NCBI RefSeq assembly: GCF_014643735.1 | Contig: NZ_BMKA01000002.1 | Location: 62,001 to 126,000 of the forward strand | DNA length: 64,000 nt | DNA from: Neptunicoccus cionae | GTDB lineage: Bacteria > Pseudomonadota > Alphaproteobacteria > Rhodobacterales > Rhodobacteraceae | Reading direction: 5' to 3' | Shown: in pieces, positions 1 to 64,000 of the stretch | Position numbering within the stretch: position 1 is the stretch's first letter | Layout of the letters: each line of letters begins with the position of its first letter | Notes under the pieces: model-generated | The model's database searches: none | Told to the model about the DNA's origin: nothing | The model's input: the letters and a program-made list of their open reading frames with translations, nothing else | Position numbers and translations under genes: made by a program

Positions 1-143
1 CTGCGATTTAGTTCAAATTGTGGGCGCTTTAGCTTGGTGCGGACGGCATCGGTAAACCTTTGTTAGCACTCTGTCGCTTACTCTGGTTGCAATCAACGTG
101 GGCCAATGCACCCGCATACACATTGATATGGGCGAACAGGGCG

Positions 144-590
144 ATGCTTCTTGATCGCGACCAAACAGCAGAGCTGCCTTCACCTGTTGGCCCGTCTGTT
201 CGACCTAACCACAATACCATTCGTGAGCCGGCGCCGCCAAATGGAACAGGCCGTCCCAGCGGACAGACGGTCCTGCAACTGCCTGCGGGAATGATCCTCG
301 CCTCGGGGGAGCAGGAGCTGTTCAATCACGTAAATCCGAACGATTTCATGTGGACGGGTCATGGCGCGCGGTCGGTTTCCAGAATGATCGTGTTCCAGCG
401 CCCCTTTCGCGACAAGCCCGATGTCACCTACGGTCTTAGTAGTTTTGACTGCTCTAAGGCCCAAAATCTGCGCTATCGGGTAGATGTGGGCAGGACCGGA
501 CAGCAAGGGTTTCGCATCACACTTCACATATGGGGGGACACAAAAATTGCCCGCTGCACAATCCGCTGGCAGGCGATAGGCGTCGGTTAA
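144..590 (+). CDS. H-type lectin domain protein
   Basis: The C-terminal half (about residues 75-148 of this start) has the H-type lectin pattern: FQRPFRDKPDVTYGLSSFD, then NLRYRVDV, then GFRITLHIWGDT and a final CTIRWQAIGVG. In known members this fold is a small beta sandwich that binds carbohydrate, often GalNAc, as a homo-oligomer. The N-terminal 60 residues are proline rich and not recognisable. The reading frame extends upstream to a TTG at 60, but the ATG at 144 is the better start because the extra residues look like translated noncoding DNA. No signal peptide is seen with the ATG start, so surface location is not supported. The next gene is convergent. The lectin assignment is fairly sure; the start and the role are not. 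Confidence 0.7.
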   Translation: MLLDRDQTAELPSPVGPSVRPNHNTIREPAPPNGTGRPSGQTVLQLPAGMILASGEQELFNHVNPNDFMWTGHGARSVSRMIVFQRPFRDKPDVTYGLSSFDCSKAQNLRYRVDVGRTGQQGFRITLHIWGDTKIARCTIRWQAIGVG

Positions 591-634
591 TATTGCGGTG
601 GAATTGCACTGTCTAAATCCAACCGATGCACACA

Positions 635-657
635 GGGCGGCACCAACGATGCCGCCC
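635..657. terminator. GC-rich hairpin between convergent genes
   Basis: GGGCGGC (635-641) and GCCGCCC (651-657) are perfect inverted arms around a 9-base loop, midway between the lectin stop and the convergent SDR stop. No clear T tract follows on either strand, so it is terminator-like only. Confidence 0.35.
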
Positions 658-695
658 CGCTGTTCTGGTACCGGTTCGATAAACGACCCTTAGCC

Positions 696-1535
696 TCAGG
701 TGATCTTTTTATCGTCCACAATGTCCATAGTGGCCAAACCGCTCTGCCCCAGTTCGACAGAGGCAAACGGACCGCCCAAGCGGGAATGCCCCGGATCGGT
801 CGGGTCCATTGGCTGTGCATCTTTCAGGATTTCTTCTGCAAACACCTCTGCATTGTCCTTCGGCTTATACCCCAAATGCCGCGCTTTGGTGTTGTCCACT
901 GGCGCACGGTCATTGTTGGAAACGCCGTAAATCACGCTCCACTCCACAACGGGCGTCTCAATAGCACGGGTCACAAGCTGGATCAGATCATCATAAGACA
1001 GCCAAGTGCCCAAGGCCCGCGCACCAGTTACCTGCGCCGCCGAAAGAATGCGCAGATGGACAGACTCCATCTGGCGTTTTTCCCAATACATCCGGCCCAG
1101 ATCCTCGGTAAAACACTTTGCCAGACCATAGAACGTATCAGGGCGATGGGGCGCATCAACGCCAATATTATCACGGGAAGGATGCATCCCAACCGCATGG
1201 ATCGAACTTGCATAAACGATGCGGCGCACCCCATGCCGATAGCCAGCCTCCCACACATTGTAGGAGCCAACAAAATTCGGACCCCAAATGTCCTCGAACG
1301 GGACTTCATCCACGATTGCGCCGAAATGGATCACCATATCGGCCCCTTCCATCAGCGACTCGACCTCGTCAAATTTGGAGATATCCGCCTGCACAAACCG
1401 TTCGTTCGCGTATAAATTACCAACGCCTTCGGCAATATCCGTAGACACCAGCTCTTCGCACATCTTTGACAGCGGCTCCCGCAGATATGACCCAAGCCGA
1501 CCCGCGGCACCTGTTAAAACCAGTTTTTTCAGCAT
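696..1535 (-). CDS. Uronate dehydrogenase-like NAD-dependent SDR
   Basis: An extended short-chain dehydrogenase of about 279 residues. The N-terminal nucleotide-binding loop is TGAAGRLGSYLR. The catalytic Ser and Tyr/Lys region reads YASSIHAVG and then FYGLAKCFTEDLGRMY. The C-terminal part LGYKPKDNAEVFAEEI is very close to what I recall of Agrobacterium uronate dehydrogenase (Udh), which oxidises galacturonate or glucuronate to the aldarolactone. The reading frame extends to 1559, but the ATG at 1535 has AGAGG about 8 bases upstream and begins with the usual MLKKLVLTG. The FAD oxidoreductase gene lies 75 bases upstream on the same strand, so the two may be cotranscribed. Substrate is not proven; another sugar acid or an aldehyde from the neighbouring catabolic genes is possible. 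Confidence 0.72.
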   Translation of the reverse strand: MLKKLVLTGAAGRLGSYLREPLSKMCEELVSTDIAEGVGNLYANERFVQADISKFDEVESLMEGADMVIHFGAIVDEVPFEDIWGPNFVGSYNVWEAGYRHGVRRIVYASSIHAVGMHPSRDNIGVDAPHRPDTFYGLAKCFTEDLGRMYWEKRQMESVHLRILSAAQVTGARALGTWLSYDDLIQLVTRAIETPVVEWSVIYGVSNNDRAPVDNTKARHLGYKPKDNAEVFAEEILKDAQPMDPTDPGHSRLGGPFASVELGQSGLATMDIVDDKKIT

Positions 1536-1610
1536 GTTATCCTCTTTATTCTCATTCACAATTTCGGTTCAGCCGCCACAACAATCACAATGTGTCGTGG
1601 CATCAGCGGA

Positions 1611-2837
1611 TTAGATCACCGCTTTTTCGTCAAAACTCTCGTTATTTTCAATACGGTCAAATCCGAAAGACGCAAGATCAAGCGAACGGTATTCGCTATA
1701 CGTAATCAATTCGGCCACGCCCCGCCCGAGCGCTGGGGATTGTTGCAGCCCGTGGCCCGAAAATCCATTGGCAAATATGAAATTCCCGACGCGGGGATGC
1801 CGCCCGATCACCGCATTCTGGTCAAACGTATTATAGGCGTAATGGCCGACCCAACTGTTTACCAGTTTGATCGCCTCAAATTGGGGAACACGGTTGGCAA
1901 TGGCGGGCCAGACCTTGTTTTCCCACAAAGAATGATCCGCGATAAAATCGTCCGGCAACACGGCAACGTCGTCTTCCGGCTCTGGTGGGCTGCCCGCCAT
2001 ATAGTATTGCCCATCGCTGCGAAAATGCACGCCACTCGGGTCGATTGTCAGGGGCAGATCGCAGTCAAGGGGGTGTTCTGCCGCGAAAATATAGGTGTAT
2101 CGTTTGCGCGGTTCGACCGGAATATCAATGCCCGCCATCGCCGCCGTTTGCGCTGCACGCGGGCCAGAGGCATTCACAACCACACCACAGGTCAGCACCT
2201 CTCCCGACTTTAGGGTCACGGTTTCCACGCGGTCCCCTGCGGCAGAACAGCCCAGCGCGACCACCTCGTTTTCGATGTATTCAACGCCCCTCTCGCGGCC
2301 AGATTTCTTCCACCAGTCAAACAATGTGCCGCCGTCGAAATAGCCTTCATTCAGTGTATTGTGGTTTGCCGCCAGAATATCATCGAGCTGGTAAAACGGA
2401 TATTGTGCCGCCAGCTCTGCCGCAGACATGTGCCGTGTTCCCGCACCTTCAGACACCTGAAGCCGTTGAACGGTTTCTAGAGTCTGCGCAAATTCGGGCG
2501 TATCAGCGAGGTAGAGGTACCCGAAATTTTGCAACACCAGATCGGGCACCCGCTCATCATTCCCCATGAAATCTTTGAAGTTATTGACAAATTCAGCCCC
2601 GAACTGGGAAATATGAATGTTGATTGGGCGGCTGAACTGCTGACGGATGCAACTGTTGGTGTGAACCGTCGAACAAAGCGCGTAACTTGCGTCCCGTTCC
2701 ACAACCAGAATACGCCCGTCAAATCCTGACATCTCTGTCAGCCACCAAGAAATAGAAGCGCCGTAGATCGCGCCCCCCACGATGACCACGTCGTAAGAGT
2801 CATATTTTGGTGTATTCGGATAGATGCCCGCAGCCAT
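1611..2837 (-). CDS. FAD-dependent oxidoreductase (DAO family)
   Basis: A DAO-family flavoprotein of about 408 residues, related to the amine and D-amino-acid oxidising enzymes (glycine/sarcosine oxidase, DadA, SolA types). The FAD-binding strand and loop are YDVVIVGGAIYGASISWWL near the N terminus. RILVVERD follows as the second strand with its acidic ribose contact. The C-terminal NFIFANGFSGHGLQQSP is the usual flavin-contact segment, with HG near the substrate. The reading frame opens at 2894, but the ATG at 2837 has GAAGGG at good spacing and starts MAAGIYPN. It probably shares a transcript with the downstream SDR and is divergent from the membrane-protein gene at 2946. The substrate cannot be read from the sequence; an N-methylated or secondary amine is a reasonable guess. 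Confidence 0.72.
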   Translation of the reverse strand: MAAGIYPNTPKYDSYDVVIVGGAIYGASISWWLTEMSGFDGRILVVERDASYALCSTVHTNSCIRQQFSRPINIHISQFGAEFVNNFKDFMGNDERVPDLVLQNFGYLYLADTPEFAQTLETVQRLQVSEGAGTRHMSAAELAAQYPFYQLDDILAANHNTLNEGYFDGGTLFDWWKKSGRERGVEYIENEVVALGCSAAGDRVETVTLKSGEVLTCGVVVNASGPRAAQTAAMAGIDIPVEPRKRYTYIFAAEHPLDCDLPLTIDPSGVHFRSDGQYYMAGSPPEPEDDVAVLPDDFIADHSLWENKVWPAIANRVPQFEAIKLVNSWVGHYAYNTFDQNAVIGRHPRVGNFIFANGFSGHGLQQSPALGRGVAELITYSEYRSLDLASFGFDRIENNESFDEKAVI

Positions 2838-2945
2838 AACAGTTCCCTTCCCTGTTCTGATAGCAAAGGCGTAGCTTGGGGCAGGCAACGACACAAGCCC
2901 AGACTATAGCTGTTCAAACCCGAAATAGTTTTCTAACGTCCCCTC

Positions 2946-4310
2946 ATGAACAAGACCTGGCTGTCATTTGTCCTTTTTCTGGCGCCCGCCGCCGCCTTTG
3001 CCCATGCAGGCCAGCAAGGTCTGGTGCTGCTGTTGCCCACTGAAATATATATTGTTTCCGGTGGCTTGGTTGTCGCCGCGACAGTGGCACTGGCGGCTCT
3101 GATGGATCATGACAGCCTTCATCGCCTGTTTTGTCCCCGGACCCTGCTTGCCCTGCCCGCCCCTTGGACTGTCGGCCCTAGCCTTATCTCTACGCTGGTC
3201 TTTTTCGGGCTGGTTTGGCTGGGATTGTTTGGCCCCTATGACCCGTTGGGCAATCTGATGACGCTGGGACTCTGGACCGTGCTTTGGATCGGGGTGGTGA
3301 TCCTATGCGGCCTGTTTGGCAATATTTGGGCGTGGCTTAATCCGTGGAGCGGGCTGTTCCGTCTGCTTTCCGGCCCCGATCCATCGCCGCCGTTAACCTT
3401 GCCGGATCGGGTCGGGTGCTGGCCTGCGGTCGTCTTGCTTTTGATGTTCAACGGCTTTGGAATTGCCAGTGCGAACGCCACCGACCCGCGCGTTCTGGCG
3501 ATTCTTGCCAGCCTTTACTGGATGTTCACCTTTGTAATGATGATGCTGTTTGGCGCGCAAAACTGGTTGCGACGGGGGGAGTTTCTGAGCGTCTTTATCG
3601 GGCTTGTTGCCAGAATATCACCGTTCAAACGGGGCGTTTCTCTCCGGCTCGGCCTCCCTGCCTGGCGCATTGCAGAGGCAACACCACCGAGCCTGTCGCG
3701 TGCGATTTTCGCGCTGGTTCTGCTTGGCACCGGTACCTTTGACGGGCTGAACGAAACCTTTTTCTGGCTGGTCCAGCTTGGCATCAATCCGCTGGAATTT
3801 CCGGGCCGTTCCGCGATTGTGCCCCAAACCCTCGCCGGTCTTTTCCTGACCAATATCGGACTGTGCCTGCTGTTTTTTCTCTGCGTGTGGAGCACGGCGC
3901 CAGCGCAGAGAACCGGCATTCTGTTTCGAAGACAGGCGTTAACCATACTGCCCATCGCGCTGGCGTATCACTTTGCCCACTTCCTGCCAGCCATTCTGGT
4001 GAACGGTCAAAACTCACTTGTCGCGTTGTCCAATCCACTGGGGAATGGCGCGGATTATCTGAACCTCGGCCCGTTTTTTGTAACCACCGGTTTTTTTAAT
4101 ACCACGGCCACTGTGCGGGCGATTTTCCTTTCCCAAGCAGGGGCGATCGTGGTCGGCCATGTGCTGGCTATTCTGCTGTCCCATCGAATCGCAAGCGACT
4201 ATTTCAAAAGCCGTAGCGCCATTTTGATAAGCCAGCTTCCCCTATCCGCCTTCATGATCGGCTACACGATTCTGGGGCTGTGGCTGCTTGCAACCGCTAA
4301 GGGGGCGTAA
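2946..4310 (+). CDS. Polytopic membrane protein, FedB-like family
   Basis: 454 residues with a cleavable-looking N terminus (LSFVLFLAPAAAFAHAG) followed by roughly ten to eleven hydrophobic segments. The segments LFGNIWAWLNPWSGLF and LSNPLGNGADYLNLG, and the His in AYHFAHFL, resemble a membrane family often labelled fenitrothion hydrolase in actinobacteria. That comparison is from memory, and the label says little about its native role. No convincing ribosome site precedes the ATG (the upstream bases are CCCCTC), so a leaderless transcript is possible. It ends 80 bases before the substrate-binding-protein gene and may be part of, or upstream of, that transport operon. I do not recognise a function. 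Confidence 0.6.
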   Translation: MNKTWLSFVLFLAPAAAFAHAGQQGLVLLLPTEIYIVSGGLVVAATVALAALMDHDSLHRLFCPRTLLALPAPWTVGPSLISTLVFFGLVWLGLFGPYDPLGNLMTLGLWTVLWIGVVILCGLFGNIWAWLNPWSGLFRLLSGPDPSPPLTLPDRVGCWPAVVLLLMFNGFGIASANATDPRVLAILASLYWMFTFVMMMLFGAQNWLRRGEFLSVFIGLVARISPFKRGVSLRLGLPAWRIAEATPPSLSRAIFALVLLGTGTFDGLNETFFWLVQLGINPLEFPGRSAIVPQTLAGLFLTNIGLCLLFFLCVWSTAPAQRTGILFRRQALTILPIALAYHFAHFLPAILVNGQNSLVALSNPLGNGADYLNLGPFFVTTGFFNTTATVRAIFLSQAGAIVVGHVLAILLSHRIASDYFKSRSAILISQLPLSAFMIGYTILGLWLLATAKGA

Positions 4311-4329
4311 AAAAAATGTAGACAAATTG

Positions 4330-4339
4330 TTAGTGTACA
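4330..4339 (+). promoter_or_regulatory. Candidate operator TTAGTGTACA upstream of transport operon
   Basis: TTAGTGTACA lies about 51 bases before the substrate-binding-protein ATG. The same ten bases occur on the minus strand at 18989-18998, in the promoter of the molybdenum-hydroxylase operon. Extending to 14 bases (GTTAGTGTACATAC against ATTAGTGTACAAAC), 12 agree. The sharing suggests coregulation; the promoter elements here are not clear. Confidence 0.45.
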
Positions 4340-4390
4340 TACAGACTTGATAAAAAAACCAACCCACCAACAGACGACTCGGAGGTTCCA

Positions 4391-5674
4391 ATGAGTAAAT
4401 TGATTAAGCCTACCCCTACGTTGACGCGCCGCACCCTGCTTGGAACAGCAGCCGCAGCCGCCGCGACCCCGCTGCTGGGCCGCTATGCCCAAGCACAAAG
4501 TTCAGAGCCTATTCGCATCGGTTTTCAGGTTCACCGCACCGGCATCGGTGCCTCCTATGGGCGCTGGTATGACCGCACCACCACCGCAGCGGTTAAGCGG
4601 ATTAATGATATGGGCGGAATCAATGGCCGCCCTGTAGAGATTGTTGCCGAGGACGATGGCACCGATCCGAAACGCGGTGCCGAAGTGGTCGAAAAATTCG
4701 CAACCCAGCACAATTGCGATATCGGATTTGGTACGCTGTTTTCCCACGTTGTTTACGGTTCTGCCCCCCGTGCTGGCGAATTAAAACTGCCATATTTTGT
4801 GGTGTCCGAAGGGCATCACGTTGCATCGGGTGCATTGAACCGCTGGACCATGCAGCCTGGTATCACGGATGTGAAATCGCAGGTGCAGGCAATGGCGCCT
4901 TTTGTTGCAAACAATCTGGGTAAAAAGGTTACGATGATCTATCCCGACTTTGCGTTCGGGCATGACCACCGTGATTATTTCTCCGAAGCGATTGAAAAAC
5001 AGGGTGGCGAGGTTGTCGCCAAGATCGCCATTCCGCCGAGCGAGACCTCATTCACCAAATATTTCCCTAAGATTCCGCGGGACACCGAAGTGATCTACCA
5101 CGTCATGATCGGCCCTGCCGTTCTGACTTTTGTTAAGGAAATGGGCGAATTCTTTGGCCCGTCCAAGCCGGAAATCTTCGGCTTCCTCGACAGTCTGGAG
5201 GCGGTGGACATCAACTCCCCCGGTCTGGAATTCTTGGAAGGTACCTATTTCTGGGAGGGCAACCCCCGTTATGCGCAGGCGGACCAGTCGAGCCACGACA
5301 AGATGTACCGCGAGGCTGTGGGCGTGGATGAAAACGGGGCTTCCGTCTCCGACGCTAAAGATGTGTCCACATATTCCCATATGTTTGGGTGTTGGGAGAC
5401 ACTGAACATCATCAAGCGCGGCATGGAGGCTGCTGATTACAAAGGCACCGACGACCGCTCCAATTTAATAGAGGCGATCGAGGAAATGTCGGATATGCCG
5501 CTTTCGGATGATCATCCCCAAGGTGCGAAACGTTTCAACGGCAAGACCCACCAGACCTTCGGGCATCAGTATATTTCCAAGGTAGACAGTGGCAAACTGG
5601 TGCTGGCGCATACCTCATCAATTGAGGACACGCTGTACGAAGATGAAGTGGATTACACCACACAAAGCTTCTGA
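4391..5674 (+). CDS. Tat-exported ABC transporter substrate-binding protein (Peripla_BP_6)
   Basis: Periplasmic binding protein of the branched-chain amino acid/urea/amide class, 427 residues. The N terminus has a Tat signal: TRRTLLG followed by an alanine-rich stretch and the likely cleavage site AQA. Mature sequence begins IRIGFQVHRTG and continues with INGRPVEIVAEDD, a hallmark of this fold. Tat export is common for this class in Rhodobacterales. GGAGG lies just upstream of the ATG. The matching permeases and ATPases follow after a 293-base gap with a hairpin, an arrangement that often gives more binding protein than membrane components. The enamidase-like gene at the end of the operon suggests the ligand is an N-heterocyclic acid or amide. 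Ligand identity is inferred only. Confidence 0.88.
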   Translation: MSKLIKPTPTLTRRTLLGTAAAAAATPLLGRYAQAQSSEPIRIGFQVHRTGIGASYGRWYDRTTTAAVKRINDMGGINGRPVEIVAEDDGTDPKRGAEVVEKFATQHNCDIGFGTLFSHVVYGSAPRAGELKLPYFVVSEGHHVASGALNRWTMQPGITDVKSQVQAMAPFVANNLGKKVTMIYPDFAFGHDHRDYFSEAIEKQGGEVVAKIAIPPSETSFTKYFPKIPRDTEVIYHVMIGPAVLTFVKEMGEFFGPSKPEIFGFLDSLEAVDINSPGLEFLEGTYFWEGNPRYAQADQSSHDKMYREAVGVDENGASVSDAKDVSTYSHMFGCWETLNIIKRGMEAADYKGTDDRSNLIEAIEEMSDMPLSDDHPQGAKRFNGKTHQTFGHQYISKVDSGKLVLAHTSSIEDTLYEDEVDYTTQSF

Positions 5675-5700
5675 TCCATCAGAACAGTTGCAACTGGAGA

Positions 5701-5728
5701 GCCACCCCGCACATACACACCGGGTGGC
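5701..5728 (+). terminator. Intercistronic hairpin after the binding-protein gene
   Basis: GCCACCC (5701-5707) pairs with GGGTGGC (5722-5728) around a 14-base loop. A second small inverted repeat, TTCTGAT/ATCAGAA (5669-5684), spans the stop codon. No T tract follows. It may stabilise or attenuate the transcript between the binding-protein gene and the permease genes. Confidence 0.4.
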
Positions 5729-5850
5729 CCCCCAAGGCGGAACCGCCACATAACCGCTCAGTGGCGCGCCTTTACACTTGCAAACAGGACGGGGCATCTG
5801 CTGTGCCGTCCTTATCCAAAGACGATCACCGCTTGTGCTGAAAGCCTCTA

Positions 5851-5964
5851 ATGCCCCCAGATCCATACACTATTGATACAATCCGCCGGTTCCAGAATCT
5901 GTGCGATAGCGCACTGTTTCGCCAAACTGTTGCCGCCGCCGCAATTTCACGCGCAGGGATATAG
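5851..5964 (+). CDS. Small ORF of 37 codons immediately before the permease gene
   Basis: An ATG-started ORF (begins MPPDPYTIDTIRRFQ, ends ISRAGI) whose TAG stop lies three bases before the ATG of the first permease. The permease ribosome site CAGGGAT is inside its last codons, so translating this ORF could affect permease initiation. An in-frame TGA lies just upstream of the ATG, so it is not a piece of a longer frame. Its own ribosome site is weak. I recognise no family; it may be a coupled small protein, or chance. Confidence 0.3.
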   Translation: MPPDPYTIDTIRRFQNLCDSALFRQTVAAAAISRAGI

Positions 5965-5967
5965 CCG

Positions 5968-6894
5968 ATGGAATTTGGACCCCACCTTCTTCTCGCCTCG
6001 CTTGAGGGCGCAACCACTGCCGCCGTGCTGGCGCTTACAGCCATGGGGCTGAGCATCGTCTTTGGGGTGATGCGCGTGGTGAACGTCGCGCACGGCGAAT
6101 TTTACATGCTTGGTGCGGTGCTGGCGTGGTTCATCGCTACCAGTGTTGGCACACACCCCGCACTCGGCTTTGTTGCGGCGTTGCTGATTGCGCCGCTGCT
6201 GGTGGGGTTCCTTGCGGCCGGGGTGGACAGGCTGATCCTGCGCCACATTAACTATGATCCCGAGCGCACTATCGTTGCTACAATCGGTACGCTTTACATA
6301 CTGCAACAAACCACACTGATGACCTTCGGGCCGGATGCCCGCCCTGTGGAGCCGCCGTTCAATTCTCGCATCGCACTGCCGTGGTTTGAATGGGGTGAGA
6401 ACGGCTTTGAATTCTATTTCCCTTGGGGGTTGTCCACCACATCCTACAAACTGTTCGTGATTGCGGCTGCCGTGGTGATCCTGATCACCCTCTGGTTGGC
6501 CATTACCCGCACCAAGGCGGGGCTGATCATGCGGGCGACGCAACAGGACAGCGATATGGCCCAAGCCTTTGGTATCCCCGTAAAAACCGTCTACTCGGTG
6601 GTGTTCGGGCTGGGCGCAGGGCTGGCCGCCATCGGGGCGGTTCTGGTGGTGCCGATCCAACAGGCCTATTACCTGATGGGACACGATCCGCTGCTGTTGT
6701 CCTTTATTGTCGTAATCATCGGCGGGCTCGGGTCCCTGCCCGGCACGATCATTGCGGCCATCCTGATTGGCATTTCGGACGGTATCATTTCAGTGTTCTT
6801 CACGCCGACGCTGGCGAAGATTTTTGCCACTCTGGTGGTGGCAATGGTACTGGTGTTCCGGCCGACCGGATTGCTTGGAAAGTCAACATCATGA
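5968..6894 (+). CDS. Branched-chain-amino-acid-type ABC permease (LivH family)
   Basis: 308-residue inner-membrane permease with eight or so hydrophobic segments. GLSIVFGVMRVVNVAHGEFYMLGA near the N terminus is the LivH signature. The coupling loop that meets the ATPases lies around residues 185-205 (RATQQDSDMAQAFGIPVK). FIVVIIGGLGSLPGTI is another conserved LivH stretch. Its stop overlaps the next start as ATGA. With the LivM, LivG and LivF homologues it forms a complete importer for the ligand caught by the upstream binding protein. Confidence 0.9.
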   Translation: MEFGPHLLLASLEGATTAAVLALTAMGLSIVFGVMRVVNVAHGEFYMLGAVLAWFIATSVGTHPALGFVAALLIAPLLVGFLAAGVDRLILRHINYDPERTIVATIGTLYILQQTTLMTFGPDARPVEPPFNSRIALPWFEWGENGFEFYFPWGLSTTSYKLFVIAAAVVILITLWLAITRTKAGLIMRATQQDSDMAQAFGIPVKTVYSVVFGLGAGLAAIGAVLVVPIQQAYYLMGHDPLLLSFIVVIIGGLGSLPGTIIAAILIGISDGIISVFFTPTLAKIFATLVVAMVLVFRPTGLLGKSTS

Positions 6895-7835
6895 ACGAGA
6901 CAAGCAAATCTCACAGCCTGCATCTGGGGCTGATTGCCGTGCTGGCGCTGAGCTATTTTGTGCTGCCCGCCTATCATTCCGGCAATCTGGCCAGTGTTAT
7001 GGTCATTGCGATTTATGCGATGGGCTATAACCTGCTGTTTGGCTACACGGGGCTATTGTCCCTTGGCCATGCGCTGTTCTTTTCCGCCGGACTTTATGGT
7101 TTGGGGCTGGTGATGCATCTGGCGAACTGGACGCCGCTGCCAGCCTTTGCCGCCGGACTGATTGCCGCCCTTGTGGTCTCTGCCGTGATCGGGTTTCTGA
7201 TCCTGCGCACCACTGGCGTTGCTTTTATGATCGTGACGCTGATGTTCGCGCAGGCGGGCTATCTGACGATCCTCTACTTTGGCAAATACACCCGCGGCGA
7301 TGAGGGTTTTGCCCTGAAACAAGCCAGCCGCCAGATCGCAGGCTATGATCTGACCGATCCGGGCGTGCGCTACTTCTGCGCGTTACTGCTGTTTTCTGTC
7401 ACCCTGCTGGGGCTTGCCTATATCATTCGCGCCCCTTTCGGGCGCACCCTGATCGCCATCCGCGAAAACGAGGAACGGGCGCGGATGCTCGGTTATAACG
7501 TCACCGCGATAAAGCTGAAGGCGGTGATCCTGTCCGGCGTGGTGTCAGGTGCATCGGGCGCTACGTATGCGTTGCTGTTTGGCTATGCGGGGGCGACCTT
7601 TGCCACCGTGCAGTATTCCATTTTCCCATTGCTTTGGGTGCTGGTCGGGGGCGCGGGCACCACGGTCGGCCCCTTCATCGGCGCGTTGTTCATGTTCTAT
7701 CTGATCGACTACGCCTCTGGCAAAACCGAAGCCTACCTGCTGGTGGTCGGTGTTACGCTGGTTCTGGTCACGCTGTTCCTGCCCCATGGCATTGTGGGCA
7801 CCATACGAACCCGATTTTTAAGGTGGCTGCCATGA
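6891..7835 (+). CDS. Branched-chain-amino-acid-type ABC permease (LivM family)
   Basis: 314-residue second permease of the transporter. The ATG at 6891 overlaps the preceding stop (ATGA), which fixes the start, although the frame is open further upstream. AMGYNLLFGYTGLLSLGHALFF is the LivM counterpart of the LivH signature. The coupling region is around AIRENEERARMLGYNV. Hydrophobic segments continue to the end (LVVGVTLVLVTLFLPHGIVG). The stop overlaps the next ATG by four bases. Confidence 0.9.
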   Translation: MNETSKSHSLHLGLIAVLALSYFVLPAYHSGNLASVMVIAIYAMGYNLLFGYTGLLSLGHALFFSAGLYGLGLVMHLANWTPLPAFAAGLIAALVVSAVIGFLILRTTGVAFMIVTLMFAQAGYLTILYFGKYTRGDEGFALKQASRQIAGYDLTDPGVRYFCALLLFSVTLLGLAYIIRAPFGRTLIAIRENEERARMLGYNVTAIKLKAVILSGVVSGASGATYALLFGYAGATFATVQYSIFPLLWVLVGGAGTTVGPFIGALFMFYLIDYASGKTEAYLLVVGVTLVLVTLFLPHGIVGTIRTRFLRWLP

Positions 7836-8548
7836 TCCTGACAACACGCGGACTGACCAAAGCTTATGCGGGCGTGAAGGCTAATACCGATGTGGACTTC
7901 GATCTGCCAGCGGGCCAGACCCGCGCCATTATCGGGCCGAACGGTGCAGGAAAATCTACATTTGTCGGCATGATCTGCGGGCGCATTCCGGCCACCCGTG
8001 GCACGGTCAGCTTTGACGGGCAGGATGTCACCGCCCTGCCTGCCCACAAGCGGATCGAACGGGGCATGGCCTATACGTTTCAGATCACCTCGGTGTTTCC
8101 GGGGCTTCCGGTACGCGAGAACATTGCTCTGGCGGCGCGGCGGGGGCTTGGGCGGAACAAGGCTGCGGTACGTGCCAAAACGGACGAGGTTCTAACCCGT
8201 CTCAGCATCAGCGATCGCGCCGACCAGATGGCCGGGGATCTGTCCTATGGCCACCAACGCATTCTTGAAATCGGCATGGGTCTGGCGCAGGAACCGCGTC
8301 TGTTCATTCTCGATGAGCCCACCCAAGGGCTGGCGGAATCCGAGGTGGAGGATTTCAACGCACTGATCAAATCGTTGGATGCAGAGACCACGATCCTGTT
8401 AATCGAACACAATATGAATGTGGTGATGGAAGTGGCGGAATATATCACCGTTCTGGATCAGGGGATGGTGCTGGCCAATGGCACGCCGCAGGAAATCCGC
8501 GCCAATGCCGCCGTGCAAGAAGCCTATCTGGGGAGCGGTCATGCTTGA
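7832..8548 (+). CDS. ABC transporter ATPase (LivG family)
   Basis: 238-residue ATP-binding subunit. Walker A is GPNGAGKST; the Q loop lies near YTFQITSVFPGL; the signature helix reads LSYGHQRILEIGMGLA; Walker B is LFILDEPTQGL. LSYGHQ instead of LSGGQ is usual for this subfamily. The ATG overlaps the upstream permease stop. It energises the LivH/LivM-type channel together with the next gene. Confidence 0.92.
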   Translation: MILTTRGLTKAYAGVKANTDVDFDLPAGQTRAIIGPNGAGKSTFVGMICGRIPATRGTVSFDGQDVTALPAHKRIERGMAYTFQITSVFPGLPVRENIALAARRGLGRNKAAVRAKTDEVLTRLSISDRADQMAGDLSYGHQRILEIGMGLAQEPRLFILDEPTQGLAESEVEDFNALIKSLDAETTILLIEHNMNVVMEVAEYITVLDQGMVLANGTPQEIRANAAVQEAYLGSGHA

Positions 8549-9236
8549 ACTTTCACATATCCAGTCCGGCTATGGCCGCGTGCAGGTGCTGTTTGATGTA
8601 TCGCTAAGCGCCAAAGCGGGGGAAATCACCTGCATCATGGGGCGCAACGGGGCCGGCAAAACCACGACGTTGAAAGCGATTATGGGGATGCTGCCGCTGT
8701 CGGGCGGATCGGTCACGCTGGACGGCGTAAATCTGGCTGCGCTGCCCCCCCATGACGTGCCAAAATCCGGCATCGCCTATGTTCCGCAAGGACGGCGGCT
8801 GTTCTCCGAACTGACCGTAGCGCAAAATCTGGAGGTGGGATTGCTCCACACCAAGGACAAAGCCGCCACGCGCGAGGAAGTGCTGGACCTGTTCCCACGC
8901 CTGCGCGAGCGGTTGAAACAACAGGCGGATACCCTTTCAGGGGGCGAACAGCAGATGCTGGCGATGGGGCGCGCACTGTGCTTGCGCCCCAAGGTCCTGC
9001 TGCTGGATGAACCCACCGAGGGGCTGCAACCCTCTATGATCGACCTGATCCGCGATGTCGTATTGCAGATGAAATCCCGCAATCTGGCGGTTGTGCTGGT
9101 GGAACAGCGCATCGATGCCGTTCTGAACATCGCCGATCAGGTGGTGTTTGTGGAAAACGGCCGTTCGCTGGAAACCACAGACACCGGCGCGCTGCGTGAA
9201 AACCCCGAAAAATTGCACCATTACCTAGGCGTATAG
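8541..9236 (+). CDS. ABC transporter ATPase (LivF family)
   Basis: 231-residue second ATPase of the transporter. Walker A is GRNGAGKTT, the signature is LSGGEQQMLAMGRAL, and Walker B is VLLLDEPTEGLQP. The start at 8541 overlaps the LivG-type gene by eight bases. The stop is 12 bases before the amidohydrolase gene, so transporter and enzyme are made from one transcript. Confidence 0.92.
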   Translation: MLELSHIQSGYGRVQVLFDVSLSAKAGEITCIMGRNGAGKTTTLKAIMGMLPLSGGSVTLDGVNLAALPPHDVPKSGIAYVPQGRRLFSELTVAQNLEVGLLHTKDKAATREEVLDLFPRLRERLKQQADTLSGGEQQMLAMGRALCLRPKVLLLDEPTEGLQPSMIDLIRDVVLQMKSRNLAVVLVEQRIDAVLNIADQVVFVENGRSLETTDTGALRENPEKLHHYLGV

Positions 9237-9248
9237 AGGAGAGACCCT

Positions 9249-10412
9249 ATGGAAAAGACAGTGATCAAGAACATCGGATTATTGCTCTCCGGTCGGATCG
9301 AAGAGCCGATTCTGGACGCGGATTGCATCATTGCAATTGACGGCAAGATTAGCGAAATTGGGCGCGGCGCCGAGATGGACATAGATCAGGCGGACACGAT
9401 GGTGGATGCCAATGGCGTCACACTCGCCCCCGGATTGATTGACAGCCACATCCACCCCGTTGTCGGGGATTACACCCCGCGCCAGCAGCAGTTGCACTGG
9501 ATTGACAGCACGCTGCACGGCGGTGTGACCACGCTGATTTCGGCGGGCGAAGTGCATATGCCGGGCCGTCCCAAGGATATTGTCGGATTGAAAGCAATGG
9601 CGATTGCCGCCCAGCGCTGGTACGAAAATTTCCGCCCCTCCGGTATGAAAGTCCACGCCGGTGCGCCGGTGATCGAACATGGGATGGTGGAGGAAGATTT
9701 CAAAGAACTCGCCAATGCGGGTGTCAAACTGCTCGGCGAAGTGGGACTTGGCACCGTGAAGGATGGCAAGACCGCGCAGCAGATGGTCAGCTGGGCGCGC
9801 AAATACGGGATACAATCGACGATCCACACCGGCGGGCCGTCTATTCCGGGGTCTGGTCTGATTGACGCAGATATGGTGCTGGAGACCGGTACGGATGTTG
9901 TCGGTCACATCAATGGCGGGCATTCGGCCCTGCCCGATGACCAGATCATCTGCCTGTGTGAAAACTGTACGGCGGCGCTGGAAATAGTACATAACGGGAA
10001 TGAACGGGCGGCCCTGCTGACGCTGAACACCGCGCGGGAGTTGGGCAAACTGGATCAGGTGATCCTTGGCACGGACGGACCCGCAGGATCGGGTGTGCAA
10101 CCCCTTGGTATCATGCGGATGGTGGCGATGTTGTCCTCCCTTGGGAATGTTAAGGCCGAAACCGCGTTTTGTTTTGCCAATGGCAATACGGGGCGGCGGC
10201 GGGAGCTGGACACGGGACTGATTGAGGTGGGCAAAGCGGCTGATTTCGTGTTGATGGATCAGGCCCAACATGCGCCGGGCAAAAACATTCTGGAAAGCAT
10301 CGAACTGGGTAATCTGCCCGGTGTCGGGATGACGATCATTGACGGGAAGGTGACGTCGGGGCGATCCCGCAACACGCCGCCCGCGAACCGTTTGCCCGAG
10401 GTTGTGGGGTAG
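9249..10412 (+). CDS. Enamidase-like amidohydrolase
   Basis: 387-residue amidohydrolase-superfamily protein very like the E. barkeri enamidase as I recall it. Shared stretches include IKNIG at the N terminus, GDYTPRQ, LHGGVTTLISAGEVH, PGRPKD, the GEVGLGTVKDG segment and a SRNTPPA tail. Metal-site residues are present: HIH at residues 67/69, Glu in GEVGLG, His in IHTGG, His in GHINGG and Asp in GTDGPAG. In E. barkeri the enzyme hydrolyses 1,4,5,6-tetrahydro-6-oxonicotinate to 2-formylglutarate and ammonia. GAGGAGA precedes the ATG. Its place at the end of the importer operon and opposite a 6-hydroxynicotinate-reductase-like gene supports this reaction or a close analogue. Other cyclic amides remain possible. 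Confidence 0.82.
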   Translation: MEKTVIKNIGLLLSGRIEEPILDADCIIAIDGKISEIGRGAEMDIDQADTMVDANGVTLAPGLIDSHIHPVVGDYTPRQQQLHWIDSTLHGGVTTLISAGEVHMPGRPKDIVGLKAMAIAAQRWYENFRPSGMKVHAGAPVIEHGMVEEDFKELANAGVKLLGEVGLGTVKDGKTAQQMVSWARKYGIQSTIHTGGPSIPGSGLIDADMVLETGTDVVGHINGGHSALPDDQIICLCENCTAALEIVHNGNERAALLTLNTARELGKLDQVILGTDGPAGSGVQPLGIMRMVAMLSSLGNVKAETAFCFANGNTGRRRELDTGLIEVGKAADFVLMDQAQHAPGKNILESIELGNLPGVGMTIIDGKVTSGRSRNTPPANRLPEVVG

Positions 10413-10454
10413 AGGTTGGCATCGGGCCGGGGTCTCCTGGGATTACTCCGGCTT

Positions 10455-10548
10455 GATCACCCTGCCATTATGAAGCGTCTTACATGAAGCTTCATTTATG
10501 AAGCGTGATATATGACGCGTCTTGTATGACGCTTCATATTTGCAGGGT
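10455..10548. repeat. Palindromic dispersed element, long copy
   Basis: The element starts GATCACCCTGCC and ends TTTGCAGGGT; ACCCTGC (10459-10465) and GCAGGGT (10542-10548) are inverted ends. The inside is five tandem variants of a roughly 14-base unit close to TATGACGCGTCATA, each nearly palindromic. The whole element is also close to palindromic. It fills most of the 196-base gap between two convergent operons. A shorter copy is at 21867-21935. It could act as a bidirectional terminator or mRNA end. Confidence 0.75.
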
Positions 10549-10608
10549 CTAAATTAACCCTCTGTTAGGAAATCTGGCCAATTAGCGTGTTGCCCCTCAG
10601 CCGACCAG

Positions 10609-11547
10609 TCAGGCCGGACGCGACGCGGCCAGCTTCAAAACATCCCAATAATTCCGCCCGATCCGCATCTTATCGCCATAGCCCTTCTCCAACATCAACC
10701 GGTGCAGCCGTGGCAGGTGGCGACAGGGGACATGCATGATCAAATGATGCTCCAGATGGTAGTTCACCCAATAAGGCGCCAGAAATAGCCGCATCACCGG
10801 CCCCGCCTTGGTGGTGCGCACATTGCGCAGGGGATCATCGGAAAACTCCACCACGCCATGTTCGGCAATATTGCGCACCCGCAGCACCAGTTGGAACCAC
10901 GTCAGCAGCGGTAGCGCCCAAAACGCGAACCACCACCACCATGCCCCAACAGCCCACATCACGGCAAAAATCACTCCGTTGGCGATCAGCGCGCGTCCCA
11001 GAACCGGACCGGAAAACGCCTGCGCCAGATCCTGACTGGACATATCATCCGCTTCTCCGGCCAGCTTGAACGCCATCATGATCTGCTGGCTGCGCTGGCG
11101 AAATCCGGTCTGGCCGGTAATATCGCGCAGCAATTTGCGCCGCAGACTGGCCTTGGTGGTGGGAAAGGCGCGGGACAGGTTCAGGTCGGGATCTTCGGCA
11201 GTCTGGGTGTGCTGGTGGTGCTTCAGATGATAGCGGCGGTATTCAAACATATCCGCAAGTATCGGCCGCCCGCACAGCCACTCCCCCGCAAATTCATTAT
11301 ATTTCCGTGTCTTGAACAACGCTACATGGGCCGCTTCATGCATCAGAATTGCCAGCCCCAACTGGCGCGAGCCTATCAACATCACCGCCAACAAAAACGT
11401 CAGCACATTCGGCCAGAGCGCAAAAAACGCCAGTGCCAACGCGATAATGCCCCAGCAGTGCAGCACCAGCCACGCGCCCCAAAGATCGGAGCGGCCGTTA
11501 AAGCTGCGGATTTCCTCTGTATTCAGATAAGCACGACCCGGTGTCAT
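10609..11547 (-). CDS. Fatty-acid-desaturase-like membrane diiron protein
   Basis: 312 residues with three histidine boxes of the membrane diiron desaturase/hydroxylase superfamily: HEAAH after the first hydrophobic pair, HLKHHQH about 40 residues later, and HLEHH near the C terminus. Hydrophobic segments at about residues 30-75 and 180-220 place it in the inner membrane. The family uses O2 to desaturate or hydroxylate lipids and some other substrates. GGGAGGA before the ATG at 11547 fixes the start; the frame is open to 11571. It lies 60 bases downstream of the MarR gene and is the last gene of the molybdenum-hydroxylase operon. Lipid desaturation is the default call; the position suggests a possible catabolic oxygenase. 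Confidence 0.75.
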   Translation of the reverse strand: MTPGRAYLNTEEIRSFNGRSDLWGAWLVLHCWGIIALALAFFALWPNVLTFLLAVMLIGSRQLGLAILMHEAAHVALFKTRKYNEFAGEWLCGRPILADMFEYRRYHLKHHQHTQTAEDPDLNLSRAFPTTKASLRRKLLRDITGQTGFRQRSQQIMMAFKLAGEADDMSSQDLAQAFSGPVLGRALIANGVIFAVMWAVGAWWWWFAFWALPLLTWFQLVLRVRNIAEHGVVEFSDDPLRNVRTTKAGPVMRLFLAPYWVNYHLEHHLIMHVPCRHLPRLHRLMLEKGYGDKMRIGRNYWDVLKLAASRPA

Positions 11548-11607
11548 AGCGTCCTCCCGACAATCAAGCACAGCAATCGATTGGATCGCTGCCCCTCCCT
11601 GTCCAGA

Positions 11608-12018
11608 TCACGTCAGACGCTTCAACATGTCCAGAAAAACCTTGCGTTCCGTTTCGCTCAGGGGCGATAGCGTCTCTTCTGTCACCTTCTCCCCAAAGGC
11701 GTGAAGCTGGTCGATCACGCCTTGGCCCTGCACGCTCAGCGACACAACGGTACGCCGTTTATCGCCCGGATCGGGGCTTAATTGGATGAACCCTTTGGCC
11801 TTCAACCGTGTCACAACCCCCTTGATCGTGGCCACATCCATCGCCGTGCGCCGCCCTAAAAGGTTCTGCGAACAGGCGCCCATTTCCCCGATCCGCACAA
11901 GGGCGGCGAACTGGGTCGGGGTCAGACCCAGTTCGGAATGCTTGTTAAAAATCAGCCCGTGTCGCTGGTTGGCCAGCCGCAGGATATAGCCGATCTGTTC
12001 GTCGAGCCGGTACACCAT
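11608..12018 (-). CDS. MarR-family transcriptional regulator
   Basis: 136 residues with the MarR winged helix: LTPTQFAALVRIGEMGACSQNLLGRR leads into the recognition helix AMDVATIKGVVTRLKAKGFI, and the wing is DPGDKRRTVVSLS. MarR proteins bind DNA as dimers and usually release it on binding small aromatic or acidic ligands. Its ATG directly follows the stop of the AA_synth gene, so it is translated with the catabolic operon. It is the obvious local candidate to bind the TTAGTGTACA sites at both operon promoters; that link is inference. Confidence 0.88.
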   Translation of the reverse strand: MVYRLDEQIGYILRLANQRHGLIFNKHSELGLTPTQFAALVRIGEMGACSQNLLGRRTAMDVATIKGVVTRLKAKGFIQLSPDPGDKRRTVVSLSVQGQGVIDQLHAFGEKVTEETLSPLSETERKVFLDMLKRLT

Positions 12019-12603
12019 TCAGCGCAGCCCGTCCTTGCCTTCGGCCTCGGCGTGGGTCAACCCGCCAACGCGGGGCAAGGGGCGACCGCTGTCCGTGACT
12101 GCCACAGCCACAAGGATTTCATTGGCACGGGGCGCATCATTCATCCGCACCTCTACGCCGTCGAAATGGCTGCGCACATAGGCGGCATCTTTATGGCCCA
12201 ACGGCACGTCCAGATCCTGCCCCGGACCGCCCATTTTCTTCGACGAAGGCACCAGTGCGGCGCCTTTTTCCACAGCTTTGCGCAGGGGCGCGCCCAATTT
12301 AGGATGCAGGATCGCAGCGGCATGTTCCAACTCGCCGTTCTCCCCCACCATCGCCGCTTTACCGTAGCTTTCGGCCTGATCCGGAGTGATGCCGAGCGCC
12401 TGAACACAACGATCGCCGAGCAGCCCGCCCAATTCCGCGCCGATGTCCATCAACACGGTTAGGTCATCCTCATAGCTGCCCGCAAACGGGTTTTCGATCA
12501 CTGCAACAGCAACAGCCTTGCGCGTGGGCGGTGAAATCTCGCGGCCCATTTCCAGATGGGTTTCTTCCACCCAAACAGCGGTTTTTCTTATTTTCGCGCT
12601 CAT
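12019..12603 (-). CDS. Amino acid synthesis (AA_synth) family protein, second copy
   Basis: 194 residues, of the AA_synth family (PF06684 by memory), whose biochemical function I do not know. Visible features are AVAVIENPFAGSY, ESYGKAAMVG, GELEHAAA, the AYVRSHFD segment, NDAPRANE and the C-terminal EGKDGLR. It is clearly paralogous to the gene directly upstream and of the same length. Its start overlaps that gene's stop by four bases. Their presence between a ring-reductase-like gene and a regulator suggests a two-subunit enzyme or accessory factor in the same pathway. Confidence 0.72.
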   Translation of the reverse strand: MSAKIRKTAVWVEETHLEMGREISPPTRKAVAVAVIENPFAGSYEDDLTVLMDIGAELGGLLGDRCVQALGITPDQAESYGKAAMVGENGELEHAAAILHPKLGAPLRKAVEKGAALVPSSKKMGGPGQDLDVPLGHKDAAYVRSHFDGVEVRMNDAPRANEILVAVAVTDSGRPLPRVGGLTHAEAEGKDGLR

Positions 12604-13184
12604 CTCAAACCGTCCTTTCCGGTGATCTCATCCGCGGCGAGACCGCCGACACGGGCGTGAATGCGCGCACCGGTGCTCATCACCAGAATAAACGCCAGTT
12701 CATCGGCGCGGGGGGCATCGTTCATGCCAATCTCCATCGCGTCAAAATGGCTGCGCACATAAGACGCATTGATATGGGTTATCGGCACATCCAGCCGCGT
12801 CCCCGCTGCACCAACTTTTTTGGTGGATGGCACAATCGCCGCCGCATCCCCAAGCAGTTCGCGCATGGCATAGCCCCCCGGCGCATGCCAAAGCGCGCCG
12901 TGCTCCAGCTCTCCGGCAGTCCCCACGATGGAGCCTTTGCCATAACCCTCAACCACCGAAGCGTCCCCACCGATCAAAGCCAACGCCTTATGCGCCATCT
13001 CCAGACCCAGAGGCTTTAGATCCTCCATAAACCCTGCAATGTCAGCAACATATTCGCCCGCGAACGGGTTTTTGATTACCGCAACAGCCGCCACACGGCG
13101 CAAGGGCACCTTGGGCGCGGGGCCAAATTCGTGATGGATTTCTTCCATCGTCGTCATAATCTTGCGCACCACTACATCAGGCAT
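12600..13184 (-). CDS. Amino acid synthesis (AA_synth) family protein, first copy
   Basis: 194 residues from the ATG at 13184, which has GGAGGAACT upstream; the frame itself is open to 13205. It shares with the next gene AVAVIKNPFAGEY, VEGYGKGSIVG, GELEHGAL, SYVRSHFD, NDAPRADE and the terminal TGKDGLR. The two differ most in the segment after the conserved GAGY region and before VPSTKK. It overlaps the UPF0280 gene by eight bases. Function unknown; the conserved acidic and histidine residues (ELEH, RSHFD) suggest an enzyme active site shared between the paralogues. Confidence 0.72.
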   Translation of the reverse strand: MPDVVVRKIMTTMEEIHHEFGPAPKVPLRRVAAVAVIKNPFAGEYVADIAGFMEDLKPLGLEMAHKALALIGGDASVVEGYGKGSIVGTAGELEHGALWHAPGGYAMRELLGDAAAIVPSTKKVGAAGTRLDVPITHINASYVRSHFDAMEIGMNDAPRADELAFILVMSTGARIHARVGGLAADEITGKDGLR

Positions 13185-13992
13185 CTGCCAGTTCCTCCGT
13201 TCCAATCATCCGGCTCTGTCCCTGCAACAGCAGGTAGGCCGCTTTTATCCGTCCTTGCGTCTGCATCGCCCGCGCAAGTTTCGCACCATTTTCCAACGCA
13301 CCGGTGACATCCGCTGCGCTTATATCGCCGCATCCTGTAACGACCAACCGCGCGCCAAGATCGCTGTCAGGATCCAGCGCTTCGGCCTTTTCCCGCGTGA
13401 TAGCCGGATGGTCGGGTAAATCAACCCTGTTGGCAATCAGCGTCGCGGCGGCGTCCGCAGTCGCCGCGCAATCGGCCAGAACCGTCACACTTTGCGCGAT
13501 ACCTAAGGACAGGCTGCGCCCGCCCTGCCCGCTGGTGGCAATGCCCCCGATCCCGTCGCCGCTCTGCAGCGTCACCTTGCCCAGCGCGCTTGCGTCCAAT
13601 CCGGCGATGCCAACCTCAAACCGCTGCCCCTTGCCCAGATGCAGCGCAATATCACCGCCGTTATTCACATAAGCCCGTGTGATGCGGGCCTGCCCTAACA
13701 TCGCGGAGAGAACCTCATCCGCCACGGCCCCAGCGACGGCGGCCATCGGGGTTACGAAATCCGCATGTCCTGTCGCCGCCCGCGCCATACGCCGTGCAAT
13801 CCGGCCCTGTGGGGCAACGGGCATCGGGCTGCGCAGCAAGGGCAATTCAGAGACCAGTTCGTCAAGAACAGTGCTAAATCGCGTTTTTGCGGCTTCAAAG
13901 GCAGCTTCGCGGTCGCCTTCTGCCCCGATAATCAGATCAATCGGCCCGTGTTGCAGGTGCAACCGGTCCCCTGTGATCCAAGCCGCAATCAT
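13177..13992 (-). CDS. UPF0280 family protein
   Basis: 271 residues beginning MIAAWITGDRLHLQHGPID and continuing IIGAEGDREAAF, the pattern I associate with the UPF0280 family (ApbE-like fold). AYVNNGGDIALHL and the Gly-rich GIGGIATSGQGGRSLSLG are reminiscent of the flavin-transferase ApbE segments NIGG and ATSG. ApbE attaches FMN covalently to proteins; whether UPF0280 members do so is not known to me. Its start overlaps the reductase stop (ATGA). A role in maturing or assisting the flavo-iron-sulfur reductase just upstream is possible but speculative. Confidence 0.68.
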   Translation of the reverse strand: MIAAWITGDRLHLQHGPIDLIIGAEGDREAAFEAAKTRFSTVLDELVSELPLLRSPMPVAPQGRIARRMARAATGHADFVTPMAAVAGAVADEVLSAMLGQARITRAYVNNGGDIALHLGKGQRFEVGIAGLDASALGKVTLQSGDGIGGIATSGQGGRSLSLGIAQSVTVLADCAATADAAATLIANRVDLPDHPAITREKAEALDPDSDLGARLVVTGCGDISAADVTGALENGAKLARAMQTQGRIKAAYLLLQGQSRMIGTEELADA

Positions 13993-15410
13993 TCCGCAGC
14001 CTTCGCGCCACCTACACGGCGTTCTTTCCCGTCGAGCACTTCATCCACGTCGCGGATTTCAGCGCTATAACCGCCAAGCGCAATGTAATCGCTGCGCCGC
14101 ATCGAAAATTCTATCGGCGCGACCAGTGCTGGTGTCGGCACATAGCCAAAGGCGTTCGACGGCATCTGCGTCACGTCGGCCATCACGGTTATTCCGCCGC
14201 CGGGCCAAAGATACGCCTCTGCCCCGCCGATGGTCACTTGGGTCAGCGTATCGCGCACGGATCGGGTCAGCTTTACCGGATTTTCCGTCACTCCGGCGCG
14301 CAACGATCCCCCTGCACCGCCCATAAACAGCACTGAACAGACCGATGGTTCGCAGTTTTCGGCCACCCGTTCCGCGCTGGCACGCAAGGCTGCGGGGGCT
14401 TCGGCCGGTTGTGGCACGAGATCATCGTCCAGCTCGAAATAGGCCCATTGCTCCCCTGTGGTAGAGATCATGAACAGCCGCAAACCGGGCCATGCGACCT
14501 TGGGATTCACGTTCTTGATCACTTTCAACGGGTCGGAAATATCCGTCCCGCCCCAACCCGTGCCCGGTTCTGCCACCTGAAAATAGCGCCCCGGCGTGGA
14601 GCGGCGGCCAACCACACGAATGCCGCTTGGCGGGATGTCCAACAGCACACCGGCCTGATGTTCCGACAACACGCCAGTGATGTGATCATCCACCACAATC
14701 ACCTCATCTGCATGGCCCTTCCATTGGGCGGCAAACATTCCAATAGCAGCCGAGCCGCAGCCCACCCGCATCAGTCTTTCTTGATCTCCGTTAATGATGG
14801 GGGCCTTGCCCGCCTGCACAATCACAACAGAACCGTCGTCTATTGACAGCTCAACCGGCTCACAATTGCACAAAGCCAACAAAGCATCGCAAGTGACGCG
14901 GCCTTCCTTTTTTGAACCGCCTGTCAGGTGATCGACCCCGCCAAGGGACAGCATCTTGCTGCCGTATTCGCTGGTCATCACATGGCCAATGGCCTCCCCA
15001 TCGACACGCACGATGGCCCGTTCCTCGCCGATATGACGATCCGTGTCGATCTTAACCTTCACCCCGCAATAGCTGAAAATACCCTCGGTCACGACCGTCA
15101 CCATATCCACGCCCTTGGTCTGCGCAGAGACAATAAACGGCGCGGGTTTGTAATCGGGATAGGTGGTTCCAGCCCCGATGGCCGTCACAAACGGACGCGC
15201 GCCTTGCACGATATCACCGTCCCATTCAGCCCCTTGCAAGAACGGCACGGCAGGGCCGCCGTTTTCAATCACAGTCAGCGGATCAAGGCGTACCAATTCA
15301 CCGTCATGGTTCGCATAGCGATCACAAGCACCCGAGCGACCCTCGGCAATGAAACACAACACCGGACAGGCATCGCAGCGGATTTTTTCGACAGCAGCCC
15401 GCTCAGTCAT
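13989..15410 (-). CDS. 6-hydroxynicotinate reductase-like protein
   Basis: 473 residues. The N terminus carries a cysteine cluster IRCDACPVLCF with a further Cys in GACDRYAN (residues 12, 15, 19 and 29), fit for a 4Fe-4S centre. The rest has no motif I can assign beyond Gly-rich segments (GCGSAAIGMF, FMGGAGGSL). The sequence matches proteins I remember annotated as 6-hydroxynicotinate reductase in rhizobia and their relatives, named after the E. barkeri flavo-iron-sulfur enzyme that reduces 6-hydroxynicotinate to 1,4,5,6-tetrahydro-6-oxonicotinate. It overlaps the molybdenum hydroxylase gene by eight bases. With the hydroxylase before it and the enamidase-like gene across the gap, the annotation is consistent, but the substrate is untested. 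Confidence 0.75.
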   Translation of the reverse strand: MTERAAVEKIRCDACPVLCFIAEGRSGACDRYANHDGELVRLDPLTVIENGGPAVPFLQGAEWDGDIVQGARPFVTAIGAGTTYPDYKPAPFIVSAQTKGVDMVTVVTEGIFSYCGVKVKIDTDRHIGEERAIVRVDGEAIGHVMTSEYGSKMLSLGGVDHLTGGSKKEGRVTCDALLALCNCEPVELSIDDGSVVIVQAGKAPIINGDQERLMRVGCGSAAIGMFAAQWKGHADEVIVVDDHITGVLSEHQAGVLLDIPPSGIRVVGRRSTPGRYFQVAEPGTGWGGTDISDPLKVIKNVNPKVAWPGLRLFMISTTGEQWAYFELDDDLVPQPAEAPAALRASAERVAENCEPSVCSVLFMGGAGGSLRAGVTENPVKLTRSVRDTLTQVTIGGAEAYLWPGGGITVMADVTQMPSNAFGYVPTPALVAPIEFSMRRSDYIALGGYSAEIRDVDEVLDGKERRVGGAKAAE

Positions 15411-18156
15411 GACGCGCCTCCTTCATTGCAGCTTTCAAACGGGAGGGCGTAACCGGAACCTGCCTCAATTGCACCCCGACCGCGCGATTAATTGCATTGA
15501 TCAAAGCAGGCGCTGTGGGGATCAGCACGTGTTCCCCCAGCCCCTTGGCCCCATAGGGACCGTGGGCGTCGGGTTCCTCGATAATCAGGGTTTCAATCGG
15601 TGGAATATCCCCGATTGTCGGGATCAAATAGTCGTGCAGGTTTTCTGTGCGCCCCGGAATAAATTCTTCCATCAACGCCATGCCCAACCCCTGCGCGATC
15701 CCGCCGTGGACCTGCCCTTCCACCAGCATCGGGTTCACAGCGTGGCCCACATCATGGGCGGCCACAAAACGCACCGGATGCACAGTGCCATAGCGCGTGT
15801 CCACATCCACCACGGCCAGATGGGCGGCATAGCCGAACTGCGCGTAAGGCACGCCCTGCCCGTCCTTATCGAGCGGCCTTGTCGGCGGGTCATAAGATTC
15901 TTCAGCCCGCAACACATAACCGTCTTTGTCAGCTGGCAGGCCCTCAAGCGAAACCTCGTGCCGCGCGGCCCCGTCCCGCACAATCAGCGCACCGCCCATC
16001 GGTTCGATCACCGCAGCGGCACTGTCCACATTGCAGCGACGCAGGATCTCTGCACGCAGCGCCAGACCGGACAGCCGCGCCGCATTGCCAGAGACGAACG
16101 TCTGGCGCGATGCACTGGTTTTCCCTGCATCCGGCGTCACATCTGTATCCGCACCGATTAGGCGCAAGTATTTCACATCACAGCCAAGCGCCTGTGCAAA
16201 TATCTGGGAAATAACGGTATTTGCGCCCTGACCAATATCCATCGCCCCCTGATGCAACATAATCGTTCCGTCTTCACGCACACCGGATTTAATTGTCGAA
16301 GGGTTCGGCAAAGAGGTATTACCGCAACCATACCACCCCGCTGCAATGCCCACACCACGGCGCATATGTCCGCCTTTTGCGTTGAACGTCGCGACCTCTG
16401 CCAGCGCATCAGCCCAAGGACCACGAAGCGCCTTGAAGCACGCTTTGATCCCGACACCCTGTTCAAACACCTGCCCGCAAACGGTTGGCACACCGTTTTC
16501 AAGCGCATTGATCTCTCGAAATTCCAGCGGATCCAAATCCAGTTTGGCAGCGAGTTCGTCAAACAAAACTTCCTGCGCAATGGCGGCTTGGGGCACACCA
16601 AATCCGCGAAATGCGCCAGCGGGCGGGCAATGGGTGTGAATGCCCTTCGCCTCGGCGCGGTAGTCTGGGATTTGATACGGGCCGGAGGCATGCACCGGCA
16701 CGCGGTTGGCGACAGTCGGCCCCCAACTCGCATAAGCGCCTGTGTTGAACAATCCATCAAAGCGGAAACCCTGCAACCGCCCCGACGGATCTGCACCAAT
16801 GGTCAGCCTGATCTCCGCAGGATGGCGCTTGGTGGTGGATTGCATGGATTCCGCGCGAGAATAGGCCATCCGCACTGGTCCGTTCACCTTCAGGGCCGCC
16901 AGCGCAAGGTAGGGCTGCATGGAAATATCCAGCTTGGAGCCAAAGCCGCCGCCAACAGCCGTAGGGACTATCCTGATCCGGCTGCGATCCATGCCAAGGA
17001 TTTCTTCCATTGAATCCAAGTCCATAACCGGCGCTTGGGTGCAGCCGTGGATTTCGACCCGTCCGTCTGTCACCGTGGCAAACCCTGCTTCCGGTTCGAT
17101 ATAGGCGTGCTCTACGAAACCGGTGCTAAAGCTGCCGGTCACGCGATGGGCCGCTGCGTCCAATGCGCGGTCCGCATCGCCGCATTGCACGAAACCGCCG
17201 GTCATCACATTGCCACTGCGGCCTGAATGAAGCTGCGGTGCGTCCGGTTCCATTGCGGTGTCACAGTCCATCACGGAGGGCAATTCCTGCCAGATGACGG
17301 GAAATTCTGCCGGATCGAACCGCGCCATAAACTCGGGCGTGCCAACCACTGCGGCCACAGCTTCGCCGCGAAAACGGGTCTCGGCTACGGCAAAAACCGG
17401 CTGGTCGGCAAAGGGCGGGATCACGCCAAAGCAGTTACGCCCCTTGATGTCTGCCGCGCTTAGCACAGCCAGCACCCCGTTGGTGTGGGTACGAAATCCT
17501 TCGAGATCGCCAAATTCAAAGCTTGCCCGCGGGAACGGCGCGCGGATCACATGCACCACCGGCGTATCTGGCGGGGCCACATCATCCCCGAAAGCTTCGC
17601 GTCCTTCCACCTTTGGCACACCATCAAGCCGTCGGATTGATTGCCCCATGCCACCGAATTTGGCCAACGGCTCTGCCCCGCCCGCTGCGGCCTCTGCCAC
17701 AGCGTCGAGTATTTTGCGATAGCCGGTGCAACGGCATAAAACACCGCCAAGCGCATCTTCCATGCTGCTGTTCTTATCGCGCAAATAGGCCGTCGCCGAG
17801 ACCATCATACCCGGCGTACATATCCCGCATTGGGCTGCCCCGTGGTTTTGAAATGCCTCTGCCAGCGCTTGCGTATTCTTGTCGGTCTGCACGAGACCGG
17901 ACAGGGTCTCCACATGCCGCCCCTCGGCTTGCGCCGTTGACATCAGGCAGGCGCATACCGGCGCACCGTCAACCAGAACGGTGCAGGCGCCACAGTCCCC
18001 GGCGTTGCAACCGATTTTAACATCCCGCGCCCCGAGGCTTTCGCGCAGGGTAGCAGACAGCCGCTCGCCAGCCGTTGGACTGGCCTGCACTGGCTTGTTG
18101 TTCAGGGTGAAGGCGATCCCTTCAGGGGCAGCATCTTTCATGCGCGTTCCAGACAT
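15403..18156 (-). CDS. Molybdenum hydroxylase, fused 2Fe-2S and Mo-cofactor subunits
   Basis: 917-residue protein of the xanthine dehydrogenase family. Residues about 1-165 are the small subunit: GCNAGDCGACTVLVDG and ACL for the plant-type 2Fe-2S, then CGICTPGMM and CRCTGYRKI for the second cluster. The rest is the large subunit, with GGGFGSK, AGAFRGFGVPQA and the C-terminal GPYGAKGLGEH holding the base-catalytic Glu. Such enzymes hydroxylate N-heterocycles at an electron-poor carbon with water oxygen. Nicotinate to 6-hydroxynicotinate would fit the neighbours. The start is given at the first ATG; the ATG at 18141, overlapping the upstream stop as ATGA, is equally plausible. The FAD subunit is encoded just upstream. 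Confidence 0.85.
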   Translation of the reverse strand: MSGTRMKDAAPEGIAFTLNNKPVQASPTAGERLSATLRESLGARDVKIGCNAGDCGACTVLVDGAPVCACLMSTAQAEGRHVETLSGLVQTDKNTQALAEAFQNHGAAQCGICTPGMMVSATAYLRDKNSSMEDALGGVLCRCTGYRKILDAVAEAAAGGAEPLAKFGGMGQSIRRLDGVPKVEGREAFGDDVAPPDTPVVHVIRAPFPRASFEFGDLEGFRTHTNGVLAVLSAADIKGRNCFGVIPPFADQPVFAVAETRFRGEAVAAVVGTPEFMARFDPAEFPVIWQELPSVMDCDTAMEPDAPQLHSGRSGNVMTGGFVQCGDADRALDAAAHRVTGSFSTGFVEHAYIEPEAGFATVTDGRVEIHGCTQAPVMDLDSMEEILGMDRSRIRIVPTAVGGGFGSKLDISMQPYLALAALKVNGPVRMAYSRAESMQSTTKRHPAEIRLTIGADPSGRLQGFRFDGLFNTGAYASWGPTVANRVPVHASGPYQIPDYRAEAKGIHTHCPPAGAFRGFGVPQAAIAQEVLFDELAAKLDLDPLEFREINALENGVPTVCGQVFEQGVGIKACFKALRGPWADALAEVATFNAKGGHMRRGVGIAAGWYGCGNTSLPNPSTIKSGVREDGTIMLHQGAMDIGQGANTVISQIFAQALGCDVKYLRLIGADTDVTPDAGKTSASRQTFVSGNAARLSGLALRAEILRRCNVDSAAAVIEPMGGALIVRDGAARHEVSLEGLPADKDGYVLRAEESYDPPTRPLDKDGQGVPYAQFGYAAHLAVVDVDTRYGTVHPVRFVAAHDVGHAVNPMLVEGQVHGGIAQGLGMALMEEFIPGRTENLHDYLIPTIGDIPPIETLIIEEPDAHGPYGAKGLGEHVLIPTAPALINAINRAVGVQLRQVPVTPSRLKAAMKEARHD

Positions 18157-18959
18157 CTTTCGACTGCTTCCTCGATCATTGGCGCGACGACCTCCAGCCG
18201 GTATTGTGCGGAGCCGCGCACATCATCAATCGGGGACAAGGCGGCAAGATGGGCTGGCGTAACCAGTCCGGCGACATCACCGCGCCCCGTCAGCGCCGCC
18301 TCCAGTTCTGGCAGGCGTTGCGCCACCGGCGAACAGGCCCCGACTGCGACACGCGCTTTAGAAATCACACCATCGTGCACGTCGATCAGCACAGCCACCA
18401 TTGCGATGGAAATCACAAGATACTTCCGGCTGCCCAATTTGGTAAATGCGCCCCACCCTCCTGCGGTCTCTGGTATGTGGACTGCGGTCAGGATTTCACC
18501 TGAACGCAGGGCCGTCTTTCGCACGCCGAGGATAAATTCTTCCAGCGGTAACAAACGCTTACCAGAGGCCGAGTACAATTCCACCATCGCCCCAAGTGTT
18601 AAAAGCGGCGGCACACTATCCGCCGCCGGAGAGGCATTACACAGGTTTCCCGCAATTGTGCCTGCATTCTGGATCTGGATCGAGCCGACTTCTCTCCCGG
18701 CGGCTTTCAAGCCGTCAAATGCCGCTGGCAGGTCGGCCCGCAGAACATCGCTCCAGCTGGTTGCCCCGCCAATGCGCCAACCGTCAGGCGTTTGGGTCAC
18801 GCCGGACATCCCGTCAATCCGCGTCACGTCCAGTATCGGCCCCTCAGGCAGACGATCCCCATTCGTGGGGTAAAAATCCGTGCCACCCGCCAGAATACGC
18901 AAGCCCTCGGCCTGGGCATCCTGCACAGCCTGATCCAGTGTTGTCGGTTGGAAGTACAC
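18138..18959 (-). CDS. Molybdenum hydroxylase FAD-binding subunit
   Basis: 273-residue medium subunit of the xanthine dehydrogenase family. LRILAGGTDFYP and the segment GTIAGNLCNASPAADSVP are the two FAD-contact loops. It passes electrons from the 2Fe-2S clusters to an acceptor. The frame is open to 19010, but the GTG at 18959 is chosen: it has AGAGGT eight bases upstream and begins YFQPTTLDQAVQDA, the expected N terminus. It is the first gene of an eight-gene operon running to 10609, with a clear promoter and operator just upstream. Confidence 0.85.
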   Translation of the reverse strand: MYFQPTTLDQAVQDAQAEGLRILAGGTDFYPTNGDRLPEGPILDVTRIDGMSGVTQTPDGWRIGGATSWSDVLRADLPAAFDGLKAAGREVGSIQIQNAGTIAGNLCNASPAADSVPPLLTLGAMVELYSASGKRLLPLEEFILGVRKTALRSGEILTAVHIPETAGGWGAFTKLGSRKYLVISIAMVAVLIDVHDGVISKARVAVGACSPVAQRLPELEAALTGRGDVAGLVTPAHLAALSPIDDVRGSAQYRLEVVAPMIEEAVERCLERA

Positions 18960-18988
18960 GGGGCAGCACCTCTTGGCGGTTAATCGTT

Positions 18989-19026
18989 TGTACACTAATA
19001 AACAACCCAACCCCTGAGTCTGTCAA
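18989..19026 (-). promoter_or_regulatory. Promoter and candidate operator of the molybdenum hydroxylase operon
   Basis: On the minus strand TTGACA (19026-19021) is followed after 18 bases by TTTATT as a plausible -10. Overlapping its 3' end is TTAGTGTACA (18998-18989), identical to the site at 4330-4339 before the transport operon. Thirty bases separate it from the GTG start. A repressor there would block the promoter. Confidence 0.6.
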
Positions 19027-19042
19027 CCGGTAAACCGAAACG

Positions 19043-19070
19043 AAAAAGGGCCACCTGATGGCAGCCCCTT
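19043..19070 (-). terminator. Rho-independent terminator of the binding-protein gene
   Basis: Read on the minus strand, GGGCTGCC pairs with GGTGGCCC (two wobble pairs) and is followed by TTTTTCG. It lies 20 bases past the stop of the gene ending at 19091 and separates it from the next minus-strand operon. Confidence 0.7.
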
Positions 19071-19090
19071 CACACGTATCTAAGGCAGCT

Positions 19091-19861
19091 TCAGAGCCCC
19101 CATTTTTCCCGTGTCGATTCAAAAAAGCCCTCGCCCTTTTTCAACTCAATCCAGTTATTCACATAGTTGATCCAGATCTGATCCCCCTGCGGCATGATCA
19201 TTGCAATGGGCGTGCTAGACGGGGCGGTTACATTCTTAACCCGTGTGACGGGGAATTTGGCTTCCAGCGTAGAGCCTTCGATGTTGGACGTAATAAACAC
19301 ATCCGCCCGACCTGCGATAACCTCTTGGAATCCCCGCGCCGGAGCCTCAACAACTTTGATGTCCGCATCCGGATACCAGTCCCGCACCATTTTCTCAAAT
19401 GACGTGCCAAGCGTAGTCGCGACCTTAACATCGGCCTTATTAATGCTGTCGTTTCCGTCGAACCGCTCTGCTTTGTCCTTTGTGGTGAAGGGTACAATTT
19501 CAACCGCGATATAGCTGTCTGAAAATCCTGCAACCTTCATACGGGCCGCAGAAATAGACGCCGATCCGGTCAGGTGGTACTTGCCAGCCACCACACCATT
19601 CACCAGCGTTTTCCAATCTGTCGGCACGAATTCGACCTCCACCCCCAAATCCTTGGCCAATTCGGTCATAATATCAATATCATACCCTTTATAGCTGTTC
19701 GTGGCCGGATCTTTCAGCGTCATCGGGTTCCAGTCACCCGTGGTCCCCACCTTCAGGGTGCCGCTGTCCAGAATTTCGTTCAACGCGGATTGTGCCGATG
19801 CGCCAAAGGCCGCCCCGAGGCTGACGATTGCGGCGGTAATCCCGATTTTCCATAATTTCAT
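19091..19861 (-). CDS. ABC transporter substrate-binding protein (SBP_bac_3)
   Basis: 256 residues with a Sec signal peptide (ITAAIVSLGAAFGASAQ). The mature part starts LKVGTTGDWNPMT, then YKGYDIDIMTELAKDLGV, the family-3 binding-protein pattern for polar amino acids. ADVFITSNIEGS is the second-lobe hinge region. The sequence also resembles cyclohexadienyl dehydratase (PheC), which descends from this fold; the neighbouring ATPase and permease make a transport role more likely. Unusually it is divergent from those two genes, sharing a 140-base promoter region (19862-20001), and has its own terminator. Confidence 0.82.
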   Translation of the reverse strand: MKLWKIGITAAIVSLGAAFGASAQSALNEILDSGTLKVGTTGDWNPMTLKDPATNSYKGYDIDIMTELAKDLGVEVEFVPTDWKTLVNGVVAGKYHLTGSASISAARMKVAGFSDSYIAVEIVPFTTKDKAERFDGNDSINKADVKVATTLGTSFEKMVRDWYPDADIKVVEAPARGFQEVIAGRADVFITSNIEGSTLEAKFPVTRVKNVTAPSSTPIAMIMPQGDQIWINYVNNWIELKKGEGFFESTREKWGL

Positions 19862-20001
19862 TATGATTTTCCCTATGTCATCCCCGCACCATTTTGTGTC
19901 GGGCTGCGTTTCATCGTTGAATAAAGGGATAATCCCCCGTTAAACTCAAGCAAATTCGTCCCCTCGGGGAAGTAACCCCCAATCCGGGATGACGAGAGAC
20001 A

Positions 20002-20742
20002 ATGGCTGAAAACAAGATCGAAATGATCGGCGTGAACAAATGGTTCGGCGATTTCCATGTGCTCAAAGACATCAATTTGACGGTAAAATCCGGCGATCGG
20101 GTGGTGATCTGCGGGCCATCGGGCTCTGGCAAATCCACCGTGGTGCGCTGTATCAACCGGCTGGAGGAACACCAAAGCGGCGTGATCCGTGTGGATGGCG
20201 TCGAATTAACCAATGATAAAGCCGCCATTGCAACGATCCGCTCCGAAGTCGGAATGGTCTTTCAGCAATTCAATCTGTTTCCGCACCTAAGCGTGCTCGA
20301 CAACCTGATCCTTGGCCCGATGAAGGCCCGCGGCCTGTCCCGCGCGCAAGCCACGGATCGGGCAATGCACTATCTGGAACGGGTCCGCATTCCCGAACAG
20401 GCCGACAAACGCCCCGCGCAACTTTCCGGCGGCCAGCAACAGCGGGTTGCTATCGCGCGCAGTCTGACGATGGAACCCAAGGTAATGCTGTTCGACGAAC
20501 CCACCTCGGCACTTGATCCCGAGATGATTTCCGAAGTGCTCGACGTGATGGTTTCGTTGGCGCAGGATGGGATGACGATGATTGTTGTGACCCATGAAAT
20601 GGGATTTGCACGAAAAGTAGCCGATCAGATGATCTTTATGGATGGCGGCGAAATTGTAGAGTCCGGTCCGCCAGAACCGTTTTTCACCGCGCCAAAATCG
20701 GGGCGCTGTCAAAAGTTTCTCTCTCAAATTCTGCAACATTAG
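20002..20742 (+). CDS. Amino-acid ABC transporter ATPase (GlnQ/HisP family)
   Basis: 246 residues. Walker [11 protein letters not shown]-loop region [13 protein letters not shown], signature [15 protein letters not shown], Walker [15 protein letters not shown] and the switch His in VVTHEMGFA are all intact. It follows a divergent promoter region and precedes the permease gene by three bases. Together with the binding protein at 19091 it should form a polar-amino-acid-type importer. Confidence 0.92.
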
Positions 20743-20745
20743 GGG

Positions 20746-21510
20746 ATGCCTGTGAAAAATCTGCCAGCCCTGCTCGCCTTTCTGCTGCTCTCTGGCTGTG
20801 CTTCTTCAGATATTTGGGGATGGTACGTCATTGATCCCACAACAAAATCCGGCTGGATCAACATCAAGTTCCTGATCAACGGAATGGGCAATACCATTCT
20901 GATATCCCTGATTGCTGCCGCATTTTCCATCGCCATTGGACTGTTAGTCGCACTTCCCGCACTGTCCCACCGGCGTTGGTTACGAATTATTAACCGGATC
21001 TACGTAGAATTTGTACGCTCCATCCCGCTGCTGCCCATGTTGTTCTGGGTATTCTACGGGTTGCCGATTATTTTCAAATCTATGGGGCTCAACATACCGA
21101 TTGACCCGTTCTGGGGCGCGGTCATCACGCTGGCACTGTCGGACAGCGCGTTCACAGCCGAAATATACCGCTCCGGCATCCAATCCATCGCGCGCGGACA
21201 GACCGAGGCCGCCCAAACCGTCGGGCTGAGCTATACGCAAACCATGCGATACGTGATCCTGCCCCAAGCGATCCGGCGCATCCTGCCCCCACTGGCAAAC
21301 CAGTTCATTTATATCGTAAAAATGTCCGCCTTCGCCAGCGTTATCGGCATGCAGGAACTAACCCGACGCGCCAACGAACTGGTGGTCAGCGAATACCGCC
21401 CGCTAGAACTCTACACATTTCTCATTCTGGAATATCTGGTTTTAGTGCTCATCATCAGCGCGGGTGTACGATGGTTGGAACGGCGAATGGGCGCGGACGA
21501 ACGCAACTAA
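20746..21510 (+). CDS. Amino-acid ABC transporter permease (HisM/GlnP family)
   Basis: 254 residues, five or so membrane segments. The EAA coupling loop reads EAAQTVGLSYTQTMRYVILP, and IYVEFVRSIPLLPML is a family hallmark. An unusual feature is the extreme N terminus, LLAFLLLSGCASS, which looks like a lipoprotein signal with lipobox LSGC before the first true membrane segment. Whether this is processed is unknown. The following AhpD-like gene starts 10 bases after the stop. Confidence 0.88.
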   Translation: MPVKNLPALLAFLLLSGCASSDIWGWYVIDPTTKSGWINIKFLINGMGNTILISLIAAAFSIAIGLLVALPALSHRRWLRIINRIYVEFVRSIPLLPMLFWVFYGLPIIFKSMGLNIPIDPFWGAVITLALSDSAFTAEIYRSGIQSIARGQTEAAQTVGLSYTQTMRYVILPQAIRRILPPLANQFIYIVKMSAFASVIGMQELTRRANELVVSEYRPLELYTFLILEYLVLVLIISAGVRWLERRMGADERN

Positions 21511-21520
21511 GGAGAAAATG

Positions 21521-21856
21521 ATGGATTGGGACGATTTCATGAAGGGCGCGCAGGCCGACATCGGGGCACTTTCGAAAGAAATTCCCGAAACTGTCGCCGG
21601 CTTTAATAAGATGGGTGCGGCTGCAAAAAAATCCGGCGCTCTGTCTGAGAAAACCAAAGAAATAATGGCTCTGGGGATCGCGATCGCAACGCGCTGTGAC
21701 AGTTGCATCGGCTTTCACGTGAAGTCCCTTGTCCGGCTTGGCCTGACACGAGAAGAACTCTGCGAAGCTTTGGCGATGGCGACGTATATGGGCGGCGGCC
21801 CATCATATGCCTATTCGGCCAAGGCGCTGAAAGCCTTCGACACATTTGCAGATTAA
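21521..21856 (+). CDS. Carboxymuconolactone decarboxylase/AhpD-like protein
   Basis: 111 residues of the CMD family. The redox-type motif CDSCIGFHV (CxxC followed by His at +3) is that of AhpD-like disulfide proteins rather than true decarboxylases. MATYMGGGPSYAY completes the domain. Two adjacent ATGs exist at 21518 and 21521; GGAG spacing favours the second. It is the third gene of the ABC operon and ends 10 bases before a palindromic repeat. Peroxidase or thiol-redox activity is the family expectation. Confidence 0.85.
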   Translation: MDWDDFMKGAQADIGALSKEIPETVAGFNKMGAAAKKSGALSEKTKEIMALGIAIATRCDSCIGFHVKSLVRLGLTREELCEALAMATYMGGGPSYAYSAKALKAFDTFAD

Positions 21857-21866
21857 ACAAGCAGGT

Positions 21867-21935
21867 GATCACCCTACCACTAGGAAGCTTCATTTATGAA
21901 GCGTCTATTATGACGCTTCATATTTGCAGGGTGAT
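21867..21935. repeat. Palindromic dispersed element, short copy
   Basis: Ends ATCACCCT (21868-21875) and AGGGTGAT (21928-21935) are perfect inverted repeats. The inside shares with the copy at 10455-10548 the string TTCATTTATGAAGCGT and the end TATGACGCTTCATATTTGC. It has fewer of the 14-base units, as if two units were lost. It lies just after a gene end, like the long copy. Confidence 0.75.
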
Positions 21936-22006
21936 GCGTGAAATCCATTACAAATTCATATTCTTAACCATCATAGGACCGAAAACCTGATGTGGATTAG
22001 GAGATT

Positions 22007-22123
22007 ATGTTGCAGAAGAACTGGATTAATTTGCACCACAAATCACAGATTTCTTTTGCAAACCGCTCGGCCTTCGATACTCCTGAACATGAAGAAATTT
22101 GCGAGACATTATGGCTAAAATAA
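22007..22123 (+). CDS. Small ORF of 38 codons overlapping the DadA-like gene start
   Basis: TTAGGAGATT directly precedes an ATG, an excellent ribosome site. The ORF encodes a 38-residue peptide starting MLQKNWINLHHKSQ and ending CETLWLK. Its last 13 bases overlap the ATG of the dehydrogenase gene, whose own ribosome site is poor, so translational coupling is likely. No family is recognised. It might be a leader peptide or a small protein. Confidence 0.4.
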   Translation: MLQKNWINLHHKSQISFANRSAFDTPEHEEICETLWLK

Positions 22124-23349
22124 TAGTTGCCGGAGCAGGCATCGTCGGCATATCGACGGCAATTTGGTTGCAGCGGGCGGGGCATACCATCACCGTTGTG
22201 GATCGCGAGGGTCCGGCAGCAGGAACATCTTATGGCAATGCAGGTGTGCTTGCGTCGGGGGCCATCGTCCCGGTTACAACTCCGGGTCTGTGGCGCAAAG
22301 CGCCTGGCATGGTGTTGGATAAAAACAGCCCACTTTTTGTGAAATGGTCCTATTTGCCGAAAATGATACCGTTTCTTTGGAAGTTTCTGCGCCACTCAAC
22401 AGACGCGCATGTGACCAGCTTTGCCGCAGCGATGGCGGGTCTGTTGCATGACAGCGTGGATCAACACCGCGCCCTTGCCGCGGGAACCGGAGCCGAAGAC
22501 TTTATTACAGAGGAAGATTTTTGTTTCGGCTACCCCTCAAAGCAAAGCTTTGAAGCCGACGCCTATGGTTGGAAAATCCGGAAGGACAACGGAGTGGTCT
22601 TCAAGGTGCAAACCGGTGCTGAATTTGCCGCATACGACCCCCTCTACGCCGAGCATTTCGGTATCGTGGTGCGCTGCAAAAATCACGGCCGGATTAGCGA
22701 CCCGGGCGCATATGTTCGGGCGCTTGCCCATCACTTCGTAAAAGAAGGTGGTGAACTCGTGATAGCGGAAGTTACTGATGTTATCCGCGATGCGACCGGC
22801 CTTCGCGGTGTTATGACCGACGTGGGCGAACAGCGCGGGGATCATACGGTACTGGCACTTGGAGCTTGGTCCAAACCCATTGGCCGGAAAATGGGCCTTG
22901 ATATTTCGCTTGAAAGTGAACGGGGGTATCATATTGAATTGGTTAACCCCTCACATATGCCCAAAGCACCGATGATGGTTGCTGCCGGAAAATTTGTCAT
23001 CACCCCAATGGCTGGTCGCATCCGCTGTGCGGGCGTTGTCGAGTTTGGTGGATTAAGCAAGGGCCCTTCGGCCGCGCCGCTCGAACTGCTGAAAAAACAC
23101 GTTGCTGAAATTTTCCCTGATCTCAGCTACGAAAGGATGGATGAATGGATGGGGCACCGCCCCTCCACTCCGGATAGCCTTCCCCTGATCGGCGCCACGG
23201 ACGAAAGCAAAACTGCATACGCAGCGTTAGGCCACCAACATGTCGGGTTGACAGCCGGACCTAAAACGGGCCGGATCATTGCGGATTTGATTGGTGGGAA
23301 ACAAACGAACATGGACCTTTCCCCTTTCTTGCCGACGAAGTACCGCTGA
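22111..23349 (+). CDS. D-amino acid dehydrogenase-like FAD oxidoreductase (DadA family)
   Basis: 412-residue DAO-family flavoprotein. The N terminus KIIVAGAGIVGISTAIWLQ is the FAD loop, followed by ITVVDREGPAAGTSYGNAG, a strong DadA signature. The C-terminal part has MGHRPSTPDSLPLIG and ALGHQHVGLTAGPKTG. DadA enzymes oxidise D-amino acids and feed electrons to the respiratory chain. The frame extends to a TTG at 22099, but the ATG at 22111 is preferred. It follows the amino-acid transporter group after a 254-base gap that holds the repeat and a small ORF. Substrate is unproven; proline-type or other D-amino acids are candidates. Confidence 0.82.
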   Translation: MAKIIVAGAGIVGISTAIWLQRAGHTITVVDREGPAAGTSYGNAGVLASGAIVPVTTPGLWRKAPGMVLDKNSPLFVKWSYLPKMIPFLWKFLRHSTDAHVTSFAAAMAGLLHDSVDQHRALAAGTGAEDFITEEDFCFGYPSKQSFEADAYGWKIRKDNGVVFKVQTGAEFAAYDPLYAEHFGIVVRCKNHGRISDPGAYVRALAHHFVKEGGELVIAEVTDVIRDATGLRGVMTDVGEQRGDHTVLALGAWSKPIGRKMGLDISLESERGYHIELVNPSHMPKAPMMVAAGKFVITPMAGRIRCAGVVEFGGLSKGPSAAPLELLKKHVAEIFPDLSYERMDEWMGHRPSTPDSLPLIGATDESKTAYAALGHQHVGLTAGPKTGRIIADLIGGKQTNMDLSPFLPTKYR

Positions 23350-23395
23350 CTTGACGGGGCAAATCCCTTCCTTGTCCTAAGTTCAAACATCCATC

Positions 23396-25606
23396 TCAGT
23401 GTGTAATTATAGGCTCTTCGCTCACGGGCACACCGATGTGACCGATTGTTTCGAGCAAACGCTGTTTCGTAAGTGGCTTGGCTAAAAATCCGTCCATGCC
23501 CGCAGCTGCGCATCTTCGCCGGTCTTCCCCTGAGGTATTCGCCGTTACAGCCACAATCGGACAGCGCCGCAGTCCTTTATCGGTTTCAATGGCGCGAATA
23601 TCCCGCGTGGCATCCAAACCGTTTTTGTTGGGCATGCTAATGTCCATTAATATGCAGTCATAACGGTTTCGGGTATATTGTTCGACCGCCTGTACGCCGT
23701 CATCTGCGAATTCCAACTCGTGCCCAGCGTTTTTCAACATGGTTTTTATCAAGAGCCGATTTGTGTTGTTATCTTCTGCAACCAACAACCTTTTATGGCC
23801 GAGTATCGCTTTGCCCGGCGTAGCATCCGATCTGGGAATTGCGTCAATTCCGCCTTTGACCGGCTCCAATGGAAGGGAGAGTAGGACTGTGCAGCCCGCG
23901 CCTGGCTTGGATTCGATCTTAATCTTCGCCCCCAGCAATCGCGCGAGATCACGGGCGCTAGAAAGCCCCAGCCCCGCCCCGTCAAAGGAACGGGTCATCG
24001 CGCTGTCTTGTTGTTCAAAAGTATCGAATATTCGAAGTAGATTGTCTGGATCGATCCCGACGCCAGTGTCTCTGATCGTCACCTCTAAACGCACTGCCTT
24101 AACCTTTTCAACTTTTATTGTGATGCCGCCCGCATTTGTAAACTTAACGCCGTTGCTAATCAGGCGACAAAAAATACGCTGTAGAATGTCAGGGTCGGCA
24201 ATCAAAGGCTTCTGCGCCGAGGGTTCTATTACAACCCGGAGACTTAGACCTTTGTCATCACTTTCCTGTCGATAGGCATCTGTAACCTGTTCAAGAATAT
24301 CACTTATCATGAAAGGTCGGGGGTTTGGTCTCAGCTTGCCAGCTTCCATATCCGCGACGATATTGATATTATCTACGAGACCTGAGAGCCTCTTGGTGGA
24401 ACTATCGAGAATGTTCAGGGCCTCAGTCTGGTCCAAGCTCAGCCTCGTGTCTTTAAGAAGCTCAACCCCGCCGCACAACCCGTTTGCCGGGGTGCGCAAT
24501 TCGTGGCTCATGCGGGATAAGAACTCGGTCTTGGCCGCACCCGCTTTCTTAGCGCGGACAAGCGCATCACGCAGTTCTTTCTCTTGTCGGACCGTCTCGG
24601 TTACATCGCGCTCCACTGCGATATAGCCAGCGACGGAGCCGTTTTCGCAATAAAACGGAGTTTGGTGTGTTTCCATCCAAAATGCCCTACCCGCCTTCGT
24701 CCGGTTTCGAATTCGTGCCGTTGCGGGCGTGCCGCCCGATACCTTTTGCTCCATGTTTTCGACAACGCGCAAGTCTGTGAATTGGTGGTTGAGCAGATCA
24801 CCGATTTTTCGGCCGATCACCTCCCCCGCAGTATAACCGGTTAGGGCAGTAAAGCGGGAATTTACCCACGTCACTTTCCGATCCGTGTCCATCAACACGA
24901 TGCTATCCGATGCGTGCTCTGCTACCAGCGCAAGACGGCCAGCTTCTTCTGATTTCATGATAAGCGCGCGTTCAGCTTCGCGGCTGCGGTTCCCCCTGTG
25001 CGCCAGATGCGAGAAGAGATAAGCGACGATCAAGATCATAGAGGCAACGGCCGCCAGTTCGGATGCAATCACCTCAACTTTGGCAGAACGGTTAAGAACG
25101 GAATGAACCAGAATGATGGCCCCCGCCAATCCCAATACAAAAAGCCTGACTTTGTGGGACGGGGGATGGAAACGCGCCATTAAAAGGGAATTCATGATGG
25201 CCCCGAACAGATAGGCCCAACTGAACATTCGCAAACTTTCGGAATATGTGCCTGCCATTACCACACCTGCGCCGAGACCCGAAACTTGCAAAAGGCTGAC
25301 GAGGGTAACGCGGTAACTGACCCCAATGCCGACGAAATTCTCCCGCTGCCGGACCCGCGCAAGTATCAAATATTCCAGCATTTCTAACGGAAAAACGACA
25401 ATTGCCACAAGCAGCGCATAATAAGGTGAGATTAACGCCGAAATGAGCGCACAACCGACGATCGCCAATATCAGGCGCACCGGCAGCGCCGCCGTACGGC
25501 CCCGAATGTAGCGGCGCATAAGACCAGCCTCCGAGGAGGCTTCCTCAAACCGCTGTAGGTCGCTTAGCGTTCGAGGGTGTTCTTGTGAGATCGTATCGTG
25601 TTTCAA
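23396..25606 (-). CDS. Hybrid sensor histidine kinase with PAS and receiver domains
   Basis: 736 residues. About residues 40-210 hold six hydrophobic segments. A PAS domain follows (about 225-345: VLMDTDRKVTWVNSRFTALTGYT). The HisKA box is MSHELRTPANG with phospho-accepting His. The ATPase domain has N-box ISNGVKFT, DTGVGIDPDN and GAGLGLSSARDLA. The C-terminal receiver (about 610-730) has LLVAEDNNTNRLL and phospho-acceptor Asp in CILMDISMPNKNG. The start given is a TTG; an ATG at 25519 with GGAGG upstream would shorten the protein by 29 residues. No response regulator is adjacent, so its output is unknown. It is convergent with the dehydrogenase gene. Confidence 0.88.
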   Translation of the reverse strand: MKHDTISQEHPRTLSDLQRFEEASSEAGLMRRYIRGRTAALPVRLILAIVGCALISALISPYYALLVAIVVFPLEMLEYLILARVRQRENFVGIGVSYRVTLVSLLQVSGLGAGVVMAGTYSESLRMFSWAYLFGAIMNSLLMARFHPPSHKVRLFVLGLAGAIILVHSVLNRSAKVEVIASELAAVASMILIVAYLFSHLAHRGNRSREAERALIMKSEEAGRLALVAEHASDSIVLMDTDRKVTWVNSRFTALTGYTAGEVIGRKIGDLLNHQFTDLRVVENMEQKVSGGTPATARIRNRTKAGRAFWMETHQTPFYCENGSVAGYIAVERDVTETVRQEKELRDALVRAKKAGAAKTEFLSRMSHELRTPANGLCGGVELLKDTRLSLDQTEALNILDSSTKRLSGLVDNINIVADMEAGKLRPNPRPFMISDILEQVTDAYRQESDDKGLSLRVVIEPSAQKPLIADPDILQRIFCRLISNGVKFTNAGGITIKVEKVKAVRLEVTIRDTGVGIDPDNLLRIFDTFEQQDSAMTRSFDGAGLGLSSARDLARLLGAKIKIESKPGAGCTVLLSLPLEPVKGGIDAIPRSDATPGKAILGHKRLLVAEDNNTNRLLIKTMLKNAGHELEFADDGVQAVEQYTRNRYDCILMDISMPNKNGLDATRDIRAIETDKGLRRCPIVAVTANTSGEDRRRCAAAGMDGFLAKPLTKQRLLETIGHIGVPVSEEPIITH

Positions 25607-25684
25607 GCTGTCGTCCGCCCATCCCTGACTGGAATAGGTAGACGCTAGCGCTGATTCCTTAACAATTCCTCTATCGCCCCACGA

Positions 25685-26704
25685 TCATCCGCCGTCCGTT
25701 ACACCTGCCTGCGCAAAGGTGGCCATGCCGGAATGACAGTCAAGTGCCGCTTTGAGAACGCCGATAGCCAAGGCTGCGCCAGACCCTTCACCAAGCCGCA
25801 ACCCCATAGAAAGTAGAGGTTCTTTTCCAATTTCCTGCAACGCCTGCACATGGCCTGCTTCACGGGACTGGTGGCCGGCCACGGTATGATCAAGCGCACC
25901 TTCACAGGTCTTTTCCAGACAAGCAGCAGCGGCCGTGCAAATAAATCCATCAATTATTACGGGTATTTTATGAAAGCGCGCCGACGCGATCGCCCCCGCC
26001 ATCGCCGCCAGTTCGCGGCCGCCTAAACAGCGCAACGTCTCTAGTCCATTGCCTTTTGCCTGCGGATTTGCCGCCAAACCCTCGGTGACGACCCGCGCTT
26101 TCAAAGCCAATCCTGCATCGTCAACTCCGGTGCCACGCCCGACCCAATCCTCTGCGCTGCCGCTAAACAGAGCTGCACAGATCGCCGCGCCGGAGGTGGT
26201 GTTTCCGATCCCCATCTCTCCGGCTACGAACAAATCCGCCGCTGGATCAACAGCGTTCCAGCCGGTGGATAGCGCAGTAACCACTTCGTCTTCGCTCATC
26301 GCGGGACCGGCAGTGAAATCGGCTGTGGGCGTATCGAGATCCAGTGCGATCACGTCCAGATTGGCCCCGAAAGTGGCGCAGAGCTGGTTAATCGCCGCCC
26401 CGCCGTGTTGAAAGTTCATCACCATCTGGGCTGTTACCTCTGCCGGAAAGGCGGAAACACCCCGCGCGGCAACACCGTGATTTCCAGCGAAAACAACAAC
26501 TTGGGGGTTTTCAATCCTTGGCGTAGCATCCCCGCGCCATCCGGCATACCAAACGGCCAAATCTTCGAGCCGGCCCAACGCGCCTGGTGGTTTGGTTAAC
26601 TGGTTATTGCGCTCTTGCGCTGCCTCAATTGCGGACCCGTCCGGACCGCTTGCCTGCTCCAAAACGGCCTTAAAGTCTGCAAGGCTCGAAAAAGGTTGTG
26701 TCAT
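25685..26704 (-). CDS. cobT: Nicotinate-nucleotide--dimethylbenzimidazole phosphoribosyltransferase
   Basis: 339 residues. CobT makes alpha-ribazole phosphate from nicotinate mononucleotide and dimethylbenzimidazole, releasing nicotinate, in the lower-ligand branch of cobalamin synthesis. Visible motifs are [43 protein letters not shown] and [13 protein letters not shown], the last with the catalytic Glu. It is divergent from cobS across 111 bases. I looked there for a cobalamin riboswitch and saw none. Confidence 0.95.
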
Positions 26705-26815
26705 AGGTCAGTTATCCCCGTTTACGCCCGTCCGTGGCGGAAGTTTTGTTGTCTGGCGCTGTGTTTACCCATAAATTCCACGCTGTAACACCGGATTCGC
26801 GAAGGCCTACCCCCC

Positions 26816-27595
26816 ATGAACGACATGCGCAGTACAGGGTTTGCCAAACCCGATCTCGATCCGGTAGACATTGCCGCCGCTTTCACCCTTCTGACGCGCA
26901 TTCCTTTGCCCGTTAACCATGCGCGGGCCGGTGAACGGGCAGCGCAGGCTGCTTGGGCCTATCCTCTGGTCGGGGCGGTTCTGGGGCTGGTGGCCGGTCT
27001 GATTGCGATATCGCTCCATTGGATCGGCGTTTCGACAGGCATCGCTTCGGCGAGCGGGTTGGGTGTACTGATGCTGATGACAGGCGCTTTGCACGAAGAC
27101 GGCATCGCGGATTGTGCCGATGGATTTGGCGGGGGAACCACACCAGCCCGCCGTTTGGAAATCATGAAAGACAGCCGCATCGGCGCATTTGGCGCGGCCA
27201 CCTTAATCGTGGTCCTTCTGGCACGGTGGTCCGGTTATGGCACTGTTATCGAAGGGAATTGGCTGGCCGCCTTCGTTGCCGTGGGCGCGATCAGCCGTCT
27301 GCCAATGGTGCTGGTTATGTATGCAATGCCGCTGGCGCGGCCGGATGGATTTGCGGCAACCGTCGGTATGGTTACCGCGCCTACAGTCCTTGTCGCCGCC
27401 GCGCTTGCGCTGGTGCTCTCTCTACTGTGCCTTGGCCTGCTGGCGATCCCGCTGATGCTGGTGACGCTTTTGGTTTGCCTGCCGCTTTGCTGGCTGGCTT
27501 GGCGGCGGATCGGGGGCTATAGCGGCGATGTCTTGGGCGGATGCCAGCAAATCGCCGAGATCGCCGCGCTCGCTGTTTTAAGCGCAGTACTATAG
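26816..27595 (+). CDS. cobS: Adenosylcobinamide-GDP ribazoletransferase
   Basis: 259-residue membrane enzyme that joins adenosylcobinamide-GDP to alpha-ribazole, the step after CobT. The conserved acidic metal-binding stretch is EDGIADCADGFGGG, followed by RRLEIMKDSRIGAFG. Several hydrophobic helices follow. The first ATG is used; a second Met is three codons on. Its stop codon abuts the stop of the convergent aminotransferase gene with no base between. Confidence 0.95.
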   Translation: MNDMRSTGFAKPDLDPVDIAAAFTLLTRIPLPVNHARAGERAAQAAWAYPLVGAVLGLVAGLIAISLHWIGVSTGIASASGLGVLMLMTGALHEDGIADCADGFGGGTTPARRLEIMKDSRIGAFGAATLIVVLLARWSGYGTVIEGNWLAAFVAVGAISRLPMVLVMYAMPLARPDGFAATVGMVTAPTVLVAAALALVLSLLCLGLLAIPLMLVTLLVCLPLCWLAWRRIGGYSGDVLGGCQQIAEIAALAVLSAVL

Positions 27596-28705
27596 TTAAT
27601 CGCCGCTGGCCGCTTCCAGCGCGAGCGGGAATTGCAATTCGAACAAGGACAAATCCGAAGGCGTCCCGACCGACAGGCGGATACAGCGATTCTGCGGCGC
27701 AACAAAGGGCATCCGGACGAAAATGTCCCGCGCTACCAGTTGATCCAAAACCGCCTTAGCAAAGGCCGCATCCTGCCCGCAATCAATGGCGACAAAATTG
27801 GTAGCGGAGGGCACCACAGACAACCCCTGCTCTGCCGCGATTTCTTCAATCCGCTTGCGCCCCTGCGCCACTCTTTGCACGGTTTGTTGCAAATAGCGCT
27901 GGTCCTGTACCGCCGCGAGCGCCCCTGCCTGACTGATCCGGCTCAACCCGAAATGGTTGCGGATTTTATTAAAACTGGTGATCAGATCCGCCTGCCCGAT
28001 CCCGTAACCGATTCGTGCGCCTGCCATGCCGTAAGCCTTTGAAAACGTGCGCATCCGGATCACCCTGCGGTCCTCGGTATCAAGCGCAGGTGCATGGCCG
28101 TCGGGGGCAAATTCGATATAGGCTTCGTCTAGGATAAACAGGCAGTTCTCCGGCACCGCATCAATCGCAGCTTGAATGACATCGGCGCTATGAACCGTGC
28201 CCATCGGGTTGTCGGGGTTGGACAGATAGACCAACCGCGCGCCGACTTCTGCCGCTTTTTCCATCAGCGCAACGGGGTCTTCGTAATCGCCCTTAAACGG
28301 CACCGTCACCAGTTCGCCGCCAAACCCTGCCACATGGTAGTTGAACGTAGGATAAGCCCCTTGAGACGTCACAACCTTCACACCCGGTTCAACAAACATC
28401 CGCGCGATATAGCCGAGCAGACCGTCGATTCCTTCGCCAACAATGATGTTTTCCGGCTCAATGGAATGCAACCGGCTCAGCGCCTGTTTCAGATCATAGC
28501 TTTCTGCATCGCCGTACTGCCAGACCTCTCCGGCGGCTTTGGTCATTGCAGCAATGGCGTGGGGGCTTGGACCAAAGACGTTCTCATTGGCACCAAGACG
28601 TGCTGCAAAGCTGCGACCCCGCGCCCGTTCCTGTGTTTCCGGCCCGACAAAAGGCACTGCTGACGGCAGGGTTTCCACCAGTTTTGTGTACATCGGGCCG
28701 GTCAT
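27596..28705 (-). CDS. HisC-like PLP-dependent aminotransferase
   Basis: 369-residue fold-type I aminotransferase related to histidinol-phosphate transaminase. The N-terminal RLGANENVFGPSP is the HisC hallmark; YLSNPDNPMGT is the cofactor contact; the Schiff-base Lys is in RTFSKAYGMAGARIGY; Arg of RLSVGT binds the substrate carboxylate. GGAGACAGCC precedes the ATG. Although it lies beside cob genes, it does not show the N terminus I expect for threonine-phosphate decarboxylase (CobC/CobD), so a HisC or aromatic aminotransferase role is more likely. The exact amino donor is open. Confidence 0.82.
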   Translation of the reverse strand: MTGPMYTKLVETLPSAVPFVGPETQERARGRSFAARLGANENVFGPSPHAIAAMTKAAGEVWQYGDAESYDLKQALSRLHSIEPENIIVGEGIDGLLGYIARMFVEPGVKVVTSQGAYPTFNYHVAGFGGELVTVPFKGDYEDPVALMEKAAEVGARLVYLSNPDNPMGTVHSADVIQAAIDAVPENCLFILDEAYIEFAPDGHAPALDTEDRRVIRMRTFSKAYGMAGARIGYGIGQADLITSFNKIRNHFGLSRISQAGALAAVQDQRYLQQTVQRVAQGRKRIEEIAAEQGLSVVPSATNFVAIDCGQDAAFAKAVLDQLVARDIFVRMPFVAPQNRCIRLSVGTPSDLSLFELQFPLALEAASGD

Positions 28706-28975
28706 GGCTGTCTCCTCATCCGCAGCATAAAGTCTTTACACTCTTCAACACGATCACGGCTGGGCCTACAAGGCTAAGAGCCGACAGAGATATTGGAAAC
28801 TGATAGCAGATCATGCTGCGAAGGGTACCAAGCTTGCAGAATAGCGATTTTTGCAACCGTTTCCCAAAGCGCCCACCGGATGCCCTACATAGCCCCCACG
28901 GCTACCCCGTGTTGACGATCCGCCGTCCCGACCTACCTTATATTGTGTAGAAACTGCCAGATAGGGTGGCTGCCA

Positions 28976-29164
28976 ATGAAACCGATACGTTTGAAAGATT
29001 TCACGAACCGCGTAAATCGTGCGAAACGGGCGCTCCCCGTTCTCGACTTGCGAAAGCTCAATCTGGTTCATGCCGCGCCGATGGAGGATGACAAAGCCTT
29101 CCTGACTTTGCGCCATGATCCGGCCACGGGAACCCTGTTTCCAAGCCTTGGCGCCCCACACTGA
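28976..29164 (+). CDS. Small hypothetical protein, 62 residues
   Basis: Begins MKPIRLKDFTNRVNRAK and ends LFPSLGAPH. The N-terminal half is strongly basic, the C-terminal half is mixed. AGGGTGG lies about eight bases before the ATG. TTGACG (28913-28918) followed by CTTATA (28937-28942) at 18 bases is a plausible promoter. A strong terminator follows at 29261, so it looks like a single-gene transcript. I recognise no family. The 270 bases upstream hold nothing else I can name. Confidence 0.5.
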   Translation: MKPIRLKDFTNRVNRAKRALPVLDLRKLNLVHAAPMEDDKAFLTLRHDPATGTLFPSLGAPH

Positions 29165-29260
29165 TTGTTTCGGGTAACTGCTCTTACCCCTCGGGCTCTG
29201 GTTGCTTGGTTCTGCCTCACAGACGCAACCCGCGCGATTATACCGCGCAGCCCAGACTAA

Positions 29261-29288
29261 CCCCGGCCTTTGAGCCGGGGTCTTTTTT
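29261..29288 (+). terminator. Rho-independent terminator
   Basis: CCCCGGC (29261-29267) pairs with GCCGGGG (29274-29280) around a six-base loop, followed by TCTTTTTTT. It ends the plus-strand transcript of the small gene at 28976. On the minus strand it has no T tract, so it does not obviously serve valS. Confidence 0.85.
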
Positions 29289-29302
29289 TGCGGTTTTTTT
29301 GA

Positions 29303-32215
29303 TTAGCCGAGCGCGGCAACCCGATCAAACGCCGCTTGCAGGGTGTCCTGTTCAACACCTGCGGCTTCCAGACGGTCGCGGTTCTCGGCCACGACGGCTT
29401 CGGGCGCGTTGGCGACGAATTTTTCGTTAGCCAGCTTGCCTTTCAACCCGCCGATTTCCTTGCCAAGCTTGTCGATCGCCTTTTGCAAACGCGCCTTTTC
29501 TTCTTCAACATCAATGACATCAGCCAAAGGCAAACAGAAGGAGCCGCCCTCTACCGGCAATGTCACCGCGCCCTTTGGCGCCTCTTGCGCAGAGGTCAGT
29601 TCGGAAATCCGCGCCAGACGCATGATCATCGGCAGGTTGCGATCCAGCGCCGCCTTACCGGCATCATCCAATGCCAGCTGCACCATCGGAATTTTTGCAC
29701 CGGCATTCACCCGCATTTCAGAGCGTACCGAGCGGACCTGTTCGATCAGGCTGATCACCCAGTTCATCTCGCGGTCTGCATCCGCATCTACCAGTTCCGC
29801 GCCATAGGTCGGCCAATCCGCATGAATCAACATCTTCTGGCGTTCAGCAATATCACCCCAAAGTTGTTCGGTAATAAATGGCATAATCGGGTGCAACAGG
29901 ATCAGGCATTGATCCAGCGTCCAGGACAGGGTCGCCTTGGTCTCCGCCTTGGCGGCTTCGTCATCGCCTTGCAACAATGGTTTGGACAGCTCCACATACC
30001 AGTCGCAAACCTTGCCCCAGACAAAGGCATAAAGCCCGTTGGCCGCGTCGTTAAAGCGGTATTGCTCCAACGCGGTGTCAACCGTTTCACGCACCTTCGC
30101 GGTTTCACCCACGATCCATTTGTTGAGCGTTTGCTCAACCTTGGAAGGATCAAAATCAGGCTGGGGCGTAGCTTCGTTGAACTCTGCAAACCTTGCTGCG
30201 TTCCACAGTTTGGTGCCAAAGTTCCGGTTTCCCTTCACCCGATCCACTGACAGTTTCAGCGTCCCGCCAAGAGCCGCCATAGAGGTCATGGTAAATCGCA
30301 ACGCATCCGCACCAAATTCGTCGATAAGGTCCAGCGGGTCCACCACATTGCCGAGCGTTTTGGACATTTTCACGCCCTTCTCGTCCCGCACAAGTGCGTG
30401 CAAGTAGATCGTATCAAAGGGGATTTCCTTCACCACCTCCAGCTGCATCATCATCATCCGTGCGACCCAGAAAAACAGGATGTCAAAGCCGGTGATCAAC
30501 GTGGAAGTCGGGAAATACCGTTTCAGTTCCTCGGTGTCATTGGGCCAGCCGAGCGTCCCGATGGGCCAGAGACCGGAGGAAAACCACGTATCGAGCACGT
30601 CCGGATCACGCCAGACAGGCACTGCTCCGGCCAGCCCGAGTGGCCCACCAAGGGTGACGTTTTCGGGCTCTTCATCCACCAGCAGCACCGTGCCGCCGTA
30701 GTAATCCAGTGTCTGTTTGGTCAGATCGGATTCATTGGCCGCACAGAATTCCTTCCACGGGGCCTGCGGAATAATCTGGCCGTTTTCCATTCGCGGACCG
30801 TACCAAACGGGGATCTGATGACCCCACCAAAGCTGGCGGGAAATGCACCACGGCTCGATGTTTTCCATCCAGTGGTAGTAAACCTTCTTGTCCCGCTCCG
30901 GCAGGATGCGAACGGTCCCATCCTTCACCTTTTCCAGCGCAGGCACCGCCAGTTTGGCCGCGTCCACGTACCACTGGTCGGTCAGCATCGGCTCCATCAC
31001 CACTTTGGATCGGTCACAGAAAGGTTGCTGGATTTTCTTGTCCTCCACCTCGATCATCAGACCTTCGGCGTCAATATCTGCGATCACTGCCTTGCGGGCC
31101 TCAAACCGGTCCATACCGCGATAGGCATCGGGCACCAGATTGATCTGCTCCACGTCCGACTCGGTAAAGTCGCCCCCTTTGGCCAGTTCACCGGCCCGTT
31201 CGGCCGCATCGGCATAGGCCATACCGTCATCGCGCATCCGCGCCTTCGTATCCATCAAACGATACAGCGGAATATTGTTACGCTTGGCCACGCCATAGTC
31301 GTTCGCATCATGCGCACCAGTAATCTTCACAGCGCCGGACCCGAATTCGGGATCGGGGTAATCGTCGGTGATGATCGGGATCAGGCGGCGGTGTTCTTTT
31401 GGACCAACCGGAATTTCGCAAAGTTTGCCCACAATCGGCGCATAGCGTTCGTCTTTGGTGTGCACCGCAACCGCACCGTCCCCCAGCATGGTTTCAGGCC
31501 GCGTTGTCGCGATGGAAATATAGTCCCGCGTTTCGCGCAGGGTGACATTGCCGTCCTCGTCTTTTTCTACGTATTCATAGGTTTCGCCACCCGCCAGCGG
31601 ATACTTGAAGTGCCACATATGGCCGTCGATCTCGATATTTTCGACTTCCAGATCGGAAATGGCGGTTTCAAAATGGGGGTCCCAGTTTACCAGCCGTTTA
31701 CCGCGATAGATCAGGCCCTTGTTGTAAAGATCGACGAAAACTTTCAGCACCGCATCATGGAAATTCTTGTCCATGGTAAAGGCGTTTCGCTCCCAATCCG
31801 CGGACGCGCCAAGGCGTTTCAGCTGGGAAATAATGGTGCCGCCTTTTTCGTCTTTCCATGCGTGAACCCGCTGCAAAAACGCATCGCGGCCCATTTCGGC
31901 GCGGGTCGGTCCGCCTTCCGCAGCAAGCTGTTTTTCCACCTGCAACTGGGTCGCAATACCCGCGTGATCCTGTCCGGGCTGCCAGAGTGTATCAAAGCCG
32001 CGCATCCGGTGCCAGCGGATCATAATGTCCTGCAAAGTGTTGTTGAACGCATGGCCCACGTGCAGCGCGCCCGTCACGTTGGGCGGCGGGATCATGATGG
32101 TGAAAGCTTCATCGCGGGATTTGTTGGCTCCCGCGCGGAAGGCCCCTGCCGTTTCCCATTTCTCGAAAATTGCCGCCTCGGATTTGGCCGCATCAAAATT
32201 CTTTTCCATCGCCAT
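29303..32215 (-). CDS. valS: Valyl-tRNA synthetase
   Basis: 970-residue class I aminoacyl-tRNA synthetase. The HIGH-type motif is [16 protein letters not shown], and [12 protein letters not shown] is the KMSKS loop. The long insert between them is the editing domain ([32 protein letters not shown]). The C-terminal end is the ValS coiled coil ([20 protein letters not shown]). The start is the first ATG; a second Met two codons later is equally possible. A long open frame on the opposite strand is a shadow of this gene. Confidence 0.97.
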
Positions 32216-32313
32216 CGGTTCAGTCCCGCCTAAAAGTCATCGACACCTTCTAACCAGCCCTTTGCCAAAGGAAAACCCCAAGAAATAGCCCCATCCGTCC
32301 GGATTAACATGGT

Positions 32314-33048
32314 TCAGAGCGCAAACAACCGCCCCGGCCCCGGCACCTTGCGCCCCGCCAGATGGGCCAGATGCCATGCCAGCGCGGAATTGCTGGAAAT
32401 TACCGGCTTGTTGATCCGCGCCTCGGCCTGTTCAATTATGTTGAACGCGCGCAGGTTGGTGCAGGAGGCAAAGACCAGATCGCAATCTCCCTGCCCCAGT
32501 TCCTCAACCGCTGTCAGCACTGACTTTTCTGCAATTCGAGCGACAACTTTTTCGCGCCCTTCTTCAAAGCTGGCGAAACCCGTGATGGCAAAACCATTAT
32601 CTTCCAACAAGTTACGCATCGCCGCCGAGACATCTGCCACATAAGGCGTTAGAAATCCGATCTTTTCCGCCCCAAGCGCACGGCAGGCGGCCATGACGGC
32701 GGACATCGGGTTTGTCACAGGAACACCCTCATGAGAGGTGTGGACACAGGCCGCAACGCGGTCTTCGCCAATAATGGTCGCGCCGGACGTGCAGCCGTAG
32801 CCGATCGCCCCGAAAGACACACCCTGTGGCAGAAGCGCCGCGCTCGCAGGGAGGTCCGCTTCCATTTGCGCCAGCGTTTCTGGCGTCACATCTGCCTGAC
32901 TGGGCAAGCGGCTGTGATAGACTGGAACCCTTGCGGGGCCGAAGACGCCGGACAGCTCAGGTTCCATGGTCTCATCTGTGGACAGAACAATCAGGCCCAG
33001 CGCCGCATGATCCCCGTAGCCCTGATCGGTTTCAAATTGCTGTGCCAT
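32314..33048 (-). CDS. Asp/Glu racemase-like (maleate isomerase/EutA-like) protein
   Basis: 244 residues. Two cysteine motifs typical of this superfamily are visible: YGCTSGATI near residue 88 and FASCTNLRAF near residue 196. LGLIVLSTDETMEPEL at the N terminus resembles maleate isomerases, arylmalonate decarboxylases and the EutA protein of ectoine gene clusters. AGGGGCG precedes the ATG. It follows the M24 hydrolase gene by 21 bases, so the three genes here form an operon. The substrate is not known. Confidence 0.75.
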   Translation of the reverse strand: MAQQFETDQGYGDHAALGLIVLSTDETMEPELSGVFGPARVPVYHSRLPSQADVTPETLAQMEADLPASAALLPQGVSFGAIGYGCTSGATIIGEDRVAACVHTSHEGVPVTNPMSAVMAACRALGAEKIGFLTPYVADVSAAMRNLLEDNGFAITGFASFEEGREKVVARIAEKSVLTAVEELGQGDCDLVFASCTNLRAFNIIEQAEARINKPVISSNSALAWHLAHLAGRKVPGPGRLFAL

Positions 33049-33069
33049 ATGCGCCCCTGCCTTGTTGTG

Positions 33070-34194
33070 TCAGATCACCGGCAGCTCACGCGGTGCACGC
33101 TGCGTCAGCAGCACCGGAGCATCTTTGGTGATCAGGATGTTTTCTTCGACCACCATCATACGGGTTTCATCCAACATTAGCGAGGGCTCCAGCGTCAGAA
33201 CCATCCCCGCCTGCAATTCGGTGTGGTCATGGGCGGCGATGGACGGCCATTCCGTCAACTGCATCCCGAGCCCGTGACCATAGCGCCCCACATCGGACCC
33301 GCCTTTCAACACGCTTTGCATCGCCACAAAAAGCTGCGCCGTCGTTGTCCCCGCGCGGGCGGCCTCCAACCCCGCTTCGGTTGCATCCCAAAGCCGAGCG
33401 TGGGCCGCGCGGGCTGCGTCACTGGCGGTGCCGATAGCAAAGTTTCGATCAAAATCGCAGAAATATCCTTTCAGGCTGGCACCTGTGTCCAGCATCAGCA
33501 CATCACCCTGCGCCAGTGGCGATGCGTCCGGCGGCGAGATCACATCCGTATAGCCGCCCTGCCCTGCGCCGCCCACGACATAGGGCGTTTCTTCGGCGCC
33601 TTCTTCCAGCAAAGCGATGCGGAAGCGTCGGAACACCTCGGACAATGGTGTGCCTGCAGTTGCGAAATCTGGAACGCGGGAGAACGCGCGGGAACCGATC
33701 TGGCAGATTTCTTTCAGAATCTCGATTTCCGCTTCGGATTTGACCGTTCGCAGGGATTTTATCAGCGGGGTACAATCTGCAAACTTTGCTTTCAGAGAGG
33801 ATTGCAGCGTTTGGAAATCGGTTAATGGCATCCGCAGGCTGGATTCCTCGCCCATGGGCAGGCCGATTCTGCGGTAGGGCGACAATGCTTCGACCAACAG
33901 GCTGATGCCTTCGTCAAACCCGCGCGGGCTGGGCCAGCTGCGTATGTCATTGATCCAGGTTCGCCCCATCAAATCCGCGCCGATGGCCGGAATGATAGCC
34001 ACGGGTGCTCCGGATTGGGGCAGGATGACAAACCACGAGCGGGTTGGGCTCTGCCAGAACAGGCTGCGGAAACCGGTAAAATACCTGACTTCTGCCTCTG
34101 TAGTAAGCAAAAGCGCGTCGAAATCGGCCGCCGCCATAAGGGTTTGCGCCCGTTTGAAACGGGCTGCAAATTCGGCGGCCGGAAAATCAGTCAT
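33070..34194 (-). CDS. M24 family Xaa-Pro peptidase-like hydrolase
   Basis: 374 residues with a creatinase-type N-terminal domain and a pita-bread catalytic domain. Metal ligands look intact: Asp in MLDTGASLKG, Asp in FCDFDRNFA, His in GRYGHGLGM, Glu in LTLEPSLM and Glu in VVEENILI. Family members cleave Xaa-Pro peptides or hydrolyse amides such as creatine and ectoine. Its ATG overlaps the stop of the ammonia-lyase-like gene by eight bases. The neighbours favour a small-molecule amide or modified amino acid over a peptide as substrate. Confidence 0.82.
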   Translation of the reverse strand: MTDFPAAEFAARFKRAQTLMAAADFDALLLTTEAEVRYFTGFRSLFWQSPTRSWFVILPQSGAPVAIIPAIGADLMGRTWINDIRSWPSPRGFDEGISLLVEALSPYRRIGLPMGEESSLRMPLTDFQTLQSSLKAKFADCTPLIKSLRTVKSEAEIEILKEICQIGSRAFSRVPDFATAGTPLSEVFRRFRIALLEEGAEETPYVVGGAGQGGYTDVISPPDASPLAQGDVLMLDTGASLKGYFCDFDRNFAIGTASDAARAAHARLWDATEAGLEAARAGTTTAQLFVAMQSVLKGGSDVGRYGHGLGMQLTEWPSIAAHDHTELQAGMVLTLEPSLMLDETRMMVVEENILITKDAPVLLTQRAPRELPVI

Positions 34195-35269
34195 CCGCCG
34201 GACCTTCTGACAGAATCACCAATACCCGCGCCTTTGCGCCAAGTTGCGCCGCATCGGACACGGCGCCGGCAAAGCCTGCGCCACCTGACGGAGAGGTTTG
34301 CAAGCCAAAGGGTTCAAGTTGCTCTATCTTTTCCGCTACATCACCGTCTTGGAGCGTCAAAAAGCCGTCTGCATCCTGTGCCAGCGCTTTGAGCGCAAGA
34401 TGCGAAGGTTCCTTACAATCCAGCCGCCCCATATTGGACGCAGGCCCCTCAGTCGCCACAGGTTTTCCTGCACGGATGCTTTCCAATAACGCAGGTGCGG
34501 CGGTGGGTTCCACGACTGTGATCTGCACGTCATCCCCCCAATGCTGGCGCAAAGACGCAGCCACGGCTGCCGCCAGTCCGCCAACGCCAGCTTGCAAATA
34601 AACGTGCGTGGGTGGCGCATCGTTTTTTGCCTCATATTGCGCGAACATCTCCGCGCTCAGCGCCAGATACCCCTCCATCACATCCTGGCCAGAGGTATCA
34701 TCTTCCCACGTGCTGTCCGATAGCAAGCGCCAGCCGTTATCGCCTGCTGCTTTGGCGGCGGCATCCATGCTCGCCTCGTAATCCGCGCCTTCCACGACCA
34801 CATCGGCCCCTATATCACGCAAACGTTGCGCGAAACCGGATGGCACCGTTTGCGCCAGATAGATCACCGCGCGCGCGCCGAAAACTCTGGCCCCTGCTGC
34901 CACAGAGAGCCCGTGGTTTCCAGCACTGGCCGTCACAAACACCTGACCCTTCAACGCTGTTTTCGCCACCTGCGGATCGGCGATGGCGTCGCCCGCTTTC
35001 AGATAGGCCGTCTTCGCGATAGAGAACGCAGCCCCGAGCGCTTTGAAACTGCCCAGCCCCATGCGCGTGCGTTCATCCTTAATGTATAGGCTTTCAATGC
35101 CGAGCGTGCCAGCCAGTTCCTGCGCGCAGACCAACGGTGTCGCAGCGTGGGCCGGACAGTGGCTGAGAAGCTTAAGAACAAGGTGATCGTCCGTTGTGAT
35201 TTGACCATCGGCCAAACCGGATTGCGGGGGCAGGCCCTTGGACCGCCAGGGATTCGAGAGATATGTCAT
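34187..35269 (-). CDS. Diaminopropionate ammonia-lyase-like PLP enzyme
   Basis: 360 residues of the fold-type II PLP family. LYIKDERTRMGLGSFKALGAAFS holds the cofactor Lys (in GSFKALG), SAGNHGLSVAAGA binds the PLP phosphate region and QAGVGGLAAAVAASL is a further conserved loop. It resembles diaminopropionate ammonia-lyase (YgeX) and the EutB-type dehydratases of ectoine clusters. The frame opens at a GTG at 35335; the ATG at 35269 is preferred because MTYLSNPWRSKG is a typical N terminus, though no strong ribosome site is seen. First gene of a three-gene set. Confidence 0.78.
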   Translation of the reverse strand: MTYLSNPWRSKGLPPQSGLADGQITTDDHLVLKLLSHCPAHAATPLVCAQELAGTLGIESLYIKDERTRMGLGSFKALGAAFSIAKTAYLKAGDAIADPQVAKTALKGQVFVTASAGNHGLSVAAGARVFGARAVIYLAQTVPSGFAQRLRDIGADVVVEGADYEASMDAAAKAAGDNGWRLLSDSTWEDDTSGQDVMEGYLALSAEMFAQYEAKNDAPPTHVYLQAGVGGLAAAVAASLRQHWGDDVQITVVEPTAAPALLESIRAGKPVATEGPASNMGRLDCKEPSHLALKALAQDADGFLTLQDGDVAEKIEQLEPFGLQTSPSGGAGFAGAVSDAAQLGAKARVLVILSEGPADD

Positions 35270-35372
35270 AAGGCAAATCTGCGCTGAAACTGGCCGGACT
35301 GATAGTCTTAAAACGGCATTCCGCCTTTTTTTCACCCTTTCACATTACTGTTTTGGAGGCCTGCCCGCAGGG

Positions 35373-36140
35373 TCACGCCACATATTCGCGGTTGCGGATC
35401 AGGGGTGTGTTCTCTGAAAGTTTGCGGCGTAGAATTTGCAACATCTGCTGTCCACTAATGTGCCCTTGCGCCCCGGTTTCCATCTGCCGGAAGAACCGCC
35501 GCGCGTGTTGTGTAAGCTCTGCATCGCGTGCGGTTTGGCCAACACTATCCACAAATTGCGCACAATAGCGCAATTGCTGGCGGTCGCCGTCCGGGAGCGC
35601 CGTTTCAAGGATTTTGCTTATGCGGTCCAGATCATCAAACAGCGCCTGCCGGTCGAGATCCATCGTGTCCCCTACGTCAAATGTCACCGGCGTGGCAGTA
35701 TGGGCTTGCCCCGCACGATGGACGGCCAGCACCGAAACAATGCGATCCTGAAAAATTGAAAGACTGCGGATAGGTTTGGTCAGAAAACCTTGCGCCCCTG
35801 CCTTCAACACCCTTGCCTCCACCCCGTCACTGTTATCCCCGCTCAGGGCGATGATGGTCTGCTCGGGCCTGTTTTGTCCGGCAAGATCGCGAATCAGATC
35901 AAGCCCTGATCCATCCGGCAGCCCCAGATCAACGATCACCAAATCCGGTTTATATAGTTTCAGGTGGCTATAAGCGGACCTTATGCAATCCGCGCGACGC
36001 AACCGCGCCCCGCTGCGCAAAGCCATCAAACGAACAGCTTCCGAACAAAACCTGCTGTCTTCAGCCAGAAGGATCGTCACCCCCAACAATGGTCTGCTGC
36101 GGGCGAAACTGGCAGTAAAGGGATCTATATCATGTGGCAT
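35373..36140 (-). CDS. Response regulator with uncharacterised C-terminal domain
   Basis: 255 residues. Residues about 20-140 are a receiver domain: ILLAEDSRFCSEA has the acidic pair, LVIVDLGLPDGSGLD the phospho-acceptor Asp, ALSGDNSD the switch Ser and FLTKPIRS the Lys. The remaining 110 residues are helical and charged with no DNA-binding motif I recognise; they might be an HPt-like bundle or a protein-interaction domain. No kinase gene is adjacent. Its upstream region to 36322 contains nothing else clear. Confidence 0.82.
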   Translation of the reverse strand: MPHDIDPFTASFARSRPLLGVTILLAEDSRFCSEAVRLMALRSGARLRRADCIRSAYSHLKLYKPDLVIVDLGLPDGSGLDLIRDLAGQNRPEQTIIALSGDNSDGVEARVLKAGAQGFLTKPIRSLSIFQDRIVSVLAVHRAGQAHTATPVTFDVGDTMDLDRQALFDDLDRISKILETALPDGDRQQLRYCAQFVDSVGQTARDAELTQHARRFFRQMETGAQGHISGQQMLQILRRKLSENTPLIRNREYVA

Positions 36141-36322
36141 GTCTGCCCCCCGATTAGTTGCAAGGAACTCGCCTCATTGAACCCCAAATGTGCTAACAGT
36201 TTCCTAATAAGCGTAAGGTTTTCTTAAAATAAGCGAGTCCACCAAGCGGATGCGCCCTTTGTCGCGTTGCCAAGACCGGAGCTGCGCGCCATATCTGACT
36301 GACCGGACTAGAGGAGATTAAG

Positions 36323-36727
36323 ATGATTGGACGTTTGAATCACGTGGCGATTGCCGTGCCGGATCTGGAAGCAGCCTGTGCGCAGTACCGCGATACGCTT
36401 GGGGCGAATGTGGGCGCACCGCAGGACGAACCGGATCACGGGGTTACGGTTGTGTTTATCGAACTGCCCAACACCAAGGTCGAATTGCTCTACCCGCTGG
36501 GCGAGAATTCTCCCATTCAGGGGTTTCTTGACAAGAACCCTGCCGGCGGCATCCATCATATCTGCTACGAAGTGGACGATATTCTTGCGGCGCGGGATCG
36601 GCTGCAAGCCAGCGGAGCACGGGTTCTGGGCAGCGGCGAGCCGAAGATCGGCGCCCACGGCAAACCTGTTCTTTTCCTCCACCCCAAAGACTTCACCGGA
36701 ACCCTTGTTGAACTGGAACAAATCTAG
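36323..36727 (+). CDS. mce: Methylmalonyl-CoA epimerase
   Basis: 134-residue vicinal-oxygen-chelate protein. GRLNHVAIAVPDLEAA carries the first metal His, GGIHHICYEVDDI the second, and VELEQI at the end the Glu ligand; IELPNTKVELLYPLG is typical for the family. It interconverts the methylmalonyl-CoA epimers in propionyl-CoA use. GAGGAGATT precedes the ATG. The stop is immediately followed by the next ATG. Confidence 0.92.
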   Translation: MIGRLNHVAIAVPDLEAACAQYRDTLGANVGAPQDEPDHGVTVVFIELPNTKVELLYPLGENSPIQGFLDKNPAGGIHHICYEVDDILAARDRLQASGARVLGSGEPKIGAHGKPVLFLHPKDFTGTLVELEQI

Positions 36728-37006
36728 ATGACAATCGGCGCAGCTCTCGTTCTTTATGCAGTGGTCTGGTTTATGACCCTGTTTATCGTCCTTCCGATCC
36801 GGCTCAAGAGTCAGACCGAAGATGGTGATGTGGTCAAAGGCACCCCGCCCTCAGCCCCTGCGAACCCTCAACTTGGCAAGCGGGCACTAATTGTGACCGG
36901 TATTTCTGCGGTGATCTGGCTGGGTCTGTTCGGGGTCATCGTATCGGGCGTTATTCCGCTGGAAACATTTGATTTCTATAACGGAATTAAATCCGGACAC
37001 TACTGA
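36728..37006 (+). CDS. DUF1467 family small membrane protein
   Basis: 92 residues with two hydrophobic segments (ALVLYAVVWFMTLFIVLPI and LIVTGISAVIWLGLFGVIV) and the linker IRLKSQTEDGDVVKGTP that marks DUF1467. This family commonly follows mce in alphaproteobacteria. Its ATG directly follows the mce stop. Function unknown. Confidence 0.85.
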   Translation: MTIGAALVLYAVVWFMTLFIVLPIRLKSQTEDGDVVKGTPPSAPANPQLGKRALIVTGISAVIWLGLFGVIVSGVIPLETFDFYNGIKSGHY

Positions 37007-37025
37007 CGGCTCTTACACCCGTCCT

Positions 37026-37847
37026 TTATACCGCGCCATCAGACTGCAACAGTTTCAAGGCGGCGGCATGAAGCGTGGGATCACCAGCCGCAATGACCTG
37101 CCCGCCATTGTGGGCAGGACCGCCCTGCCAGTTGGTCACAATACCTCCGGCAGCTTGGATCACAGCCAGAGGGCCCTGAATGTCATAGGCATTCAACTGT
37201 GCCTCAACCACTAGATCGATCTGCCCCGCAGCGAGCAACCCGTAAGAGTAGCAATCCATCCCGTAGCGGGCCAGTTTCACCCGATCACGCACCCGATTAA
37301 ACGCGGCTTGCTCCTGCTTGGTGCCAATCTCTGGAAAGGTCGTGAACAGGATAGCGTCTTGTAAATCCACTAACTTTCTCACCTCCAAGGGGCGATCGCC
37401 GCTGGGATGCTGCAACTGTGCGAATTGCGGCGTTCCGACAAACCGTTCGCTTGTGAAGGGCTGGTCAATCATACCGATCAACGGGCCGTCTTCGGGCCCG
37501 ACTGCGATCAATACGCCCCATGTGGGTGTGCCCGAAATAAAGCCCCGTGTGCCGTCAATCGGATCAAGTACCCACGTCAGCCCGCTGCTGCCTTCATAGG
37601 CGGCAAATTCTTCGCCAAGGATGCTGTCCTGCGGTCGATGCTCTGCCAAAAGTTCCCGCATCTTTTGCTCGATCAGGCGATCTGCCACAGTGACCGGATC
37701 GAAATCTCCGGCCAGTTTGTTTTCGATATCCTGCCCGGCCCCGCGAAAATACTGCAAGGCAATGGGGCGCGCTGCATCTGCAAGCAGATGGGCAACGCCA
37801 ACCAGTTCGTCATGTAAATCGGGTGATAACGGGGCAGTCTTAGGCAT
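37026..37847 (-). CDS. hisN: Histidinol-phosphatase, inositol-monophosphatase family
   Basis: 273 residues. ILGEEFAAYEG and WVLDPIDGTRGFISGTPTWG are the metal-binding motifs of the IMPase fold; YDIQGPLAVIQAAGGIVTNW is the C-terminal conserved segment. The sequence is of the HisN type that completes histidine synthesis in alphaproteobacteria. The frame extends to a TTG at 37859; the ATG at 37847 is used. It lies downstream of the XRE regulator on the same strand. Confidence 0.85.
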   Translation of the reverse strand: MPKTAPLSPDLHDELVGVAHLLADAARPIALQYFRGAGQDIENKLAGDFDPVTVADRLIEQKMRELLAEHRPQDSILGEEFAAYEGSSGLTWVLDPIDGTRGFISGTPTWGVLIAVGPEDGPLIGMIDQPFTSERFVGTPQFAQLQHPSGDRPLEVRKLVDLQDAILFTTFPEIGTKQEQAAFNRVRDRVKLARYGMDCYSYGLLAAGQIDLVVEAQLNAYDIQGPLAVIQAAGGIVTNWQGGPAHNGGQVIAAGDPTLHAAALKLLQSDGAV

Positions 37848-37927
37848 AGGCGCGCTCAATTATTACTTCGTTGTCTGAAACAACTGCGCGTCTAGCCTGA
37901 AACGGGGCGATAATCCAGCCGGATGGT

Positions 37928-38311
37928 TCAGCTTGCGCTAAGGACTCTGGCCAGATCAAAAAGCTTGCGGCGCTGATTCTCGGGAATTGCATAGTAGGAA
38001 CGCACCAGTTCAAGCGCCTCTTTATCCGAAAGAAGATCGCCTTGCTGCGCTTCGCCAGCAGCCTGCATTTCCGCCTCGAGGATCTCGTCCGATTTATCGA
38101 ACCCTTCAAAGAAGAAGCTGACAGGAACTTCCAGAGCTTCGGCAATGTCCCAAAGCCGCGATGCACTGATCCGGTTCATACCGGTTTCGTACTTCTGGAT
38201 TTGTTGGAACTTGATACCGACTTTGGTGCCAAGCTGTTGTTGTGTCACGCCAAGCATCCAACGACGGTGCCGCACGCGCTTACCAACATGAATATCAACT
38301 GGATGTTTCAT
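37928..38311 (-). CDS. XRE-family transcriptional regulator
   Basis: 127 residues. The HTH is VTQQQLGTKVGIKFQQIQKYE followed by ISASRLWDIAEALEVPVSFFF, an arrangement common in alphaproteobacterial XRE regulators. The C-terminal part is acidic and helical. The ATG at 38311 has GGAGA seven bases upstream; the frame opens at 38359. Two related palindromes in the upstream region are candidate self-binding or neighbour-regulating sites. Confidence 0.88.
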   Translation of the reverse strand: MKHPVDIHVGKRVRHRRWMLGVTQQQLGTKVGIKFQQIQKYETGMNRISASRLWDIAEALEVPVSFFFEGFDKSDEILEAEMQAAGEAQQGDLLSDKEALELVRSYYAIPENQRRKLFDLARVLSAS

Positions 38312-38474
38312 AAAAAGAGTCTCCACTGTCCTGTCTAATGACAAATTAATTCCGCCCATCCCAAATACGGGCGGTAGGCGGATCTGCTTTTCAAAATTTG
38401 ATTTATTAATTTAACCGTAGGGCGACTCATCCCACATTCGCCCCCATGAACTTTCTCTTAACGTGCTAACGCAA

Positions 38475-38486
38475 ATTGCATGCAAT
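38475..38486. promoter_or_regulatory. Palindrome ATTGCATGCAAT
   Basis: A perfect 12-base palindrome whose half sites (TTGCAT) recur in the palindrome at 38539-38557. Possible regulator site in the divergent promoter region. Confidence 0.4.
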
Positions 38487-38538
38487 CTAAAGGTGATCGT
38501 TTAACATGTTCGCGGGTCTGAGAGCGAAAATGCAGATT

Positions 38539-38557
38539 TTTTTGCATTATGCAAAAA
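38539..38557. promoter_or_regulatory. Palindrome TTTTTGCATTATGCAAAAA
   Basis: Perfect 9-base arms around one central base. It shares TTGCAT/ATGCAA with the site 65 bases upstream. It could bind the adjacent XRE regulator. Confidence 0.45.
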
Positions 38558-38677
38558 CTTTTTTGCCTTTTCTTTCACTAAAAGTCTCATTTGTGCGTTT
38601 ATTCGGCAGAATCCCCCGTTTCACCTCTGCATAAACTTCGTTTAGACCTTAGCAAAATTATGAGGAGGAAAACACGA

Positions 38678-39640
38678 ATGCGTGCAATGCAAGTCATCCG
38701 CCACGAAACCCCGCTGGAATTGCGTGAGGTTCAGAAACCGGAACCGACCAGCGGACAGGTGCTGATCCGCGTTGCCGCCTGTGCGCTGAATTTCGCAGAT
38801 ACGCTGATGGTGAAAGGCACCTATCAGGAAAAACCGCAGATGCCATTCACCATCGGGATGGAAATATCCGGAATCATCGAAGCCGTCGGCACAGATGTTG
38901 ACCGCCTTACCGTGGGCCAGAGGGTTATGTCTTACATCGGCAGTGGTGGCATTGCCGAATATGCCGCGGTGGATGCGGACATTTGCCTGCCTATTCCAGA
39001 CACCATGCCGATGGTCGATGCGGCAGCCTTCCCTGTTGGCTATGGCACCGCCCATCTTGCGCTGGACCACAGGGCGCGGATGCAGTCGGGCGAACGCCTG
39101 CTGGTGCTTGGCGCGTCTGGCGGCGTCGGCCTGACCGGAGTCGAACTGGGTAAACTGATGGGGGCTGAAGTTATCGCCGTGGCGCGCGGCGCTGAAAAGC
39201 TGAAGATCGCGCAAGAAGCTGGCGCGGATCACCTGATTGATTCCGACAGCGGCGATTTGCGCGAACAGGTTAAGGCGCTTGGCGGCGCAGATGTTGTCTA
39301 TGATCCCATCGGCGGCGACCTGTTCAAAGAGGCTTTGCGTGCCACGAACCCCGAAGGCCGCCTGATCCCGCTAGGTTTTGCCTCGGGCGAGGTGCCCCTA
39401 ATTCCAGCCAACATCCTGCTGGTGAAAAACCTGACAGTGATCGGCTATTACTGGGGCGGATATTCCAAAACCAACCCCGCAGTGCTGAACGACAGTCTGG
39501 CCAAACTGCTGGAGTGGTATGCAGACGGCAAGATCAAACCCCATGTCAGCCATACCCTGCCGATGGAACAAGCCAACGAGGGTCTGGAACTGCTACGCAC
39601 CCGCAAGGCGACCGGTAAAGTCGTGATTACCACCGCGTAA
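38678..39640 (+). CDS. NADPH:quinone oxidoreductase family protein
   Basis: 320-residue zinc-independent medium-chain dehydrogenase. The nucleotide-binding loop is VLGASGGVGLTGVELGK; PFTIGMEISGIIEAVG and DVVYDPIGGDLFKEALR are family landmarks. No catalytic zinc ligands are seen. AGGAGG is nine to ten bases before the ATG at 38678, although the frame is open from 38591. It is followed by a hairpin. Such enzymes reduce quinones or enones; the substrate here is unknown. Confidence 0.88.
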   Translation: MRAMQVIRHETPLELREVQKPEPTSGQVLIRVAACALNFADTLMVKGTYQEKPQMPFTIGMEISGIIEAVGTDVDRLTVGQRVMSYIGSGGIAEYAAVDADICLPIPDTMPMVDAAAFPVGYGTAHLALDHRARMQSGERLLVLGASGGVGLTGVELGKLMGAEVIAVARGAEKLKIAQEAGADHLIDSDSGDLREQVKALGGADVVYDPIGGDLFKEALRATNPEGRLIPLGFASGEVPLIPANILLVKNLTVIGYYWGGYSKTNPAVLNDSLAKLLEWYADGKIKPHVSHTLPMEQANEGLELLRTRKATGKVVITTA

Positions 39641-39649
39641 GTTGCCAAC

Positions 39650-39670
39650 AGGGGCGTCAAACCCGCCCCT
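39650..39670 (+). terminator. Hairpin after the quinone oxidoreductase gene
   Basis: AGGGGCG (39650-39656) pairs with CGCCCCT (39664-39670) around a seven-base loop, ten bases after the stop. No T tract follows. Confidence 0.4.
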
Positions 39671-39754
39671 AACATTCCCCAATCGACGGCAACTTTGCTG
39701 CGATTGCCAAAATCTGGTATACTTTGTTCGGGGGGAGGGCAAAGGAGATCAAAG

Positions 39755-40558
39755 GTGGATTATTCGGCATTTAGAGATGGCGAGCGCGACGGTTGGTCTT
39801 CGCGTGCCAACATTTACGGCGATGCTACTGCACGGGCCACACTTCAAACTATTCCCAAGCTGCTGGACCACGCTCGTATTTTCCCCCGCGCGAAGATTCT
39901 GGATGCGGGCTGCGGACCGGGTTATGTAGCAGCAACTGCGAAGTTGCTTGGCGCAGACGTTGAGGGCATCGACTTCTCTGAAGGAATGGTCGAGCAGGCC
40001 AAAACCCAATTTCCGGACATCAAGTTTTCCATCGCTGACATTGAAAATTTGCCGATGCGAGATGGTACTTTTGATGCAGTGCTGTGCAACTTTGTTTTAT
40101 TTCACGTGACTGACCCTGAACGTGCAATAGCAGAGGCTAGGCGTGTTCTAAAGCCAGCCGGCAGATTTGCTTTTAGTCAATGGCTCGGGCCGGATCGGTC
40201 TGAATGTTATCAACTGCTGCTTGATGTTATTAAAAGCCATGCGGACATGGCTCGGGCAGACCCAGCGCCGGATGCATACGCTTTGTCTAACGAAACTCAT
40301 GTTTCAGAAATGATGCAAAAGGCCGGTTTCACCGACATCAAGGCAGAGATTGTCGAAAATATTCTTTATGCACCGGGCCCCAGTTTCTTTGAGTTCTTCA
40401 TGACGTTCGGTGTCCGCGTTCCGCTGATACTACACAGGCAAGAGGTCAGCGTGCAGGCATCCATTCGAGAAGAAATAGATGAAGCGGCATCGCGATACTT
40501 GTCAGAGGGGTGCTATAAGATTCCAATGCCAAGCATCGTGTTTTCAGGGCTGGCGTGA
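39755..40558 (+). CDS. Class I SAM-dependent methyltransferase
   Basis: 267 residues from a GTG with AAGGAG eight bases upstream (frame open from 39695). Motif I is ILDAGCGPGYVAAT; VEGIDFSEGMVEQA is motif II; FDAVLCNFVLFHV and EARRVLKPAGRFAF complete the methyltransf_11 pattern. The C-terminal third is not informative about the acceptor. Base composition is somewhat more AT-rich than its neighbours, but not enough to argue for transfer. Confidence 0.82.
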   Translation: MDYSAFRDGERDGWSSRANIYGDATARATLQTIPKLLDHARIFPRAKILDAGCGPGYVAATAKLLGADVEGIDFSEGMVEQAKTQFPDIKFSIADIENLPMRDGTFDAVLCNFVLFHVTDPERAIAEARRVLKPAGRFAFSQWLGPDRSECYQLLLDVIKSHADMARADPAPDAYALSNETHVSEMMQKAGFTDIKAEIVENILYAPGPSFFEFFMTFGVRVPLILHRQEVSVQASIREEIDEAASRYLSEGCYKIPMPSIVFSGLA

Positions 40559-40568
40559 AACCAGCCCT
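40546..40568 (+). terminator. Hairpin spanning the methyltransferase stop codon
   Basis: AGGGCTGG (40546-40553) pairs with CCAGCCCT (40561-40568) around a seven-base loop that contains the TGA. No T tract follows; it lies between convergent genes. Confidence 0.4.
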
Positions 40569-40596
40569 CCGTTCCTAGCGCCCGAATGCAGCGCGG

Positions 40597-41481
40597 TTAG
40601 ACTGCAAGTCGCATCCGTTGCGATGGCTCCACACTACAACAGTACTCTTCGCGCACCATTTCAGCCAGAAGCGGTGCCATTTCATTGCGGCTGGCGGGAG
40701 TGACCATCATATTAATCTGGAACTCCGGCAAGTCCGGCAAAGCGCCCTGCGGGATTGCCTCCAGATATGGGGGCGCCGTCCCTTTCAGGCGCGCTTGCAC
40801 CGCGAGGTCCGCGCTTAAAGACGCCTCTACCGTCATAGAAGACATGGATTCCACTGCCATCTCCCAAGGTATCTGCGCTTCGTCCAGCGCTTTGAGGGCA
40901 ATCGGGCGGAAAATACACTGGGTTTCAAACGCAACGCGCAACGGGCGCTCCCTCCAAGTGGTCCCTTGCTGTGCCCCGTACCATGTGAGGTCAAGACTGG
41001 TGAGGCGGACCGAATCTTCTGCTCCACCGGTTTCTGTCGTCAGGATCACATCGCAGTCACCCGCCTCGAACTGGCGCTTCAGCTCTGATGTGTAGCAAGA
41101 CACCATCTTTACTTTGACCTTGGGATAGGCCGTAGAGAACCGTTTTAACACCTTCGGGATATGGGGATAGACGATGTCATGGGGCACGCCAAAGACGATC
41201 TCGCCCTCAAACTTCTGGTCGGTCATACGGTTCCAGACCTCATCATTCAGCGCCAACAGGCGCCGCCCGTAGCTAAGCATCACCTCCCCTTGCGCGGTCG
41301 GGGTCACGCTGCGATTGGCGCGGTCGAGCAGGCTCTGCCCCAATGATTCCTCCAGCCGTTTCAACTGCATAGAGACCGCCGATTGAGTCAGGTTCAATTG
41401 CGCCGCCGCCCGCGTGACACCGCCGGTATCGGCCACAGCCACAAAGCTGCGCAGCGCAGTAATGTCTAGATTTCGCACCAT
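40597..41481 (-). CDS. LysR-family transcriptional regulator
   Basis: 294 residues. N-terminal HTH: ITALRSFVAVADTGGVTRAAAQLNLTQ followed by SAVSMQLKRLEESLG. The effector-binding part begins EGEIVFGVPHDIVYPHIP. AAGGAA precedes the ATG. It is divergent from the DUF1127 gene and two ATC-N9-GAT boxes sit in the shared region, so self- and neighbour regulation are likely. The effector is unknown. Confidence 0.92.
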   Translation of the reverse strand: MVRNLDITALRSFVAVADTGGVTRAAAQLNLTQSAVSMQLKRLEESLGQSLLDRANRSVTPTAQGEVMLSYGRRLLALNDEVWNRMTDQKFEGEIVFGVPHDIVYPHIPKVLKRFSTAYPKVKVKMVSCYTSELKRQFEAGDCDVILTTETGGAEDSVRLTSLDLTWYGAQQGTTWRERPLRVAFETQCIFRPIALKALDEAQIPWEMAVESMSSMTVEASLSADLAVQARLKGTAPPYLEAIPQGALPDLPEFQINMMVTPASRNEMAPLLAEMVREEYCCSVEPSQRMRLAV

Positions 41482-41496
41482 ATCAAATTCCTTGAT
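41482..41496. promoter_or_regulatory. LysR-type box ATCAAATTCCTTGAT
   Basis: ATC-N9-GAT dyad directly upstream of the LysR start codon. A second copy of the same design lies 69 bases away. Confidence 0.5.
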
Positions 41497-41550
41497 GTTA
41501 AGCCGAACAAATATTCGTTTCTCAAATGAATAACCCTATGCCAGTTATAT

Positions 41551-41565
41551 ATCAAGAAGTTTGAT
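41551..41565. promoter_or_regulatory. LysR-type box ATCAAGAAGTTTGAT
   Basis: Second ATC-N9-GAT dyad, 43 bases before the DUF1127 start. ATCAA-N5-TTGAT is common to both boxes. Confidence 0.5.
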
Positions 41566-41607
41566 GAAAAACGGATTTCATATCCGAAAAGCGAAAAGGG
41601 AAACTCA

Positions 41608-41820
41608 ATGACCTCCACTGTAACCCACCTACCCCGTACAGCTTGCGGCAAACGCAGCCTGTTGTGCCGTATCCGTGACGCATTGCAACTGCGCCGCCAG
41701 CGCCTGCAACTGACGCGGTTGTCGGATGCCCAACTCAGGGATATTGGCCTGACCCGCGCCGAAGCCGGCGCCGAGGCCCGCCGCAGAGCTTGGGACGCTC
41801 CGAACCATTGGCAATGGTGA
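41608..41820 (+). CDS. DUF1127 domain protein
   Basis: 70 residues, strongly basic. The domain core is RRQRLQLTRLSDAQLRDIGLTRAEAGAEA, a typical DUF1127 helical stretch ending in DIGLTR. Short DUF1127 proteins of alphaproteobacteria have been linked to RNA metabolism and stress. AAGGGAAA precedes the ATG. It is divergent from the LysR gene. Confidence 0.9.
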   Translation: MTSTVTHLPRTACGKRSLLCRIRDALQLRRQRLQLTRLSDAQLRDIGLTRAEAGAEARRRAWDAPNHWQW

Positions 41821-41837
41821 TCTCTGCGCAACCGGCA

Positions 41838-41877
41838 TGAAAATTGTGCTATCCTAGGTCTAACAGCACAATTTTCA
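41838..41877. repeat. Perfect 13-base inverted repeat after the DUF1127 gene
   Basis: TGAAAATTGTGCT (41838-41850) and AGCACAATTTTCA (41865-41877) are perfect arms around 14 bases. It starts 17 bases after the DUF1127 stop. The following bases (ACGGGTTTCTCTT) are a poor T tract, so terminator or protein-binding palindrome are both possible. Confidence 0.6.
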
Positions 41878-41888
41878 ACGGGTTTCTC

Positions 41889-41978
41889 TTGAATTATCGG
41901 TCCATCCCACCGATATTCTCTGTAACCCTTCCGGAATTCTCGGTGGGACGTTCAACAGATTTTCGAGGAGAAAACCAA
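41889..41978 (+). ncRNA. Candidate ybhL leader RNA
   Basis: The 5' region of the Bax-inhibitor-1/YbhL gene holds a long hairpin: TCCCACCGA (41905-41913) pairs with TCGGTGGGA (41940-41948), and the stem can be extended by ATTC/GAAT across small bulges. A ybhL leader element has been described upstream of this gene family in alphaproteobacteria; the position and structure fit, but I could not compare it to the published consensus. Confidence 0.55.
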
Positions 41979-42743
41979 ATGGCACAATACGAGACAGTCC
42001 GCCGCGCAGGTGTGGGTGTCGAAGCATCCCAGATCGACGCAGGCTTGCGCGCGCACATGAACAAGGTCTACGGCCTGATGGGCGTTGCGATGTTCATTAC
42101 CGGCATCGTCGCCTATTTCGTCGGCACGGATTTCGCCCGCGCTGTAAATGGCGAAGCGACACTGATCTTCCCTGTCGCCATGCTTCAAGCGATGTTCAGC
42201 AGCCCGATCAAATACGTTATCATGTTTGCTCCGCTGGCGGTGGTCTTCGGCTTCGGCGCGATGATTAACAAAATGTCACTGGGCACAGCACAGCTGGTGT
42301 TCTGGGGCTTCGCCGCCCTGATGGGCCTGTCGATTTCGTGGATCTTCGCGGTTTACACCGGCTTTTCCATCGCACAGATCTTCTTCGTGACTGCGATTGC
42401 CTTCGCGTCTTTGTCCCTGTGGGGCTATACCACGAAGAAAGACATCTCCGGCTGGGGCAGTTTCCTGTTCATGGGTCTGGTCGGCATTATCGTTGCGATG
42501 ATCCTGAACATCTTCCTGCAATCCCCTGCCATCATGTTCGCAATCAACGCGATCGGCGTGCTGATCTTTGCGGGTCTGACAGCGTATGACACGCAGAACA
42601 TCAAAAACACTTACCTTGCACACGCGCACCACGGCGACAACGAATGGCTTGGTAAATCCGCGATCATGGGCGCGCTGGGTCTTTATCTGAACTTCCTCAA
42701 CATGTTCATGATGCTGCTGGCCCTGTTCGGCAACCGCGAGTAA
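41979..42743 (+). CDS. Bax inhibitor-1/YccA (YbhL) family membrane protein
   Basis: 254 residues with seven hydrophobic segments. HMNKVYGLMGVAMFITGIVAYFVG begins the domain, and the C-terminal part GLTAYDTQNIKN followed by the last membrane helix is a family hallmark, with the conserved Asp of the pore region. Members act as pH-sensitive calcium leak channels or protease regulators. CGAGGAG before the ATG at 41979 fixes the start, though the frame is open from 41844. A strong terminator follows. Confidence 0.92.
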   Translation: MAQYETVRRAGVGVEASQIDAGLRAHMNKVYGLMGVAMFITGIVAYFVGTDFARAVNGEATLIFPVAMLQAMFSSPIKYVIMFAPLAVVFGFGAMINKMSLGTAQLVFWGFAALMGLSISWIFAVYTGFSIAQIFFVTAIAFASLSLWGYTTKKDISGWGSFLFMGLVGIIVAMILNIFLQSPAIMFAINAIGVLIFAGLTAYDTQNIKNTYLAHAHHGDNEWLGKSAIMGALGLYLNFLNMFMMLLALFGNRE

Positions 42744-42776
42744 TTGCAACCCACAGGATTGCAAACCGGATAACAG

Positions 42777-42802
42777 CCGGGGCCACTGGCCCCGGTTTTT
42801 TT
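42777..42802 (+). terminator. Rho-independent terminator of the YbhL-type gene
   Basis: CCGGGGCC (42777-42784) and GGCCCCGG (42788-42795) form a perfect stem with a three-base loop, followed by seven T. Confidence 0.92.
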
Positions 42803-42836
42803 ATGGACCATTCCCGATTACGCGAAGGAACTGTAG

Positions 42837-43526
42837 ATGAAGATCGTCATTCTGACAGGCGCAGGCATATCCGCCGAAAGTGGCCTTGGCACGTTCCGCG
42901 ATGCCGGCGGCCTATGGGAGAAATACCCCATCGAACAGGTCGCCACCCCCGAAGGCTTTGCCGCCGATCCCGCACTGGTCCACGGGTTTTACAACGCCCG
43001 CCGCGCCAACAGCCAAAGCGCGGCACCCAATGCTGCCCATGACGCGCTCGCAAAGCTGGAGGGTAAAATTGGGGAGAACCTGCTGATTGTGACACAGAAT
43101 GTAGACGACCTGCATGAACGGGCCGGAAGCAAATCTGTCTGGCACATGCACGGCGCCCTGAACCGAGCCAAATGTGCCGCTTGCGAACAGACGTGGAACG
43201 CGCCATCGGAGATGCACCCCGACGATCCCTGCCCCCACTGCCGCACGCCCGCGACCCGTCCGGACATCGTCTGGTTCGGGGAGATGCCCTACTATATGGA
43301 AGAAATCTACGACCGCCTGCATCAAGCCGATTTGTTCGTTTCCATCGGCACATCCGGTAACGTCTACCCCGCCGCCGGTTTCGTACAGGAAGCCGCCAAC
43401 GCAGGCGCGCGCACGCTGGAACTGAACCTCGAACCCTCGCTCGGCGCATCGAGCTTTGACGAGAGCCGTAACGGCCCGGCCAGCCAAATCGTACCCGAAT
43501 GGGTGGACAGCCTGTTAAAGGGCTAA
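42837..43526 (+). CDS. cobB: NAD-dependent protein deacylase (sirtuin)
   Basis: 229-residue Sir2-family enzyme. GAGISAESGLGTFRD binds NAD, TQNVDDLHERAG is the second NAD motif, and the catalytic His is in WHMHGAL. Four Cys (AKCAACEQ, PCPHCRT) hold the zinc. FYNARRANSQ contains the Y-x-x-R pair that in SIRT5-type sirtuins recognises succinyl-lysine, so desuccinylation as well as deacetylation is expected. Its stop overlaps the stop of the convergent gene by three bases. Confidence 0.92.
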   Translation: MKIVILTGAGISAESGLGTFRDAGGLWEKYPIEQVATPEGFAADPALVHGFYNARRANSQSAAPNAAHDALAKLEGKIGENLLIVTQNVDDLHERAGSKSVWHMHGALNRAKCAACEQTWNAPSEMHPDDPCPHCRTPATRPDIVWFGEMPYYMEEIYDRLHQADLFVSIGTSGNVYPAAGFVQEAANAGARTLELNLEPSLGASSFDESRNGPASQIVPEWVDSLLKG

Positions 43527-44488
43527 ACCGTCACCCTGTTAGGCACGTCCTCACCCGCGAAAAAGGCCCGCAGGTTTTCGACCGCCATCAACCCCATCTG
43601 TGTGCGCACATCCAGTGCAGCGGTGCCCAGATGGGGCAGCAGCGACACGTTCTTTAATGCACGCAGAGCCTCTGGCACCTCTGGCTCGTTCTCGTAAACA
43701 TCCAAACCTGCGCCACCTATGCTGCCCGATTGCAACGCAGCGATCAAAGCGGCCTCATCCACCACATCCCCCCGCGCTGTGTTCACTAGAATGCCGTGGG
43801 GTTTCATCGCGTCCAGTTCAGCTGCACCGATCATATGCTGGTTCGCAGCACCACCGGGCACGGATAAGGACACCACATCCGCCGCCGCCATCACTTCCGC
43901 CACAGAGCCAAGCTGACGCGCAGGCACACCACAATCCGCAACGGTGGAGCGGTTGTAGAACACTACATCCATCCCAAACCCAAAGTGGCACCGTTTCGCA
44001 ATCGCCTTACCGATCCGCCCCATGCCAATCACACCAAGGGTTTTACCGCTAACATGCAGCCCGAGATACTGAGTCGGGTGCCACCCTTCCCAACTGCCAT
44101 CCCGCACCGCCGCTTCCGCCTCACTGGCGCGCCGCGCGGTCATCAGCATCAGCAGCACAGCAATATCCGCAGTCGCGTCCGTCACCGCCCCCGGCGTGTT
44201 GGACACAACCATGCCAGCCGCCTCTGCCGCCGCCACGTCGATATGGTTATACCCCACACCAAAATTCGCCAGCACACGCGCTTTATCAGCACCCGGCAGA
44301 ACATCCGCCCCCAGCGGATCACCCAGTGTCGGCAAAACCCCGTCGTACTCTGCCAGAACCGAACCCATCTCACTCTTGCTCAGGGGTTGGGTCTCGGCCC
44401 GTACCGTCAGATCAAAATGCCGCGCAGCCTCTTCCAGCACCTTATCCGGCAAGGGCCGCGTCACGAATACTCTAGGCAAATCAGCCAT
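43523..44488 (-). CDS. D-isomer 2-hydroxyacid dehydrogenase (glyoxylate/hydroxypyruvate reductase-like)
   Basis: 321 residues. NAD(P) loop GVIGMGRIGKAIAKR, catalytic Arg in NTARGDVVDE, Glu in ENEPEVPE and His in LLPHLGTA. NFGVGYNHIDVAAA is the substrate-side motif. It probably reduces glyoxylate or hydroxypyruvate. The ATG at 44488 is used; two codons upstream a TTG is in frame. The leader of this gene is a copy of a short dispersed repeat that also supplies its ribosome site. Confidence 0.88.
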   Translation of the reverse strand: MADLPRVFVTRPLPDKVLEEAARHFDLTVRAETQPLSKSEMGSVLAEYDGVLPTLGDPLGADVLPGADKARVLANFGVGYNHIDVAAAEAAGMVVSNTPGAVTDATADIAVLLMLMTARRASEAEAAVRDGSWEGWHPTQYLGLHVSGKTLGVIGMGRIGKAIAKRCHFGFGMDVVFYNRSTVADCGVPARQLGSVAEVMAAADVVSLSVPGGAANQHMIGAAELDAMKPHGILVNTARGDVVDEAALIAALQSGSIGGAGLDVYENEPEVPEALRALKNVSLLPHLGTAALDVRTQMGLMAVENLRAFFAGEDVPNRVTV

Positions 44489-44512
44489 CTTCAATGTTCC
44501 TCAAATACTCAG
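44486..44512 (-). repeat. Dispersed TATTT-GAACATTGAAG repeat, copy 1
   Basis: Reading on the minus strand, GAGTATTTGAGGAACATTG then AAGATG. Nearly the same sequence occurs at 54921-54948 (minus) and a weaker copy at 60379-60406 (plus). The copy includes the gene's ribosome site and start codon. Confidence 0.6.
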
Positions 44513-44539
44513 ATTCCCAAGTCGCCACACATGCGGCGC

Positions 44540-44893
44540 TTAATGCAGCCGCCCGCCCGCTGGCACGGTTTGATCGGGACGCACCAATACGATTTCACCG
44601 TTTGCATCCGGCACACCCAGCACCAGCACCTCGGACATCACAGGACCGATCTGGCGGGGTGGAAAGTTCACCACCGCCATAACCTGCGTCCCGACCAGCG
44701 TTTCTGGAGTGTAATTTGCGGTGATCTGCGCCGAGGATTTTTTCTCCCCCAACTTTCCGCCAAAATCCACCCAAAGCTTGATCGCCGGCTTGCGTGCTTC
44801 CGGAAAAGGTTCGGCGCGGGTGATCACCCCGGTGCGCACATCGACTTTCATGAATTCGTCAAAGCTGATGATATCATCTTTAAGATTGCTCAT
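44540..44893 (-). CDS. csaA: CsaA-like tRNA-binding protein
   Basis: 117 residues, a stand-alone tRNA-binding OB fold. ISFDEFMKVDVRTGVITRAEPFPEARKPA and the C-terminal segment MSEVLVLGVPDANGEIVLVRPD are characteristic. CsaA proteins have been linked to chaperone activity in secretion. Its ATG overlaps the proC stop (ATGA), so the two are coexpressed. Confidence 0.9.
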   Translation of the reverse strand: MSNLKDDIISFDEFMKVDVRTGVITRAEPFPEARKPAIKLWVDFGGKLGEKKSSAQITANYTPETLVGTQVMAVVNFPPRQIGPVMSEVLVLGVPDANGEIVLVRPDQTVPAGGRLH

Positions 44894-45711
44894 TTCGCCA
44901 ACTCCCGACTGCGGTCTGCGGCGGCTTTTACGCCCCGTTTTAATAGCGCCGGAAATCCGTCCCGATCATCCATCAGAACCTCCAGTGCAGCCGCTGTTGT
45001 GCCGCCGGGCGAAGTGACGTTTTTACGCAATTGCCCCGGATCATCCTCGGACTGCTCCGCCAAGGCCCCTGCCCCCGCGACGGTGGCGCGGGCCAGTTGC
45101 AGGGACAGCTCCGCGCTCAGCCCTTCGGCCTGCCCCGCAGCGGCGAGCGTTTCGATCAGGTGGAACACATAGGCCGGACCGGATCCCGAAACCGCAGTCA
45201 CCGCATCCATCTGCCCTTCATTTTCCAGCCGGACAGTCTGGCCGACGGCTTGCAGCAGGTTCTCGGCCATTTGCAGATCATCTTCTGAGGTTTGTTCGTT
45301 CCCGATCAGCGCGGTAATGCCCTTGGACACCGCCGCTGGCGTGTTCGGCATGGCGCGGATAATCGGGGTCTGCGCCCCTAAAACCGCTTCAAATGCGGCG
45401 ATCGGGGTTCCGGCGGCCACCGAGATAAAGACGGTCGACCCGTTGCCCATTGCCTGCAATCGGGGCAAGGCATCGCCCATCATCTGCGGTTTGACTGCGA
45501 CGATACAGACCGCCGGCGCTTCTGGCAGCTCCGTGTTCACGCCCACACCATCAGATTGCAGCGCTTGCACCCAGTCAGACGGGGCCGGATCAAGTATGGA
45601 AACAGACGTGGGTTTTACCCCTTGGGCCAGCCAGCCCTGCAACATAGCAGAGCCCATTTTCCCACAGCCAAGCAGCACAAGACCGCCTTTATTCACACGT
45701 TGCAAAGTCAC
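44890..45711 (-). CDS. proC: Pyrroline-5-carboxylate reductase
   Basis: 273 residues. The NADPH loop is LLGCGKMGSAMLQGWL; IIRAMPNTPAAVSKGITAL and AVSGSGPAYVFHLIETLA are strong ProC signatures; VTSPGGTTAAALEVL is the C-terminal conserved segment. It makes the last step of proline synthesis. The start is a GTG with AAGGTGA upstream. It is the first of a two-gene unit with csaA. Confidence 0.95.
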   Translation of the reverse strand: MTLQRVNKGGLVLLGCGKMGSAMLQGWLAQGVKPTSVSILDPAPSDWVQALQSDGVGVNTELPEAPAVCIVAVKPQMMGDALPRLQAMGNGSTVFISVAAGTPIAAFEAVLGAQTPIIRAMPNTPAAVSKGITALIGNEQTSEDDLQMAENLLQAVGQTVRLENEGQMDAVTAVSGSGPAYVFHLIETLAAAGQAEGLSAELSLQLARATVAGAGALAEQSEDDPGQLRKNVTSPGGTTAAALEVLMDDRDGFPALLKRGVKAAADRSRELAK

Positions 45712-45811
45712 GTCATCACCTTCTTAAAATCCTGCCGAGTCACGGCGGACCTTGGGCGATGACCATAGGGAAATCAAGCCCGACTGCGAGGCTTCATTAC
45801 AGCATCTGTCT

Positions 45812-46315
45812 TCAGGCGCGCCCGTAAGCTTCTGACATGGCGATATCCATCGCACGTTCAACGGTTTCGTCACCCCAGCAGATCAACTGGAAGGCCGGAT
45901 AGAACCGCTCGCAAGCCATAACAGCCGCTGAAAGCATCTGGTCCACCTGCTCGGGCGCTGCAGAAACGCCGCCCCCAAGCATCAGGCCGTAACGGTAGAC
46001 CATCAACTGCTGTTCATCCCAAAGGGAAAACGACCCCGCCCAGCATTTGTCGTTCGCCAGATTCATCGCCTGAAACAGCGCCGGAAGCTTTTCTTCCGGT
46101 GGTGCCATTTCGAACGAACAGATCATTCGCAGGGTTTCATCATAGGCCGACCACGCCAATGTAATGGAATAGGTGCGCCATGCCCCTTCGATCGCCATAG
46201 CGATCTGGTCTTCGGCGACACGATCAAATGCCCAATCGTAATGTTCGGCCAAAGTTTCGACCACATCAATTGGATGCATTTCACCGCTATCAAGATATTG
46301 CTCTGTGCTTGTCAT
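45812..46315 (-). CDS. YbjN domain-containing protein
   Basis: 167 residues of the YbjN (putative sensory transduction regulator) family: IDVVETLAEHYDWAFDR, MAIEGAWRTYSITLAW, ALFQAMNLANDKCWAGSF and the C-terminal PAFQLICWGDETVERAM. Family function is unclear; in E. coli a YbjN protein affects motility and stress. It lies upstream of proC on the same strand with a 100-base gap. Confidence 0.85.
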   Translation of the reverse strand: MTSTEQYLDSGEMHPIDVVETLAEHYDWAFDRVAEDQIAMAIEGAWRTYSITLAWSAYDETLRMICSFEMAPPEEKLPALFQAMNLANDKCWAGSFSLWDEQQLMVYRYGLMLGGGVSAAPEQVDQMLSAAVMACERFYPAFQLICWGDETVERAMDIAMSEAYGRA

Positions 46316-46448
46316 GCCTGCTGCCTTCTTGTTTGCCCACCCGATACGCGCCGCAACAATTTATAGGTCTTAGCGCTAGGTTTACGGATTTTTCCCGCTT
46401 GCCTTACAATATATGGTGTAAGCAATCGTGAGGCATGTAAAGAAAAAA

Positions 46449-46476
46449 CTGGGGAGCCCAACCGATCCATCCCCAG
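46449..46476 (-). terminator. Second terminator after pyrE
   Basis: Minus-strand CTGGGGA and TCCCCAG form a 7-base stem with a 14-base loop, followed by TTTTTTCTTT. It lies beyond the first terminator at 46507-46532. The rest of the 267-base gap to the YbjN gene shows nothing else clear. Confidence 0.6.
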
Positions 46477-46506
46477 CTATTTCGCTTTTATCCACAAGAA
46501 AACGGC

Positions 46507-46532
46507 AAAACCCCCCGCTTTTTGGCGGAGGG
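46507..46532 (-). terminator. Rho-independent terminator of pyrE
   Basis: Minus-strand CCCTCCGC pairs with GCGGGGGG (one wobble) followed by TTTT, 51 bases after the pyrE stop. Confidence 0.65.
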
Positions 46533-46582
46533 TTGCGATGGATCGACCGATAAGGTCAGCTTAACAGGGAAGCGCGCGAATC

Positions 46583-47284
46583 CTATCCGGCACTTGGCAG
46601 CTCGTAGACGCCGCCGTTTGCTTTGGACCATTCCAGCGGTGCGTTCAGGAAGGCCTCCACCTGATCGAGCGTCTTGTCGTCGAAATTACCTTGGGCGCGG
46701 GCCACTTTGAGCACGTCCCACCATGTCACCAGATAGTGCAGCTTCAGGCCGTTTTCGGCCAGCATTTCATGGGTATTTTTGAAAATGTCGTAATAGAAAA
46801 CCACCAGTGTGTGGTCGCAGGTGGCACCCGCCTTGCGGATCGCCTCGGCAAAGCGCAGCTTGGAGCCGCCGTCGGTGGTCAGATCCTCTACCAGCAGAAC
46901 GCGTTGGCCTTCGGAAATATCACCTTCAATTTGCGCATCCCGCCCGTACCCTTTGGGCTTTTTGCGCACATATTGCATCGGCAGTGCCATGCGTTCCGCG
47001 ATCCATGCCGCAAACGGAATACCGGCGGTTTCACCACCAGCCGCTGCATCAAATTGTTCAAACCCCACATCGCGGTAGAGCGTCGCCACGGCGAAATCCA
47101 TCAGCGCGCTGCGGATATGGGGGTAGGAAATAAGCTTGCGGCAGTCGATATACACCGGAGAGGCCAGCCCGCTGGCAAAGGTATAAGGTTCGTCCGCGCG
47201 GAAATTGACTGCCTTGATTTCCAGCAGCATTTTAGCTGCCAGTTCGGCCATCGCGTCTTTATCGATAAAACTGTTGGAAAACAT
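46583..47284 (-). CDS. pyrE: Orotate phosphoribosyltransferase
   Basis: 233 residues from the ATG at 47284, which has AAGGAG eight bases upstream; the frame is open to 47485 but the extra residues look noncoding. [21 protein letters not shown] is the PRPP-binding motif, and [16 protein letters not shown] is the OPRT loop. It converts orotate and PRPP to OMP in pyrimidine synthesis. It is divergent from the acyl-CoA-ligase-like gene. Confidence 0.95.
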
Positions 47285-47464
47285 GTGCAGCACTCCTTGG
47301 ATCGCAAGTGACCTGCTCTTAGAACAAGACCGCCCGCAATAAAAGCACAAGCCGCGGTCTGCATGCAAAAAATGCACGGTTCTGCGCGATCGCCTGCGAA
47401 TGTACCACACACGCCCCGTTGCAACAGGATTGAGCCGCCCCCCAAACCCCGCTACACCGCCTGT

Positions 47465-48595
47465 ATGAACAGGCTCATCTGGCACCCGAAAGCAGCGCTA
47501 ACAGATTTTGACGGTGTCACCCTGACAGCGGCACAGGCCGCTGGCGTCCCCGCCGCGCGTCAATGCGATCCCGCCCAACCCGCCCGCGCCATGGCGGCTT
47601 TCTTCAATGCGCTTGATGCAGGTCTGTCGCCCGTGGTTGGTCCACAGGTCGATGCCCCTGATCTGGCGGGTCACTTTTTCACCCTGACGGGGGGCAGCAG
47701 CGGCCCGCCCAAGGTCATCCGGCGCAGCGCTGCCAGTTGGGGGCATTCGATCAAGGTGCTGGGGGAACGGCTCGGCCTTGGTCCTGATGCGCGGGTGGGC
47801 GTGCTTGGTGATCTTACCTATTCCCTGTCACTTTATGCAGCGGTCGAAGCCTTGTGCTGCGGGGCCCATCTGCATTTCCTGCCCCGCGCCGGATTGAACG
47901 CTCGCGGCATCACCCACCTTTACGCCACCCCGACGCAACTGCGTCTGATCCGCCAGACCGCACCGGATGTGACCCATGTCATCAGCGGGGGTGGTCCGTT
48001 TGATCCAGCAACAGCGGCGCATGTGGCAACTGTGTTGCCCAACGCGCGGGTCTGGCGGTTTTACGGCGCGGCAGAGACCAGTTTCGTCACGCTGGCCGAC
48101 AGTTATACCCCCGCAAACGCGGTCGGTGCTCCCTTCCCCGGTGTCGAGATTGAAATCCGCGATCCGCAGGGGCAGCCTTGTCAAACCGGCGCAGAGGGTC
48201 TGGTCTGGCTCCGCAGCCCAATGGTGTTTACGGAATACGCCAGCGGGCAAAGCGACAGTACAAGGGTTGAGAACGGATGGATCACTGTCGGGGAAATCGG
48301 CAGATTAGGGCGTAACGGCTTTCTTTTTCTGACAGGGCGGCAGGATCGTATCCTCACGATTGCCGATACTTCGGTGTCGCTGGATCAACTGGAAACCGGC
48401 CTGATCACCGCTGGCGCAACTGCCGCCGCGGTTTTGCCGGTGCCTGATCCGCTGCGCGGCTATATCCTGCACGGATTTGTTGAAGGTTCAGTACCCTGCC
48501 CGCCTGCGCTGAAAACCCTGACCAGCCTGCCCGAACTGCCCCGTCTTGCGTCTGGGAAACCGGACTACCGCGCTTTGGAACGGTTGTTGCCATGA
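47465..48595 (+). CDS. Short AMP-binding (acyl-CoA ligase-like) enzyme
   Basis: 376 residues, shorter than standard acyl-CoA ligases (500 or more), with the N-terminal region reduced. The adenylation core is present: [17 protein letters not shown] (P loop), [25 protein letters not shown] and the C-terminal catalytic Lys in [10 protein letters not shown]. Its stop overlaps the thiolase start as ATGA. The pair next to bioY recalls yhfT-yhfS-bioY of Bacillus, where the genes belong to the biotin regulon. Substrate unknown; a pimelate- or biotin-related acid is a guess. Confidence 0.82.
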
Positions 48596-49692
48596 GGCAA
48601 GCCTACATCATTGCCGGATACCGCAGCGCAGTCGCCCCCGAAAACGGTGCCTTTGCGCGATTGGCACTCCACGAACTGGCAGCGCCGATTTTACAGACAT
48701 GTTTAACGAGTTGCCCCTGCGATGTGGATGAGGTGGTCCTGTCAAACGCGCTCTACGGTGGCGGAAATCCGGCACGAATGGCAGCACTTGCTGCGGGATT
48801 ACCCGAAACGGTGGCGGGCCTGTCCATCGACCGCCAATGCGCCGGTGGCCTTGATGCGGTACTGCTGGCAGCGCGTCTTGTGCAATCCGGCGCGGCGCGG
48901 GCGGTTCTGGCGGGCGGCGCTGAAAGCCATTCGCGCCGCCCAGTTCGCATGCGTACCGATCCCGACGGCGGGCCGCCTGTCGCCTATGACCGCCCGCCGT
49001 TCAGCCCCTTTGCAGGGCGTGATCCTGACCTGCATGAAAGTGCCGCGCAACTGGCGGATGATCTTGGCATAACCCGCGCCGAACAGGACCAGTTCGCCGT
49101 GAGCAGCCACGCCAAAGCCCGCGCCGCAATTGGACAGATGGGACAGGAGATCGTGCCGCTGAATGGTTTGGACAGGGACGCCTTCACCCGCAATCTGTCG
49201 ACACGTACCGCAGAACGTGCGCCGAAGATTACTGGCAGCCTAAGCGCGGCCAACACTGCTGTGAAAGCCGATGCCGCTGCATTTCTTCTCGTGGTGGATG
49301 AAAGCCTCGCCACAGAGGTTGCACATCTCAGACCCGCCCGCATTGTTGCTGGCGCCACACTCGGCGCTGCGCCGGAAACACCAGCGACCGCGCCGGTTTC
49401 GGCCATCGCTGCCGCATTCGCGCAGACGGGGACATCTGCGAACCAACTGTCCTGTAGTGAGGTAATGGAAGCCTATGCGGTGCAAGCCATCGCCTGCCAA
49501 CGGGCGGCGGGGCTTGATCCTGAAACGATGAATCGCGGCGGCGGCGCTTTGGCGCGGGGGCATCCTATCGGGGCGTCAGGCGCGATTAATGCTGTGCGGC
49601 TGTTTCACGAATTACAGCAGGCGGGTGGCACAGGTCTGGCCGCAATTGCTGCAGCGGGCGGATTAGGGACCGCCCTGCTGCTAGAGGTGTAA
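48592..49692 (+). CDS. Thiolase-like protein with altered active site
   Basis: 366 residues of the thiolase family. The nucleophile Cys is kept (SIDRQCAGGLDAV) and so is the His loop (GGALARGHPIGASGAINAV). Two usual catalytic residues differ: the NEAFA motif reads MEAYAVQA, with Met for Asn, and the C-terminal CxGGGxG motif reads AAIAAAGGLG, with Ala for the second Cys. It is translationally coupled to the ligase gene and convergent with bioY, three bases apart. It resembles YhfS. Standard acetoacetyl-CoA thiolase chemistry is doubtful. Confidence 0.82.
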   Translation: MRQAYIIAGYRSAVAPENGAFARLALHELAAPILQTCLTSCPCDVDEVVLSNALYGGGNPARMAALAAGLPETVAGLSIDRQCAGGLDAVLLAARLVQSGAARAVLAGGAESHSRRPVRMRTDPDGGPPVAYDRPPFSPFAGRDPDLHESAAQLADDLGITRAEQDQFAVSSHAKARAAIGQMGQEIVPLNGLDRDAFTRNLSTRTAERAPKITGSLSAANTAVKADAAAFLLVVDESLATEVAHLRPARIVAGATLGAAPETPATAPVSAIAAAFAQTGTSANQLSCSEVMEAYAVQAIACQRAAGLDPETMNRGGGALARGHPIGASGAINAVRLFHELQQAGGTGLAAIAAAGGLGTALLLEV

Positions 49693-49695
49693 GCC

Positions 49696-50244
49696 TCAGG
49701 CGCGGGACATAACCGCCCGCGGACGTGCCTTGTAGATGGTGCCGGTAATTGCCCCTGCAACCACCGCTTTGACCAGATCACCCGGAACAAACGGGATCAT
49801 CGCAGTCGCAATGGCATCGGGCAGCGCGGCGCCGGTCATTGCCATGTAATACGGCACAGCAATCAGGTAGAGCACACCGATCCCGCCAAAGACCGATGCC
49901 ACACCTGCGGCCACACCCACACGGGCACCGCGCATCCAGCGCATCGACAGACCTGTGGCAAATGCCGCAACCGGAAAGCCAAAAAGGAAACCCGCCCATG
50001 GGGTTGTGAACACGCCCAAACCGCCACGTCCGCCAGCAAGCAGCGGCAGGCCAAGAGCAACGAGCCCCAAGAACAACAGCACGGCCAGCGCGCCTTTTCG
50101 TGCGCCCAGCATGGCCCCGCACAACATGATCCCCATAGATTGCGCCGTGATGGGAATGCCGCTTAGCAGGGTCACTTTTGGCAGCAGGCCAAGGGCCGCA
50201 ATCAGGGCCGCAAAAACTGCGATGTATACGATGTTTCTTTCCAT
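49696..50244 (-). CDS. bioY: Biotin transporter substrate-binding S component BioY
   Basis: 182 residues with six hydrophobic helices. ITAQSMGIMLCGAMLGARKGALAVLLFLG and the segment GRGGLGVFTTPWAGFLFGFP are strong BioY signatures; FVPGDLVKAVVAGAI is the C-terminal one. BioY binds biotin in the membrane. It is the last gene of bioMNY. Confidence 0.95.
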   Translation of the reverse strand: MERNIVYIAVFAALIAALGLLPKVTLLSGIPITAQSMGIMLCGAMLGARKGALAVLLFLGLVALGLPLLAGGRGGLGVFTTPWAGFLFGFPVAAFATGLSMRWMRGARVGVAAGVASVFGGIGVLYLIAVPYYMAMTGAALPDAIATAMIPFVPGDLVKAVVAGAITGTIYKARPRAVMSRA

Positions 50245-50258
50245 GGTCTCTCTCGCTT

Positions 50259-50861
50259 TTATTCCCGCAGACCGCCACGCGCGCGCAACGCTTCGGCGAC
50301 TTGATCCGCATCATCCAGTGCCGACACCGCAAGGGGGGCAATAATTCGTGGGCCGGCCCGACGTGCAGATCGCGCCCGCCAAGCCTCTGCCAGACGCGCA
50401 CCGCGCTGGCCTAACACAGGGGTAAAGCGGATCACCAATGCAAAAGCAAGTGCTATCCTTTCGGGGGGAATTCCAACCCTGCGTAAGGGCGATAGCAGCC
50501 GGATCACCAGATCCATCATATCGCTTAAGCGGCTGGTCATAGTCACAAAATTCGCAAACCCGAACAGAAGCAGCATTTTAAGAACAATCACCGCCCCTTG
50601 ATGCAAACGCCCGACAAAGATGTGGTACACAAGGATGATCACCACAAACCAAAGCACCGGACGCAGCGCCCGCAGACTGGCCTGAAATCCCGCGCGTCCA
50701 AGGCTGGTCCAGCCCAGCAGCACCAGTGCCAGCCCTGCAACTATGGGGGCGATGCTGTCTAGTGGGAAGGTCACAAAAGTCAGCGCGAACAGAGTGGCGA
50801 GTTTCCAGCCAACCGGAATGCGATGTGCCCAGCTTTGACGTTCCAGCGTCAGGCTCAACAT
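50259..50861 (-). CDS. bioN: Biotin ECF transporter transmembrane protein (EcfT/BioN)
   Basis: 200 residues. Hydrophobic helices are followed by the coupling segments: RRVGIPPERIALAFALVIRF and the Ala-Arg motif in EAWRARSARR, which contacts the ATPase. Its start overlaps the bioM stop by seven bases. It links the BioM ATPase to BioY. Confidence 0.92.
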   Translation of the reverse strand: MLSLTLERQSWAHRIPVGWKLATLFALTFVTFPLDSIAPIVAGLALVLLGWTSLGRAGFQASLRALRPVLWFVVIILVYHIFVGRLHQGAVIVLKMLLLFGFANFVTMTSRLSDMMDLVIRLLSPLRRVGIPPERIALAFALVIRFTPVLGQRGARLAEAWRARSARRAGPRIIAPLAVSALDDADQVAEALRARGGLRE

Positions 50862-51550
50862 GCGCCGCGCCGTTCCATTTCAGCTTTGAACGGGGGCAGA
50901 ATTTCGGACGGGACACCATCCGCCTTGACCAGCCCATCGTCGATCCAGATCACACGGTCATAATCGGCCAGCAGGGCTGGATCATGGGTGATCATCACAA
51001 GCGATTGCGCCAGACTGTCCAACTGTCGGTGCAATCTTGCCGAGGTGGGAATATCCAGCCCCGCATAGGGTTCATCCAGCAGGATCACATCGGGCTCCAT
51101 CGCGAGAACGGCCATCAGACACAGATAATGCCGCTGCCCGCCTGACAGGGTGTAGCACTGCCGATCCGCCCAATCCGCGCGATCCTGTACTTGCAACACT
51201 GCCAAAGCGCGGTCATGCGCCGCGGCCTTGCTGGCACCGAGTTGTGTCAGACCGAAAGCGATTTCTTCAACCACTGTTGGGAAAAGGATCTGGTGATCGG
51301 GGTTTTGAAAGATTACCCCGATACCCGCCAGTGCTGCTTTGCGATCCTTGAAAACATCGCTGTTGCCCAGCAGAACACGCCCGCTGTCCGGCTGTATCAA
51401 TCCCGCCATCAGACGCAGAAAGCTGGACTTCCCCGCGCCGTTCTGCCCGATAACACCAACACGCCGATCATCAAGCACAAGAGAGGCAGGTCCGAAAACC
51501 TGCCGCCCTTCCAGTGTCAGGGATACGTCGTCAAAGGTGATGCGGGCCAC
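50855..51550 (-). CDS. bioM: Biotin ECF transporter ATPase (BioM)
   Basis: 231-residue ABC ATPase. Walker A GQNGAGKSS, Q loop VIFQNPDHQILF, signature LSGGQRHYLCLMAVLA and Walker B VILLDEPYAGLD; QNPDHQ is typical of ECF ATPases. The start is a GTG four bases after the stop of the M16 peptidase gene, so bioMNY is read from the thrC side. No BioR-type box was seen in its vicinity. Confidence 0.92.
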   Translation of the reverse strand: MARITFDDVSLTLEGRQVFGPASLVLDDRRVGVIGQNGAGKSSFLRLMAGLIQPDSGRVLLGNSDVFKDRKAALAGIGVIFQNPDHQILFPTVVEEIAFGLTQLGASKAAAHDRALAVLQVQDRADWADRQCYTLSGGQRHYLCLMAVLAMEPDVILLDEPYAGLDIPTSARLHRQLDSLAQSLVMITHDPALLADYDRVIWIDDGLVKADGVPSEILPPFKAEMERRGAC

Positions 51551-51553
51551 AGG

Positions 51554-52819
51554 TCAGGCCGCCAGCCGATCCGCGAGAACGCCCACTTCCGGCGCATCCG
51601 CAACCGGACCATAGAGCGCCAGCGACGGCACGCCCGACGCACACAGCCGCGCCGCGTATTCTGCAACGCCAGCCCGATCCACGCCGTCGATTTTGGCCAC
51701 CACTTCGTCCAGACCGGGCACACGACCCCAGATCATCACCATCCGCGCCAGACGCTCACAGCGCGACGACGGGCTTTCCAGCCCCATCAACATGCCAGCT
51801 TTCATCTGAACACGAGCACGGTTCACCTCGGCCTCGCCCATATCTTCCGCAGCGCGGCGCAGCTCATCAACGCAGAGATTCGAAAGATCCGCCACATCAG
51901 AGCCGCTGGTGCCCGCATAGATGGTTAACGCACCGGTATCGGCATAAGCCCCTGCCTGCGCATAAATCGTGTAACACAACCCGCGTTTTTCGCGGACCTC
52001 TTGGAACAGCCGGCTCGACATGCCCCCACCCAGCGCGAGCGAAAACACCTGTGCTGTGTAGATTTCATCATCCTTGTAACTGGCCGTTTCAAAGGCCAGC
52101 GCAAAATGGGCCTGCTCCAGATCCTTCACCACACGGTGTTCGCCACCCCGATAAAGTGCGGGTTGCAACAGCGTAGGCGCCCCGCCCCGTTCCATATGGC
52201 CAAAAGCCTCTTCCGCCAGTTTCACCAGTTGGTCGTGATCCACAGCACCCGCCGCTGACAGCACCATCTGTTCGGGGCGGTATTGTTCTTTTACGAAAGC
52301 TTGCAGATCCGCACGGGTAAAGGAACGCACCCGTTCCTCAGGCCCAAGGATCGTGCGACCGATGGGCTGGTCTGGGTAAGACACCTCTTGCAGCCAGTCA
52401 AAGATCACATCGTCCGGCGTGTCGAGCGACTGGCCGATTTCCTGCAGGATCACACCCCGTTCGATCTCTACCTCGGCCGGATCAAAGACCGAATTCAACA
52501 CAATGTCGCTGATCACATCCATCGCGAGCGTAACATCGTTTTCCAGAACACGCACGTAATAGGCCGTCATCTCGCGGCTGGTATAGGCGTTGATGTACCC
52601 GCCCACGTCCTCAATCGCCTCGGCAATTTGGAGGGAGTTACGCTTTTTCGTGCCCTTAAAGGCCATGTGCTCCAGAAAATGGGCGATGCCATTTTGCTCG
52701 GGCCGTTCATGCCGCCCGCCTGCGCCAACCCAAATCCCCAAAGACGCTGATTTCAGCCCTGGCATATGTTCGGTAACAACGCGGAATCCGTTGGAGAGTG
52801 TGTGTATTTCTACGGTCAA
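51554..52819 (-). CDS. M16 family zinc peptidase (processing-peptidase-like)
   Basis: 421 residues. The inverted zinc motif is HFLEHMAFKGTKKR (HxxEH), with the further Glu about 75 residues downstream. LEQAHFALAFETASY and GGGMSSRLFQEVREKRGLCY are the conserved C-terminal-half segments. The start is a TTG that overlaps the thrC stop as TTGA, with AAGGAT upstream. The thrC-M16 pair is usual in Rhodobacterales. Its substrate is unknown. Confidence 0.92.
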   Translation of the reverse strand: MTVEIHTLSNGFRVVTEHMPGLKSASLGIWVGAGGRHERPEQNGIAHFLEHMAFKGTKKRNSLQIAEAIEDVGGYINAYTSREMTAYYVRVLENDVTLAMDVISDIVLNSVFDPAEVEIERGVILQEIGQSLDTPDDVIFDWLQEVSYPDQPIGRTILGPEERVRSFTRADLQAFVKEQYRPEQMVLSAAGAVDHDQLVKLAEEAFGHMERGGAPTLLQPALYRGGEHRVVKDLEQAHFALAFETASYKDDEIYTAQVFSLALGGGMSSRLFQEVREKRGLCYTIYAQAGAYADTGALTIYAGTSGSDVADLSNLCVDELRRAAEDMGEAEVNRARVQMKAGMLMGLESPSSRCERLARMVMIWGRVPGLDEVVAKIDGVDRAGVAEYAARLCASGVPSLALYGPVADAPEVGVLADRLAA

Positions 52820-54204
52820 CCCGCAATCCTTTCTCGAATAACAGCCTCAACAGCTGCCAAATCGCCTGCGACCCGAGTGACACGTTCATCACGTTCAAAC
52901 AGGTCTGCCATACGTGGTGGCAATGCCGGATGCTCACCGCAAGCCGCCTCAACCGCTGCCGGAAACTTGGCCGGATGGGCTGTGGCAAGGGTGATCATTG
53001 GCACGTCGCCTTGCATTTCATCCCCGATCTTGGCGCCAATGGCCGAATGGGGGCACAGAACTTCGCCTGTGCGTTCGTAATAATCCTTGATCGCCGCAGA
53101 GGTTTCGTCTTCCGAAACACGGCCTGAATCAAACTCGTCTGCCATCCGGCCGAGCGCACCTTGTGACAGCTTGAAGGACCCAACGTCTTTGAGCGCCTCA
53201 AACAACTGTGCGACGGCCTCTCCTTCGCGATCATACAGATCAAATACTAACCGTTCGTAATTAGAACTGACCTGAATATCCATCGAAGGGCTGATCGATG
53301 GCACAACACCCGTCTTGGAATGATCGCCCGATTGCAGCGTGCGGTGCAGGATGTCGTTCTGGTTCGTCGCAATCACCAGACGATCAATCGGCAGGCCCAT
53401 GCGTTTGGCCACATAGCCCGCAAAGATATCGCCGAAGTTGCCCGTAGGCACCGTGAAGGACACTTTGCGATGGGGCGCACCCAGCGACACAGCGGAGGTA
53501 AAGTAATAAACCACCTGCGCCAGAACCCGCGCCCAGTTGATGCTGTTCACACCGGCGAGTTGCACGGAATCGCGGAAATCAAAATCGTTGAACATGTCTT
53601 TCAGCAGCGCCTGACAGGTATCGAAATCCCCGTCCACCGCCAGCGCATGAACGTTGTCTTCTACCGGCGTGGTCATCTGACGGCGCTGAACCTCAGAAAC
53701 GCGACCGTGAGGGTACATGATAAACACATCCACCGCGTCCAAACCGCGAAATGCCTCAATCGCCGCCGATCCGGTGTCGCCACTGGTCGCACCAACAATC
53801 GTCACCCGATTGCCAGAGCGTTTCAGCGCGGCCTCGAACATCTGTCCGATCAGCTGCATCGCCACGTCTTTGAACGCCAGCGTCGGGCCGTGGAACAGCT
53901 CCAGCAGATAGTGGTTGCTGTCCAGTTGTACCAAGGGGCAGCGGGCATCGTGGCCAAAGCTGCTGTAGGCTTTGGCAATGATCTCGCGGAATTCTGCGTC
54001 ACCGAAGGTGTCACCCACAAAAGGCTTCATCACTTCAAAGGCCACGTCCTCATAAGACTTGCCTGCAAACCCAGCGATCTGGTCTTCGCTCAGCGTTGGC
54101 CAGCTTTCAGGCACATACAAGCCGCCATCGCGCGCCAGTCCTGTCAGCATCGCTTCTTCAAATGTCAGCTCGGGTGCTTGCCCGCGTGTAGAGATATATT
54201 TCAT
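52816..54204 (-). CDS. thrC: Threonine synthase
   Basis: 462 residues. YISTRGQAPELTFEEAMLTGLARDGGLYVPE is the ThrC N terminus; the PLP Lys is in PTLAFKDVAMQ; VGATSGDTGSAAIEAF and VPTGNFGDIFAGYVAKRMG bind the cofactor phosphate. It makes threonine from O-phosphohomoserine. The ATG at 54204 has AAGG upstream; the frame is open to 54291. It follows surf1. Confidence 0.95.
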   Translation of the reverse strand: MKYISTRGQAPELTFEEAMLTGLARDGGLYVPESWPTLSEDQIAGFAGKSYEDVAFEVMKPFVGDTFGDAEFREIIAKAYSSFGHDARCPLVQLDSNHYLLELFHGPTLAFKDVAMQLIGQMFEAALKRSGNRVTIVGATSGDTGSAAIEAFRGLDAVDVFIMYPHGRVSEVQRRQMTTPVEDNVHALAVDGDFDTCQALLKDMFNDFDFRDSVQLAGVNSINWARVLAQVVYYFTSAVSLGAPHRKVSFTVPTGNFGDIFAGYVAKRMGLPIDRLVIATNQNDILHRTLQSGDHSKTGVVPSISPSMDIQVSSNYERLVFDLYDREGEAVAQLFEALKDVGSFKLSQGALGRMADEFDSGRVSEDETSAAIKDYYERTGEVLCPHSAIGAKIGDEMQGDVPMITLATAHPAKFPAAVEAACGEHPALPPRMADLFERDERVTRVAGDLAAVEAVIRERIAG

Positions 54205-54215
54205 GCCAGCCTTGC

Positions 54216-54923
54216 CTAAACCGTTTTCTGCCTGATGCGCCACAACAGGTAAGCTGTCATCCCGAACCAGACAACCGCTAATGAAAACCATGTGATCGCG
54301 TATTCGCGGTGATCATTAGGGATATTCACCGAAACGGGCAACGGGGTTACCGCATCATAAGCCACCCAAGCCCCGTCTTTGCGGTATTCCGCCGTCTCAA
54401 CCACCACCATAAAAGGCAATACATCCAGCTTTTCCGCCAGCATCGGCAGATAGCGGGCGAACCAGATGTTCTTGTCGAGGTCGGGATCAGGGGTAAACGA
54501 CTCATCATAATCGTCAGGATTAAGGATGTTCCCCACCACCCGAACCGGCCCCACAGGGCGTGGCGCATCCTTTTGCGCTTCTGGCACAAACCCGAGATCA
54601 AGCATGAAAGGTTTGCCGTTCCAGATCACTTCCTGCAGAATGCGGAACCCTGCCCCCGTGAATTTCAAAGACGTCAGCACATGGGCCTGCTTCTCCGTCA
54701 GCTCCCCCTCAAAGGTCACGCGGCGGTAATTGTCTTCTTCCAGCGGACCGCTTTCATGGAAGTAAGGCTCCAATGGTGCCGCCGCAGCAGACTTGCGCGC
54801 TTCTATCTGACCAATACGGTCCTCTTTCCACGCCAATCGGTCCAGTTGCCAGAACCCCAGCCACAACAAGGTCGCAACACCTGCGATACCGAACAGCAGG
54901 GGCAAAATCATCCGCGCGCTCAT
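54216..54923 (-). CDS. SURF1 family cytochrome oxidase assembly protein
   Basis: 235 residues with a membrane helix at each end. LGFWQLDRLAWKEDRI follows the first helix; FEGELTEKQAHVLTSLKFTGAGFRILQ and MLDLGFVPE, then REYAITWFSLAVVWFGM are SURF1 landmarks. It helps insert heme into cytochrome oxidase subunit I. Its leader is a copy of a dispersed repeat. It sits between ctaE and thrC. Confidence 0.92.
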   Translation of the reverse strand: MSARMILPLLFGIAGVATLLWLGFWQLDRLAWKEDRIGQIEARKSAAAAPLEPYFHESGPLEEDNYRRVTFEGELTEKQAHVLTSLKFTGAGFRILQEVIWNGKPFMLDLGFVPEAQKDAPRPVGPVRVVGNILNPDDYDESFTPDPDLDKNIWFARYLPMLAEKLDVLPFMVVVETAEYRKDGAWVAYDAVTPLPVSVNIPNDHREYAITWFSLAVVWFGMTAYLLWRIRQKTV

Positions 54924-54948
54924 GCTTCAATGTTCTCCAAATACTCGG
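54921..54948 (-). repeat. Dispersed TATTT-GAACATTGAAG repeat, copy 2
   Basis: Minus-strand CCGAGTATTTGGAGAACATT then GAAGCATG. It matches copy 1 at nearly all positions and again supplies the ribosome site and start codon, here of the SURF1 gene. Confidence 0.6.
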
Positions 54949-55070
54949 TTCAAACCGTCCGGCATTCCCAAACGGCAAAGGCGCGAACCTTACAGCCCGC
55001 GCCCTTTGTATCTCGCGCCCGTCCCCCTGTTTAGCGTTAAGCCTACAGGGCAACGGGGATAAGCCTCTGG

Positions 55071-55874
55071 TTACTGGCCCCAGATGTAGATTGCGGCAAA
55101 CAGGAACAGCCAGACCACATCCACAAAGTGCCAGTACCAAGCTGCGGCCTCAAAGCCGACGTGGCGCTCTTGCGTGAAGTGACCTTTATAGGCCCGCACC
55201 AGACAAACAGCGAGGAAGATGGTCCCGATCACAACGTGGAAGCCGTGGAAGCCGGTCGCCATGAAGAAGTTCGCGCCGTAGATGTTGCCAGAGAAGCCAA
55301 AGGCTGCGTGGCTGTATTCATAGGCTTGGAAGATCGTGAACAGGATACCCAGCAGAACTGCGCCCCAGAGACCTTTTTTCAGACCGTCACGGTCGTTCTC
55401 ATGGGCAATCGCGTGGTGCGCCCAAGTGGCCAGACACCCCGAACACAGCAGGATCAGCGTGTTGATCAGTGGCAGGTGCCAAGGGTCGAATGTCTCGATT
55501 CCCGCAGGCGGCCAGACGCCGTCCACAATCGGGGACATCGGACCCATCGGATACAGTGCGTGTTTGAAAAAGGACCAGAACCACGCCACGAAGAACATGA
55601 CTTCGGACATGATGAACATGATCACGCCGTAACGCAGACCAATCACCACAACCGGTGTGTGATCTCCGACATGAGATTCATCCACAACTTCGGACCACCA
55701 TGCGAACATCACATAAAGCACCATCACAAGGCCGATCAGGAAAACCCAAGGGAATGTGTGGTCGTTCATGTAGAACACAGCGCCAGCCAGCATGACAAAG
55801 GCGCCAAACGCGCCGGCCAGTGGCCAGATACTCGGGTTCAGAATGTGGTAGTCGTGGTTTTTTTCATGCGCCAT
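55071..55874 (-). CDS. ctaE: Cytochrome c oxidase subunit III
   Basis: 267 residues, seven hydrophobic segments. The N terminus [36 protein letters not shown] and the C-terminal segment [16 protein letters not shown] followed by [16 protein letters not shown] are unmistakable. It is part of the aa3-type terminal oxidase in the inner membrane. The subunit I gene is not in this window. Confidence 0.96.
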
Positions 55875-56010
55875 GGTGGTTCGTCCCTATATTCGCATCT
55901 TGGGCTTTCCCGACTGGGCTGCGCTGCGGCCCTTCCGGAAATGCCGTTTTCAGGCATTGGTGTTGCTGGATAACGTGTTTGTGAAAGTGGTTCAACACAA
56001 CAGGCTATCC

Positions 56011-56607
56011 CTAGTTAACTGTTTTCGCTTCATCCACCGCAAGAGCGGCTTGTTCTTGTTCGGGCAGATCGGCTACGTGGAATGTGTAGCTGAGCGTGAT
56101 TGTCTTTGCGTATTTCGCTTCGCTGTCGTCCAGCATCTCGGGATCGACGTAGAAAGTCACTGGCATCATAACGGTTTCACCCGGTTGCAGGACTTGCATG
56201 GTGAAGCAGAAACATTCGATTTTGTTGAAGTAGTTACCGGTCGCATAGGGATAGACGTTATAGCTCGCACGGCCAGCAACAGGTTTGTCTGTGGGGTTAT
56301 GCGCCTCATAAAATGCCAGTCCGGTTTCGCCGATCCGAACTTCCATTTCGTTTACGACAGGCTTGAAAGTCCAGGGCATGCCCCGCTCCAGAGAGCCGTC
56401 GAAACGGATTTTTACGGTTTTATCGAGAATGACATCGCTGTCAGCAGTGGCCACATTGGTCACGCCGCCCCAGCCTGTCACGCGGCAGAACCAGTCATAG
56501 AGCGGCACAGATGCAAACGACAGGCCGAGCATAAGAGCAACGATAGTGACCAGATTGAAGACCACTTTTTTGTTTTTTCCAGCGGGTTTTACCGGTTCGT
56601 CGCTCAT
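56011..56607 (-). CDS. ctaG: Cytochrome c oxidase assembly protein CtaG/Cox11
   Basis: 198 residues with one N-terminal membrane helix and a periplasmic copper-chaperone domain. The copper motif is KIECFCFTMQVLQPGE, and VPLYDWFCRVTGWGG holds the third conserved Cys. It delivers copper to the CuB site. Its start overlaps the small-protein stop as ATGA. Confidence 0.95.
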   Translation of the reverse strand: MSDEPVKPAGKNKKVVFNLVTIVALMLGLSFASVPLYDWFCRVTGWGGVTNVATADSDVILDKTVKIRFDGSLERGMPWTFKPVVNEMEVRIGETGLAFYEAHNPTDKPVAGRASYNVYPYATGNYFNKIECFCFTMQVLQPGETVMMPVTFYVDPEMLDDSEAKYAKTITLSYTFHVADLPEQEQAALAVDEAKTVN

Positions 56608-56807
56608 TGATCTGCCTCCGTTTTGTTTATCTCGGGATCGATACTGTAGCGGATTGTATGGTCGTAGCCTTCCATACTCCCACCGCCAGCCATTTTCACG
56701 ATGGTAATCGCAAACACCAGCGCGACAAAGCCGCCCAGAACGGCGCCCAGCAGCAAATTGGACCGCTTGCGGCGTCCGTGGAGGGGATGTTCCTTACCCA
56801 GCGCCAT
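56604..56807 (-). CDS. Small membrane protein of the cytochrome oxidase cluster
   Basis: 67 residues: a basic N terminus (HGRRKRSN), one hydrophobic helix (LLLGAVLGGFVALVFAITIV) and a short periplasmic tail. A protein like this commonly lies between ctaB and ctaG in Rhodobacterales. The ATG at 56807 follows the ctaB stop by one base; the longer open frame to 56963 is inside ctaB and is not used. Probably an assembly factor. Confidence 0.82.
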   Translation of the reverse strand: MALGKEHPLHGRRKRSNLLLGAVLGGFVALVFAITIVKMAGGGSMEGYDHTIRYSIDPEINKTEADQ

Positions 56808-56808
56808 A

Positions 56809-57756
56809 TCAGAAAACCACCGGAAGTTGGGGCATAAAGGCAAAGCCGCGCAGGGCTGCATCCACCAGAAGAGCTGCGAAATGCACGAAAAGATAGACCA
56901 GCGACAGCCGGAAGAACTTGCGTTCGTCGGCGTATTTATCAGACTCCGCAGCGGCGTCTTCACGGCGCCACAAACCGAACGCGCCCCGCAGGAACATAGC
57001 GTTCAGTACCAGCGCCACAGCTAGATAGACCGGCCCACCAATGGACGTGAACGCGGTGCCCAGCGCCACCAGCGCCAGAACGACTGTGTAGCCCAAGATA
57101 TTGTTGCGGGTCACGCGGGTGCCGTGGGTCACGGTCAGCATTGGCACGCCAGCCTTGGTGTAATCGTCGTTCATAAACAGCGACAGCGCCCAGAAATGCG
57201 GCGGCGTCCACACAAAGATCAGCGCGAACATCATGATGCTTTCGATGGAAACACCACCGGTCGCCACGGCCCAGCCCACCATCGGAGGGAAAGCGCCAGC
57301 CGCGCCGCCAATCACGATGTTCTGCGGCGTCGAACGCTTCAAGAACATGGTGTAGACCACAGCGTAAAAGAAGATCGTGAAAGCAAGCAGACCCGCTGCG
57401 AAGAAATTCGCGGTCAGCGCCAGCATCCCGACGGCCAGAACCGACAGCCACAGCCCCATGATCATGGCATTCTTCGGGGTCACACGCCCGTCAGGGACGG
57501 GACGTTTAACGGTGCGTTTCATCACCGCATCAATATCCGCGTCCCACCACATGTTCAGCGCACCCGAGGCCCCTGCCCCCAGCGCAATAAACAGAATGGA
57601 CGCAAAACCGATAATCGGGTTCACCCCAACTGGGGCGACCAGCAGGCCGACAGCCGCAGTGAAGACCACCAGCGACATCACGCGCGGCTTCAGCAGCGCG
57701 AAGTAATCGTCGAACTGGGCATCCTGGCCAAAATCATTCACGGTTGCATCGCTCAT
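56809..57756 (-). CDS. ctaB: Protoheme IX farnesyltransferase
   Basis: 315 residues, nine or so helices. LKPRVMSLVVFTAAVGLLVAP and the acidic motif NMWWDADIDAVMKRT (D-x2-D type) bind the farnesyl diphosphate; WTPPHFWALSLFMNDDY is the second conserved loop. It makes heme O for the oxidase. It lies between ctaC and the small protein gene. Confidence 0.96.
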   Translation of the reverse strand: MSDATVNDFGQDAQFDDYFALLKPRVMSLVVFTAAVGLLVAPVGVNPIIGFASILFIALGAGASGALNMWWDADIDAVMKRTVKRPVPDGRVTPKNAMIMGLWLSVLAVGMLALTANFFAAGLLAFTIFFYAVVYTMFLKRSTPQNIVIGGAAGAFPPMVGWAVATGGVSIESIMMFALIFVWTPPHFWALSLFMNDDYTKAGVPMLTVTHGTRVTRNNILGYTVVLALVALGTAFTSIGGPVYLAVALVLNAMFLRGAFGLWRREDAAAESDKYADERKFFRLSLVYLFVHFAALLVDAALRGFAFMPQLPVVF

Positions 57757-57805
57757 GGGGTTTCCACCGGCTTTGAGTTAAACGGGACTTGCGGATGCAA
57801 GCGGC

Positions 57806-58708
57806 TTATTCAGCCGCCTGCGCATCCTGAACCATTTTCATGTTCAGGTCCGCTACTGTTACAGCGCTCGGGGTGCCGGCGTATTCTTCAATCGCGCCTT
57901 CCAGCCAGGCATCGTAATCCGCTTGGGACACAGCCTTAACCGTGATGGGCATGTAAGAGTGGTCTTTACCGCAGAGTTCGGAACACTGGCCGAAGTACAC
58001 GCCTTCTTTGCCTTCATCCACTTCGAACCACAACTGCGCCAGACGACCAGGCACCGCATCCTGCTTCACACCGAAGGCCGGAATGGTCCAGGAGTGGATC
58101 ACATCCGCGCCGGTAACTTGAACAACAACGGTTTTGCCTGTCGGGATCACAACAGATGTGTCTGTTGCCAGCAGGTATTCGTCGTCTTCAAAACCGTTTT
58201 CTGCCAATTCTTCACGAGGCAGCATGAAGCTGTCAAAGCCGAAATCGTGGTCTACATATTCATGGGTCCAGTACCACTGGTTGCCTGTAGCCTTGATGGT
58301 GATGTCCGCTTCGGGAATTTCCTGTTGCTTGAAAAGCAGTGTCAGGGATGGCGGGATGATCGCAATCAGAACGAGGATCGGCACCACGGTCCAGGCAACT
58401 TCCAGAAGGGAGTTATGGGTAAAGGTCGCAGGAACCTTGTTCCGCTTTTCGTTATAACGAAACAGGCAGTACAGCAGAAGAGCTGTCACAAACACGGAGA
58501 TGATTGTGATGATCCAAAGCAGGAATGTGTCCATCCAGATCACATCACGCATAAGCTCTGTGGCCGGTTGTTGAAAGTTCAAGCCATCCTGTTCCGGCTT
58601 GCCAAGTGTTGGCAGGTCCGGCAGTGCATTTTGCGCCATCGCAGCGCCGGAGGCCATCAGACCGCCAAGAGTTACACCGATTTTCTTCAATGTGGCCACA
58701 GTTTGCAT
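57806..58708 (-). CDS. ctaC: Cytochrome c oxidase subunit II
   Basis: 300 residues from the ATG at 58708 (frame open to 58807). A signal peptide is followed by two membrane helices and the CuA domain: His in VIHSWTIPAFGVK, then GQCSELCGKDHSYMPI with the Cys, His and Met ligands. WYWTHEYVDHDF is typical. First gene of the cta cluster and divergent from tldD. Confidence 0.96.
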   Translation of the reverse strand: MQTVATLKKIGVTLGGLMASGAAMAQNALPDLPTLGKPEQDGLNFQQPATELMRDVIWMDTFLLWIITIISVFVTALLLYCLFRYNEKRNKVPATFTHNSLLEVAWTVVPILVLIAIIPPSLTLLFKQQEIPEADITIKATGNQWYWTHEYVDHDFGFDSFMLPREELAENGFEDDEYLLATDTSVVIPTGKTVVVQVTGADVIHSWTIPAFGVKQDAVPGRLAQLWFEVDEGKEGVYFGQCSELCGKDHSYMPITVKAVSQADYDAWLEGAIEEYAGTPSAVTVADLNMKMVQDAQAAE

Positions 58709-58890
58709 ATGATCCAGTCCTATTCTGATCGGCCCAATCGCCGGTCGGGATTCGCACACCAATAGGCATAGCAGAATCCCCTGTTGTCTCCTGCGCCCTA
58801 AAAACAATATTACAGTCTAAAGGACAAGCGCTCTCTTTGCGGCATACCGCCGCTTGGGAACCTGACCAAAACATAGAAGGAAAACCCGCT

Positions 58891-60318
58891 TTGGCCAAGG
58901 ATCACGCCCCGTTTCGCCCGTTCGAGACGCAAATTGACGAAAATGCCGCACTCGCTGTGTTGAAATCTGCAACTGACGGGGCCGATGACGGCGAGATTTT
59001 TCTGGAGCGTATGCGCTCGGAAAATCTGGTGTTTGATGACAACCGCCTGAAAAATGCCAGTTACGATGCCTCTGAGGGCTTTGGACTGCGCGCGGTAAAA
59101 GGGGAAACCACCGGGTACGCCCATTCCACGCAAATGACCGAGGCAGCCCTGAAGCGTGCCGCTGAGACCGTGCGGCTGGCTGTTGGCACCGGCGGCGCGA
59201 CATTGGCAGCCGCGCCACAGGCCACCAACCAGCGGCTTTATACGGACAGTGATCCGATGGGCGATGCGGAATTTTCACTGAAGGTTGAAACCCTGAGAGA
59301 GATCGACGCCTTCACGCGGGATCTCGACCCTCGTGTGGTTCAGGTTTCGGCGTCTATGTCAGCAAGTCTGCAAGAAGTGGAAATTCTGCGCCCCGAGGGC
59401 ATCCGCCTGCGCGATGTGCGCCCCATGACAAGGCTGAACGTCTCGGTGATCGTTGATCAGAACGGGCGGCGCGAAAGCGGTTCGGCTGGCGGTGGCGGTC
59501 GCTATGGCCTGTCAGCCTTGATGGACCCAACCAGCTGGAAGGCCACCGCAAAAGAGGCGCTGCGCATCGCGCTGGTCAACCTAGAGGCCGAGGCCGCCCC
59601 AGCGGGTAAATTCGATGTTGTGCTTGGGCCGGGCTGGCCCGGTATCCTGTTACACGAAGCGATTGGCCACGGGTTGGAAGGGGATTTCAACCGCAAGAAA
59701 TCCTCGGCCTTTGCAGGATTGATGGGGCAGCGGATCGCGGCCAAAGGCGTGACGGTACTGGACGATGGCACCCTGCCCGACCGCCGCGGCTCTATCAGTT
59801 TTGACGATGAGGGCACCCAAAGCGGGCGCAATGTTCTGATCGAAGATGGTATTCTGGTCGGCTACATGCAGGACCGCCAGAACGCACGGCTGATGGGTGT
59901 GGAACCAACGGGTAACGGTCGCCGCCAAAGCTATGCCCACGCGCCAATGCCGCGCATGACCAACACCTATATGTTAGGCGGCACGATCAAACCCGGTGAT
60001 ATCGTGGCCGATCTGAAAGATGGTATCCACGCTGTCGGCTTTGGCGGTGGGCAAGTAGACATCACCAACGGCAAGTTCGTTTTCTCCTGCACCGAAGCCT
60101 ATCGCGTGAAAAACGGTGTTGTCGGTGCGCCTGTTAAGGGGGCCACGCTGATCGGCGACGGGGCGACTGCGTTGCAGCAAATCCGTGCCATTGGCGATGA
60201 TATGGCGCTTGATCCGGGCATGGGCAATTGCGGGAAAGCCGGTCAATGGGTGCCTGTTGGCGTCGGCCAGCCGAGCCTGCTGATCGGTGGCCTGACCGTT
60301 GGGGGGAGTGCCGTTTAA
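58891..60318 (+). CDS. tldD: Metalloprotease TldD
   Basis: 475 residues. The zinc motif is LLHEAIGHGLEGDFNRKKSS (HExxxH); FDVVLGPGWPGIL precedes it, and MPRMTNTYMLGG and VDITNGKFVFSCTEAYRV follow. TldD acts with TldE (PmbA) on small proteins and modified peptides. No ATG suits; the TTG at 58891 with GAAGGAAA at good spacing is chosen, with another TTG at 58837. The partner gene is not seen here. Confidence 0.92.
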   Translation: MAKDHAPFRPFETQIDENAALAVLKSATDGADDGEIFLERMRSENLVFDDNRLKNASYDASEGFGLRAVKGETTGYAHSTQMTEAALKRAAETVRLAVGTGGATLAAAPQATNQRLYTDSDPMGDAEFSLKVETLREIDAFTRDLDPRVVQVSASMSASLQEVEILRPEGIRLRDVRPMTRLNVSVIVDQNGRRESGSAGGGGRYGLSALMDPTSWKATAKEALRIALVNLEAEAAPAGKFDVVLGPGWPGILLHEAIGHGLEGDFNRKKSSAFAGLMGQRIAAKGVTVLDDGTLPDRRGSISFDDEGTQSGRNVLIEDGILVGYMQDRQNARLMGVEPTGNGRRQSYAHAPMPRMTNTYMLGGTIKPGDIVADLKDGIHAVGFGGGQVDITNGKFVFSCTEAYRVKNGVVGAPVKGATLIGDGATALQQIRAIGDDMALDPGMGNCGKAGQWVPVGVGQPSLLIGGLTVGGSAV

Positions 60319-60342
60319 AGACGGCCGAGAGAATTACGGCTA

Positions 60343-60406
60343 AGGGGGCTGCCGCCCCCTCGGCTGCGCCTCACCCCGCGGATATTTTAAGAAAATGGAA
60401 ATGGGG
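60343..60406 (+). repeat. GC hairpin plus dispersed TATTTT repeat, copy 3
   Basis: AGGGGGC (60343-60349) and GCCCCCT (60354-60360) form a tight hairpin 25 bases after the tldD stop. It is followed by GCTGCGCCTCACCCCG and then GATATTTTAAGAAAATGG, a weaker match to the repeats at 44486 and 54921. The combination is like a repeated intergenic block I remember from Rhodobacterales. Confidence 0.5.
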
Positions 60407-60453
60407 TCGCGTTGCTTCATGGGTTGTTAACTTTCGGGTGGCAGCCTGAAGCC

Positions 60454-61554
60454 ATGAATAACCCCCGTGTGATTCCGTTAGAACAGACTGACAGGCTCGA
60501 CTGGTTGCGCCTGATCCGTAGCAGGCGGGTCGGTCCGGTGACGTTTTATCGACTACTGGGTGAACACGGGACCGCCGCTGCCGCCCTTGAAGCCCTACCC
60601 GGCATCGCGGCAGAGGCCGGTGTGCGGGACTATATCCCCTTCAGTCACAAAGCGGCCTATGACGAGATGGCCGCGGGCAGTGCGATGGGCCTGCGGATGG
60701 TGTGCTTTAACGAAACGGACTATCCGCAAGCCCTGCGCCAGATGCCCGATCCACCGCCGGTTCTTTGGCTGCGGGGGAATATCGCGCTGTGTCAAACGCC
60801 TGCAATTGCCATCGTCGGCGCGCGAAATGCGTCCAGCCTTGGCACCCGTATGGCGCGTTTGCTGGCGCGGGATCTGGGGGAAGCGGGTTATACCATTGTG
60901 TCCGGCATGGCGCGGGGGATTGATGCGGCGGCCCATGATGCAGCCCTGCCGACGGGAACACTCGCGGTTCAGGCGGGCGGGATTGATGTGATTTACCCAA
61001 AGGAAAACACCAGTCTGTTTGAAGAGATCGCGAAGGTTGGGCTGTGCCTGTCAGAACATCCCTTGGGGTTGGTGCCACAAGCACGGCATTTCCCGCAGCG
61101 CAACCGGATAATTGCCGGACTGGCCGAGGCAACGCTGGTGGTTGAAGGCGCGCTGCGCTCCGGATCGTTGATCACGGCACGGGATGCGGGAGATTTGGGG
61201 CGCGAGGTCATGGCCGTTCCGGGCAGCCCGATGGACGCCCGCGCTGCTGGCTGCAACGCGCTGATCCGTGACGGCGCCTGTCTGATCCGATCCGCGCAGG
61301 ATGTGATCGATGCGCTGCAGCGGCCAACCCCGCCGGATACGGCATCGCGCGGCGAAGCCGTATCGCCAGCGCCCCCGCCGGAGCAAATCGGCAAGCGCAT
61401 TCTTGATTTGCTGGGGCCAAATGCCGTGGCAGAGGATTGCCTGATCCGCGATCTCGGCCTGTCAGCGGCGCACCTTACCCCCGTCCTGACCCGACTTGAG
61501 CTGGAAGGTAAGATATTGCGACATGCAGGCGGGTTTGTGGCCCTCGCGGGGTGA
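60454..61554 (+). CDS. dprA: DNA-processing protein DprA
   Basis: 366 residues. An N-terminal helix-hairpin-helix-like region (LIRSRRVGPVTFYRLL) precedes the Rossmann-type DprA core: AIVGARNASSLGTRMARLLA, VSGMARGIDAAAHDAAL, GSLITARDAGDLGREV and VPGSPMDARAAGCNALIRDGA. A C-terminal winged helix (residues about 310-366) is present. It loads RecA on single-stranded DNA in transformation. The ATG at 60454 is used, although the frame opens earlier. Confidence 0.95.
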   Translation: MNNPRVIPLEQTDRLDWLRLIRSRRVGPVTFYRLLGEHGTAAAALEALPGIAAEAGVRDYIPFSHKAAYDEMAAGSAMGLRMVCFNETDYPQALRQMPDPPPVLWLRGNIALCQTPAIAIVGARNASSLGTRMARLLARDLGEAGYTIVSGMARGIDAAAHDAALPTGTLAVQAGGIDVIYPKENTSLFEEIAKVGLCLSEHPLGLVPQARHFPQRNRIIAGLAEATLVVEGALRSGSLITARDAGDLGREVMAVPGSPMDARAAGCNALIRDGACLIRSAQDVIDALQRPTPPDTASRGEAVSPAPPPEQIGKRILDLLGPNAVAEDCLIRDLGLSAAHLTPVLTRLELEGKILRHAGGFVALAG

Positions 61555-61706
61555 ATGGCGCCACCCGCTATTTGACAAGCCTGAAGCGTTCAAAACCACA
61601 AACCGCAAACCAAATGCGCGACCCCCATTGACAACACTGCCCCCCGCAACACATTTTCCGCACGCCTCAGATCGGGCAGCACCTATACTGATTCACAGGA
61701 AATAAT

Positions 61707-64000
61707 ATGCCAGTTGTCGTCGTCGAATCTCCGGCTAAGGCCAAGACAATAAACAAATATCTGGGCGATAACTTTACCGTTCTGGCGTCTTACGGACACG
61801 TGCGCGACCTGCCTCCGAAGGATGGTTCTGTCGACACTGACAACGATTTTGAGATGAAATGGGAAGTCGCGAGCGACAGCCAGAAGCATATTCGTGCCAT
61901 CGCAGAAGCCCTGAAGGGTGACGACGAACTGATCCTCGCGACCGACCCCGATCGCGAAGGAGAAGCGATCAGCTGGCATCTGGAAGAGGCGTTGAAGAAG
62001 CGCAAGGCAATCAAGAAGTCCACCAAGGTAGAGCGGGTTGTTTTCAACGCGATCACCAAAGATGCGGTGACGACTGCGATGAAAAATCCCCGTCAGGTGG
62101 ATATGGAACTGGTGGAGGCTTACCTCGCCCGTCGTGCTCTGGATTATCTGGTCGGTTTTAACCTGTCGCCGGTGCTGTGGCGCAAACTTCCCGGCGCGAA
62201 ATCGGCAGGCCGCGTGCAATCGGTATGCCTGCGTCTGATTGTTGAGCGTGAGATGGAAATCGAGGCGTTTAAGGCGCGCGAATACTGGACAGTGAAGGCG
62301 ATCCTATCCACCCCGCGCGGTCAGGAATTTGAAGCTCGGCTAACGGTTCTGGGCGGCAAGAAGCTTGACAAATTCGACATTGAAACCTCTGAAGCTGCTG
62401 AAATCGCGGTCGCGGCGATCAATTCCCGCGATCTGTCGGTCGCCAGTGTTGAGGCGAAACCCGCCAGCCGTAATCCTTCACCGCCCTTCATGACATCCAC
62501 CCTGCAACAGGAAGCCAGCCGCAAGTTCGGCATGGGCGCACGGGCCGCAATGTCCACGGCGCAGCGGCTTTATGAAGCGGGTTACATCACCTATATGCGT
62601 ACCGACGGGATCGACATGGCCCCCGAAGCCGTGACTGCCGCGCGCAAGACCATCGGCAGCCTGTTCGGGGACAAATACGTTCCCGAAAAACCCCGTGTTT
62701 ACAAGAACAAAGCCAAGAATGCGCAGGAGGCCCACGAATGTATTCGCCCCACGGATATGGACGTGACGCCGGAAAGCCTGTCCCGTCTTGAGGCGGACCA
62801 GCGCAAGCTTTATGACCTGATTTGGAAGCGCACCATCGCCAGCCAGATGGAAGCGGCGCGGATGGAACGCACTGTGGTGGAAATCGCCTCGCAGGACGGT
62901 CAGGTCGGGCTGCGCGCTAATGGTCAGGTTGTGCTGTTTGACGGCTTTCTTAAGGTTTACGAAGAAGGCCGCGATGATGTCGCCGACGGTCAGGTGGTGG
63001 ATGATGACGACAAGCGTCTGCCCCAGATTGCCCAAGGGGATGAGACCAAGAAATCCTCCGTCACACCGGAACGGCACCACACGCAACCACCGCCCCGCTA
63101 TACAGAGGCTACGCTGGTCAAGCGGATGGAGGAACTGGGCATCGGGCGGCCGTCTACCTACGCCAGTATCGTGACCACGATCCAGACCCGCGAATATGTG
63201 CGGAAAGACAAGAACCGCCTGATTCCAGAGGATAAAGGCCGTCTTGTGATCGCCTTTCTTGAAAACTATTTCCGTCAGTATGTGGGGTACAACTTTACCG
63301 CGCAACTGGAAGACGAGCTGGATGATATCTCTGGCGGGCGCGAGGATTACAAAGCCGTGCTGTCCCGTTTCTGGCGTGATTTCTCGGCAGCGGTGGCAGA
63401 AACGGCGGATCTGCGGATCACCGAAGTCCTGGAAAAAATCAACGAGGTGCTCGCTCCGCATTTGTTCCCCGCGAATGAAGACGGTTCCGATCCCCGCATT
63501 TGTAAGGCCTGCGGTAACGGCAAGCTTTCAATGCGCACGGCCCGTTCCGGCGGCGCTTTTATCGGGTGTTCGAACTATCCCGAATGCCGCTACACCCGTC
63601 CGATTTCCGGCGAGGTTGAAGGTGGCGACATTGCAGGGCCGGACGGCAAGCAGCTTGGTTTTGACGATGACGGAGAGCCGATCACCCTGCGCTCCGGCCG
63701 TTTTGGCCCCTATGTGCAGCGCGGCGAAGCGACGGAAGAAGTTCCTAAGCCGCCACGGTCCTCTATCCCTAAAGGTACGGATCTGAGCGCAGTTGACCTC
63801 AAACTCGCGCTTGACCTGCTGTCCTTGCCCCGCTTTGTCGGAACCCATCCGGATGGTGGCGATATTACAGCGGCCATCGGGCGGTTTGGTCCTTATGTGA
63901 TGTGGCAGATGCCGCTGGAAGAGGGCAAGAAAACCGCGCGCAAAATCTATGCCAACATGAAAGACCCCACCGAGGTGTTTACCATCGGCATGAACCGCGC
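61707..64000 (+). CDS. topA: DNA topoisomerase I, truncated by the window end
   Basis: The frame runs open from the ATG to the last base (764 codons seen). VVVESPAKAKTINKYLG and ILATDPDREGEAISWHLEE form the Toprim domain with its acidic triad. The catalytic Tyr is in EAGYITYMRTDGID. GKSAGRVQSV-type sequence and LGIGRPSTYASIV are further TopA landmarks. A four-Cys zinc finger begins at about residue 600 (ICKACGNGKL to CSNYPECRY). AGGAA precedes the ATG. It relaxes negative supercoils. The gene follows dprA after 152 bases. Confidence 0.96.
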   Translation, partial: MPVVVVESPAKAKTINKYLGDNFTVLASYGHVRDLPPKDGSVDTDNDFEMKWEVASDSQKHIRAIAEALKGDDELILATDPDREGEAISWHLEEALKKRKAIKKSTKVERVVFNAITKDAVTTAMKNPRQVDMELVEAYLARRALDYLVGFNLSPVLWRKLPGAKSAGRVQSVCLRLIVEREMEIEAFKAREYWTVKAILSTPRGQEFEARLTVLGGKKLDKFDIETSEAAEIAVAAINSRDLSVASVEAKPASRNPSPPFMTSTLQQEASRKFGMGARAAMSTAQRLYEAGYITYMRTDGIDMAPEAVTAARKTIGSLFGDKYVPEKPRVYKNKAKNAQEAHECIRPTDMDVTPESLSRLEADQRKLYDLIWKRTIASQMEAARMERTVVEIASQDGQVGLRANGQVVLFDGFLKVYEEGRDDVADGQVVDDDDKRLPQIAQGDETKKSSVTPERHHTQPPPRYTEATLVKRMEELGIGRPSTYASIVTTIQTREYVRKDKNRLIPEDKGRLVIAFLENYFRQYVGYNFTAQLEDELDDISGGREDYKAVLSRFWRDFSAAVAETADLRITEVLEKINEVLAPHLFPANEDGSDPRICKACGNGKLSMRTARSGGAFIGCSNYPECRYTRPISGEVEGGDIAGPDGKQLGFDDDGEPITLRSGRFGPYVQRGEATEEVPKPPRSSIPKGTDLSAVDLKLALDLLSLPRFVGTHPDGGDITAAIGRFGPYVMWQMPLEEGKKTARKIYANMKDPTEVFTIGMNR

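Follow-up and report, generated by a model that had tools for sequence, protein, structure and literature searches.

Which compound is taken up and degraded by a locus that codes for an importer, an enamidase-like amidohydrolase, a molybdenum hydroxylase and a relative of 6-hydroxynicotinate reductase (HNR), and by which route? The locus lies in a 64 kb stretch of DNA (the window) whose source is kin of marine Rhodobacteraceae. We favor, with a probability of about 0.75, that it is a single regulon for nicotinate catabolism by the reductive (tetrahydro-oxonicotinate) route, the best reading of the order of intermediates being nicotinate, 6-hydroxynicotinate, tetrahydro-6-oxonicotinate and 2-formylglutarate.

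Gene organization of the locus

Two convergent operons occupy positions 4330–19026, with their genes present and intact at the place given by the first-pass annotation (Table 1). The plus strand operon codes for a Liv-type importer and the enamidase-like amidohydrolase. The minus strand operon, which runs from 19010 to 10609 with intergenic gaps of -29 to +36 bases, codes for the FAD-type molybdenum hydroxylase, the HNR-like protein, a UPF0280 protein, two PF06684 proteins, a MarR regulator and a desaturase-like diiron protein. Facing operons with this importer, amidohydrolase, hydroxylase and HNR-like protein had been proposed from the letters of the DNA and are borne out by homologies far above chance. 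The range then delimited has the correct gene content but leaves out the membrane protein gene at its left border, which also seems to belong to the locus. Neither Pfam nor NCBIfam gives a match to the product of this gene at E≤0.001. Its relatives (at least 33% identity) are found in 13 of the 92 long relative loci, a count that excludes L009 and L128, whose unknown protein is a different one, and a Liv substrate-binding protein (SBP) is encoded in all 13. Most Liv-bearing loci have a LivH relative, 63–98% identical, close to the Liv SBP. The true start of the hydroxylase FAD subunit is probably further downstream than the listed TTG.

Table 1. Features of the locus, with positions in the window and the basis of their assignment
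Feature	Positions	Strand	Basis or remark
Multi-pass membrane protein, 454 aa, uncharacterised	2946..4310	+	Probable partner of the Liv importer
Operator-like 10-mer TTAGTGTACA	4330..4339	+	Ahead of the import operon
Liv-type ABC substrate-binding protein	4391..5674	+	PF13458 E=2.1e-48
Liv-type permease (LivH)	5968..6894	+	ORF named by its relatives
Liv-type permease (LivM)	6891..7835	+	Name suggested by position and sequence; start moved from listed TTG at 6423
Liv-type ATPase (LivG)	7832..8548	+	Probable; Walker-type motif by eye
Liv-type ATPase (LivF)	8541..9236	+	Putative
Enamidase-like amidohydrolase	9249..10412	+	PDB 2VUN match; predicted function
Fatty-acid-desaturase-like diiron membrane protein	10609..11571	-	PF00487 E=7.7e-37; last gene of the catabolic operon, putative accessory oxygenase
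MarR-type regulator	11608..12018	-	PF01047 E=2.8e-12
PF06684 (AA_synth/DUF1185) protein a	12019..12603	-	PF06684 E=1.6e-73; PDB 2QTP E=1.8e-108
PF06684 protein b	12600..13205	-	PF06684 E=2.3e-69
UPF0280/COG2122 ApbE-fold protein	13177..13992	-	Candidate HNR maturation factor
HNR-like Fe-S protein, 473 aa	13989..15410	-	Relatives annotated 6-hydroxynicotinate reductase
Molybdenum hydroxylase, [2Fe-2S] and molybdopterin subunits fused, 917 aa	15403..18156	-	PF02738, PF20256, PF01799, PF00111
Molybdenum hydroxylase, FAD subunit	18138..19010	-	PF00941 E=3.9e-39
Operator-like 10-mer TTAGTGTACA, second copy	18989..18998	-	Head of the second operon, inside the listed FAD-subunit ORF just after TTG

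The left border of the range, position 4330, coincides exactly with a copy of the 10-mer TTAGTGTACA. Exact copies occur only twice in the 64 kb, one heading each operon, so that both operons probably form one regulon; both copies are also found in L011. Degenerate copies (≤2 mismatches) precede the enamidase gene in 29/49 relatives, against a shuffled-motif mean of 6.9, and the ferredoxin-NADP reductase gene in 19/31 relatives, against a mean of 4.5. In the FAD-subunit set 1 of 60 shuffled motifs reached the observed count, and likewise for NicA. The MarR protein is the likely regulator of both operons and would act on them via TTAGTGTACA.

Enamidase, molybdenum hydroxylase and HNR-like protein

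The amidohydrolase aligns over its full length with the Eubacterium barkeri enamidase (PDB 2VUN; E=1.8e-108), with 178/384 residues identical (46.4%). The residues H67, H69, E164, H193, H220 and D276, which we take to be the metal ligands of enamidase, are conserved between the two proteins. From this likeness the window enzyme is predicted to open tetrahydro-6-oxonicotinate to 2-formylglutarate and NH3.

The molybdenum subunit carries MoCoBD_1/2 and Fer2/Fer2_2 domains. A molybdenum hydroxylase is encoded in 89/92 long loci, XDH-like in 76 and NicAB-like in 13. Pfam and NCBIfam scans at E≤0.001 left the HNR-like ORF without a match. Its relatives on 26 plasmid records, 62–76% identical and with similar neighbours, are annotated as 6-hydroxynicotinate reductase in 17 of the 26 cases. 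Nine cysteines are invariant in 44 HNR rows chosen out of more available, and a ferredoxin-NADP reductase gene is linked in 30/92 long relative loci. The E. barkeri HNR reportedly bears a covalent flavin. The assignment as HNR passes through annotated relatives and published homology; a figure of 42% to the E. barkeri HNR is reported for the protein of strain SG-6C (PMC3511419).

The first-pass annotation had proposed a nicotinate-type pathway and named a placement of the enamidase- and reductase-like proteins outside the nicotinate clades as evidence against it. The part of this comparison that was run left the proposal standing: the enamidase is related to its E. barkeri counterpart along the whole length, and the reductase groups with HNR proteins whose loci have the make-up published for the nicotinate cluster of Azorhizobium and Bradyrhizobiaceae.

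UPF0280 as a candidate maturation factor of HNR

HNR is encoded in 21/299 sampled Pseudomonadota genomes, and its scan gave at least 593 confirmed stretches. UPF0280 is encoded in precisely these 21 genomes of the sample, next to the HNR gene. Its fold is that of the ApbE flavin transferases, and it is a candidate HNR maturation factor. A marginal match in the HNR-negative genome G297 (61 residues, E=2.6e-4) disappears with model NF003324. Among relative loci, UPF0280 was not found in L049 nor, on short contigs of 3,055 and 16,716 bases, in L059 and L061, all three from Granulosicoccus. It is present in L074, L077 and L080 with HNR not adjacent.

The catalytic triad of Vibrio cholerae ApbE is Ser241, His257 and Asp285. 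In UPF0280, S154 and D180 are invariant (38/38 chosen rows; tentatively matched to the ApbE residues by motif), while no conserved histidine is seen near the GRS motif in these 38 rows, chosen out of more available. The ApbE target motif D-x-x-[ST]-G-A-[ST] is found in 0/54 HNR rows. By these motifs the UPF0280/HNR pair would differ from the ApbE/Ftp flavin transferases both in the transferase and in the target. A member of the same UPF0280/COG2122 family acts with a partner protein, DUF39, in Desulfovibrio, where both are reported as needed for homocysteine synthesis and the role of COG2122 is described as undefined (PMC5764234). The present system differs, DUF39 (PF01837) being found in 0/299 sampled Pseudomonadota genomes. 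No paper on UPF0280 by name was found in the open-licence literature.

A possible alternative ring opener

The close enamidase clade is found in 11/299 Pseudomonadota genomes, all 11 HNR-positive, when the best 6 candidates per genome are scored; a further two enamidase-like matches, less close (about 1e-102), lie in HNR-negative genomes. Genome-wide scoring of ring openers took the best 6 or best 3 candidates per genome. The 21 HNR genomes divide into 8 with enamidase, 10 with a caprolactamase-like HyuA clade and 3 with both. The HyuA match crosses one stop codon in G003 and G171, and the HNR of G020 is in two pieces. Scoring of the best candidates in the remaining 278 genomes, which are HNR-negative, gave no member of this HyuA clade. 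This outcome, together with the presence of enamidase or HyuA in every HNR genome, suggests HyuA as an alternative ring opener. A strict mutual exclusion of the two was rejected genome-wide by the 3/21 genomes that carry both. At the thresholds used they are together at 0/92 long loci; note that L003 codes for enamidase plus a HyuAB pair 41–43% identical to that of L006, which is uncounted under the 55% threshold. Neither ring opener is within the flank in 21/92 long loci. Nine of these come from the phylum sample, and whole-genome search gave a ring opener for all 9; the other 12 are described by flank data only.

The HyuAB proteins encoded beside HNR where enamidase is unlinked have as closest NCBIfam models the caprolactamase CapAB of the hydantoinase/oxoprolinase type (E=9.6e-144 and 4.6e-89), with scores far under the curated cut-offs. 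HyuAB was not flagged in the window. Along the HNR tree, for which X replaced any stop within a match and 1/111 loci was left out for a too short HNR stretch, hydroxylase type (XDH-like or NicAB-like) changes at least 4 times and ring opener (enamidase or HyuA) at least 5 times; protein lists left out sequences with internal stops or X. The constancy of HNR while the enzymes on either side switch is what a shared set of intermediates would predict. We put forward, tentatively and at less than even odds, a combined proposal: UPF0280 would be a dedicated HNR maturase, from a branch of ApbE-fold proteins that works without the histidine and attaches the covalent flavin of HNR to a novel kind of site, and the HyuAB clade would be the ATP-dependent counterpart of enamidase, the two being interchangeable forms of ring opening. 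Titles and abstract starts in the open-licence literature reported neither the UPF0280–HNR link nor the HyuA clade as ring opener.

Comparison with known systems

The locus is a fresh example of an already published cluster type that is not rare. The first-pass annotation had overstated its novelty: linkage to an importer and to extra genes is already published for four strains, Azorhizobium caulinodans ORS571, SG-6C, USDA110 and HaA2 (PMC3511419). According to the same paper, nicotinate clusters in A. caulinodans and Bradyrhizobiaceae code for the enzymes of the first three steps, for an ABC transporter and for a pair of uncharacterised proteins. The window likewise combines molybdenum hydroxylase, HNR, enamidase and ABC importer with two conserved unknowns, and the two published proteins would correspond to UPF0280 and PF06684. 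The likely counterparts of these clusters among our loci (L111–L116 of the phylum sample) combine a hydroxylase of NicAB type with a single PF06684 gene, whereas the window has a fused FAD-type hydroxylase, two PF06684 genes and the desaturase-like gene. Three of them, L112, L115 and L116, join NicAB-like hydroxylase, HNR, UPF0280, PF06684 and an ABC importer to an enamidase 74% identical.

The E. barkeri cluster (ndhFSLM, hnr, ena) shares the first three reactions proposed for the window. Its molybdenum protein is split into NdhL and NdhM, while that of the window is fused with the Fe-S part. Of those window genes that went through family scans, none came up as a downstream gene of E. barkeri type, such as 2-(hydroxymethyl)glutarate dehydrogenase or methyleneglutarate mutase. 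The nic (maleamate) pathway of Pseudomonas putida also begins by 6-hydroxylation of nicotinate and to our knowledge has neither HNR nor enamidase. Its ring is reported to be opened oxidatively, unlike in the route proposed for the window (PMC3511419). The E. barkeri hydroxylase, like that of the window, is reported to have a FAD subunit, NdhF (PMC10331938).

Proposed route and alternative substrates

In the proposed route the Liv importer would take nicotinate in and the FAD-type hydroxylase would convert it to 6-hydroxynicotinate, which the HNR-like protein, most likely matured by UPF0280, would reduce with low-potential electrons to 1,4,5,6-tetrahydro-6-oxonicotinate. Enamidase would then open the ring, releasing ammonia and 2-formylglutarate. 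The aldehyde stage is the most likely place of action of the two PF06684 proteins, and glutarate the most likely form in which carbon leaves. TgnF, a relative in the PF06684 family, is described as stimulating a semialdehyde dehydrogenase during the breakdown of trigonelline (PMC7913881). We take 2QTP, the match of protein a, to be R. pomeroyi SPO0826, since a cloning primer quoted in PMC2954203 agrees with its N-terminus. In R. pomeroyi DSS-3, branched-chain-type ABC genes (SPO0822–SPO0825) are reported close to SPO0826 (PMC2954203). The sequence itself shows which genes are there, how they form operons, that the amidohydrolase is homologous to enamidase, that both operons share the 10-mer and that HNR and UPF0280 co-occur in the sample; the remainder of the model, from substrate, order of reactions and electron donor to the pairing of regulator and site, the parts played by UPF0280, PF06684 and the desaturase-like protein and the steps past 2-formylglutarate, is inferred. 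The caution with which the downstream steps and the exact substrate were first treated was correct, as the sequence settles neither.

In an unlikely alternative, the locus would serve a pyridine carboxylate of N-methylated or isomeric form (trigonelline, homarine or picolinate), which an accessory oxygenase would demethylate or hydroxylate before the same chain of reactions. Candidate oxygenases exist. Rieske proteins are encoded in 17/92 long loci, 16 of these with one particular importer type, and a family scan of the one from L006 gave a C-terminal domain of vanillate-O-demethylase type (PF19112). Further candidates are the product of a TauD-family gene in L005 and the diiron oxygenase-like product of the last gene of the window's minus strand operon. 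This last protein has the His boxes HEAAH, HLKHH and HLEHH and matches the NCBIfam GntB arginine hydroxylase model at E=1.3e-31, under the cut-off. Against this alternative, the window importer is of the Liv SBP type, with which a Rieske gene is found in 0/18 long loci. Identity of the enamidase to that of the window is alike in loci with and without a Rieske gene, and the desaturase-like gene is restricted, of 111 loci, to the window and L011, one of 110 relatives. A further argument concerns Mgd, presumably methylglutamate dehydrogenase. Its part in homarine catabolism, as stated in PMC13390433, a paper of 2026 citing the report on the homarine pathway, suggests a different route for that compound.

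It is very improbable that the substrate is a non-pyridine lactam or cyclic imide and the target of the HNR-like protein some other conjugated amide. The nearness of the relatives' HyuAB to CapAB points that way, but the XDH- or NicAB-type hydroxylase of nearly all long loci argues for an N-heteroaromatic start, and the enamidase relative of known function is a tetrahydro-oxonicotinate hydrolase. An amino acid biosynthesis locus, as the Liv transporter and the PF06684 family name, assigned from fold and genome context of the first structures (PMC2954203), might suggest, is next to inconceivable beside importer, hydroxylase, enamidase and MarR, the PF06684 relatives TgnF and HcdD being placed in trigonelline and coumarin catabolism (PMC7913881).

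Significance

The locus places PF06684 in a catabolic context, as opposed to the amino acid metabolism read from its first structures (PMC2954203). The function of COG2122 becomes testable in this system because it has an obvious partner protein, HNR. The comparison also poses the question of which enzyme opens the ring in HNR bacteria without enamidase, 10/21 in the sample. The locus is further evidence that the nicotinate route for which a fermenter is the best-known example may be in use in a sizeable part of the Proteobacteria.

Organization of the cluster and a shared sequence motif

Positions 4330–19026 hold a pair of convergent operons. They unite a Liv-type importer, an enamidase-like amidohydrolase, a molybdenum hydroxylase and a 6-hydroxynicotinate reductase (HNR)-like protein, which bears out the first-pass annotation. 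The minus strand operon codes for a xanthine-dehydrogenase-type (XDH-like) hydroxylase (FAD subunit and fused Fe-S/Mo subunit), the HNR-like protein, UPF0280 (a candidate HNR maturation factor), two PF06684 proteins, a MarR protein and a desaturase-like diiron protein. The 10-mer TTAGTGTACA has only two exact copies within the 64 kb; the true start of the listed FAD-subunit ORF is probably further downstream.

Features of the locus and its surroundings (window coordinates)
Feature	Position	Strand	Description
Membrane protein	2946–4310		454 residues, uncharacterised
TTAGTGTACA copy 1	4330	+	upstream of importer
Import operon	4391–10412	+	Liv-type importer, then amidohydrolase
Tandem array	10469–10539		five 14-bp units (TATGAAGCGTCATA) between the 3' ends of the facing operons
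Catabolic operon	19010 down to 10609	-	intergenic gaps of -29 to +36 bases
TTAGTGTACA copy 2	18989	-	head of hydroxylase operon, just within listed FAD-subunit ORF
Polar-amino-acid ABC importer	19091–21510		immediately adjoining the cluster
D-amino-acid-dehydrogenase-like gene	22099–23349		follows the ABC importer
Row of three gene types	32314–35335		resembling EutA/arylmalonate decarboxylase, diaminopropionate ammonia-lyase and a peptidase of the Xaa-Pro/ectoine-hydrolase type; may form a small catabolic operon of their own

The closest relative among the matches listed, L011, has TTAGTGTACA at both corresponding places as well. Sites with at most two mismatches were counted in relatives other than the window and L011 and compared with 60 shuffled motifs. 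They are found upstream of the enamidase in 29/49 relatives (shuffled mean 6.9), of the ferredoxin-NADP reductase in 19/31 (4.5) and of the Liv substrate-binding protein (SBP) in 10/17 (3.0), counts reached by 0/60 shuffles, and upstream of the FAD subunit in 36/83 (11.3) and of NicA in 8/14 (1.6), each reached by 1/60. To judge from these sequences both operons are probably a single regulon, for which the MarR protein of the cluster is the obvious candidate regulator acting at TTAGTGTACA.

Key enzymes

Over its whole length, the amidohydrolase aligns with the E. barkeri enamidase of known structure (2VUN; E=1.8e-108, 178/384 residues identical), with conservation of H67, H69, E164, H193, H220 and D276, which we take to be metal ligands. 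A divergent enamidase branch (L042, L071, L078, L086; 48–51% identity to the window enamidase) could point to another substrate.

For the HNR-like protein, Pfam and NCBIfam gave no family at E<=0.001, and there is no convincing match among solved structures (top entry 7ue2, E=7.2e-6, without any single passing stretch; a profile search gave one entry only, E=2.3). Relatives encoded on 26 plasmid records share 62–76% identity with it, and 17 of the 26 carry the annotation 6-hydroxynicotinate reductase. Nine cysteines, including an N-terminal C-x2-C-x3-C-x9-C, are invariant across 44 aligned rows. An SG-6C protein of this kind is reported to have 42% identity to E. barkeri HNR (PMC3511419).

Gene content of related loci and genomes

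A species-genome scan for HNR gave at least 593 confirmed stretches. The survey covered 110 relative loci: the best 80 of these stretches, 20 loci found in a phylum-wide sample and 10 taken from the 26 plasmid records. The 92 loci of at least 15 kb were used for content counts. The assignment of the host to the alphaproteobacteria is well supported because L011 is a Rhodobacteraceae MAG (HNR identity 97%); its aerobic lifestyle is presumed.

UPF0280 is present in 91/92 long loci, adjoining HNR in 88, and PF06684 in 88. An XDH-like hydroxylase is encoded in 76 and a NicAB-like one in 13, with no locus having the two together. Ferredoxin-NADP reductase is found in 30. At the thresholds applied, the ring opener is the enamidase in 48 and the caprolactamase-like HyuA, a candidate alternative, in 23, with both in 0 and neither in 21. 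The HyuAB pair (L006 4523–8274 and relatives) is nearest to caprolactamase CapAB. On a 110-row HNR tree, built by a quick method and with several weakly supported forks, the ring-opener label requires at least 5 changes (28 unlabelled rows and 2 with both excluded) and the hydroxylase-type label at least 4.

HNR occurs in 21/299 sampled Pseudomonadota genomes. The UPF0280 profile finds the identical 21, the sole extra being a marginal 61-residue match (E=2.6e-4), and NCBIfam NF003324 finds these 21 and none of the other 278. DUF39, the reported UPF0280/COG2122 partner in homocysteine synthesis (PMC5764234), is in 0/299 genomes and in 3/14 control genomes. The close enamidase clade (E<=1e-170; best 6 candidates per genome scored) is found in 11/299 genomes and the HyuA clade (61–71% identity to L006 HyuA; best 3 scored) in 13/299, all HNR-bearing. 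The 21 HNR genomes have enamidase alone (8), HyuA alone (10), both (3) or neither (0), with a Fisher p=0.001 that is descriptive only because sampled genomes share kinship. Neither the HNR-UPF0280 pairing nor the HNR-linked HyuA clade was found in the accessible portions of the open-licence literature searched.

Importer type and N-methylated pyridines as possible substrates

Of the long loci, 18 have the Liv SBP, 41 have a second type of SBP, and none has both. Relatives of the membrane protein preceding the import operon, which matches neither a Pfam nor an NCBIfam family at E<=0.001, are found in 13/92 long loci, 13/13 with Liv SBP; this count excludes L009 and L128, which carry another unknown protein.

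The Rieske, TauD and desaturase-like oxygenases of various relatives could be demethylases that channel N-methylated pyridines into the same chain, a possibility kept alive by the window operon's own diiron protein, whose gene type recurs in 1/92 long relative loci (L011). This reading is weaker for the window because Liv importers never co-occur with a Rieske gene in the surveyed loci: 16 of the 17 long loci with Rieske oxygenase have the second SBP type and 0 Liv SBP. In L005 (17410–18336) a TauD-family (trimethyllysine-dioxygenase-like) gene lies 3' of the core, where some loci have the Rieske oxygenase.

Proposed pathway and relation to known clusters

Most likely, nicotinate itself is taken up by the importer, 6-hydroxylated by the FAD-type molybdenum enzyme, reduced by HNR and ring-opened by the enamidase. 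Nicotinate hydroxylase is reported to be a three-subunit FeS/FAD/Mo enzyme in a Bacillus and to have four subunits, flavoprotein included, in E. barkeri (PMC10331938). The product 2-formylglutarate is a beta-aldehyde acid that could, on chemical grounds, lose CO2 to give glutarate semialdehyde; nicotinate breakdown in A. caulinodans is reported to proceed via glutarate (PMC3511419). The aldehyde stage may be where the two PF06684 proteins work, since their relative TgnF is described as stimulating succinate semialdehyde oxidation in trigonelline catabolism; no such effect was found for HcdD (PMC7913881).

The cluster type is already in print (PMC3511419, Fig. 4 legend, four strains). The window locus is an additional member, which has an FAD-type hydroxylase, two PF06684 proteins and a desaturase-like gene.
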